33,731 bases of DNA. Source: a virus. A program made the translations under genes and the position numbers. The stretch is taken from positions 1 to 33,731 of IMG/VR virus record IMGVR_UViG_3300013132_000136. One strand, written 5' to 3'. Shown here piece by piece: positions 1 to 33,731 of this stretch; the stretch's first letter is position 1; each line of letters starts with the position of its first letter. The notes under the pieces were generated by a model. The model did not search any database. It saw nothing but the letters and a program-made list of their open reading frames with translations, and was not told the origin of the DNA.

Positions 1-667
1 TAGAGATCTTCCACTTGTTCATACCGGTTGCGATTCTTATGCTAGTTGGGATCCTAGGTTCAAAGACTTTAGTCCAGTACTTACAACAGAAGCGATTGTC
101 GAACGTATCAAAGAAATCTTACCATTCAACAGATGGGCGAGAGAACACCTAGTTATTACTGGTGGAGAACCACTACTAGGTTGGCAAAAACAATATCCCA
201 AACTTTTAGATCATCCTTTTATGAAGGATCTAAAAGAGATTACTTTTGAAACTAATGGCACTCAACCTTTAAGTCCTGCATTTAAAAAATATCTGCAAAA
301 ATGGATTGAAAATAGAGAATCTAATACCAATATCATCACCTTCAGTGTTAGTGCCAAACTACCGGGTAGTGGTGAGCTTTGGAAAGATGCTATCAAACCA
401 GAGGTAGTTTGTGGTTATGAAGAAGTAGGATATACCTATCTCAAGCTAGTAGTATCTACAGAGCAAGATTTAGGTGATGCTTTAAAAGCCGCAGTAGAAT
501 ATAGAAATGCTGGATTTGAAGGTGAGGTCTATATTATGCCCGTAGGCGGAGTTGAAAGTGTATATTCGTTAAATAACCGTCGTGTAGCTGAATTTGCAAT
601 GAAATATGGACTAAGATATAGCGATAGGCTACAAGTACCGTTATTTAAGAATGAATGGGGAACCTAA
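1..667 (+). CDS. queE: 7-carboxy-7-deazaguanine synthase QueE, C-terminal part (cut by window edge)
   Basis: The reading frame is open from base 2, so the N-terminus lies outside the window; about 221 residues are visible. They begin just before T-G-C-D-S-Y-A-S-W-D-P, which matches the last cysteine of the QueE iron-sulfur motif (C-D-[ST]-x-x-x-W in QueE proteins). The radical-SAM GGEP motif follows (ITGGEPLL, about bases 155-178). QueE is a radical-SAM enzyme that contracts 6-carboxytetrahydropterin to 7-carboxy-7-deazaguanine, the precursor of preQ0. In phages this supplies 7-deazaguanine for DNA modification against restriction, or for host queuosine. Partner genes (queC, queD, folE, a DNA transglycosylase) are not in the window. 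The stop overlaps the next start (taATG), so it is the distal end of an operon entering from the left. The family is clear; the cellular purpose here is inferred. Confidence 0.88.
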   Translation, partial: RDLPLVHTGCDSYASWDPRFKDFSPVLTTEAIVERIKEILPFNRWAREHLVITGGEPLLGWQKQYPKLLDHPFMKDLKEITFETNGTQPLSPAFKKYLQKWIENRESNTNIITFSVSAKLPGSGELWKDAIKPEVVCGYEEVGYTYLKLVVSTEQDLGDALKAAVEYRNAGFEGEVYIMPVGGVESVYSLNNRRVAEFAMKYGLRYSDRLQVPLFKNEWGT

Positions 668-1116
668 TGAAAAATATTTTGAAGAAAGTTTTCGGTATTA
701 CTGAAATGGAGAGAGCTATAGAAGAAACTCGTCTTCAAATCGAAAAGGCCGAGGAAGCTAAAAAAGCCGCAGAGCTAGCAGTAGAACAGGCTGTAAAAGA
801 TGCTGAAGAGGCCAAGCTTACTCCAAAAGAACGTGCAACTGCTAGAAAAGAACCTTGGGTAGCTGTTTTGGACACTAAAGTCAATAAAGATAATGTAAGA
901 AATGGCTTTTTTGAACTTGACTGGAACGAGTATTTTATTGTACAATTAAGACAAGCTGGATACGGCTTTGAAGGTGATCCTGAAGAAGAAATAGTAGATC
1001 GTTGGTTTAGAGACATTGTAAGAAATATGCTTAGTGATGAAGGGCTAGACCCTGCAAGAGGGTCTGGATTTATTAATGTAGTTCCAATTTCAAAAGGCAA
1101 ATCTGAAGTATCATGA
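667..1116 (+). CDS. Hypothetical phage protein with N-terminal coiled coil
   Basis: 149 residues. Residues about 13-60 are a charged Ala/Glu/Lys helix with heptad character (a run of E, K, A and R broken only by V and T), a likely coiled coil. The C-terminal part is a compact mixed segment with W and F residues (NGFFELDWNEYF, then QAGYGFEGDPEEEIVDRWFRDIV). I recognise no enzyme motif. I start it at 667, whose ATG overlaps the QueE stop (taATGa) and has GGGGA about 7 bases upstream; an in-frame ATG at 655 would lie on that ribosome-binding purine stretch. It overlaps the exonuclease gene by four bases (ATGA), so translation is probably coupled. Proteins like this sit beside rnh-type genes in marine T4-like phages as far as I recall, but no function is known to me. 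Confidence 0.75.
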   Translation: MKNILKKVFGITEMERAIEETRLQIEKAEEAKKAAELAVEQAVKDAEEAKLTPKERATARKEPWVAVLDTKVNKDNVRNGFFELDWNEYFIVQLRQAGYGFEGDPEEEIVDRWFRDIVRNMLSDEGLDPARGSGFINVVPISKGKSEVS

Positions 1117-2129
1117 ATTATATCCTTGTAGATACTGCTAATACTTTTTTCCGTAGCAGACACGTAGTCCGTGGTGATGCCGATATTAAAGTTGGTATGG
1201 CATTACATATTATGTTTAACAGTATCAAAAAGGCCTGGAATGATTTTAATGGCAACCACGTAGTATTTTGCCTCGAAGGTCGTAGCTGGCGTAAAGATGT
1301 TTACAAACCTTACAAACGTAATCGCCAAGAAACTCGAGATGCTATGACTCCAAAAGAACAAGAAGAAGATAAACTTTTTTGGGAAACGTTTGATAAGTTT
1401 AAAGAGTTTATCATAGATAAAACCAACTGTACTGTATTACACAATCCTGTTCTAGAAGCAGACGATCTTATCGCTGGCTTCATTCAGTCACATCCTAATG
1501 ATCATCACATCATTATCAGCACTGACAGCGACTTTCATCAATTGATTGCACCAAATGTTGTGCAATACAACGGTGTAATGGAAACAACTACTACACACAA
1601 AGGAATATTTGATAAAAAAAATAAACCTGTAATTGATAAAAAAACTAAAGAACAGATTGCAGCACCAAACCCAGAATGGATTCTTTTTGAAAAATGTATG
1701 CGTGGTGATAGCGGAGATAATGTGTTTAGCGCATATCCTGGAGTAAGAACTAAAGGTACTAAAAATAAGGTAGGATTATTGGAAGCTTTTGAAGACAGAA
1801 ATAAGCAAGGATACAATTGGAATAATCTTATGCTACAAAGATGGGTTGATCATGAAGGTCAAGAACACCGAGTTAAAGATGACTATGAACGCAATCGTAT
1901 GCTAATTGATTTGGCAGCTCAACCAGAAAAAATAAAATATGAAATAGTTAATACTATCAAACAGGCTACTACAGAAGACAAGAATATTAGTCAGGTTGGA
2001 ATTAGACTATTGAAATTCTGTAATTTATACGATATGAAAAAAATTAGTGATAGTATCCAATTATATGCTGAGCCGTTTCAGGCTAAATATCCTAAATCTT
2101 TAAACACAGACTTAATGGAACTAAAATGA
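1113..2129 (+). CDS. rnh: T4 RNase H-like 5'-3' exonuclease / flap nuclease
   Basis: 338 residues, slightly longer than T4 Rnh (about 305). The PIN/FEN-type metal-binding acidic residues are present in order: D7 in ILVDTANTFFR, the E-A-D-D motif at 115-118 with D117/D118, T-D-S-D at 137-140, and R-G-D-S-G-D-N at 197-203 followed by YPGVRTKG, the helix-hairpin-helix entry typical of the family. The basic stretch RSWRKDVYKPYKRNR (about 57-71) matches the arch region that grips 5' flaps. In T4-like phages this enzyme removes lagging-strand RNA primers and adjacent DNA. It acts in the cytoplasm with the phage replisome. The gene overlaps its neighbours by four bases on both sides (ATGA), showing tight co-translation. 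No key residue appears to be missing. Confidence 0.9.
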   Translation: MNYILVDTANTFFRSRHVVRGDADIKVGMALHIMFNSIKKAWNDFNGNHVVFCLEGRSWRKDVYKPYKRNRQETRDAMTPKEQEEDKLFWETFDKFKEFIIDKTNCTVLHNPVLEADDLIAGFIQSHPNDHHIIISTDSDFHQLIAPNVVQYNGVMETTTTHKGIFDKKNKPVIDKKTKEQIAAPNPEWILFEKCMRGDSGDNVFSAYPGVRTKGTKNKVGLLEAFEDRNKQGYNWNNLMLQRWVDHEGQEHRVKDDYERNRMLIDLAAQPEKIKYEIVNTIKQATTEDKNISQVGIRLLKFCNLYDMKKISDSIQLYAEPFQAKYPKSLNTDLMELK

Positions 2130-2599
2130 ATATTAAAGCTAAACCCATAGTTGACGGTAAATTTTGGTTTGTAGAAAATGATGGAGCGAAAGTCGGTCTT
2201 TTACACAAATTAGATAGAAACAAATATGTAATTAGCAGTAAACAAGGAGAAGCTCATCTTAAAAAAGACGAGCTAATAAAAACCTTTGGTCAAGAATTTT
2301 TCCAAGTAAATGACAATGTAAAAATTAACAATACAGAGTCAAAAGAAATGTATGGGTACCCAACTAGCTGTCACCCGTATAATCCAGTTTATGATGTTAG
2401 GCGTAAACTTCCCTTGTTTACTAAAAGTCCTGCAAGCAAAAGCCTTTATTGTGCAGGATACTATACAATAAAATTTAATAAAGGGTGGGTTAAAAGTTTT
2501 TGCCCTAAACTAATCACTATTGAACGATACGAAAATCGAGGTCCATTTAAAACTGAAATTGAACTTAAACAGGCAATGTCTAATGTCAAATCCGATTAA
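2126..2599 (+). CDS. Conserved hypothetical phage protein, basic, Cys-containing
   Basis: 157 residues, starting at an ATG that overlaps the exonuclease stop (ATGA). The N-terminal half (residues 1-60) reads as a small beta-rich domain: KPIVDGKFWFVENDGAKVG, then repeated short strands with lysines. The C-terminal half carries conserved-looking aromatic and cysteine positions (GYPTSCHPYNPVYDVRRKLPLF, then SLYCAGYY and VKSFCPKL) and ends in an acidic/basic helix. Three cysteines and two nearby histidines or tyrosines do not form a clear zinc ribbon. There is no signal peptide or membrane segment. Its place directly behind the replicative flap nuclease suggests a role in DNA metabolism, but that is only context. 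Confidence 0.7.
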   Translation: MNIKAKPIVDGKFWFVENDGAKVGLLHKLDRNKYVISSKQGEAHLKKDELIKTFGQEFFQVNDNVKINNTESKEMYGYPTSCHPYNPVYDVRRKLPLFTKSPASKSLYCAGYYTIKFNKGWVKSFCPKLITIERYENRGPFKTEIELKQAMSNVKSD

Positions 2600-2828
2600 T
2601 ACCATCCCTATCCAACAATTTATACAACAGGTAAAAAGTGCCGAACTGAGCAATCAACGTGAGATAAAATTAGATATTAAGGCAGCTAAAATATTGGTAT
2701 TTTGTTTGGCTGAATTAAACTCTAGGCTAGTACAAGACTATGAAGAGCTGTTAAATAGAATAAATGTTAATTCTAGTTCAGATAACATAACAGTTCAAAT
2801 GGATGGTGGAAATTTTAATCAAAGGTAA
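2583..2828 (+). CDS. Small hypothetical phage protein
   Basis: 81 residues from an ATG at 2583, overlapping the previous gene by 17 bases. A longer frame opens at 2520, but those first 21 residues lie wholly inside the upstream gene and look like out-of-frame translation, while the protein from 2583 (MSNPINTIPIQQF...) is a coherent sequence. The body is largely helical (QQFIQQVKSAELSN, then LDIKAAKILVFCLAELNSRLVQDYEELL), followed by a polar Asn/Ser/Gln-rich tail. Weak ribosome-binding sequence (CAGG) lies about 10 bases upstream. No catalytic motif is recognisable. It may be a small adaptor or regulatory protein; nothing supports a more exact statement. Confidence 0.65.
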   Translation: MSNPINTIPIQQFIQQVKSAELSNQREIKLDIKAAKILVFCLAELNSRLVQDYEELLNRINVNSSSDNITVQMDGGNFNQR

Positions 2829-2830
2829 TA

Positions 2831-3409
2831 ATGGCAAATATTAATTCATACTTAAATATATGGGCCAACCCATTATATATAGAAAAACAAGAATCTTTAT
2901 TTAAAAATATTGACAACTACTTGGTTAATCCACCGCAACGGATTTTAGATATAGGATGCGGTTTAGCTTATATTAGCGAACTTTTTTACAAAAAATATAA
3001 TTCTGAAATTTGGTTACTTGACGGCGATAGAAATAATAATAACCCTAACGGTAAAAGAAGTAATAAATGGGGTGAAACTAACGATTTCCTATTTTATAAC
3101 ACTAAAGAAAATTTAGAAAAGAGCTGGAAAGAAAGAGATTTAAAATATAGATTTATAGATGCATCTAATATTGATATACCTAATGATATAAAATTTGACC
3201 TAGTTTATAGTTGGCTAAGTTGTGGATATCATTATCCTTTAAGTAGTTATAGTGAATTGATTAAAAATCATACCAACGAACAAAGCATTGTGATTATGGA
3301 CTTAAGAAAAAAGACTTTAACTCCAGAAAAACAAGAAACTAATTTCCAAATAATAAAAGAATTTCCAAAAAACGGTAAGGCTCATAAGGTGCATATTAAA
3401 CTCTTATAG
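2831..3409 (+). CDS. Class I SAM-dependent methyltransferase
   Basis: 192 residues. The glycine-rich SAM-binding motif I is R-I-L-D-I-G-C-G at 37-44. The acidic end of strand 2 follows as WLLDGD (about 56-61), which would bind the ribose hydroxyls of SAM. A post-II segment FDLVYSWLSCGYHYPLSSYSELI matches the motif IV/V region of small-molecule and lipid-type class I methyltransferases. The NPPY motif of N6-adenine DNA methyltransferases is absent, so a DNA base target is not indicated. Base composition drops here compared with the exonuclease gene. Start at 2831 is preceded by AAAGG. The next gene has its own late promoter directly after this stop. Substrate unknown; candidates are a sugar, lipid or tail-associated moiety. 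Confidence 0.78.
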   Translation: MANINSYLNIWANPLYIEKQESLFKNIDNYLVNPPQRILDIGCGLAYISELFYKKYNSEIWLLDGDRNNNNPNGKRSNKWGETNDFLFYNTKENLEKSWKERDLKYRFIDASNIDIPNDIKFDLVYSWLSCGYHYPLSSYSELIKNHTNEQSIVIMDLRKKTLTPEKQETNFQIIKEFPKNGKAHKVHIKLL

Positions 3410-3413
3410 TTAG

Positions 3414-3421
3414 TATAAATA
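3414..3421 (+). promoter_or_regulatory. T4-type late promoter (TATAAATA)
   Basis: An exact copy of the T4 late promoter box TATAAATA, in the 35-base gap after the methyltransferase gene. In T4 the start site lies about six bases beyond the box, here about 3427. No -35 element is needed, as late transcription uses gp55 and the sliding clamp. The start site falls inside the 5' arm of a hairpin that masks the next start codon. Confidence 0.72.
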
Positions 3422-3446
3422 TATGCGTACTAAATGGAACGCATAT
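3421..3446 (+). promoter_or_regulatory. Hairpin masking the start codon of the next gene
   Basis: Perfect 8-base inverted repeat: ATATGCGT (3421-3428), loop of ten (3429-3438), ACGCATAT (3439-3446). The 3' arm includes the first two bases of the ATG at 3445, and the GGA ribosome-binding purines (3436-3438) are in the loop. RNA read through from upstream could fold and hide the start; RNA begun at the late promoter (about 3427) would lack most of the 5' arm. This is the logic of T4 lysozyme and similar genes. Confidence 0.62.
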
Positions 3447-3729
3447 GTCGAGACCAAAGCCTAAAATTTTACTTGAATATATTAACAAAAAGAACTATAA
3501 AAGTGAGCAGGTACTAGAAGCCGATGCTATCTGGGCAGTATTCTACAAAGGCAGTCCATTTAATCTTAAAAGTTCAAACAGCCTTACTAGCTATCCTGGA
3601 CCAAAATATAAAAAGGTAAGCTTTTCAAATCCAGGTCACGCACATAATCTAGCCAAAAAACTTAATCAAATGTTCAATTGCAAAGACTTTGAAGTAGTGG
3701 AATTGACACAGGGCAAAGTTCTTAAATGA
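3445..3729 (+). CDS. Small basic hypothetical phage protein (late promoter, hairpin-controlled)
   Basis: 94 residues, Lys-rich (MSRPKPKILLEYINKKNYK...). It has one compact mixed domain: an N-terminal strand with helix, then ADAIWAVFYKGSPFNLKS, a PGPKYKKVSFSNPGHAHNLAKKLN segment in which G-H-A-H-N-L-A-K-K-L looks like a helix start, and a C-terminal CKDFEVVELTQGKVLK strand. I recall close relatives as conserved hypothetical proteins in T4-like cyanophages, with no known role. The expected control is late: TATAAATA lies 24 bases before the ATG and a hairpin covers the start codon. It overlaps the next gene by four bases (ATGA). The small size and basic charge would fit a nucleic-acid-binding protein, but this is a guess. 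Confidence 0.75.
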   Translation: MSRPKPKILLEYINKKNYKSEQVLEADAIWAVFYKGSPFNLKSSNSLTSYPGPKYKKVSFSNPGHAHNLAKKLNQMFNCKDFEVVELTQGKVLK

Positions 3730-4133
3730 TTTCAAAAGAGACTTATACCAAAATATTCCTCCAACAAAAAGATCGCTCTATTGACAAGGCCAATGTCAAA
3801 CATCATCTATATAAATGGTGGCAGAGTCATCGTTCAAAAGAAGTGGGCGGACTGAGACTAAACTACGAAGGGTTCAAATTTCTTACAGAAGAATTGGAAC
3901 TACGGTGTTTTGAAATACCATTTACCGAACCAATTGACCTTAGTCCTCAAACCATAATATTCTTTGACCGCCATATGGACAGTCCCTACTATCTTACTAA
4001 CCAAATGATTGTAGTATTTTCGGAAAAGAAAAGTTTTGAACTGATGTTGTTTTCCGACGACATTCGAAAATTTGGATTAGTAAAAGCAATGAACGCACAA
4101 AACAAATCTAACCAAACTGACGAAGATGAGTAG
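3726..4133 (+). CDS. Conserved hypothetical phage protein
   Basis: 135 residues, coupled to the upstream gene by an ATGA overlap. The N-terminal half is basic and aromatic (KHHLYKWWQSHRSKEVGGLRLNYEGFKFLTEE), which resembles a small winged or helical nucleic-acid-binding fold. The central part (FTEPIDLSPQTIIFFDRHMDSPYYL) and the following strand-rich segment (QMIVVFSEKKSFELMLFSDDIRKFG) look well packed. The tail is polar and acidic (NQTDEDE). No enzyme motif, membrane segment or signal peptide is visible. It ends the first operon: the sigma70-type promoter of the AAA gene begins nine bases after its stop. Function unknown. Confidence 0.72.
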   Translation: MISKETYTKIFLQQKDRSIDKANVKHHLYKWWQSHRSKEVGGLRLNYEGFKFLTEELELRCFEIPFTEPIDLSPQTIIFFDRHMDSPYYLTNQMIVVFSEKKSFELMLFSDDIRKFGLVKAMNAQNKSNQTDEDE

Positions 4134-4141
4134 AAAACTCA

Positions 4142-4170
4142 TTGACGCAGATGTCTAAATAGCATATAAT
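4142..4170 (+). promoter_or_regulatory. Sigma70-type promoter for the AAA ATPase gene
   Basis: -35 TTGACG (4142-4147), a 17-base spacer, and -10 TATAAT (4165-4170). The -10 is perfect and the -35 differs from TTGACA at one base. Expected start is about 4177, giving a leader of some 44 bases before the ATG at 4221. The form is that of early phage promoters read by host RNA polymerase. Confidence 0.75.
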
Positions 4171-4220
4171 ACTCACATAGCAACTAATTATTAACGTTCA
4201 TTTTAACAACAGGAGTATAT

Positions 4221-5312
4221 ATGAGCGAGATTTCGAGCCGTACAGTAGGTCCCAAGTCAGCAAAGAACAGCCTTCGTCGTGCGTTCAAAGCCAAGCGTCC
4301 TTTGTTTTTGTGGGGACCCCCGGGTATTGGCAAGTCGGACATTGTTAAACAAATGGGTGAAGAGCTAGGTGCTCACGTTATTGACATCCGTTTGAGCTTG
4401 TGGGAGCCCACTGACATCAAAGGTATCCCTTACTTTGACTCTAACGAGAGCAAAATGGTTTGGGCACCTCCTATTGAGCTGCCTGATGCTGAGATGGCCG
4501 CCAAACACAAGACCATCATCCTCTTTATGGATGAGATGAACTCTGCGGCTCCTGCTGTTCAGGCTGCTGCCTATCAGCTGGTTTTGAATCGCCGTGTTGG
4601 CACTTATCGTTTGCCAGATAATGTTCATATTGTGGCGGCGGGTAACCGTGAAACTGACAAGGGCGTTACTTATCGTATGCCTGCTCCGTTGGCTAACCGT
4701 TTCGTGCATTTAGAGATGAAGGTAGATTGGGAGGATTGGTTCCAGTGGGCTGTGGATAACCGTATCCACAAGGACGTAGTTGGCTTTTTGACTTTTAGCA
4801 AAAAAGACCTCTACGACTTTGATCCAAAGTCAGCGTCACGTGCTTTTGCTACTCCTCGTAGCTGGGCTTTTGTCAGCGAACTTTTGTTTGATGACGATGA
4901 GGCAGAAGATACTCTTACCGATTTGACTGCGGGTGCGGTAGGTGAGGGTTTGGCAATTAAGTTTATGGCACACCGCAAGGTAGCCAGCAAGTTGCCCAAT
5001 CCTACAGACATCCTTAAGGGCAAGGTTAAGAAAATGGACACTAAGGAAATCTCAGCAATGTATTCCTTAACTGTGAGCCTGTGCTATGAGCTTAAGGACT
5101 CTTGTGACAAAAATGCCAAAGATTGGAATAGCCAGGTCAATCACTTCTTTGAGTTTATGATGTCTAATTTTGAAACTGAGTTGGTAGTTATGGGCACTAA
5201 ACTTGCTCTTACCCAATACCAGTTGCCTTTGGATCCGGACGAAATCAAATGCTTTGATGACTTCCACGCCAAATATGGCAAGTATATTGCGGCCGCTACT
5301 GACAAGCGATAG
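4221..5312 (+). CDS. MoxR-type AAA+ ATPase
   Basis: 363 residues. Walker A is G-P-P-G-I-G-K-S at 32-39, Walker B is I-I-L-F-M-D-E at 99-105 followed by MNSA, and the sensor 1 segment reads HIVAAGNRETDKG (about 135-147). A conserved ANRFVHLEMKVDWEDW stretch with the arginine-finger position follows, typical of MoxR-like ATPases. MoxR proteins remodel or insert cofactors into partner complexes, nearly always with a VWA protein, which is exactly the next gene. Start codon is supported by AGGAG eight bases upstream. It has its own sigma70-type promoter. Hand-counted sample lines give about 50% G+C here against about 32% in the 10-12 kb region, and it favours GC-ending codons, which suggests a different origin or strong expression. 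The target in a phage is unknown; control of a host enzyme or a defence-like role are possibilities. Confidence 0.87.
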   Translation: MSEISSRTVGPKSAKNSLRRAFKAKRPLFLWGPPGIGKSDIVKQMGEELGAHVIDIRLSLWEPTDIKGIPYFDSNESKMVWAPPIELPDAEMAAKHKTIILFMDEMNSAAPAVQAAAYQLVLNRRVGTYRLPDNVHIVAAGNRETDKGVTYRMPAPLANRFVHLEMKVDWEDWFQWAVDNRIHKDVVGFLTFSKKDLYDFDPKSASRAFATPRSWAFVSELLFDDDEAEDTLTDLTAGAVGEGLAIKFMAHRKVASKLPNPTDILKGKVKKMDTKEISAMYSLTVSLCYELKDSCDKNAKDWNSQVNHFFEFMMSNFETELVVMGTKLALTQYQLPLDPDEIKCFDDFHAKYGKYIAAATDKR

Positions 5313-5329
5313 TTTGGTAATCGGCACAA

Positions 5330-5358
5330 TTGACAGGGACTTAGGTCCCTGTTATACT
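5330..5358 (+). promoter_or_regulatory. Sigma70-type promoter for the VWA/metallopeptidase-like gene
   Basis: -35 TTGACA (5330-5335, perfect), 17-base spacer, -10 TATACT (5353-5358, one mismatch). Expected start about 5365; the ATG is at 5385 with AGGAG ten bases before it. The spacer is almost fully taken up by an inverted repeat, so this promoter is probably controlled by a bound protein. Confidence 0.78.
5333..5352 (+). promoter_or_regulatory. Inverted repeat between -35 and -10: likely operator
   Basis: Perfect 8-base arms ACAGGGAC and GTCCCTGT around TTAG. It starts inside the -35 hexamer and ends at the base before the -10, so a dimeric repressor here would block polymerase. No U-run follows, which argues against a terminator for the AAA gene, although an RNA hairpin from upstream transcription would still form. 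Confidence 0.6.
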
Positions 5359-5384
5359 ATATACTAGATAAACAGGAGCAAATT

Positions 5385-6554
5385 ATGAGTCATTTAGATC
5401 CTATTGTAGATAAGATTATTGTAGCCCGTGTAGGACTGCTACTGCGTCATCCATTTTTTGGCAATATGGCTACTCGTCTTAAAATTGTAGATGCCACAGA
5501 TTGGTGCAAGACTGCGGCCACAGATGGACGCCATCTTTTTTACAGCCGAGAGTTCTTTGAGAACCTCACTACTAAACAGGTAGAGTTTGTTGTAGCACAC
5601 GAGATCCTACATAACGTCTATGAGCATATGCTTCGCGTAGAAGGCCGTGATCGAGCTATTTGGAACGCTGCCGCAGACTACTCAGTAAATGGCACCTTGG
5701 TTCGTGACCGGATTGGTGAAGTTCCGCCAAAGATTCAAATCTTTCACGATACCAAGCACTATGGCAAAAGCACTGAGCAGATCTATGACGAGATCTATGA
5801 TGAAAGAGACTGTCAGTCTTTAGAAGCTCTAGGCCAATTATTGGACGAGCATATTGATTGGGAAAAGGATGGCAACGGTAAAAGGCCGCAATATACCAAG
5901 GAAGAGCTCAAGCAGATCCGTGATGAAATCAAAGAACAGATGATGCAGGCTGCTCAGGCAGCGGGTGCGGGAAATACCCCTGCTGAGATCCAACGTATGA
6001 TTAAGGCGCTTACTGAGCCCAAGATGAATTGGCGAGAAATTTTGCGCCAGCAAATCCAAAGCACCATTAAGAATGACTATACTTTTGTACGTCCAAATCG
6101 TAAGGGCTGGCATATGAACGCCATCCTTCCAGGCACTAACTACGAGGAGACTATTGATATCTGTGTAGGTTTAGATATGTCAGGTAGTATCGGCGACGAA
6201 CAGAGTAAAGACTTTGTAAGTGAAGTCAAAGGTATTATGGACGAATACAAAGAATACAAGATTAAAATATGGTGTTTTGACACTAAGGTCTATAATGAGC
6301 AGGACTTTGATGGGTATGGTGAGGACATTACGGAATATAAGATTATGGGTGGTGGTGGCACTGACTTTATGTGTAACTGGGAGTATATGAAGGAAAATGA
6401 TATTCAGCCAAAAAAGTTCATTATGTTTACTGATGGTTATCCATATGGTAGCTGGGGTGACGAGAACTATTGTGATACCTTCTTTGTAATCCACGGTAAT
6501 AACACCGTTGTTCCACCGTTTGGCGCTCACGCTTATTATGAATTCAAACAATGA
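5385..6554 (+). CDS. HExxH metallopeptidase-like / VWA domain protein (DUF2201 type), partner of the AAA ATPase
   Basis: 389 residues. The N-terminal domain carries A-H-E-I-L-H-N-V-Y-E-H, with HEILH at 72-76 and a third histidine at 81, the zinc-peptidase-like signature of DUF2201-type proteins. A charged, Gln/Glu-rich linker (about 150-215) leads to a C-terminal VWA-like domain. There the metal-ion adhesion residues are seen as L-D-M-S-G-S (about 261-266), G-G-G-T-D-F (about 323-328) and F-T-D-G-Y (about 346-350). The family pairs with MoxR-type ATPases as a two-part machine, with the VWA protein as substrate adaptor. Whether the HExxH site is active cannot be judged. It has its own promoter with an operator-like repeat, and G+C richness matches the AAA gene. 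It overlaps the next gene by four bases. Confidence 0.85.
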   Translation: MSHLDPIVDKIIVARVGLLLRHPFFGNMATRLKIVDATDWCKTAATDGRHLFYSREFFENLTTKQVEFVVAHEILHNVYEHMLRVEGRDRAIWNAAADYSVNGTLVRDRIGEVPPKIQIFHDTKHYGKSTEQIYDEIYDERDCQSLEALGQLLDEHIDWEKDGNGKRPQYTKEELKQIRDEIKEQMMQAAQAAGAGNTPAEIQRMIKALTEPKMNWREILRQQIQSTIKNDYTFVRPNRKGWHMNAILPGTNYEETIDICVGLDMSGSIGDEQSKDFVSEVKGIMDEYKEYKIKIWCFDTKVYNEQDFDGYGEDITEYKIMGGGGTDFMCNWEYMKENDIQPKKFIMFTDGYPYGSWGDENYCDTFFVIHGNNTVVPPFGAHAYYEFKQ

Positions 6555-6826
6555 GTCTTAGAGCAGGAAAGGTAAATCCTCTTAATGTGCTGAGACTGCG
6601 GCGGGTGCAGTTTCCGGCACATCATTTCCATTATACTGTAATAGAAAAATATAATCCTTCTTTGGTTAGGTCCTTATCCGATTGGATATTGACCAATATG
6701 AATAGCAGATATTATGTTGGGCAAGGAATAGCATTAATCAACAATCAATTTTCTTATATAACCAAAGTAGGATTTGAACAGGATAAAGAGCTAAGTTATT
6801 TCAAACTTGCCTGCCCTTTTTCCTAA
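6551..6826 (+). CDS. Small hypothetical protein downstream of the AAA/VWA pair
   Basis: 91 residues, ATGA overlap with the VWA gene, so it is likely translated with it. The N-terminus is basic (MSLRAGKVNPLNVLRLRRVQF). The rest is mixed: HHFHYTVIEKYNPSLVRSLSDWILTNMN, then YYVGQGIALINNQFSYITKVGFEQDKELSYFKLACPF, which looks like a small alpha/beta fold. No known motif is visible. It is less GC-rich than the VWA gene, closer to the phage average. An AT-rich hairpin follows five bases after its stop and may end the unit. Similar short proteins are widespread in marine T4-like phages as hypothetical proteins, as far as I recall. Confidence 0.65.
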   Translation: MSLRAGKVNPLNVLRLRRVQFPAHHFHYTVIEKYNPSLVRSLSDWILTNMNSRYYVGQGIALINNQFSYITKVGFEQDKELSYFKLACPFS

Positions 6827-6830
6827 TAAT

Positions 6831-6857
6831 AGATAATTATTGTATCAATTATCTTTT
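6831..6857 (+). terminator. AT-rich hairpin with short T run: weak terminator or leader structure
   Basis: AGATAATT (6831-6838) and AATTATCT (6847-6854) form a perfect 8-base stem with an 8-base loop, followed by TTTT (6854-6857). The stem holds only two G-C pairs, so it is weak as a terminator. It lies in the 42-base gap before a gene with a strong ribosome-binding site and may instead shape that leader. Confidence 0.4.
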
Positions 6858-6868
6858 ATGGAGGCATT

Positions 6869-7105
6869 ATGATTGAAGATACAAAACAAGCAGAAGCACC
6901 AGTTAATGGAGCTGAAAGCGGTGCAGCACCTGCTCAAGAAGGAGCAGATTTAACAATTACAGACTTAAGCAACATTAAACAAATTATAGACCTTGCAAGT
7001 ACAAGAGGTGCATTTAGACCTGGAGAAATGGTAGCTATTGGCACAGTTTATAATAAATTACAAAACTTTTTAAACAGCATTCCTAAGCCACCTACTGGAG
7101 TTTAA
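6869..7105 (+). CDS. Small acidic phage protein, conserved in T4-like marine phages
   Basis: 78 residues with a strong ribosome-binding site (TGGAGG, about five bases before the ATG), which suggests high expression. The N-terminal 30 residues are low-complexity Ala/Glu/Gln/Gly (EAPVNGAESGAAPAQEGA). The C-terminal 45 residues (LTITDLSNIKQIIDLASTRGAFRPGEMVAIGTVYNKLQNFLNSI) make a well-formed helical domain. I recall the same pairing of this short protein with the following 200-residue protein in cyanomyoviruses, where both are uncharacterised. It is one base away from the next gene. The acidic, Ala-rich head with a compact helical tail could suit a scaffold, inhibitor or virion accessory protein; this is conjecture. 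Confidence 0.75.
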   Translation: MIEDTKQAEAPVNGAESGAAPAQEGADLTITDLSNIKQIIDLASTRGAFRPGEMVAIGTVYNKLQNFLNSIPKPPTGV

Positions 7106-7106
7106 T

Positions 7107-7715
7107 ATGGCAAATATAAAACACGTAGGTAGATTTGTGGACACAGGTCGAAAGTGTCTTATTGCCTACAGAACTATTCCAAATGATGCTTATAATTGTC
7201 TAGCTATTCCAACAGAAAGACTGGAGCCAGATCAGCACGATTCTCTTATTAACCTAGTTGAATCTAATGCTGCCCAAAGTGCATATGAATTCGCAGAAGT
7301 ATTAGCTAGAAATTTATTTCCTGATGGAACTAATATGCTTTCAACTCTGCATCGCAAGGGACTGCTTTTAAAAACTCCTACCGATAAAGTTGATATGATT
7401 CCTAATATGCAGGCAAGGGTCAATTTAGCTCAACTCAATCAAGTCATTGCTGAGCAACGAGGAGTGAGTGTCCAGGATCTGGCTTTACAAGATAATACTA
7501 AAGAAATTGCAACTGCTAAAGAAATCCCAGCAGCCAGGGCAGACGACCCTAGTAAAACTACAAGTCAAAGTGTCACACCGATGGAGGCCAGTAGTCCTGA
7601 AGAACAGGCAAAACACTTTCGTAGCGAAGCAGATCGTTTAAGTAAACAAGCAGCTGAATTGCGAAGAAAGGCTGAAGAATTAGTTCCTACTAAAAGGGCA
7701 ACGAGATCGAAGTGA
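7107..7715 (+). CDS. Conserved phage protein with C-terminal coiled-coil tail
   Basis: 202 residues. The first 125 residues form a conserved domain (MANIKHVGRFVDTGRKCLIAY..., then SAYEFAEVLARNLFPDGTNMLSTLHRKGLLLK and VNLAQLNQVIAEQRGVSVQDLAL). The tail from about 160 is a charged helix (SPEEQAKHFRSEADRLSKQAAELRRKAEEL), a likely coiled coil ending in basic residues. A Thr/Ser/Pro-rich linker joins the two. I recall close relatives in marine T4-like phages next to the short acidic protein upstream; no role is known to me. The gene's stop overlaps the GTG start of the next gene. A multimeric structural or DNA-associated role would fit the coiled coil but is not shown. Confidence 0.75.
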   Translation: MANIKHVGRFVDTGRKCLIAYRTIPNDAYNCLAIPTERLEPDQHDSLINLVESNAAQSAYEFAEVLARNLFPDGTNMLSTLHRKGLLLKTPTDKVDMIPNMQARVNLAQLNQVIAEQRGVSVQDLALQDNTKEIATAKEIPAARADDPSKTTSQSVTPMEASSPEEQAKHFRSEADRLSKQAAELRRKAEELVPTKRATRSK

Positions 7716-8032
7716 TTCATGGGAAAAAATTTCCCAGAGATGTAATTGACCATTGGCCTGAAGTATTCGGTGAAATAACTCTAAATGTAATTCCTTTAAA
7801 ATATTTAGATAGAATACAGATAAGATTTAAAAATGGTAAACTTTGGGAAATAGATATGCGTTCAAAAAGGAACGAATCTGATTGGGTATCTGTAGAAAAA
7901 AGCTTAAAAGAAATGCTTGCCTCTTACGAATCTGAAATAGATAATATAGACTTTAAAATCGACACCGAACGTATCAAAAAAGATATGATTAAGAATACTA
8001 ACAGATTTTTAAAAAGAAGAAAACTACTATGA
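7712..8032 (+). CDS. Small conserved phage protein with GTG start
   Basis: 106 residues, starting at a GTG (7712) that overlaps the upstream TGA (GTGA). The opening (MIHGKKFPRDVIDHWPEVFGEITLNVIPLKYLDRIQIRFKNGKLWEIDM) and the rest of the domain look like a small alpha/beta protein known to me only as a conserved hypothetical of T4-like cyanophages. The C-terminus is a long basic helix (RIKKDMIKNTNRFLKRRKLL). There is no ATG until far inside the domain, and the conserved-looking N-terminus supports GTG. It overlaps thyX by four bases (ATGA). The basic tail could bind nucleic acid or a partner; function not known. Confidence 0.72.
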   Translation: MIHGKKFPRDVIDHWPEVFGEITLNVIPLKYLDRIQIRFKNGKLWEIDMRSKRNESDWVSVEKSLKEMLASYESEIDNIDFKIDTERIKKDMIKNTNRFLKRRKLL

Positions 8033-8685
8033 ACGTTAAACTAATTTCTTCCAGTGAACCTACAGAAGAATTGAAACAAATTGGCATAGAAGATGCACTA
8101 GACCTAGTGGCGTTTTGTGCTAGAGTTAGTAATCCTAGTAATCAATTAAACACTGAAACTAGTGAAAAGCTCATTCGATATTTGATCAAGCATAAGCACT
8201 GGTCTCCTTTAGAAATGGTGTCAGCCTGTTTAGAAATTACTACCACAAGAGATATTGCTAGACAAATACTACGCCATCGCAGTTTCAGTTTTCAAGAGTT
8301 CAGCCAACGCTATGCTGATCCAACAAAGGATCTTAATTTTGTCTATCGTGAAGCTAGGTTGCAGGATCCTAAAAATAGACAAAACAGTATAGAGACTGAT
8401 GATGAAATGCTGAAAGCTAAATGGGAAAACATCCAAGCCTCTGTTATACAGGCAAGTAGATCGGCATACGAATGGGCGATCGAGCATGGTATAGCTAAAG
8501 AACAGGCTCGTGCAGTCCTTCCAGAAGGGCTGATGGAAAGTAAGTTGTATATGAACGGAACCATACGTAGTTGGGTTCATTATATTGAACTACGTAGTGC
8601 AAATGGTACACAATTAGAGCATCAAGAAATAGCTTTATCTTGTGCAAAAGTTATAGCTAAAATTTTTCCGTTGCAACTATTTTAA
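8029..8685 (+). CDS. thyX: Flavin-dependent thymidylate synthase ThyX
   Basis: 218 residues, the usual size. The full ThyX signature R-H-R-x-x-S-x-x-E-x-S-x-R is at 82-94 (RHRSFSFQEFSQR). The later ARAVLPEGL...YMNGTIRSWVHYIELRS segment carries the residues that bind dUMP and folate, including the conserved N-G-T-x-R-S and the following H/R pair. ThyX makes dTMP from dUMP with methylene-tetrahydrofolate, NADPH and FAD, raising thymidine supply for the AT-rich phage genome. It is common in marine T4-like phages in place of T4 Td (ThyA). It acts in the cytoplasm. Coupled by ATGA to the gene upstream; a 14-base gap with AAGGA leads to the next gene. Confidence 0.94.
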   Translation: MNVKLISSSEPTEELKQIGIEDALDLVAFCARVSNPSNQLNTETSEKLIRYLIKHKHWSPLEMVSACLEITTTRDIARQILRHRSFSFQEFSQRYADPTKDLNFVYREARLQDPKNRQNSIETDDEMLKAKWENIQASVIQASRSAYEWAIEHGIAKEQARAVLPEGLMESKLYMNGTIRSWVHYIELRSANGTQLEHQEIALSCAKVIAKIFPLQLF

Positions 8686-8699
8686 TTAAAGGAAGAAAA

Positions 8700-9440
8700 A
8701 TGCAGGATATTATAGAATTACGTACAAAATTTAAAAATACTGCACATCTTAATCAAATATTTGAGAGCGGATCTCCAATTCCTAATATTGTTTTAGATAA
8801 TTTTTTAAATATTGATACAGCTAAAAAACTTCAACAAGAGTGCGAGTCAGTTGATTCTAGATTCTGGACAGAATTTACAAGACGCGGAAGTTATATGAAA
8901 GAATGCAAAAAACTAGAATTTTGTCCGCAGGCCTTTAACTTTGTTAACCAATTAAATAGTGCATTAGGATTAGAATGGCTTTGTCAAATTACAGGAATTC
9001 CTACACTTATTCCAGATCCATACCTTACAGGAGCAGGTTATAGTAAAAGCTATGCAGGTGACGAGCTTAAAATGCATACAGACTTTAACTGGAACGACCA
9101 ACTTAAACTTCATCGTGCATTATCTGTAATTCTTTACCTAAATGAAGACTGGAAAGAAGAATATGACGGCGCATTAAAATTTAACGACTTTGATAATACT
9201 CATACTATAACTTCAACTTTTCCCAAATTTAATCGTGTTATAATATGGAAATATCATAAACGAGGATTTCACGGATATAGCATTTCTGACAAAGTGCCAG
9301 AAGGTATCAGTCGGAACACATTTCGTTTATTTTATTATGTCAGCGACGCTGTTTACCATAGCGACGATCGGCCTCATCGTAGCTTATATTGGTATGATAA
9401 AGAACAAGGGGAACCCTATGATATCCCAACTCATAAATAA
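8700..9440 (+). CDS. 2-oxoglutarate/Fe(II)-dependent oxygenase (prolyl-4-hydroxylase-like fold)
   Basis: 246 residues. The iron-binding H-x-D is H126-T-D128 in DELKMHTDFNWND, the distal histidine is H191 in KRGFHGYS, and the 2OG-binding arginine is R205 or R209 in GISRNTFRLFYY. Between them lie typical strands (LSVILYLNEDW, then GALKFND). The N-terminal PNIVLDNFLNIDTAKKLQQECES is the usual lead-in helix of phage members. Such proteins hydroxylate proteins, sugars or small molecules; the phage substrate is unknown. Start 8700 has AAGGA at a good distance. Its 3' end overlaps the aminotransferase gene by 23 bases, so the two are probably co-translated. It may begin the modification pathway that continues downstream. 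Confidence 0.87.
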   Translation: MQDIIELRTKFKNTAHLNQIFESGSPIPNIVLDNFLNIDTAKKLQQECESVDSRFWTEFTRRGSYMKECKKLEFCPQAFNFVNQLNSALGLEWLCQITGIPTLIPDPYLTGAGYSKSYAGDELKMHTDFNWNDQLKLHRALSVILYLNEDWKEEYDGALKFNDFDNTHTITSTFPKFNRVIIWKYHKRGFHGYSISDKVPEGISRNTFRLFYYVSDAVYHSDDRPHRSLYWYDKEQGEPYDIPTHK

Positions 9441-10065
9441 AGGCTATACTATTAATGACCCTTGGGACGCAGTAACAATATTTGAAAATAAATTAGCAAA
9501 GTATGCAGGATCAAAATATGCAATATGCACTGATAGTTGTAGTAATGCTCTTTTCCTATGTTTAAAATATCTAAATATAACCAATAAAATTATAGAGATT
9601 CCAAAAAATACTTACGCTAGCACGCCAATGCAATGTATCCATGCAGGCAATAAAATTAGATTTACCGACTTAAACTGGAGCGGATATTATTTTCTAGGAA
9701 ATACTCCAATTGTCGATGCTGCAACAAGATTTAAAAAATCGATGTATATAGAAGATACTTATTTTTGCGTAAGCTTTCATCACCGAAAAACTCTTAAAAT
9801 AGGTCGAGGAGGAGCTATATTTACGAATGATGATAAATTTAATAACTGGGCTAGACCAATGATTTATGATGGGAGACATAAGTACGTTATGCATATCGAC
9901 GACACATATGAATGTATAGGATATCATATGATGATGACTCCAGAAGAAGCTGCTATAGGTTTACTAAAGCTCGAAACTATACAAGATGAAAATCCTGATA
10001 CAGGATCAAACCTAACATATAAAGATTTAACAAAAGAATCAGTATTTTTACCCTACCTTTCATGA
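9418..10065 (+). CDS. DegT/DnrJ/EryC1-type PLP aminotransferase, short form
   Basis: 215 residues from the ATG at 9418, chosen because AAGGGGA precedes it and because the longer open frame from 9337 only adds residues that overlap the oxygenase gene. Family features: AICTDSCSNALFLCL (substrate/cofactor pocket), IEIPKNTYASTPMQCIHAG, the V-D-A-A motif with D100 that contacts the PLP ring nitrogen, and S-F-H-H-R-K-T-L with K124 as the likely Schiff-base lysine before GRGGAIFTND. These enzymes add amino groups to nucleotide-linked keto-sugars. Normal members have 360-400 residues; this one ends right after the large domain and lacks the C-terminal small domain, so it may be a reduced form that works as a dimer, or a degraded one. 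It overlaps the next gene by four bases. Confidence 0.8.
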   Translation: MISQLINKGYTINDPWDAVTIFENKLAKYAGSKYAICTDSCSNALFLCLKYLNITNKIIEIPKNTYASTPMQCIHAGNKIRFTDLNWSGYYFLGNTPIVDAATRFKKSMYIEDTYFCVSFHHRKTLKIGRGGAIFTNDDKFNNWARPMIYDGRHKYVMHIDDTYECIGYHMMMTPEEAAIGLLKLETIQDENPDTGSNLTYKDLTKESVFLPYLS

Positions 10066-11411
10066 AACAAACAATTTTTTTAGTAGAAGACTTTAAAGAT
10101 GGTAAGCCAGTTACTCTTTACGAAATCCTTTATAAAGATATATTAGAAAAAAACATATCAGAAAATAAAAATACTCCATGGTTAAGACATACAATAAATC
10201 TGCTACTATCAAAAGCAAGTAATAAAATTAAATTTGAAACTTTAGATAATTTTAAATATCAGATTGAAAATGATTTTCTCAACATAGATGATTACGAGGT
10301 TTATTACTTTATTGCTCCTATTCATACTTTTTATAGCTTTTCAATTTTCAACTTGCTTAGTTTGAAACTTGAGAATCTAAATTTTTTAGTAAATCATAAT
10401 ATTAAAATAATTGTAGATAGTTGTATGGAAAAAAGTAATCTTAATGATATTATACGTCTTTGTTATGATACTTCTGCAGGATCTTACTTACGCGGTATAG
10501 AAAATTTAGAAATATTGATAACTGTCTTTAGTTACGGAGATGAATTAGAAAGACTAAACAATTATATTAAAAATTCAAAGTTTCCTAATATTAAACTTAT
10601 TTTTTGCCCTATGCCATTTTATTGGATTTTTACCGATCATAAATCAAATGTGTTCATAGAAGAATTTAAAAAAATTATTAATAACCTTGAACAAAAAAAA
10701 ATAACTAATGTGACTAAAGATTGGGTAGCTAAATCTTTAAAGCCTAGATTTAACAGAGCTTTATTTTTTGCAAACATTTTTAATCGCAATCTAGACCAGT
10801 ATGGATGTTTTGGAATTAATAAGCCTTTATCTGATGCATACAACCAATATATCGAAACCTTTCACTTGCAGCAAAATGACTTAGCTCCAGTGAACGAAGC
10901 TGTATTAGAAAAGCTGAACACTGTGGTAAGGTTAGACATGAATAATTCTGACCATTTTAAAGATCAATTCGACAAAGAATTTATCAATATACCATTAAAT
11001 CCTATTAGCGATTTAGATGCGACATTTTGTGTCGTTTTAGAATTTTGTGAACCAAGATATAAGAGTGAAATCCAAAATACAATGACAGATATTACAGAAA
11101 AATTATCTTGGCCGATTTTACAAGGATTACCATTTATTACTTTTGCAGGTAAAGATTATAAAAAAATATTAGAATTTTTAGGGTTTGAGCATTATTGCAA
11201 TATTCCATTTTCAGAAGATCCAAACTTTTTTAACCAACTATCAACAGTATTGGATTTCATAGAAACATTTTCAAAATTATCAATAGAAGAAAAAAATAAT
11301 CTATTAGACTTATGGCGACCAACCATTATTAAAAATTTTACAACTTTTATAAACACAGATCCTGCAGAAATATATATTAGATGTTTAAAAGAGGACTATA
11401 AAAATTTCTAA
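10062..11411 (+). CDS. Glycosyltransferase-like protein, paralog A
   Basis: 449 residues. The first part has a Rossmann-like start (KQTIFLVED), alternating strands and helices (VYYFIAPIHTFYSFSIFNLL, then NIKIIVDSCMEKSNL). A shared core motif lies at about 220-240 (SLKPRFNRALFFANIF). The C-terminal part contains T-E-K-L-S-W-P-I-L-Q-G-L-P-F-I-T-F-A-G at about 346-364 followed by KILEFLGFEHY, which resembles the nucleotide-sugar-binding block of fucosyltransferase-like (GT10-type) phage enzymes (TEK...P...PF...G...L...GF). It ends in DPAEIYIRCLKEDY. The next gene is a full-length paralog. Sugar donor and acceptor are unknown. Coupled to the aminotransferase by ATGA, which suggests use of an amino sugar. 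Glycosyltransferase assignment is by motif recall only. Confidence 0.65.
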   Translation: MKQTIFLVEDFKDGKPVTLYEILYKDILEKNISENKNTPWLRHTINLLLSKASNKIKFETLDNFKYQIENDFLNIDDYEVYYFIAPIHTFYSFSIFNLLSLKLENLNFLVNHNIKIIVDSCMEKSNLNDIIRLCYDTSAGSYLRGIENLEILITVFSYGDELERLNNYIKNSKFPNIKLIFCPMPFYWIFTDHKSNVFIEEFKKIINNLEQKKITNVTKDWVAKSLKPRFNRALFFANIFNRNLDQYGCFGINKPLSDAYNQYIETFHLQQNDLAPVNEAVLEKLNTVVRLDMNNSDHFKDQFDKEFINIPLNPISDLDATFCVVLEFCEPRYKSEIQNTMTDITEKLSWPILQGLPFITFAGKDYKKILEFLGFEHYCNIPFSEDPNFFNQLSTVLDFIETFSKLSIEEKNNLLDLWRPTIIKNFTTFINTDPAEIYIRCLKEDYKNF

Positions 11412-12741
11412 AGTTATATTTTTAGTACAAGATATAGTAAATGAAATGCCAATTTTGTTACTCGAATCGATGGCACCTGATTCATTTAAGTATGCAAGAT
11501 CTAAAAGATTTGAGATTACCTGGTACGAAGAAATATTGATAACACTAGGTATAAACAATAAGTTTATAAAATTTGAAACTATAGATTATTTTAGAAAAAA
11601 TTTTACAAAAGATTCCTTGAACGATAATAAAGTTTATTATTTTACTAATACAATACATAGCCATAAAAGTTTTAACATTTATAATTTGTTGTACTTAGGA
11701 GATGATAATTTAAAATTTCTTATAGAAAACGAAATTCCGGTAGTAATCGATAACTCATTCGAACAAAGTGATTTACATAACTTATATGTACAACTTGAAA
11801 ATGCAAATCAAAAATACCTTTTCAATCTTGATAAATTACATCTTATTTTTGTACATGGAACGTACTTTAATAATATAGGAGAAATGAACAAAAAATTTTC
11901 TAATCTAAGATTTAAACGTATAGAAAATGTATTCTATACAGCTAGTTTGTTTTTTTCAATAAACAATCAAAAAGATAAGATTAAAGAAAGATCGAAAATT
12001 ATTGAGGAAACAATTAATTCGAGACAAATTACCGATGCTAGTAAAGACTTTTTTACAAGAAGTCTAAAGCCTCGTCTTAATCGAACCCTTTTTTTTGCAA
12101 AACTCTTTGATTCAGGTCTAGATAATAATTGCATCTATACTATGATAAGAAAAGGAAAAAAATATTATTTAGATGATCTACAGTTTCTAGGTATAATTAA
12201 TAAAAAAGAATTAAATTTAATAACTGATAATCTTATCCTAGATAAGCTAGATGATGTTAAAACAATAGATTACTTCGACTTATCAGAAGGATTGAGTAAC
12301 TGCGGTAACGTTGACCTTTGTGCTACTTATGACAATTTAGATTTTTGTTACTACATAACATTAGAAACATTCCGATGCCAAAGTGTAAACGAATTCTATT
12401 CTACAAATACTATGATAACTGAAAAAAGCTTTTCGCCTTTATTTAACGGATTCCCTTCTTTTAACATAGGAGGGCAGCATTCTAGAAAAATATTTGACTT
12501 TATAGGATTAGAACGATTTCCAGAGTTTCCGACTTCTAGCCATCCATGTATATCTGAGGAAATTGAAGAAGCTATAAAATTTATAAAATATTTTTCAAAA
12601 TTATCAATAAAAGAAAAAAACGACAGGTACAATAACTGGAAAGATATTGCTTTAAAGAACTTTTTTAAATTTATAGAATTGGACCCTGCAGAAATGTATA
12701 TAAAATGTCTAAATAAGGAATACACTGATTATTTGAAATAA
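11404..12741 (+). CDS. Glycosyltransferase-like protein, paralog B, probable AUU start
   Basis: 445 residues if begun at ATT 11404; the first ATG is at 11446. The bases before that ATG read, in frame, SKVIFLVQDIVNE. With ATT read as Met this lines up without a gap with paralog A (MKQTIFLVED against MSKVIFLVQD). GAGG at 11391-11394 stands nine bases before the ATT, a correct ribosome-binding spacing; nothing similar precedes 11446. Shared blocks with A: SLKPRLNRTLFFAKLF (about 215-230), TEKSFSPLFNGFPSFNIGG (about 339-357), IGLERF, and DPAEMYIKCLNKEY at the end. The gene then overlaps the upstream stop by eight bases. AUU starts are rare and usually limit output (as in infC). The 3' end overlaps the convergent SGNH gene by 13 bases. 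Confidence 0.65.
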   Translation: MSKVIFLVQDIVNEMPILLLESMAPDSFKYARSKRFEITWYEEILITLGINNKFIKFETIDYFRKNFTKDSLNDNKVYYFTNTIHSHKSFNIYNLLYLGDDNLKFLIENEIPVVIDNSFEQSDLHNLYVQLENANQKYLFNLDKLHLIFVHGTYFNNIGEMNKKFSNLRFKRIENVFYTASLFFSINNQKDKIKERSKIIEETINSRQITDASKDFFTRSLKPRLNRTLFFAKLFDSGLDNNCIYTMIRKGKKYYLDDLQFLGIINKKELNLITDNLILDKLDDVKTIDYFDLSEGLSNCGNVDLCATYDNLDFCYYITLETFRCQSVNEFYSTNTMITEKSFSPLFNGFPSFNIGGQHSRKIFDFIGLERFPEFPTSSHPCISEEIEEAIKFIKYFSKLSIKEKNDRYNNWKDIALKNFFKFIELDPAEMYIKCLNKEYTDYLK

Positions 12742-13478
12742 TGACTATTATTTTTAATAATATCAGCAATTATTTTATGACTTGCTGGAGTAAAGTGTCC
12801 ACCGATACATCTAGATAATCTCGATAAACTTAAAGCAGGCAATATAATTAAGTTTTTAATTTTAGATTTAGATAAATTTACCATCCATAAAAAATACTTA
12901 CTTAAAGTTTCGAATCGATTAGATAATTCACCATTAATATCTATCACATAATAATTTATAGACTTTTCTTCAAGATAATAAGTTAATAATAAAAGTAACT
13001 GTATATCAAGAAAATCCTCTCTTACAGGATCAAAATGCTTTAGATAATTCAATCTAAACTCGTCGAATTCTGTATAATTGCGACCGTTAAACCCTAAAGG
13101 AAAACTAAAGACACTTTCATTTTCAAAATAATGAACTCGTCCTGGAGGAGGAATCTGTAAAAAAATTGCATCCTTTTTAATTGATTCATCTTCTACTAAC
13201 TTTAATATTCTATAAACGTTAGCACTAAGACTAGCTCCACACTCAGCATAGTTAAAAGATTCGTTAAAATCATCATTTAAAAACGATGGGTATGCATATT
13301 TTTTACAAACTTCTCGGTACTCAAATAAATCTACTTCTTTTTTCTCAAATGACTTATTTTTTTTATTTTGATACTCTATTGGATCTTTGCATTCTGCTGC
13401 CCAAGGAAAATATATACTATCGGCAGCTTCATCCCCGGCTGTAAAACTACAGCCAAAAAAATGATTATATTTTTTCAT
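12729..13478 (-). CDS. SGNH/GDSL hydrolase-like protein 1
   Basis: 249 residues from the ATG at 13478, which has GGAG nine bases before it; the open frame extends to 13589 but there only repeats, out of frame, the end of the radical-SAM gene. The N-terminus F-F-G-C-S-F-T-A-G-D gives the nucleophile block (S11 of the SGNH type). An N/G block (NYAECGASLSANVYRIL) follows, then FLQIPPPGRVHYF. The C-terminal GGHFTPASH (about 226-234) gives the catalytic histidine. SGNH proteins act as esterases, O-acetyl transferases or deacetylases on glycans and lipids. It is the last gene of a five-gene minus operon and overlaps the upstream radical-SAM gene by 14 bases. A second FGCSFT protein lies two genes upstream. 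Whether it is catalytic is not shown; the aspartate of the triad is not obvious. Confidence 0.68.
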   Translation of the reverse strand: MKKYNHFFGCSFTAGDEAADSIYFPWAAECKDPIEYQNKKNKSFEKKEVDLFEYREVCKKYAYPSFLNDDFNESFNYAECGASLSANVYRILKLVEDESIKKDAIFLQIPPPGRVHYFENESVFSFPLGFNGRNYTEFDEFRLNYLKHFDPVREDFLDIQLLLLLTYYLEEKSINYYVIDINGELSNRFETLSKYFLWMVNLSKSKIKNLIILPALSLSRLSRCIGGHFTPASHKIIADIIKNNSHYFK

Positions 13479-14643
13479 ACGATTTATCTCCGGGCCACAA
13501 GGGCAGTTTAGTTCCAGGAGCTCGTTTTGGTATTTTACTATCTGCACTGCTGACACAGCTTGGGCTAGAACATACTTTAGGCCCATCAAATAATTTAAAC
13601 CCAGTCTCTATGTTCCCTATAGGAGGGTCATAACAACTATAACTCCTTTTAATACTGCCGTCTGGTTCTCTGATTATTATACCTCTATAACCACTACTAC
13701 ACTCCCAACCATTAAACCTGTTAAAATTAAAGGCATTAAATCTTTCTGCTTGATCCATATACCATATTTTATTATCTTTATCAACAAACTCTATTTGAAA
13801 ATGTTGGGGTATTTTACTATTTTCTGCTTTATATATCGGATCTGGAGTTTTAAAAAACTTTGGCTCTGGTCGGATAACTTTTTTTATCTTATTAGCTTTA
13901 TCTTCCGTGAAAGCCCTTTGAGGCATTCCGTTGTGCAAACGGTCAAGCATCTCTTTGGTATATCCTTCAACTACTCGACTTGCGGTAGGATCACTTTGAG
14001 GTTTAAGAGTAACATTAATTCCTTGATTATGGAAAAATAAGGCATTCTCAAAATCTCTCTCAAACCACTCAGGAACCATAACCATATTAATAGTAATTTG
14101 AACATCATGTTCTTGACATAATATAAGCTTGTTTGCAAAATCCTGCATTTTGTCTTTGGTATTAACATGTTCGGTATGTAAGCTGGCAGTAATACTAGCT
14201 CTATGAAATTTACTAACAGCAGAGCAATATTTTTCCTCAAACCATTTCATCGGCCGGCTCATATTGCTTGTCATATGAACACTGGTATAATTAGTGTTTA
14301 TAACATCATTATTTAAGTATTCTAATATATCAATATATCCTGGGTGAAAAGTAGGCTCACCTCCACTTAAGCTAAAATGAAAACTATTGAAATTTCTCTC
14401 TCTTGCTTGTCGTTTTATCTCATCTATAGTTTTTAAACACAACTCTATAGGTCTATGATCCTTAGTATCACTCCGAGCATATGGCCAGCAATAACTACAT
14501 CGATAATTGCAGTATCTTCCAAGTAACCAACTAACTGAAAACAAGTCTTTATATAACATTGTCCTTTGCCCAACACGAACTAAATCCTGATAAGGAATTT
14601 TAGTAAAATCGTAAGCACTCCAACTTAGATCATCAGTGCTCAT
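13465..14643 (-). CDS. Radical-SAM protein with C-terminal Cys block (core first)
   Basis: 392 residues. The radical-SAM cluster motif is C45-x3-C49-x2-C52 (GRYCNYRCSYCWPY), with S-G-G-E-P-T at 93-98. The strand residues HMTSNMSRP and ITASLHTEHV fit later strands of the TIM-like barrel. The C-terminal region has WECSSGYRGIIIREPDGSIKRSYSC, then GNIETGFKLFDGPKVCSSPSC, i.e. a C...G.....DG.....C...G......C...C pattern of the SPASM/twitch kind that holds one auxiliary iron-sulfur cluster. Substrate unknown. It sits between an SDR-like gene (upstream, ATGA overlap) and an SGNH gene (downstream, 14-base overlap), so all three are translated from one message. Nothing seems missing from the core. Confidence 0.85.
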   Translation of the reverse strand: MSTDDLSWSAYDFTKIPYQDLVRVGQRTMLYKDLFSVSWLLGRYCNYRCSYCWPYARSDTKDHRPIELCLKTIDEIKRQARERNFNSFHFSLSGGEPTFHPGYIDILEYLNNDVINTNYTSVHMTSNMSRPMKWFEEKYCSAVSKFHRASITASLHTEHVNTKDKMQDFANKLILCQEHDVQITINMVMVPEWFERDFENALFFHNQGINVTLKPQSDPTASRVVEGYTKEMLDRLHNGMPQRAFTEDKANKIKKVIRPEPKFFKTPDPIYKAENSKIPQHFQIEFVDKDNKIWYMDQAERFNAFNFNRFNGWECSSGYRGIIIREPDGSIKRSYSCYDPPIGNIETGFKLFDGPKVCSSPSCVSSADSKIPKRAPGTKLPLWPGDKSYEKI

Positions 14644-15209
14644 GACTTAAACAAATTATTATTTTGTAAAGGATCAATGCTAATTTCATTAATACAAATA
14701 TCTTCTGGTTGCTCAATCAACCATTTTATATAACTTGCAGCTCTAGTGATGTCTAAGCATATTCTATCAGGATGCTTAAACTTCATATTACTCAATGTTC
14801 CTAAACTAATTAAAGTTATCTTAGGTCCCCCTTGCCAAACACCATTTATACCAAGAGTATTACAATAATCTCGTAATGCTTTTTTTTCTGCATTATATAA
14901 CCAAGCACCACCTTTCTTAACCCTATCTGTTGTAGATCCAATACATATTATGTAAGGTGATGTATAATTTTCTGTACATTTTTTATACACTTTGTCTAGC
15001 AATACTGTCTGACTAAATTTATTTAAGGCACTACAATTTATAAAAATATCATAGTCTAATACTAGCTCGGCAAGTTTAAGTTGTCCATTATTTGTACTTA
15101 AATCGTAGCCTGTTGTTCTGCTAGCAAAAAACGCATCTGGATATAATTGAGCCAACTCGTAGGCTAGTCCATAACTACTGTTACCTGCTATTAAAATCTT
15201 TTTTTTCAT
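14640..15209 (-). CDS. Short-chain dehydrogenase/reductase-like protein
   Basis: 189 residues, short for an SDR (usually about 250). The N-terminal nucleotide-binding loop is KILIAGNSSYGLAYEL, a variant of G-x-x-x-G-x-G with the last glycine replaced. The acidic dinucleotide position reads GYDLS. The N-N-A-G equivalent is NCSAL (58-62), the catalytic serine is S92 in CIGSTTD, and Y105-x-x-x-K109 is intact. The C-terminal substrate-binding loop is trimmed. SDRs reduce or oxidise hydroxyl/keto groups, or epimerise and dehydrate sugars. With its ATGA links to a radical-SAM gene (downstream) and an SGNH gene (upstream), it probably works on the same molecule. The altered glycine motif and short length leave open a non-catalytic or specialised role. 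Confidence 0.75.
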   Translation of the reverse strand: MKKKILIAGNSSYGLAYELAQLYPDAFFASRTTGYDLSTNNGQLKLAELVLDYDIFINCSALNKFSQTVLLDKVYKKCTENYTSPYIICIGSTTDRVKKGGAWLYNAEKKALRDYCNTLGINGVWQGGPKITLISLGTLSNMKFKHPDRICLDITRAASYIKWLIEQPEDICINEISIDPLQNNNLFKS

Positions 15210-15946
15210 AATCTTTGTGAATTTTTAGAATTCTTCCATGAATAATCATAAGGAGGAGCTAAGTTAATTTTGTTAATACCTTTTACCCAATCTGTTACCT
15301 TTTCTGTAACCTTATACTCTGGTAATACTTTTTGCAAATACATTAAATGTTCTAACGGGGAAGGATGCACATCTTTACGATCCGAAACTTTTTTTTGCCA
15401 GTCATATTCAAAAATAACCTCTTCATAACTTGGTTTAATTTTACTTAAAACCGTTGAGTAATGTGCAAGTACATCAGCTACTTCATCTTTCTTTTTGTCA
15501 TAAATTTCATAATTATAATATCTTTCGAATGGTTGACGATAATCAATCATACTTAGATAAAAATACTTACAAGATAAATTCTTTAAAATAAGATCTATAG
15601 CTGTCATTGCTGCTAGATCTCTAATGTAACATCCACGCACTGTCACATATTTTTCAACAAAATCCTTAGAATACGAATTAGTATCAAAAATATTCCCTAC
15701 CGTTAACCAATCATCAATATAACGATCTTCTCGTGTAACTCCTGTAAAACATATTCCTATAGTATCATTTTCTTGGAAATTATATTTTTCATGAGCCTCT
15801 ATAAAGGAATTTAAAATATACATATTTCCAGCGCCCGATCTACCATAATTGTAGAATGTAGAAAATTCTTTACCTAATATATCTGCCCAAGTAGGCCAAT
15901 AGTAATTGGTGAAGCTGCAACCAAATGCAAAAAACCTATCATTCAT
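15206..15946 (-). CDS. SGNH/GDSL hydrolase-like protein 2
   Basis: 246 residues. N-terminus F-F-A-F-G-C-S-F-T-N-Y-Y with S11 as the expected nucleophile; the next block is NYGRSGAGNMYIL, the third is IGICFTGVTRED, and the last is D192-V-H194-P-S-P-L-E-H, which matches the D-x-(x)-H block of SGNH enzymes better than the other paralog does. There is no signal peptide, so it acts in the cytoplasm or in the virion. The starts and stops overlap its neighbours by ATGA on both sides: a radical-SAM gene upstream and the SDR-like gene downstream. Possible reactions are O-deacetylation or O-acylation of a sugar, but no substrate can be read from the sequence. Confidence 0.72.
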   Translation of the reverse strand: MNDRFFAFGCSFTNYYWPTWADILGKEFSTFYNYGRSGAGNMYILNSFIEAHEKYNFQENDTIGICFTGVTREDRYIDDWLTVGNIFDTNSYSKDFVEKYVTVRGCYIRDLAAMTAIDLILKNLSCKYFYLSMIDYRQPFERYYNYEIYDKKKDEVADVLAHYSTVLSKIKPSYEEVIFEYDWQKKVSDRKDVHPSPLEHLMYLQKVLPEYKVTEKVTDWVKGINKINLAPPYDYSWKNSKNSQRL

Positions 15947-17148
15947 AATTTTCCAACTGTTTTTCCAAACTCAACGATGCTCGAATCTTTTTTGTAATTA
16001 GACTCTATTTCTAAAAATTTAATTATGTTAGACTTATAGTCAGAGTTGTAATTTGAACCTAATCTGCGTTGCATAAGTTTTAAAAAATTAATGAATCTTT
16101 GATAATGATGAATCTTGGTTATATCTAATTCATCAGTCAAAATACTTATCGATTCTGTAAGATAGCACTGATAATCTAGGCTTAAATTACAAATATCTAA
16201 CTCTGAAGGAATAGAAATCATATTACCATGCCAGGAAAAAGATTTAATTAAAGAATCATTCAAAAAATTAACAATGAAACGAATATATTCAGGCAAATGT
16301 GGCAAACTTAAAGCATTTATTGTTGGAGCTAACACTATACCGACAACATTAGGGCAATTTGCATAAAATTTTAAATTATCACAAAAATTATTCCAATCCA
16401 ACCCATATCTTACAAGTTTAGAATAATCTTCCGTCCCTTCATTACTTATTCCTATACGCCATTTTAACTTGTCATTGACATACATTATGTCACGCAATCT
16501 ATTTCTTGTTGCTTCATTTGAATTACCATTCGTACATATTTCTAATGTTATTATCTTTGAAGAATAATCTGTAGAAATTTTATTAAAATAATCAACTAAG
16601 TTAAAAAATTGTTTACTTAAAGTAGGTTCACCGCCCAAAAAATTAATTGTTACTTGTTTAGGATTTTCTGGATTTTTTAAAAATTGCTCGCACCATTCTT
16701 TAAAAATATCAATATCTTTGTCATTCGCTTTATCCTTGATAATCTTTCCTCTCTGCTGAGCAATCTTGCTACTTGAGTAAGGTGTGCAATATAAACAGCT
16801 AAGATCACAGGTATTATCAAACTTAATTTCAATATATTTTATAAATTTTTCAGTATTCAACTCAATTGTGTTAGAGTCAACAAATTCTTTTGTCCAAGTA
16901 TTAGTGGCTTTCCTATAAGAAGTATTAGTTTTTCTATAATCGTTCCAACAAAGTGTACAATCATTATGCTCAATGCCTTTCAGTAAAGCATCACGTCTTT
17001 CCAAAAGTTGTTTATTATTTGATACCCAATTTACAGTTAAATTATTGTTAAATTTTATTTTTTTAGATTTACAGCAATATTTAATTTCTTTATTTTGAAA
17101 ATCGATATTTAAATCAGTCCAACTTTTAGAACAGAATGTGTTAATCAT
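15943..17148 (-). CDS. Radical-SAM protein with N-terminal auxiliary Cys block (permuted order)
   Basis: 401 residues. The N-terminal 70 residues carry C6 (TFCSKSW), C25-C26 (IKYCCKS) and C64-x2-C67 (CTLCW), the pattern of a twitch/SPASM-like cluster domain that normally follows the core. The radical-SAM core comes after: C114-x3-C118-x2-C121 (FDNTCDLSCLYCTPYSSS) and L-G-G-E-P-T at 171-176. Later barrel strands include LEICTNGNSNEATR and WRIGISNEG. It heads the five-gene minus operon and starts at an ATG six bases after an AATAAATA late promoter-like box, without a ribosome-binding site, so its message may lack a leader. Closest in plan to the divergent neighbour at 17181. Substrate unknown; the family includes peptide-modifying enzymes. 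Confidence 0.86.
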   Translation of the reverse strand: MINTFCSKSWTDLNIDFQNKEIKYCCKSKKIKFNNNLTVNWVSNNKQLLERRDALLKGIEHNDCTLCWNDYRKTNTSYRKATNTWTKEFVDSNTIELNTEKFIKYIEIKFDNTCDLSCLYCTPYSSSKIAQQRGKIIKDKANDKDIDIFKEWCEQFLKNPENPKQVTINFLGGEPTLSKQFFNLVDYFNKISTDYSSKIITLEICTNGNSNEATRNRLRDIMYVNDKLKWRIGISNEGTEDYSKLVRYGLDWNNFCDNLKFYANCPNVVGIVLAPTINALSLPHLPEYIRFIVNFLNDSLIKSFSWHGNMISIPSELDICNLSLDYQCYLTESISILTDELDITKIHHYQRFINFLKLMQRRLGSNYNSDYKSNIIKFLEIESNYKKDSSIVEFGKTVGKL

Positions 17149-17156
17149 AGTAAATA
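17149..17156 (+). promoter_or_regulatory. Late promoter-like core (AGTAAATA, plus)
   Basis: Contains TAAATA with two mismatches in the first two positions of TATAAATA, 24 bases before the ATG at 17181. It overlaps the opposite-strand box, so the gap may act as a two-way late promoter. Weak on its own. Confidence 0.28.
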
Positions 17157-17162
17157 TTTATT
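17155..17162 (-). promoter_or_regulatory. Late promoter-like box AATAAATA (minus)
   Basis: One mismatch to TATAAATA. It ends six bases before the ATG at 17148, so a T4-type start site would fall at or next to the start codon. It shares the 32-base gap with a plus-strand TAAATA core (17151-17156). Confidence 0.4.
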
Positions 17163-17180
17163 CATCAGAATAGATACAAT

Positions 17181-18440
17181 ATGAAAAACAGTCAAACATT
17201 TTGCGTAATGCCATTTATACATCAAAATATTAAACAAGAAGGCAAAGTATCTGCCTGTTGGAGATATCCTGATAGGATCGGCGACTATAGAAACCAAACT
17301 TTAGAAGAAATATGGAATAGCGTCGAAACTCGAACGCTTAGAAAAAGTTTAACTCAGAGTGAAAGGCCAAAAGGTTGTAGAAGTTGCTGGGACTTTGAAG
17401 ATAGCAATGTAGTAAGCACTAGACAAACCTGTAATGAAACATATCAAAAAAAATATAAAATAGATATAGATAATATTATCTCTAAATTAGACGAAGATTT
17501 TTCCCTACCATACGAGCCAAAAACTATTGAAATAAGATTCGATAACACCTGCAACTTTAGATGTAGACATTGTAGTCCTACCTATAGTAGTCAATGGGAA
17601 AGTTTAGCATTTAAAAATACTGATGTTAAAACTTTTTTTATTAAACATGGTGCAGGAAGATTAGAAAAGAAACATATCAATCTACCCGAAGACAGATTTG
17701 AAGAATTTAAACGAATCATCCCGCATCTTAAAGAAGTGCTTATTGCTGGAGGGGAACCTTTGCAACAAAAAAAACACTGGGAAATGATTGAGGCTATGGA
17801 AGAATATTCCAAAAATATAACACTAAGCTATAATAGTAATTTATCTAGTCTTGGTATATCTAAATACTCTGTGCTTGACTATTGGCCTAAATTTCAAAAA
17901 ATAATTTTAAGAGTAAGTATTGACGGAGACGAAGACACATTTAGCTATTTTAGAACTAATGGTATTTTAAATATAGTAAAGTCAAATATTGAAAAACTAC
18001 ATTGTTTAAATAACTTAGAGATGAGTGTTACAACTACCGTGAGCATTTATAATATCTCTAGACTGCCAAGCATTGTAAAGTATATCAACTCCTGTGGTGG
18101 ATTTTTTCATACTAGTATAGTTCAATACCCAAAACCAATAAACCCTAAAGTTTTACCGAAAGTAATTAAAGATAAAATTACTTTAGAATGGGAACAGTTT
18201 AAACTTACATTAAATGAAGATTCTTTATGGTCTCATAAAAAATGGGAAGATCAAAATAATAAAATGATCCAGCTTAAACGTATTAAGCAGTATGGAGACT
18301 ACGCTGTAAATTATATGAATGCAGAGGACTATTCTGACTCACTCCCTGAAACTGAAGAATATGTCCTGTTTATGGATAATTTAAATAATACCTCATTTAA
18401 AGAAATTTATCCTGAATTAGCTGGTATTTTTAAAAAATGA
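17181..18440 (+). CDS. Radical-SAM protein with N-terminal twitch-like domain (permuted order)
   Basis: 419 residues. Residues 1-70 form the clearest permuted auxiliary domain here: C8 in TFCVMPF, G21-K-V-S-A-C26, GDYRNQTLEEIWNS, R-x-L-R, and C66-x2-C69 (KGCRSCW), which reads exactly like the end of a standard SPASM/twitch enzyme moved to the front. The core follows at C124-x3-C128-x2-C131 (FDNTCNFRCRHCSPTYSSQW), then A-G-G-E-P at 189-193 and the strands SYNSNLSS and RVSIDGDEDTF. It is a lone plus-strand gene between two minus operons; its end overlaps the 669-residue convergent gene by 34 bases. The SxxSQW-type motif after the cysteines is shared with the genes at 15943, 18407, 22298 and 23721. 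Substrate unknown. Confidence 0.88.
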   Translation: MKNSQTFCVMPFIHQNIKQEGKVSACWRYPDRIGDYRNQTLEEIWNSVETRTLRKSLTQSERPKGCRSCWDFEDSNVVSTRQTCNETYQKKYKIDIDNIISKLDEDFSLPYEPKTIEIRFDNTCNFRCRHCSPTYSSQWESLAFKNTDVKTFFIKHGAGRLEKKHINLPEDRFEEFKRIIPHLKEVLIAGGEPLQQKKHWEMIEAMEEYSKNITLSYNSNLSSLGISKYSVLDYWPKFQKIILRVSIDGDEDTFSYFRTNGILNIVKSNIEKLHCLNNLEMSVTTTVSIYNISRLPSIVKYINSCGGFFHTSIVQYPKPINPKVLPKVIKDKITLEWEQFKLTLNEDSLWSHKKWEDQNNKMIQLKRIKQYGDYAVNYMNAEDYSDSLPETEEYVLFMDNLNNTSFKEIYPELAGIFKK

Positions 18441-20416
18441 TTTACTAAAGAATATAATTCTATATTATAACCTTGTAAACTATTATTCCTTATTTCATCC
18501 ATAGCACTTATATATTCTAGGAATTTTTTACTTTCTTTTTTGTTCCCTTCACATAAATTTATCATATTAATTAATTTATTGGCACTTGCTCTTACAGACT
18601 CCGGAGCGTGTTGGTATTCGGGATACTTTTCCAAGAATTCTTTCTGAAAATCTTTTGCCCAATTTACAATCTTATGGTAAAATTGCTTAGGCAGGATATT
18701 AATATTTAGGTAAGAAGGATCGTGTGCAATTTGTAATTTAAAAAACGACTCATTTTCATTAGGATACAAGGAGCTTCTGCGAAGAACAATCTTATTACCA
18801 GATTTTATGTATTCTTCAATCCACCAATCTACTAATGTAGGTATATTAAGTATGTTTAAAACACTAAGTGTTACTGATAGAATTACTGCTATATTAGAAT
18901 TCTTAGCTGCAAGATTAAGCCAATGTTGTACAGCATTAGTGACATTATGCTTAGTATCATCTTTCCAAATACTTCCGTATCTAATATAGTCATTTAAATG
19001 ACCATAAGCATCAATGCTTAAATTTAATTGAACTGATTTAAATCTTGAAAGATTTTGGACAAGCTTTGGGCTAGGGATATAACTACAATTGGTATATATT
19101 TCTAATGATACATTTTCTGGATACCCTTCTTCACAAATTAAATTTATAAAATTTGTAAATTCAGGATTTATCATCGGTTCACCACCAGTAAACTTTATTA
19201 GTGATAATGTCGTCAATGTATTTTTATTTGGTTTAAATTCTATATTATCTAATTTTTTAAATACAACTCTTTTAAGATTGTCATTTTGTAAAATATTATT
19301 CAATTTAACTTCATCATCATGCCAGGTCGTACTTAAAGTACTATTACAAGTCAGGCAGGCCATATTACAATAATTTCCAAATCCAACTTCTAAATATTCT
19401 AAATTAGGTTTCGTAAATCTAGGCTTTTTATGCAAATAACCTTGATTGTATAATACAGCTGACCCTAACCTCATAGAATTAATAACTTCATTTGCTGAAG
19501 AGAGTTCTTCTTTGTAACATTTATGACATCCAGATATAGGCAAATTCTTAATAGTATACTCTCTAGCCTTTATCCAATAATCGCTATGAAAACTTTCTTC
19601 CATTGATCTTTTTTGTATTGTCAACTTATCATGTAAAGGCTTTAACATAACAAATTCATCAACTATTTCACTGTCTTTTGTCTTATCATATTCGTAATTT
19701 TCTGCATTATTGTCGTATCTACAGCATAACTTACTTTGCCCGGTAGGCTTATATTGTATATGATTCCAAGGAAGTATACAAAAATACGGATGTCGTTTCG
19801 CATAGATAATACCTGGATATCCCATTTCCCCATTATGTTCTACAATCGAACCAAAATCGTGAAAAGTTCTCATCCATAAATAATGAAGAATTTCATCGTA
19901 TACAAAGTTAAAATCTTTAGCAGTTGGATCTAAGTCTAATGAAACGTATTGATATTTTCCTGGAGAAAGCTTTTTAAAATTAGTAAAAAGGCTAAAAAAT
20001 TTTTGATAGTCCTTAATTAAATTTAATGTATAAAAATGAAACACATTACGTTTAAAGCAATCCCAGGCTATAGATATATCATTGAATTTTAATTTATATC
20101 CAATAAAGTAATCTTTGTTAATTTTATCAAAACTTAAATTAAATTTATCATTTAACTCGTGTAGTAATCTATCAAAGCTTTGTCTATCATCGAAAATACC
20201 TGCATCTTTTTCTAAAATATGTTTAGAAATTAGTAAATCTTGTTCATTGTCACTGTAAATTACAATTTCTAAATTAAAATTTTGAACAACAGAATAATGT
20301 CTATTACCATAACTAAGCAAAAACAACTGGAAAATATTAGATCCGTAGTGAATATATCTAACTGTTCGATCATTTACTAAACCTTTTTCCTTTAATAATA
20401 CATCAGGGCTTATCAT
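18407..20416 (-). CDS. Large radical-SAM protein with an extra 200-residue N-terminal domain
   Basis: 669 residues, the largest of the set. Residues 1-205 are an extra domain unlike the others: mixed alpha/beta with many F, Y and I, including IAWDCFKRNVFHFYTLNLIKDYQ and SPGKYQYVSLDLD; I do not recognise it. The permuted auxiliary block then starts: C213 in YFCILPWNH, C231-C232 (KLCCRYDN), C297-x2-C300 (CHKCYKEEL). The core has C350-x3-C354-x2-C357 (FGNYCNMACLTCNSTLSTTW), T-G-G-E-P-M at 410-415, and LSIDAYGHLNDYIRYG, similar to the gene at 22298. It is the last gene of the 26097-to-18407 minus operon, ten bases after the preceding stop. Its 3' end overlaps the convergent radical-SAM gene by 34 bases. 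The extra domain may recognise the substrate. Confidence 0.85.
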   Translation of the reverse strand: MISPDVLLKEKGLVNDRTVRYIHYGSNIFQLFLLSYGNRHYSVVQNFNLEIVIYSDNEQDLLISKHILEKDAGIFDDRQSFDRLLHELNDKFNLSFDKINKDYFIGYKLKFNDISIAWDCFKRNVFHFYTLNLIKDYQKFFSLFTNFKKLSPGKYQYVSLDLDPTAKDFNFVYDEILHYLWMRTFHDFGSIVEHNGEMGYPGIIYAKRHPYFCILPWNHIQYKPTGQSKLCCRYDNNAENYEYDKTKDSEIVDEFVMLKPLHDKLTIQKRSMEESFHSDYWIKAREYTIKNLPISGCHKCYKEELSSANEVINSMRLGSAVLYNQGYLHKKPRFTKPNLEYLEVGFGNYCNMACLTCNSTLSTTWHDDEVKLNNILQNDNLKRVVFKKLDNIEFKPNKNTLTTLSLIKFTGGEPMINPEFTNFINLICEEGYPENVSLEIYTNCSYIPSPKLVQNLSRFKSVQLNLSIDAYGHLNDYIRYGSIWKDDTKHNVTNAVQHWLNLAAKNSNIAVILSVTLSVLNILNIPTLVDWWIEEYIKSGNKIVLRRSSLYPNENESFFKLQIAHDPSYLNINILPKQFYHKIVNWAKDFQKEFLEKYPEYQHAPESVRASANKLINMINLCEGNKKESKKFLEYISAMDEIRNNSLQGYNIELYSLVNHFLKIPANSG

Positions 20417-20425
20417 AAAATTAAC

Positions 20426-21484
20426 TCATTTTAAAATTGATTGTTTAACTAATTTATCTGTATAGTATAAAGTATGATTTTCTGCACTTCCGCAAGTATG
20501 TAAGCAGGTAATTAAGTTGCCTTGTTCAACTGTATCATTCCATTTATCACTAATTCTATACATTTTATCTAATACACTTTCAACAGAATACAGTGCCAAA
20601 TTAAACTCACTAATATTATAATTTTGGTTAAAGTTCCATGAGCCAGGACTATCGTGTGTATGAGTACCTAAATAACAGCAGGGCACTAGCATTCCATTAG
20701 CGCCCAGATAAATTTCTTTTCGTTCTAGACTCTTACAGGTTATTTTATTTTGATTTAATTTTGTATAATTCTTAATATCAAACTTAAAATTAACAATAGG
20801 AATATGTTCTTCTATACCAATATTAGAATGCCTATATTGTTCTTGCTCCGGCGGTTCTAGTGTAAAAATCTGCTGACCTTTTAGCATAACTTTGAAATTT
20901 TTACGGCCTCTAAACTTTTGTGTGACTTTAAGTCTAAACTTAACGCCTAATTCTTCCGATAGTCTTTTGGCTGTTTCGACCTGATGTTCATTATGCTTAA
21001 AAACTATAAAGTTCCATTGGGCCTTTCCTCCTGCACTAACATATGCTTGTAAATTAGCATAGGCTTTATCATAACTAACTCCGATTCTATATTTAGACAA
21101 TATTTCATTATCGGTACCATCTAAAGCAAAATTAATTAACACTCCGGGAATAGCCAATCTTTTCCACCAATCTTGGCTACGATAACCTCCATTAGTATCT
21201 ATACTTACACCTTTACATCCGTTACTTATTAAAAAATTAACAAACTCTGGCAATGAACTATGTAAACAAGGATCTCCATAAACTCCACTAAAATAAACGT
21301 GATCTAGTTGTTTAACAAAATCGTTAGTGAATAATTTATAAAACAATTCTGGTTTTAAATTTTCTTCTAAAAGATCAGGCTGCACATATCCATTAGCAGT
21401 ATATCTACTACACATAGGACAATGACTATTACATCTACTACTAGCTTCTACGTGAACAATTTTTATATCATTAATTGCTATCAT
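20426..21484 (-). CDS. Radical-SAM/SPASM protein with G-V-Y-G-D-P in place of GGEP
   Basis: 352 residues from the ATG at 21484, chosen because it overlaps the upstream TGA (ATGA) and gives an N-terminus equal in spacing to the paralog at 27085 (both have C18-x3-C22-x2-C25). The core reads VEASSRCNSHCPMCSRY; the usual GGEP is replaced by SGVYGDP. Barrel strands SIDTNGGYRS and LINFALDGTDN follow, then FIVFKHNEHQVETAKRLS, shared with the paralogs. The C-terminal SPASM block has CKSLERKEIYLGANGMLVPCCYLG, then CLHTC near the end. SPASM enzymes often modify peptides or sugars. The gene is coupled to the 2OG oxygenase gene upstream, so the two may act in series. Confidence 0.86.
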   Translation of the reverse strand: MIAINDIKIVHVEASSRCNSHCPMCSRYTANGYVQPDLLEENLKPELFYKLFTNDFVKQLDHVYFSGVYGDPCLHSSLPEFVNFLISNGCKGVSIDTNGGYRSQDWWKRLAIPGVLINFALDGTDNEILSKYRIGVSYDKAYANLQAYVSAGGKAQWNFIVFKHNEHQVETAKRLSEELGVKFRLKVTQKFRGRKNFKVMLKGQQIFTLEPPEQEQYRHSNIGIEEHIPIVNFKFDIKNYTKLNQNKITCKSLERKEIYLGANGMLVPCCYLGTHTHDSPGSWNFNQNYNISEFNLALYSVESVLDKMYRISDKWNDTVEQGNLITCLHTCGSAENHTLYYTDKLVKQSILK

Positions 21485-22308
21485 TTTAAAATTGTAGTCA
21501 TCATACTTAAACCACACTTCATAGTAACTTGATTCTTTTGAAAATTAATTCCTGTATGGGCCTGACATCGATCAAAAACAATTATCCCGCCTCTCTTCCA
21601 ATTATAAATCCCTTCTAACTCAAACCCGTCTAACCACTCTCTTTTAAAATGTGAAAAATACTTGAAGTAGGTCTCGTCATCAATAGTTTTTTTATTCCAA
21701 TCCACATTCCATATTGTGCCGTCTCTATGATAGCAGGTCATTTCATTATAATTACTTACTGTATAAAAGACATTAGTTTCATAAGTAGGACTACCTTTAG
21801 CAAAATTTGTACCGTACATTAAAAAACGGTTTTTAAAAATAGCAGTACCACACATAGGAGATTCTGTTAGTCTGTTTGTATGACATACCCATAATGGAAT
21901 AATAAACTGTTTTCCTGGAATGCTATTAGTATTTTTAAGAGTATTAGGATTGCCAGTATCGATATGTAGATTATAAGGAGTAGCAGTTATTAGAAAATTT
22001 CCTTCCCATAATGTATCATTAGTAAGCTCAGGAATTATACTCTTAAGCTTATCAAAAAACTTATCTTGAATTCTTTTATTATCTACATTAAAGTGTAATG
22101 TACCATTTTTTTTGACACGTCGAGTCTTATGTTCTCTATGCATTAAATCTTCAAGCCATACTAATTCTTCTTCAGTAAAAACATTATCTAGAGCATAGCT
22201 AGAATCACTCCAAGTTTTCATCCAATCTGAATAATCTTCTTTATTAACAGGAATAAATTCTTTAACTAAATTATCTCCAGGAACATATTCCAGGTTTCTA
22301 TATTCCAT
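21481..22308 (-). CDS. 2-oxoglutarate/Fe(II)-dependent oxygenase-like protein
   Basis: 275 residues. The H-x-D pair is H115-I-D117 in TPYNLHIDTGN, and the distal histidine is H251 in VFDRCQAHTGINF, with K264 or a nearby basic residue as a possible 2OG anchor. The long insert between (residues 140-245) contains a Trp/Tyr-rich stretch. The layout resembles phytanoyl-CoA or JBP-type phage oxygenases rather than the shorter prolyl-hydroxylase-like enzyme at 8700. It lies inside the radical-SAM operon: 11-base overlap with the upstream radical-SAM gene and ATGA with the one downstream, so an oxidative step is built into the pathway. Likely substrates are a small molecule, sugar or peptide side chain. 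A nucleic-acid substrate is possible but unsupported. Confidence 0.75.
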   Translation of the reverse strand: MEYRNLEYVPGDNLVKEFIPVNKEDYSDWMKTWSDSSYALDNVFTEEELVWLEDLMHREHKTRRVKKNGTLHFNVDNKRIQDKFFDKLKSIIPELTNDTLWEGNFLITATPYNLHIDTGNPNTLKNTNSIPGKQFIIPLWVCHTNRLTESPMCGTAIFKNRFLMYGTNFAKGSPTYETNVFYTVSNYNEMTCYHRDGTIWNVDWNKKTIDDETYFKYFSHFKREWLDGFELEGIYNWKRGGIIVFDRCQAHTGINFQKNQVTMKCGLSMMTTILK

Positions 22309-23698
22309 TAAAAATATCCTTCATCTCTGGAAAAGTTTTATAAAAGCTTAATCCTCTATGATCATCTAATTTTTCTAAATACTCTTTCATTTCCGGAAGC
22401 CTGACACTCCAATCATCGCTTTCCATAAACTTCAACATACCTTCAAGTCTATCTAAACCGTACCCGGCTTTAATCCAACGTTCCTTAGTTATTTTTCCTT
22501 TATGCCAACTAGGTACACCAAGTTCCCAATTTTCTTGCCACCAAGGATAAAATTCTTCATATTTTCTACGACATTCTTCTTTAAACCATTTAGGTAATAC
22601 TTTAACATTAAGATGCGGTGGATGATAAACAAAATGATAATTTATTCCACCGGCTCCAAAAGGAAACATATTCACCTTTTTAAAACCTTGAGTCAATTTC
22701 CAACGTAAAAAATCTGGAAGATAAAAGACATTTAAAGCTTGAACAGCGCAGGCGATTGTTACTTCTACATTGTCTGTAGTTTTTTGATCCAATATATGAA
22801 ATACTTCTTCAGTCCTTTCCCATTTACTAGGATACCTTATATATTCATTCATTCCGCCTATGCTATCAACACTATAATGAAATCTCACAATTTTAAAATG
22901 CTTCCATAAATCAAATAAATCATCTCTCCATTCTACACCGTTACTATTATAACGAATTTCTAGTTTTGAAGCGTGACCTTGTCTTATAACTTCTTCTAAG
23001 ATTGCATAGTGCTCTTCTATTATTAAACTCTCGCCTCCTGCAAAATAAAGCTGTTGCATATGGGGAATTTGATCGTAAAATTGCTGCCAGAACACAGGAT
23101 TATTTTTATGCCAATTATAACTGCTACCATTTATACTTCCTTTATTATTCCATTGCCAAGTTTCTTTTAAACTTTTATTTTCAAGCTTTGGATATACAGT
23201 TTGCCAATCTTTTATCCATCCCGAGCTATCGTGAGGACTACACATAACACAGGCAAGCTGGCATTTAGTTCCAAATCTTAAATCAATATAAGTTAACTTA
23301 GGAGGTATACTTCCATCGGCAGCAGTGTTTTCGATAAGCTGGTTAACATCAACCCTTTCACTCCAATACTTTGTTTCCCACTGTCTTTTACTGTTATGCC
23401 CAGCTCTTTCTTCTATATAGCATTTTCTACAACTAGGAGGTTCTTCACCGTTAATCATCTGCAATCTAACATTCTTCATATAAGTGCTATTCCAGCTACT
23501 TAAAAAATCAGAAACATTAAGATTATTTGGACGACCGTCTTCATCCTTTAAAACTCCGATCATTCCGCCATGACTCTTATCATTAGTTGGACCAACACTA
23601 CTAGCATTAGCAGTACAACAAACTCGCATACTCCCATCGGGTCTTGTACTTAAATGCACCCAAGGTAAAATGCAAAAAGTTTTAGATAAATTACTCAT
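22298..23698 (-). CDS. Radical-SAM protein with N-terminal twitch-like domain (permuted order)
   Basis: 466 residues. Auxiliary block: C9 in TFCILPWVHLSTRPDG, C27-C28 (MRVCCTA), C90-x2-C93 (PSCRKCYIEE). Core: C146-x3-C150-x2-C153 (RFGTKCQLACVMCSPHDSSGW) and A-G-G-E-S-L at 220-225, with serine in place of the usual proline. Further segments YNSNGVEWR and FHYSVDSIGGMNEYIRYPSKW follow the barrel order. It is a close relative of the next gene upstream (23721): both have the same block spacing, the E-E-R/L...NS-[KR]-R-Q-[WY]-E motif and a long Trp-rich insert before GGE. AAAGGA lies upstream of the ATG. It overlaps the oxygenase gene by 11 bases. Confidence 0.87.
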   Translation of the reverse strand: MSNLSKTFCILPWVHLSTRPDGSMRVCCTANASSVGPTNDKSHGGMIGVLKDEDGRPNNLNVSDFLSSWNSTYMKNVRLQMINGEEPPSCRKCYIEERAGHNSKRQWETKYWSERVDVNQLIENTAADGSIPPKLTYIDLRFGTKCQLACVMCSPHDSSGWIKDWQTVYPKLENKSLKETWQWNNKGSINGSSYNWHKNNPVFWQQFYDQIPHMQQLYFAGGESLIIEEHYAILEEVIRQGHASKLEIRYNSNGVEWRDDLFDLWKHFKIVRFHYSVDSIGGMNEYIRYPSKWERTEEVFHILDQKTTDNVEVTIACAVQALNVFYLPDFLRWKLTQGFKKVNMFPFGAGGINYHFVYHPPHLNVKVLPKWFKEECRRKYEEFYPWWQENWELGVPSWHKGKITKERWIKAGYGLDRLEGMLKFMESDDWSVRLPEMKEYLEKLDDHRGLSFYKTFPEMKDIFNGI

Positions 23699-23720
23699 GT
23701 TGTTCTTGTAATCCTTTTAA

Positions 23721-25037
23721 TTATAGAAATAAATTTTTATATATAGGTGCAATATTTAATATATCTTGCTTTCGAGACTTATCTAAAAATTTCGTAAATT
23801 TAATAAACTCTGGAAGCTTGTCTGAATAATCGGCAGATTCTGCATACTTACTAATACTATTTAAAATACTAACAGCATTCTCGTAAATAGCAGGAGTATA
23901 CTTTTCTTTAATTGTATCTAAATACTGGTCATAATATAAACGTAATTCTTGCTTGATCTCTTTAGGCAAAATTCTTATGTTCATACGTTTTGGACCGTGC
24001 GCTACATGATGTGTTATGATTGGTCTTCTCACTGTAGAATTAATCTTTTTAAACCCACTCTTGTCTAATTTCCAAGATATAAACTCAGGTATGTGCCATA
24101 CATTATATGCTGTGACTGTACAAGCTAACCAAGCAACTATATTAGGGCTTCTTTCGGCATAACTATCTAATTTTAACAAATTTTTGTATGCCTGCTCCCA
24201 TTTAATAGGCCATCGTTGATACTCTATAACATCTCCAACACCATCTATACTAGCTCCAACCCGGACTTGTTTAAAATTAGTCCACATATCTAAAACTCGA
24301 TTAGGCAAATTACTTAAATTAGTGTTGTATTCCAAAATTATTTTATTTGAAGCTTTAGCGTCTATACATTTTTGCAAAAACTCATAATGTCTTTCGATCA
24401 TCATCGGCTCGCCACCTGCCATATAAACGTGCTCTATATTAGGAATATTAACCTCAATTTGTTTCCAAAATTTTTCACTGCCGTGCCAATCATAATCGTT
24501 AGTAAAAAGTCTTCCTTTTTCATTACGTTCTAAAGTCACTGTACCGTGTGTATCCTTGTAAGAATTACCACCGTGATAATTAGTCCATTGTTCATACCAG
24601 GTATGACTGTCAGTTGGCCCACACATTCTACAAGCTAAATTACATAAATTTCCAAATCTTAAATCATAATATTTCAAGTTATTATCAAAAACAGTGCCGT
24701 CATCTTTAGTAATTTTAACTGCATCACTAATTGTAAATTTCCAATTTTCTAGCTCATATTGTCTACGACTATTTAAACTAGACAATTCTTCCTGTTGACA
24801 TCTTCCACATTCGTTGCTCCATTTTCCTTGTAACATATTCAATCTTACTTCTTTCATTAGACTCGCGTTTCGTGCTTCAGTCATATCATCAGTAGATGCA
24901 TTATATGGAGTGCCGTCATCTTTACGCACCACTCCTTGATTCTCAGTTACATTTGCTTGACAACAAACTCTTATATCGCCGTTATTACGGACAGCTTGGA
25001 AAATCCAAGGAATTGGACAAAATGTTGAATTATTCAT
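23721..25037 (-). CDS. Radical-SAM protein with N-terminal twitch-like domain (permuted order)
   Basis: 438 residues from the ATG at 25037; the ATG at 25055 would add six residues. I prefer 25037 because MNNSTFCPIPW matches the paralog's short lead, though neither start has a good ribosome-binding site. Auxiliary block: C7 (TFCPIPW), C25-C26 (IRVCCQA), C77-x2-C80 (ECGRCQQEELSS). Core: C132-x3-C136-x2-C139 (RFGNLCNLACRMCGPTDSHTW) and M-A-G-G-E-P at 206-211. Later: EYNTNLSNLPNR and VGASIDGVGDVIEYQRWPIKW. It overlaps the upstream SPASM gene by eight bases and is followed after 22 bases by its paralog. The pair looks like an old tandem duplication whose members may act on different positions of one substrate. 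Confidence 0.86.
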   Translation of the reverse strand: MNNSTFCPIPWIFQAVRNNGDIRVCCQANVTENQGVVRKDDGTPYNASTDDMTEARNASLMKEVRLNMLQGKWSNECGRCQQEELSSLNSRRQYELENWKFTISDAVKITKDDGTVFDNNLKYYDLRFGNLCNLACRMCGPTDSHTWYEQWTNYHGGNSYKDTHGTVTLERNEKGRLFTNDYDWHGSEKFWKQIEVNIPNIEHVYMAGGEPMMIERHYEFLQKCIDAKASNKIILEYNTNLSNLPNRVLDMWTNFKQVRVGASIDGVGDVIEYQRWPIKWEQAYKNLLKLDSYAERSPNIVAWLACTVTAYNVWHIPEFISWKLDKSGFKKINSTVRRPIITHHVAHGPKRMNIRILPKEIKQELRLYYDQYLDTIKEKYTPAIYENAVSILNSISKYAESADYSDKLPEFIKFTKFLDKSRKQDILNIAPIYKNLFL

Positions 25038-26097
25038 TGATATAAATTTTAGCATTACCGATCGGTTTAACTCCTAGTGTGGACACACTACAGGTTTCGG
25101 TACATCTGTAAATACGGTCAGTTAACCCTGACCCGTGATTCTTACTACTCCAGCTTTTAACTAAATCATTTTTATAAAACCTATGATTTAAAATGTTTGA
25201 AATTGAATTCTTATTACAATCATTCCACCCGGGCCCATACAAATTTAAAATACGCTCGTCTACAAGATGTCTTTTCGACTTATTAATGAATCGTGCATTA
25301 TGTAAAAAACAACAAGGCCAAAGAAGCCCATCATGTCCTAAAAAAAACATACTAGACTTTTGATTATTACATTCTATTTTATCTTCAATTTTAAGATTAG
25401 CATTGTCTATAAAATGAAAATCAAAAACATTATCTATAGTATTTTGATTAATGTCTTTAACAAATTTAATTTCTTCAAATGTTTTATCGTTTAATGTTCT
25501 GTCATGTCTTAAATGAAATTCCTTAAAACCCATTTTTTTACTGATTTGTTTAGCTTCATCAGACTGATGCTTGTTCCAAGAAAAACTTATGAATTGCCAA
25601 ATAGCATAACCATTAGCCTTTATAAACGAATTTGCATTTTCAATTATTTTACTATAGCTAGTTTTTTGTCTATAAAGATGATTAGTATCTTCAAGACCAT
25701 CAATAGAAAAATAAAAAAAATGCTGTTTAAATTTATTTAAAACGTTGGCCAATTCTGAAAAATATTCACCATTACGAATACTAGCATTAGAATGTATACG
25801 AATAATTAAATCGGGATTAATCTCCGATGCTAATTTTAAAACTTTTAAAAAATCAGGATGCATTAAAGGATCATCAATAGTACCACAAAACTCAATTTCA
25901 AGCAACCCTTTATCATTAAAACCTTCAATTACTTTAGTCCAGGTTTCTAAACTTAAAATATCTTTTTTAGGAATTAAACTCCTAACATTATTGTAATTTT
26001 CTAAGTTTGTTCTTACACAACCTAAACATAAAGCATTACACATACTCGAAAGCTCGACTTGTAATTTTTTAGGTGTAGGTACATATACATTACTCAT
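25030..26097 (-). CDS. Radical-SAM/SPASM protein with C-G-T-I-D-D-P in place of GGEP
   Basis: 355 residues from the ATG at 26097; a TTG two codons upstream is also in frame. Core: C20-x3-C24-x2-C27 (ELSSMCNALCLGCVRTN); the GGEP position reads FCGTIDDPLMHP. The strand YFSIDGLEDTNHLYRQKT is almost the same as in the gene at 27085 (FSLDGLEDTNHLYRQNT). The C-terminal block is IECNNQKSSMFFLGHDGLLWPCCFLH, ending with RCTETCSVST. The gene heads the 26097-to-18407 operon and has a TAAATA core six bases before its ATG, with no ribosome-binding site, which hints at a leaderless message. Among the three SPASM paralogs it is the most diverged at the GDP motif. Substrate unknown. Confidence 0.84.
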   Translation of the reverse strand: MSNVYVPTPKKLQVELSSMCNALCLGCVRTNLENYNNVRSLIPKKDILSLETWTKVIEGFNDKGLLEIEFCGTIDDPLMHPDFLKVLKLASEINPDLIIRIHSNASIRNGEYFSELANVLNKFKQHFFYFSIDGLEDTNHLYRQKTSYSKIIENANSFIKANGYAIWQFISFSWNKHQSDEAKQISKKMGFKEFHLRHDRTLNDKTFEEIKFVKDINQNTIDNVFDFHFIDNANLKIEDKIECNNQKSSMFFLGHDGLLWPCCFLHNARFINKSKRHLVDERILNLYGPGWNDCNKNSISNILNHRFYKNDLVKSWSSKNHGSGLTDRIYRCTETCSVSTLGVKPIGNAKIYINE

Positions 26098-26103
26098 AGA
26101 CAA

Positions 26104-26111
26104 TATTTAAC
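26104..26111 (-). promoter_or_regulatory. Late promoter-like core GTTAAATA (minus)
   Basis: Keeps TAAATA but differs from TATAAATA in its first two bases. It ends six bases before the ATG at 26097. Position is like that of the boxes before 17148 and 28248. Weak alone; the repeated placement is what makes it worth listing. Confidence 0.33.
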
Positions 26112-26126
26112 CTTGAAACAATAGGT

Positions 26127-26134
26127 TATAAATA
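26127..26134 (+). promoter_or_regulatory. T4-type late promoter (TATAAATA) four bases before an ATG
   Basis: Exact TATAAATA. With the T4 spacing the start site would be about 26140, inside the ATG at 26139, so the message would be leaderless or the box drives a different start. The box is half of a 13-base AT palindrome (26128-26140). Confidence 0.5.
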
Positions 26135-26138
26135 ATTT

Positions 26139-27092
26139 ATGACTTTTCCAATCAAAATTTACAGAAAAACAAATTATTTTTCGATCGACTGGACAATTAA
26201 CACTTTATGCACTTATCATTGTAGTTACTGTCCTGATATGCTTCATCGCGGGCGAAATATTATATTTGATAAAAATAAAGACAAGCTTATTATTAAACAA
26301 TTTCTAGAAAAGCTTTACAACCAAATAAAAGGTAGACCTACACACGTTTTTTTAAATGGCGGTGAGCCAACTATAAGTCCATATTTTATATATCTGATCG
26401 ACATATTTAAGGACTACGGCTGGTATTGCCACGTTAATACTAATTGTACACGAACCACAGAATGGTGGATTCAAAATGCTCCAAAATTATTCAAAGCAAC
26501 AATAAGCTTTCATCCTGAATGGGATAATCCTAATATATTTGAAAAAGTAAAAACTATCAGTGAACTTACAAATGTAGGAGTGTTTGTTTTAATGTACCCG
26601 CCTTATTGGGAAAAGGCAAAACAAGCATTTTACAATTTTGTTGACATTCCCACTGTAGCTCACGTAGGTATAAGTAGAGTTTTTAAAAGAAAAGATATTA
26701 AGAACGATACTAGCTACGATTATTCAGAAGATCAATTAGAATGGTTTAAAAATAATTCGGGAATTAAAAGACCGTACTTATTTGATATTCCAAAAGAAGA
26801 AGCATTTGGACACGTAATTATAGAAAACGCAGACGGAAGTTCAACTCCTGCTAATGAAAAAATTCTAGTGAATAATAGACAAAATACATTTATTAACTGG
26901 AATTGTAATATGGCTATAGATCACATCCATATAAACGGAGAAGGTCTTATAAAAGGAGCAGCTTGCAATCAAGGTAAAGATTTAGGCACACTGGAAACTT
27001 TCGAATCTTTAAACACTGCTCCTACACATTGTAAACAAATATGGTGTAACTGTACAATTGATACTTTAATCCCAAAGTACAAAATTATTTAA
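26139..27092 (+). CDS. Radical-SAM protein, compact (core first)
   Basis: 317 residues, the shortest of the set. Core: C24-x3-C28-x2-C31 (INTLCTYHCSYCPDM), N-G-G-E-P-T at 73-78, then HVNTNCTRTTEWW and ATISFHPEWD. The C-terminal part has WNCNMAIDHIHINGEGLIKGAACNQG, DLGTLE, and CKQIWCNC, a reduced twitch-like block (C...G.....C......C....C). In plan it is closest to the gene at 13465 (C-x-Y-x-C-S-Y-C, GGEPT, C-terminal block). It is a lone plus-strand gene with an exact TATAAATA four bases before the ATG, and its end overlaps the convergent gene at 27085 by eight bases. No ribosome-binding site is seen. Substrate unknown. Confidence 0.85.
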   Translation: MTFPIKIYRKTNYFSIDWTINTLCTYHCSYCPDMLHRGRNIIFDKNKDKLIIKQFLEKLYNQIKGRPTHVFLNGGEPTISPYFIYLIDIFKDYGWYCHVNTNCTRTTEWWIQNAPKLFKATISFHPEWDNPNIFEKVKTISELTNVGVFVLMYPPYWEKAKQAFYNFVDIPTVAHVGISRVFKRKDIKNDTSYDYSEDQLEWFKNNSGIKRPYLFDIPKEEAFGHVIIENADGSSTPANEKILVNNRQNTFINWNCNMAIDHIHINGEGLIKGAACNQGKDLGTLETFESLNTAPTHCKQIWCNCTIDTLIPKYKII

Positions 27093-28248
27093 ACTGTTCA
27101 GCAAAAGCGTCATATTTCGATCCGCAAGTTTTAGAACAAACTGCTAGCTTACCTTCTGCACAGCTAGGCTTATTCCAACTTTCAGGAATCAGAGTTTGAA
27201 AAAACAAACCATCAACAATATCCCTTAAAGATGTTGTAATTGCGTTAAGATTATCTTTACCTACTTGATCGATAAGGTTCCATATTTGTGTAGTTTTAGG
27301 TGTATGATACCAAACATACATTTGCCCGGCTGTCCAACAACAAGGTTGAACTATACCTTCTGCACTAATATACAAACTTTTTTCTTCTGCTACCTTACAT
27401 TTAATAATAGCTTCATCCCAAACCTTTTCTATAGGCTTTTTCTTAGCGATATCTTTAGTAAAAAATTGCGGATAAGTTTCAATATCTTTCGCTTTACTAG
27501 GAATAAATTTTACTGGTTCGTCACCTTTAGCAAACTTGCTTATTTCATCTAATACACTATTACGATATTTTATATTAGTAGGAGCTTGTAATAATGCTGT
27601 GGCTACGCCTTTACGGTTTCCAGCCTGATGCATCTCTTTAGTAACTCCACTAACATTACTAAAAAACCTTGCTGATTTTTTATACTGAAAACGTTCAAAA
27701 CCCATAGTTGTGGCCAAGGATTCAGCTTGCTCTACCTGATGCTCATTATGAGCAAATACAATATAATCCCAACGAGCACGACCTCCAGCATCAATAAATG
27801 CTTGAGCATTACTCATAATTTTTGACCAAACTGTATTTTGTCTATATAAATGATTAGTATCTTCAAGCCCGTCGAGACTGAATACCACATACCCTTTACG
27901 ACCAATAGTCTGAGCCAACTCCGCCCACCATTCGGGCCTCTTCGCTGACCCATTAGTATGCATACTCAGCATCATCTTAGGATTATGCTCTCTAAAATAG
28001 GCAAATGTTTCTAGCGTATCTCGAGCAGCAATAGGATCTCCGTAGTTTCCGCACATATACATTCTTTCTAATTGTGCAATAAACTCAGGCTTGAAGATTT
28101 GTTTGATATCATTAATGGATAATTCTGTCCCAGGTAGTTGAGGGTTATCTTCTCCTCCGTTAATATTACGAGCACACATTGGACAGGCTGCATTACAAGC
28201 ATCTGTCATTTCTAGATGTATTGTTTTTATTTCATTATATCTATACAT
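27085..28248 (-). CDS. Radical-SAM/SPASM protein with C-G-N-Y-G-D-P in place of GGEP
   Basis: 387 residues from the ATG at 28248. The open frame goes on to 28380 and would add a hydrophobic stretch, but that lies antisense to the methyltransferase at 28295 and is not credible. Core: C18-x3-C22-x2-C25 (MTDACNAACPMCARN), then MYMCGNYGDPIAA for GGEP; strand FSLDGLEDTNHLYRQNT; then WDYIVFAHNEHQVEQAESLA, shared with 20426. C-terminal SPASM block: KCKVAEEKSLYISAEGIVQPCCWTAGQMY, with CSKTCGSKYD at the end. The composition is slightly richer in G+C than its neighbours, which suggests it entered the island separately. Upstream is TTTAAATA four bases before the ATG. A single-gene minus unit between two plus genes. 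Confidence 0.87.
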   Translation of the reverse strand: MYRYNEIKTIHLEMTDACNAACPMCARNINGGEDNPQLPGTELSINDIKQIFKPEFIAQLERMYMCGNYGDPIAARDTLETFAYFREHNPKMMLSMHTNGSAKRPEWWAELAQTIGRKGYVVFSLDGLEDTNHLYRQNTVWSKIMSNAQAFIDAGGRARWDYIVFAHNEHQVEQAESLATTMGFERFQYKKSARFFSNVSGVTKEMHQAGNRKGVATALLQAPTNIKYRNSVLDEISKFAKGDEPVKFIPSKAKDIETYPQFFTKDIAKKKPIEKVWDEAIIKCKVAEEKSLYISAEGIVQPCCWTAGQMYVWYHTPKTTQIWNLIDQVGKDNLNAITTSLRDIVDGLFFQTLIPESWNKPSCAEGKLAVCSKTCGSKYDAFAEQFK

Positions 28249-28252
28249 AATG

Positions 28253-28260
28253 TATTTAAA
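28253..28260 (-). promoter_or_regulatory. Late promoter-like box TTTAAATA (minus)
   Basis: One mismatch to TATAAATA, ending four bases before the ATG at 28248. The same close placement is seen before 26139, so transcripts may begin at the start codon. Confidence 0.38.
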
Positions 28261-28263
28261 TAA

Positions 28264-28271
28264 AATAAATA
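28264..28271 (+). promoter_or_regulatory. Late promoter-like box AATAAATA (plus)
   Basis: One mismatch to TATAAATA, 23 bases before the ATG at 28295, with a purine run (GATAAAAAAGAA) between that may serve as a weak ribosome-binding site. A normal late-gene arrangement. Confidence 0.45.
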
Positions 28272-28294
28272 TCCCAAGATAAAAAAGAACACTA

Positions 28295-28912
28295 ATGACA
28301 ACAAATTTTAGTGATGACACAAGAAACGTGATTAGAAAAGTTTCTGCTAATAAGATTGTAGCAGAGCTTGCTGGGGGCACTGGTTGGGCCAGTCTTGCAG
28401 CTCTTGAAGCTAATGCAAAATTTGTAAAATTTTCAGATGCTAGACCAGAAAGAATAGAGAAATTTAAATTTAATAACTACCAAAATTATAGCACAAATTT
28501 TTTAGATTTAAATAATCCGAACTTGTATAAAGATTTTTTAAATGATGTCGACCTTATAATTTACTGTGGACATTTATACCATTCATATAATCATAAAGAA
28601 ATTTTAAATTTTATTATCGACTCAAATGCTAATGAATTCATAATTAATTCTAAAATGTTTCCTTATCAAGATTATGGAGAACCAAATATAATATGGTATG
28701 ATGAACCAACTAACGTTGTAGATAAAATTTATCACCCAGAGAAAGAACTCGTCAAAGTTGGGTGGGTCAATTTATCTTGGGTTCTTGATTTTCTTAAGTC
28801 CAAAAACATAGAAATTATAAAAATAATTAAAAAAAGACATTGGTACTTAGGGCCCGATCCAAAATTTGAATTTATTAATTTTACCATACACTGTAAAAAA
28901 CCTAATTCATAA
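28295..28912 (+). CDS. Class I SAM-dependent methyltransferase-like protein
   Basis: 205 residues. Motif I is V-A-E-L-A-G-G-T-G-W at 22-31, followed by ALEANAKFVKFSDARPERI, where S-D-A gives the acidic end of strand 2. The central segment DVDLIIYCGHLYHSYNHKEILNFI matches motifs IV-V of small class I methyltransferases, with YCGHLYH in place of a DNA-type NPPY. Later strands EFIINSKMF and WYDEP follow. I see no nucleic-acid-binding extension. The target is likely a small molecule, sugar or protein. It is a lone plus-strand gene whose 3' end overlaps the small minus-strand gene by 11 bases. The start has AATAAATA 23 bases upstream. Confidence 0.75.
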   Translation: MTTNFSDDTRNVIRKVSANKIVAELAGGTGWASLAALEANAKFVKFSDARPERIEKFKFNNYQNYSTNFLDLNNPNLYKDFLNDVDLIIYCGHLYHSYNHKEILNFIIDSNANEFIINSKMFPYQDYGEPNIIWYDEPTNVVDKIYHPEKELVKVGWVNLSWVLDFLKSKNIEIIKIIKKRHWYLGPDPKFEFINFTIHCKKPNS

Positions 28913-29126
28913 TTAATTTAATATCTTTTGCCGGTCCGATACGACTAGGTAAATCTCCGTATTGGTCAATGTAATCTTTTATAACTACCTTATACCAATT
29001 TTGACTATTATGATAAGCCTGAGCATTATACTTGTAAATATTGTTATTAGTAGCTTCCATAACACTTAAGGCCCTTGCAGCTTCTTTCTGCAAATCTCTT
29101 AATTCCATCTTATCTAAATCAATCAC
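28902..29126 (-). CDS. Small hypothetical protein, GTG start
   Basis: 74 residues, beginning at GTG 29126, whose GTGA overlaps the upstream TGA. An internal ATG seven codons in (MELRDLQKEAARAL) is an alternative start. The first part is a helix (MELRDLQKEAARALSVMEATNNN), followed by NAQAYHNSQNWYKVVIKDYIDQYGDLPSRIGPA. There are no cysteines and no known motif. It ends the 33686-to-28902 minus operon and overlaps the convergent methyltransferase gene by 11 bases. The size and helical nature suit an adaptor protein; function unknown. Confidence 0.6.
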   Translation of the reverse strand: MIDLDKMELRDLQKEAARALSVMEATNNNIYKYNAQAYHNSQNWYKVVIKDYIDQYGDLPSRIGPAKDIKLIMN

Positions 29127-30742
29127 GGTCTACCTATTATCATTATTCGTTTATATCCTTTAAGTTGTAATTCGCCTTCAAATAACACTTCATTCATAGG
29201 AAACTTTTTTAATAAATGCTGACTACTGTATACACAATTTATGTGCTCAGGAACTTCAAACAAATTATTACTCTGAATTACTACTAACGGCTTATAGTTT
29301 AATTCTTTAAACCTCAGTTGTTTATACCATTCTTCTGTCATATGCTCTGCACTAGTATTAATAATCAAATCAGGCAAAAATTTTTCTATTACCTTATTAC
29401 CTTCTTTAAAATTTTCTAGTGGTAACTCATACCCGTTTTTATGCAAAACAAGATTATTAATATCTGCACATACACTTTTAACTTTATAATCTTCTAAATT
29501 AGTTAAGTTAAAAATGTAATCACTGATTTCACAAGATTTTTTATCAAAATCTACCAACCTCATTTTATGATAAGTCATTTTGTCGTCATAAAATGATTTA
29601 AGCTGTCCAAACCAACTAGCTAAGATTAAAACATTAGAAAAATGATCTTGTATTTTTGATAACTCCGATACTAACCATATTTTACTTTTAATTTGACTTC
29701 GACTAAAAGCATCATTCAACTGCTCTCGTTGATAGTCATTTTTAATATAGTTGTTAATGCCTCTAAAAATTTTATTACCTAAAAAGCTACGATCTAGCAT
29801 TGACAAATACCCTTTTACAACATCATTCTCAAAATTATCTGACATTAATGCTTTTCTTATAGCCAATGCTAAACTAGCCATTAGCTCAAATTCGTCTGTT
29901 AATTTACTCAAATATAATAAAAGTGACTTATAAATTTCATCTTTATCCTCTTTTGTAAACCCATGAATCAAATCTTCTATGTGTTCTTCTAAAACAACCT
30001 TCTTAGGTATAAATTGTAAAATTATCTTAAACAAAGTATCAACATCATCTGTTTTTTTAACCGCAAAAGATAACCAGCTTAAAAATTCATCATCTTCTTT
30101 AATCTTTCCAACATATTGTAATAAAGATTTTATAACACTTTCCATATTGCCAAATTTTAAAACTAAGGAAGCTAATTCTTTTTTATCTTGTTCTACTTCT
30201 AAATTTACAAGATTTTCTAACTCCTGTTGTAAAGACTCAAAAGTTTGTGAATTTAAAATCTTCTCTTTATCTAAAAAAGATATAACAGTCTTTAAAATAT
30301 TTTCGTCATTACTAGAAGACTTAAGCGTCGAAAATATTAAATCTTTTAAATTTATATCGTCAATTTCTTTAGCTATAAATTTTAAAGTATTAACTCTTAT
30401 TGAGTAGGCATTATCTGCCTTTAATGAGGCAAAAATATAATCGGTTAGATGTGTATTTTTTATATATTTCTTTGCAAGATAGTATAAAAATGCTGCTCGA
30501 ATCTCTTTAAAATCTTGAGACTTAACTATTTTGTGCATTAAATCTGCTAATTCTAAATTAGTTATTGCTATTCCACCACCAAAGTCTTGAAAGAAAACCT
30601 TAACAGTTTGTTCTTTCTTATTATCAAAGGATAGAGCTCGACTCAATGAATGAACTGTATTACCAATACGTTCATGATTGTGATATTTTAAATACTCTTC
30701 TATTCCTAATAAAAATTCTGTACTGTCAGCAGACTCAGTCAT
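29123..30742 (-). CDS. Helical-repeat protein fused to a C-terminal methyltransferase-like domain
   Basis: 539 residues. Residues about 1-345 are a chain of paired helices (TEFLLGIEEYLKYH, RAAFLYYLAKKYIK, FEIL/FKIIL-type repeats, FELMASLALAIRKAL), which looks like HEAT/ARM-type repeats used for protein binding. From about 350 a Rossmann-like domain begins: NVLILASWFGQLKSFYDDK, MRLVDFDKKSCEI, CADINNLV, DLIINTSAEHMTEEWY (about 458-473), VVIQSNNLFEVPEHINCV. The N-T-S-A-E-H-M and Q-S-N-N blocks match a SAM-methyltransferase-like domain I know from marine T4-like phages; its reaction is unknown. The gene overlaps its neighbours by eight (upstream) and four (downstream) bases. Confidence 0.7.
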   Translation of the reverse strand: MTESADSTEFLLGIEEYLKYHNHERIGNTVHSLSRALSFDNKKEQTVKVFFQDFGGGIAITNLELADLMHKIVKSQDFKEIRAAFLYYLAKKYIKNTHLTDYIFASLKADNAYSIRVNTLKFIAKEIDDINLKDLIFSTLKSSSNDENILKTVISFLDKEKILNSQTFESLQQELENLVNLEVEQDKKELASLVLKFGNMESVIKSLLQYVGKIKEDDEFLSWLSFAVKKTDDVDTLFKIILQFIPKKVVLEEHIEDLIHGFTKEDKDEIYKSLLLYLSKLTDEFELMASLALAIRKALMSDNFENDVVKGYLSMLDRSFLGNKIFRGINNYIKNDYQREQLNDAFSRSQIKSKIWLVSELSKIQDHFSNVLILASWFGQLKSFYDDKMTYHKMRLVDFDKKSCEISDYIFNLTNLEDYKVKSVCADINNLVLHKNGYELPLENFKEGNKVIEKFLPDLIINTSAEHMTEEWYKQLRFKELNYKPLVVIQSNNLFEVPEHINCVYSSQHLLKKFPMNEVLFEGELQLKGYKRIMIIGRP

Positions 30743-31412
30743 AAATTTCCTTAAACCTTTCTTTTAACCAATCAAAATCATTAATCTTTTTTAATTCTAT
30801 TATATTACCACGATACTTTAGTCCATAATTTCGACCTTTAATAGCACCGGCAATTGCATAATTTCCAAACTCTTTTTCCTGCCCTACTGTACACCAAATA
30901 TGTAATCGTTCATTAGTTTCATCAGTTTTTTGTCTATCAATAACTCTACTACCTAATTTACAACATTCTCTAAATGCACTTTTCCAAGTACTAAAAGCAT
31001 CTGTATTAAAAGCTGTAATATTACTGACTTCTGATATCGGTTTAAATTTTTTACTTATACTAGTTGTCATATCTGCCTTGTTTAAATCCATATCTATAGT
31101 CATTTTTCTTGGAAATAGTTTAATGCCCCCATTTCCATATATCAAGCCATTTATAGGGTTTAAACTTCTCCATACATAAACAGTATCTCGAATTTTAGTT
31201 TTATAACTAAAATCAAAATCATCGACAATGTGAGCATCTCCATCAACTATCCAAATCATATCTGTATGACATTTTTTAGCTGCTTCAATATGGGCTTGAT
31301 GAATACCTTTAACTCCGTGTATCCGTTTGGCAGTAGGAAATCTAACTTGTAATCTCTTAAAATTTTCATCTGCATTAATTTCTTGATAGCTTATAAAAAC
31401 AATATCAAACAT
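30735..31412 (-). CDS. Glycosyltransferase-like protein with DGD motif, paralog C
   Basis: 225 residues. N-terminal DIVFISYQE, strand-helix RFPTAKRIHGVKGIHQAHIEAAKK, then WIVDGDAHI with D57-G-D59, the metal-binding D-x-D of GT-A-type glycosyltransferases. The shared block I-N-G-L-I-Y-G-N-G-G-I-K (87-98) follows; the next gene upstream has nearly the same. AFSTWKSAFRECCKL and NYAIAGAIKGRNYG are also shared. It lacks a clear C-terminal acceptor domain and is shorter than its paralog. The sequences resemble a glycosyltransferase-like family of marine phages, but no donor or acceptor can be named. It overlaps the neighbours by eight bases on each side. It may modify DNA, tail fibres or host glycans. 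Confidence 0.65.
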   Translation of the reverse strand: MFDIVFISYQEINADENFKRLQVRFPTAKRIHGVKGIHQAHIEAAKKCHTDMIWIVDGDAHIVDDFDFSYKTKIRDTVYVWRSLNPINGLIYGNGGIKLFPRKMTIDMDLNKADMTTSISKKFKPISEVSNITAFNTDAFSTWKSAFRECCKLGSRVIDRQKTDETNERLHIWCTVGQEKEFGNYAIAGAIKGRNYGLKYRGNIIELKKINDFDWLKERFKEIYD

Positions 31413-32337
31413 TTTCTATAACCCAATCATTTGCTAATCTTGGAGGGTTTGTATATAAACCTTTAAAAAATAAACTTTGATCTGCGTTTAAAGGATCGGC
31501 AGAAATTAAAATACCTAAACCATCTTTTAATTTTTTACCAAGATCAGTTATTTTATATGCTAACTCATCTTCAGTAGCAGGTTCAACTTCTTTAAATAAA
31601 TCATTTAAATAACTAAAAGTTCTAACATTTAGATAATCCCAATCAGTAAGCATTGTCATATAACAACCCAATCTAGCACCATATATGGCCCATAATCCAT
31701 TATCAGTATCTGATCCGATATTCAGCCAAGTTAATAATCTTTGATAGTTTTTCCAATGAACTTGCTTATCAAAAGGTTTTTCCAAATTTGGTTTATGACC
31801 CTCTAACAAACACATCTTTACGCCTTCGCGAAATCCGGCTCTCCAGGCCTGTTGTGGACTTGCATTATTGTAAACATAACTCATCCAATTTTTCATTTGA
31901 AGATACTTAATTTCCCAGCAAAAATCTACTTGTGTTTTTTCATTTTCTGTTTCAGCATTTTCATGAGTTTTCATATCAAGAATTAATTGTGTATGCCAAT
32001 TCTTAATGCTGCCATTACCATAAATTAACCCGTTTATCATATTGTAAGCAGGAAACGACAACACACATTTTGACAAATCTGCGTGACTATGAAATCTAAT
32101 AATCTGATCCATTAATTCAGGCTTAACAATATTGTCTCCGTCAATTATAGTTACTCTTTCAGTTTCAGCTAGTCTCGCACAGGCTTTATGAGCACTATCG
32201 CTACCGTGTACACCATCAACTCTCTTAGCCCAAGGAAACTTTTTCTTTAAATCAGAATAGTTTCGTTCTTTATTAGGTTCGTCGTAGCTTAAAAATATTA
32301 AATCATGATCAATAAGCTTAATTTCTTTTTTTTCCAT
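31405..32337 (-). CDS. Glycosyltransferase-like protein with DGD motif, paralog D
   Basis: 310 residues. DLIFLSYDEPNKERNYSDL, KFPWAKRVDGVHGSDSAHKACARLA, then VTIIDGDNIV with D66-G-D68. The block M-I-N-G-L-I-Y-G-N-G-S-I-K (100-112) matches paralog C, as do QQAWRAGFREGVKM and NGLWAIYGARLG. A C-terminal extension (about 240-310: YLNDLFKEVEPATEDELAYKITDLGKKLKDGLG...) is absent from paralog C. Same operon, eight-base overlap with paralog C and 20-base overlap with the upstream gene. The two look like a duplicated pair with separate substrates. GT-A fold is inferred from the DxD and the flanking strands only. Confidence 0.66.
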   Translation of the reverse strand: MEKKEIKLIDHDLIFLSYDEPNKERNYSDLKKKFPWAKRVDGVHGSDSAHKACARLAETERVTIIDGDNIVKPELMDQIIRFHSHADLSKCVLSFPAYNMINGLIYGNGSIKNWHTQLILDMKTHENAETENEKTQVDFCWEIKYLQMKNWMSYVYNNASPQQAWRAGFREGVKMCLLEGHKPNLEKPFDKQVHWKNYQRLLTWLNIGSDTDNGLWAIYGARLGCYMTMLTDWDYLNVRTFSYLNDLFKEVEPATEDELAYKITDLGKKLKDGLGILISADPLNADQSLFFKGLYTNPPRLANDWVIENV

Positions 32338-32869
32338 TTATTATTCCATAACTGTCAAATTCTTTTTTAGTTACCAATAACTCATTTTTCAAATCAAATG
32401 CATAATCTAAACCAACACCATTAACTAAGTCTTTTAAAGTAAAATTAACAACCTTTTTAACAAAATTTAAATTCTTTTGATTAACTATAGCAAAACTATA
32501 AGTACGTGTATCTTTTACTACAAAAGTAGTTTTAAAATCATTTAATTGAAAATTTAAGCTAGTATTATTAATCGTGATTGTTAGCTTCGATTCTTCACTG
32601 TAACCAATTATTAAAAAGTCATAATTATTTTTAATGCTATTTTGTTTTTGTTCTAAGCTTACTTGATCAGATATCTTAACTTTAAAGTTCTTAATATCTT
32701 TTTTACTTTCTAAAAAATCAATAACAAACTTCTCTGAAACTTGAATATAATTTCCTTCTGATAATTTTTCATTAGTTAAAGAAGTTATATCACCATCTTC
32801 TGTATAATAAAGATAAAAATTATTAGGAGCTAGTACTAAAGGAGGTAATTCTATTATCCTAGGCTCCAT
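32318..32869 (-). CDS. Beta-rich hypothetical protein
   Basis: 183 residues, no cysteine. It opens with MEPRIIELPPLVLAPNNFYLYYTEDGDITSLTNEK, then repeated short strands alternating polar and hydrophobic residues (YIQVSEKFVIDFLESK, LTITINNTSLNFQLNDFKTTFVVKDTRTYSFAIVN). The look is that of a small beta-sandwich or phage accessory protein. Residues near the start (PNNFYLYYTEDGDI) resemble short phage proteins known to me only as hypothetical. It sits between a GT8-like gene (11-base overlap upstream) and a GT-like gene (20-base overlap downstream), so it may help that set bind its target. No signal peptide. Function unknown. Confidence 0.65.
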   Translation of the reverse strand: MEPRIIELPPLVLAPNNFYLYYTEDGDITSLTNEKLSEGNYIQVSEKFVIDFLESKKDIKNFKVKISDQVSLEQKQNSIKNNYDFLIIGYSEESKLTITINNTSLNFQLNDFKTTFVVKDTRTYSFAIVNQKNLNFVKKVVNFTLKDLVNGVGLDYAFDLKNELLVTKKEFDSYGIINGKKRN

Positions 32870-33686
32870 TTAATTGCTCCAATGTTTTAATAATGTCGTC
32901 TGTTAAAAAGCTATCTTCTACGTAATGAAATAATCCAGATTGAAAATAGTTCCCCACCATTAATTTTGCATCTGAATTAAAATAACTAATTACATATTTT
33001 TGCCAGCTTTCTAAATCATTTACCATCCATCCTTGCACACCTGGCTTCATATGTGTAAAGCTTAAAACTTGATTTTGCTTTAAATTTAAAATATCAGAAG
33101 CAATTGCTGCTGAAACATCCATACTACATACCTTTTGAGTTACTCCTGGTGTATATTTTGAATATACTCTTTCGTAATCTTTCATTATACACTCTACCCA
33201 TTTAAAAAACTCAAATGCTAACTTAGACTTTTTAAAATAAAACAACCCACAATATACATCAGGTAAGTTATTAGCTGCAAAAGTCTTTCTGTAAGGATTA
33301 TTAAATTTAGTAATAAGATTACCTCTATAATCATACACTCTACTAGTTAACTCAACTTCACTACCATCTAACCAATACCATAAATGATCATTAGTTTCTA
33401 ATAAAAGCATATCTGAATCATAAACTAATGTCTCTTTAAAAGGAGTACAATATATAATTTTCCAACGATTCTCGACTTTCCATTCTGACTTTTCAGCCAT
33501 ATCTCCCCAAGGAAATTTTACTATATGGTCAAAGACATTTATATATTCTAAAGGAACTGGATCATTAGTCACAAGACAAACCTGGTTTACTGTATTAAAT
33601 TTTTTGATACTTAGAGCAAGAGCATAAGCTTGTCTTATATAATCTATTCCAGAATTTTGAGCAAAAATAAGATGCCCTTTACTCAT
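32859..33686 (-). CDS. GT8-like glycosyltransferase
   Basis: 275 residues. HLIFAQNSGIDYIRQAYALALSIKKFN is the usual opening of GT8-type enzymes (nucleotide-sugar binding). The catalytic metal site is L-V-Y-D90-S-D92-M-L-L-L. Further family segments are DVYCGLFYFKKSKLAFEFFKW and CSMDVSAAIASDIL. The start at 33686 has AAGG about nine bases before the ATG. It is the first visible gene of the 33686-to-28902 operon, with a 15-base inverted repeat a short way upstream. GT8 enzymes pass glucose, galactose or similar sugars to proteins, lipids or glycans with retention of the anomer. Which acceptor is used cannot be seen. The best-supported glycosyltransferase of the window. Confidence 0.77.
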   Translation of the reverse strand: MSKGHLIFAQNSGIDYIRQAYALALSIKKFNTVNQVCLVTNDPVPLEYINVFDHIVKFPWGDMAEKSEWKVENRWKIIYCTPFKETLVYDSDMLLLETNDHLWYWLDGSEVELTSRVYDYRGNLITKFNNPYRKTFAANNLPDVYCGLFYFKKSKLAFEFFKWVECIMKDYERVYSKYTPGVTQKVCSMDVSAAIASDILNLKQNQVLSFTHMKPGVQGWMVNDLESWQKYVISYFNSDAKLMVGNYFQSGLFHYVEDSFLTDDIIKTLEQLNGA

Positions 33687-33711
33687 AACAAACCTTCATT
33701 ATGCTATATTT

Positions 33712-33726
33712 GTTCATTACATGAAC
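33712..33726. promoter_or_regulatory. 15-base inverted repeat upstream of the GT8-like gene
   Basis: GTTCAT-TAC-ATGAAC, perfect 6-base arms, 26 bases before the ATG at 33686. It lies where a promoter or operator of the minus operon would be. On the minus strand a CATAAT (about 33697-33702) follows but no good -35. It could also be chance in AT-rich DNA. Confidence 0.3.
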
Positions 33727-33731
33727 ATCTA

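Follow-up and report, generated by a model that had tools for sequence, protein, structure and literature searches.

The abundance of radical-SAM (rSAM) genes in some phages has called for an explanation since 2010, and the question is raised again by the window, a 33,731-nucleotide stretch of DNA (IMG/VR record IMGVR_UViG_3300013132_000136) from a large aquatic virus of bacteria. An ORF check of the window confirmed ten rSAM open reading frames between 13465 and 28248, as the original prediction had proposed, and they probably serve an unstudied pathway that builds an unusual sugar decoration. If this is correct, the question becomes directly testable. The genes of the island and its flank are as follows (N_Twi_rSAM, N-terminal twitch rSAM, is the family NF033640).

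12729..13478, minus: distal SGNH-like protein, the second of two; motif only; start corrected, probably to about 13478
13465..14643, minus: rSAM1, core enzyme A; 392 aa with motif CNYRCSYC; putative auxiliary cysteines C315/C337/C358/C363 in the C-terminal part; PF04055 5e-15
14640..15209, minus: SDR-like reductase, 189 aa; S92-Y105-K109 invariant; SDR profile match E 1.5e-6
15206..15946, minus: SGNH-like protein; GCSFT-type block only, without Pfam match
15943..17148, minus: rSAM2, accessory N_Twi_rSAM; NF033640 177.9 bits; best relative 40%
17181..18440, plus: rSAM3, accessory N_Twi_rSAM; NF033640 304.7 bits; 19 loci
18407..20416, minus: rSAM4, accessory N_Twi_rSAM with an N-terminal extension of about 200 residues; NF033640 245.8 bits over residues 210-654; best relative 47%
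20426..21517, minus: rSAM5, accessory, with a C-terminal SPASM/twitch-like cysteine set (from alignment); PF04055 1.9e-10; 20 loci
21481..22308, minus: 2-oxoglutarate (2OG) oxygenase-like protein; H115-x-D117 and H251 invariant; without Pfam match
22298..23698, minus: rSAM6, core enzyme B, N_Twi_rSAM; NF033640 419 bits; 131 loci
23721..25055, minus: rSAM7, frequent enzyme D, N_Twi_rSAM; NF033640 386 bits; 60 loci
25030..26103, minus: rSAM8, accessory; PF04055 7.2e-7; best relative 49%
26139..27092, plus: rSAM9, accessory, short A-like type; PF04055 8e-7; 6 loci
27085..28248, minus: rSAM10, core enzyme C; leads the rSAMs of the canonical array; PF04055 7.9e-9; 103 loci; start corrected to 28248 (M45 of the ORF listed from 28380)
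28295..28912, plus: methyltransferase-like gene; PF08242 5e-4, below cut-off
28902..29126, minus: small ORF, 74 aa, in the sole gap of more than 90 bp
29123..30742, minus: protein with repeats and a conserved domain at its C-terminus, closing the trio that precedes C; joins its family (fam2) via relatives of 308-323 aa
30735..31412, minus: gtA-type glycosyltransferase-like protein; aligns with the 31405 protein
31405..32337, minus: gtA glycosyltransferase-like protein; predicted GT-A fold with DxD (D66, D68)
32318..32869, minus: conserved protein between GT8 and gtA (fam19, 32 loci)
32859..33686, minus: GT8-like protein (fam5, 98 members), adjoining tail-fibre genes in relatives; matches phrog_1903 (function unknown) at 1.7e-4, the GT8 label coming from a look at the sequence only

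The ten radical-SAM enzymes

All ten rSAM proteins match PF04055 (E 5e-15 to 1e-5) and keep an intact CX3CX2C motif, for which shuffling the residues of the window's 34 proteins gives a by-chance expectation of 0.065 proteins, so that the predicted set of ten separate motif-bearing proteins is borne out. They combine this motif with the partial TIM-barrel domain of the radical SAM superfamily, as the model of A supports. GGE[PS] is present in seven of them and is replaced by G-x2-[GD]DP in those at 20426, 25030 and 27085. Each protein also has at least four extra cysteines at auxiliary-cluster-like spacing, conserved within families, a sequence pattern from which SPASM/twitch-type [4Fe-4S] ligation is predicted. 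Membership of N_Twi_rSAM was set at a whole-protein score of at least 170 bits; the proteins at 15943, 17181, 18407, 22298 and 23721 score 178-419 bits, and those at 13465, 20426, 25030, 26139 and 27085 score 24-51 bits. The 18407 and 22298 proteins lie slightly below the Pfam curated cut-off for PF04055 yet far exceed that of NF033640. The N_Twi_rSAM family is without assigned function, and the other five rSAMs of the window are of two other types. A viperin role for the 13465 and 26139 proteins was rejected, their NF038283 matches being local (40.6 and 35.1 bits against a cut-off of 180).

A conserved core and an exchangeable set in viruses

The idea of a pathway would have suffered had the homologs been scattered singly or lost their catalytic residues. 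Instead, at least three rSAM genes are found in 128 of 167 non-redundant viral loci, the catalytic cysteines are kept in 1294 of 1306 full-length rSAMs, and the genes found alongside are of a sugar and tailoring kind, which makes a multi-step pathway likely. Among the products originally named (sugar, lipid or peptide), a sugar or glycan is the likeliest and a lipid has the least support, and the ordered assembly line was overstated. Nor does the whole array form one fixed pathway: the conserved core of A, B and C, often joined by D or E, goes with further enzymes that differ between phages.

The order across phages is fixed as tail fibre–GT8–GT8–gtA–C…B…A, with the core as C-B-(D/E)-A and a highly variable set in between. 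Among 506 adjacent rSAM pairs, 92% lie within 20 bp of each other, with a median overlap of 8 bp, and enzyme C is preceded on the same strand by a gtA/MT-family gene in 49 loci. The closely similar core enzymes A (13465), B (22298) and C (27085), as well as D (23721), set themselves apart by conservation: core rSAMs have best identities of 74-91% and tens to more than 100 relatives at 50% identity or above (A in 143 loci; 49-87% over 30 phage rows), against 40-74% and 0-18 such relatives for the accessory rSAMs of the window. Turnover of the latter is high, with 150 of 327 rSAM groups being singletons. The maximum on one contig is 22 rSAM genes; if the pathway is real, phages hold a remarkably dense rSAM collection made of a core and exchangeable parts.

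Sugar genes and the tail-fibre setting

The gtA protein at 31405 is predicted to adopt a GT-A fold with an invariant D66xD68 and to have glycosyltransferase activity. Its AF2 model (pLDDT 91.5) aligns with 6p61 at Z 10.4 over 135 residues, and the top rows are mostly glycosyltransferases or related nucleotide-sugar folds; these matches, which include the peptide S-glycosyltransferase SunS, are confined to the first 160 or so residues and have TM-scores of about 0.3. Upstream, the F15 family gene has a GT8-GT8 pair after it in 31 of 31 loci. In a 231-kb phage the array is preceded by a baseplate wedge gene, a giant virion protein, a tail-fibre-like gene, TAIL16, F15, GT8 and GT8; in L314, a relative, the baseplate wedge, giant virion protein and tail-fibre-like protein lie directly upstream, a region that falls outside the window itself. 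In a 233-kb phage the genes next to gtA include three for NDP-sugar epimerases/dehydratases, one for a carbamoyltransferase and one for a GDSL protein. Other arrays include UDP-glucose/GDP-mannose dehydrogenase genes, and some have amidinotransferase-like and carbamoyltransferase genes. A GT, NodU or NDP-DH gene was found in only 86 of 128 loci, truncation of loci accounting for part of the shortfall.

Support for the remaining neighbours varies. The assignment of the SDR-like protein (gene in 61 of 128 arrays) stands, on its invariant residues and its match to a solved-SDR profile, and that of the DegT aminotransferase-like ORF, compact at 242 aa, is backed by PF01041. The proposed 2OG oxygenase (22 of 128 arrays) keeps an invariant HxD...H motif and the two SGNH-like proteins a GDS-like block, both assignments having a motif basis and no significant profile match. 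No usable match to a solved structure came from profile searches of the 2OG, SGNH, F3 and TAIL16 families, and the match of the PP-loop family, which has an SGGxDS motif and four conserved cysteines, to N-type ATP pyrophosphatases was restricted to that motif. At the left edge a QueE-family gene is indeed present, but its cysteine motif is missing from the window because the gene is cut by the contig end, and QueE activity is doubtful because family relatives read CNFKCAGF. This gene lies about 12 kb from the array, on the opposite strand, beyond a ThyX/MoxR block.

The core on Bdellovibrionota chromosomes

Core A, B and C and gtA are also found on chromosomes of some Bdellovibrionota. In 241 genomes of this group, A occurs in 16, gtA in 15 and both in 13 (p about 5e-17, not phylogeny-corrected), and B occurs in 14, every one within the A set. 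A and gtA co-occur even when unlinked, with gtA 49 kb away or on another contig, and neighbours of the core include GT2 and PMT_2. If these genes are a true bacterial counterpart of the phage locus, they offer a chromosomal setting where gene removal may be possible. Five MAG contigs labelled Rickettsiales, Gammaproteobacteria, Chloroflexi or Acidimicrobiaceae (L261, L262, L274, L279, L280) were rejected as bacterial and left out of the bacterial counts, as they look like mis-binned phage. Hundreds of related viruses carry the island, and some predatory bacteria carry its core chromosomally.

What the island may make

The preferred reading, with a probability of about 0.52, is an rSAM-driven glycan-tailoring locus inside the tail-fibre (host-recognition) island of T4-like aquatic phages. 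The GT8-like and gtA glycosyltransferases would assemble a sugar chain whose acceptor is either a fibre protein of the phage or part of the host surface, and A, B and C, usually with D or E, would apply the same C-H-activation changes to its sugars in every phage; the core chemistry could be epimerisation, dehydrogenation, deoxygenation or C-C bond formation. The exchangeable accessory rSAMs, along with PP-loop, SDR, 2OG-like and GDSL-like proteins and carbamoyl/amidino transferases, may vary the final structure, as in O-antigen loci, and the benefit may be receptor or immunity variation. If this holds, the arrays supply hundreds of diverged enzymes, all in one common context, among which new radical chemistry may be sought.

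The main rival, though unlikely, is that the rSAMs modify side chains of a phage fibre protein such as TAIL14 or TAIL16 (epimerisation, thioether or C-C crosslinks) and that the glycosyltransferases act on that protein too; chemistry of the RiPP type would then be applied to a large structural protein. The auxiliary-cluster-like cysteine sets in all ten enzymes and the fibre genes directly upstream suit this idea, as do the folds: the solved fold nearest to the model of A belongs to the sugar-nucleoside enzyme BlsE (Z 16.8), but the slightly lower scores of the peptide epimerase EpeE and the maturases SkfB and SuiB (Z 15-16) count as a tie under the rule of the tool, and SkfB is the sole solved-sequence match of B (8e-5). 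These SPASM/twitch RiPP maturases resemble the array enzymes in fold and in the placing of the auxiliary-cluster-like cysteines; however, the array is without a precursor peptide, and in half of its enzymes the twitch-like region is N-terminal. Between 12729 and 28912 every gap is shorter than 90 bp, one 74-aa ORF lying beyond, and because the array leaves no room, RiPP maturation with an adjacent precursor was rejected. One Bdellovibrionota chromosome has TAIL16-F15-GT8-GT8-gtA together with A and B, but TAIL16 was found in only 1 of the 241 genomes while 16 have A, so it was rejected as an obligate substrate. Moreover, NDP-sugar genes adjoin the arrays.

It is improbable that the product is a small diffusible molecule (a nucleoside, amino-sugar or guanidino/carbamoyl natural product) directed against competitors or host defence. 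The BlsE-like fold of A, the amidinotransferase-like and carbamoyltransferase genes and the 2OG-like, SDR and PP-loop genes would fit such a product, but no export or resistance gene was recognised, and the location in the tail-fibre region and the consistent gtA partner speak against it. A loose set of unrelated auxiliary genes that help metabolism in general when oxygen is low, the proposal made for CP220, is disfavoured: the many singleton groups are what it would predict, whereas the core and its order are fixed, overlaps are tight and the core is co-inherited with gtA. DNA or tRNA base modification, suggested by the QueE-family gene and by the PP-loop motif and cysteines, is the least credible, given the distance, strand and non-standard cysteine motif of the QueE-like family and the glycosyltransferases that accompany the bacterial core.

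Relation to known systems

O-antigen and capsule loci combine conserved ends and a variable middle with glycosyltransferases and tailoring enzymes. The array differs in that rSAM enzymes dominate and no polymerase or flippase was recognised. It is tentatively proposed that the locus represents an undescribed biosynthetic class that aquatic T4-like phages share with some Bdellovibrionota. Three fixed rSAMs and a dedicated glycosyltransferase would make a common scaffold, and a combinatorial, quickly exchanged set of further rSAMs would diversify it; phages would thereby gain variable radical-modified glycans, or glycosylated fibres, with which to recognise hosts or escape them.

Searches of cultured phages by tblastn gave only weak relatives of B (Vibrio phage K566) and of the 20426 protein (CP220, F379 and a pelagiphage), and none of TAIL16 or gtA. 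Open-access literature on rSAM with Bdellovibrio or huge phages did not describe the system. The predicted novelty holds in part: phages with multiple rSAMs had already been reported (PMC2853527, PMC5332604, PMC7029224), and neither the core-plus-variable architecture nor the link to Bdellovibrionota appears in the open-access papers searched.

Campylobacter phages CP220 and CPt10 have 11 and 12 rSAM genes, and they resemble the present phages in being T4-like, with a swappable five-gene module and amidinotransferase and nucleotide-sugar-transferase-like genes nearby, but have fewer rSAMs per cluster (PMC2853527). Identity with the CP220-type module was rejected: CP220 gave only partial, superfamily-level matches to core A and B and no full-length orthologue of either, nor was gtA found, an empty answer that alone shows little. 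The T4-like marine genome TARA_ERS488813_N000010, compared by description only, likewise has many rSAMs (12) in one aquatic phage, which were discussed as Fe-S metabolism without analysis of those genes (PMC5332604). The host recognition cluster of pelagimyophages, which are marine T4-like phages, is a hypervariable region adjoining VrlC and the tail fibres, and it includes GT8 glycosyltransferases along with cassettes of rSAM genes (PMC7029224). The giant virion protein upstream of the array in L314 could correspond to VrlC. In that paper the rSAMs appear as cassettes, whereas here they form a core-plus-variable array that is shared with bacteria.

Ten radical-SAM genes in one island

The window, a 33.7-kb fragment from a virus collection, has T4-like phage genes (MoxR, VWA, ThyX, exonuclease) on one side and a dense gene island, mostly on the minus strand, on the other. 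An assembly-line pathway had been proposed from ten radical-SAM (rSAM) genes in this island (13465-28248, here the array), and all ten were recovered, each with CX3CX2C and a match to PF04055; by shuffling, fewer than 0.1 CX3CX2C proteins are expected by chance among the window's genes. A PF04055 search of the record gave ten matches, namely nine island genes and a cut QueE-like gene, and the match of the tenth island gene, 25030, came from its scan as a protein. Three types can be distinguished:

15943, 17181, 18407, 22298 (core enzyme B) and 23721 (D): N-terminal twitch-like cysteine set, then radical-SAM domain; all above the cut-off of NF033640 (N_Twi_rSAM)
20426, 25030 and 27085 (core enzyme C): radical-SAM domain first, then a C-terminal Cys...PCC...CxxxC set
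13465 (core enzyme A) and 26139: shorter proteins, likewise with C-terminal cysteine sets

C315, C337, C358 and C363 of 13465 are invariant in a 30-row alignment. Judged by CX3CX2C and the cysteine sets, all ten appear to be active enzymes carrying a putative additional cluster, and the window's rSAMs are likely to be catalytically competent.

Recurrence with conserved ends and a variable middle

Viral contigs searched in four scans yielded 250 loci, and with two cultured-phage stretches the gene set came to 4904 called genes, 1432 of them radical-SAM genes. CX3CX2C is kept in 1294 of the 1306 radical-SAM proteins of at least 250 residues. After removal of near-duplicates, 128 of 167 loci carry three or more rSAM genes. 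Neighbouring rSAM genes mostly overlap (506 pairs, median gap -8, 92% within 20 bp) and usually share a strand (465/506). Longer contigs hold up to 22 radical-SAM matches, the top count in this analysis, seen on both L068 (518,643 bp) and L226 (328,149 bp).

Clustering at 50% identity gave 327 rSAM groups, including 150 singletons and a few very large groups.

Main rSAM groups at 50% identity
A (13465): 143 loci
B (22298): 131 loci
C (27085): 103 loci
D (23721): 60 loci
E (absent from the window): 52 loci

The scans started from A, C, D and an N-twitch alignment with B as its first sequence. Seeding accounts for some of the core-group enrichment; it does not explain gene order or the pairing of enzymes from different seeds. 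Among non-redundant loci, B occurs with C in 56 and A with B in 41, and the prevailing order on the coding strand is C, B, D/E, A. Best identities to relatives are 74-91% for the window's core members and 40-74% for its accessory members. Judged by gene order, core-group sizes and these identities, the locus is thus conserved at both ends and variable in between. In a divergent phage group (L163-L180), A and B lie on long branches and gene order differs.

Position beside tail-fibre genes

In loci long enough to show it, the order is a tail-fibre-like gene, the families TAIL16 and F15, two GT8 genes, the 32318 family, two genes for the glycosyltransferase-like protein gtA (31405 in the window), a third gene of the gtA cluster, then C. 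The two GT8 genes follow F15 in 31/31 loci. A 231-kb phage encodes, farther upstream, a baseplate wedge protein and a giant virion protein. At its far end the array is often bordered by ThyX-MoxR genes transcribed from the other strand. These surroundings resemble the pelagimyophage host recognition cluster, in which rSAM cassettes have already been noticed (PMC7029224).

Sugar-related genes and the probable substrate

The predicted model of gtA has high confidence (pLDDT 91.5), its first 160 residues match GT-A glycosyltransferases and related nucleotide-sugar folds (Z up to 10.4), and DxD is invariant in its alignment. Among the genes adjoining the gtA genes of a 233-kb phage are three NDP-sugar epimerase/dehydratases, a carbamoyltransferase, a GDSL protein, a methyltransferase and a gene with a transketolase domain. 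Other arrays contain a UDP-glucose/GDP-mannose dehydrogenase, carbamoyltransferases, an arginine-deiminase/amidinotransferase-fold protein and hydroxylases; SDR genes occur in 61 of 128 arrays. A PP-loop family (L239:4940-5812, +), present in 38/128 arrays, has SGGxDS and four conserved cysteines; it is reminiscent of QueC but without a match to it.

The neighbouring genes point to a glycan as substrate, and a glycan-tailoring pathway is the best-supported reading: glycosyltransferases would build a chain, core rSAMs would make constant changes to it, and accessory enzymes would vary the resulting structure. The main alternative, that the rSAMs modify the fibre protein itself, stands because the folds of peptide-acting rSAMs are equally close, inside the method's tie range, and SkfB is B's sole solved relative by sequence. 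The absence of any gap of 90 bp between 12729 and 28912 in the window speaks against a classical precursor-peptide system.

A counterpart in Bdellovibrionota

Core A was sought in about 85,000 species of bacteria and archaea and turned up at 25 loci, mostly in Bdellovibrionota (54-65% identity), usually accompanied by B, C and gtA. Among 241 Bdellovibrionota genomes, A was found in 16, gtA in 15 and both in 13 (Fisher p ~5e-17, ignoring the genomes' phylogeny); B was found in 14, all with A. The array's organisation and co-inheritance are matters of observation. Simple linkage does not explain the co-occurrence of A and gtA, because gtA is often distant from A. Among the genes in the vicinity are family-2 glycosyltransferases, a PMT-type gene and flavoproteins of the amine-oxidase type, one of which weakly matches UDP-galactopyranose mutase.

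Two genomes with A, B, C and gtA were inspected on contigs up to 2 Mb. One bacterial contig leads from ribosomal-protein and phenylalanyl-tRNA synthetase genes into B, gtA, A, TAIL16, F15, GT8, GT8, gtA and further rSAMs. On the Bdellovibrionales contig L273 (6891-19713), housekeeping genes flank one side, and A and B are adjoined by TAIL16, F15 and two GT8 genes of phage type; further phage genes were not seen, and misassembly is possible because the contig ends there. In trees of A and B, whose rooting is uncertain, the main phage group is a single shallow cluster next to or within more diverse Bdellovibrionota sequences, and a few long-branch phage rows stand apart.

Relation to known phage clusters

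Reports of phages with 11-12 rSAM genes date from 2010 (CP220/CPt10; PMC2853527) and 2017 (PMC5332604). CP220 and Vibrio phage K566 have rSAM clusters, but no full-length orthologues of core A or B were found in them. None of the open-access papers searched describes the core-plus-variable organisation, its constant position beside GT8/gtA or a counterpart in Bdellovibrionota. Set beside the earlier multi-rSAM phages, the array therefore has a fair chance of representing a new class of pathway.

Other genes of the window

2-667 (+): QueE-family gene truncated where the contig begins; its relatives read CNFKCAGF instead of CX3CX2C, which may mean that the third iron-sulfur ligand is absent
9337-10065 (+): compact aminotransferase of the DegT type (242 aa); its orthologues in loci L195 and L205 are about as long
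10062-11411 and 11446-12741 (+): two related proteins of ~440 aa each, of unassigned family, the first without a PHROG match; in some other phages the pair has relatives beside core A, encoded on the opposite strand
28902-29126 (-): 74-aa ORF within the island's sole sizeable gap, possibly a small protein
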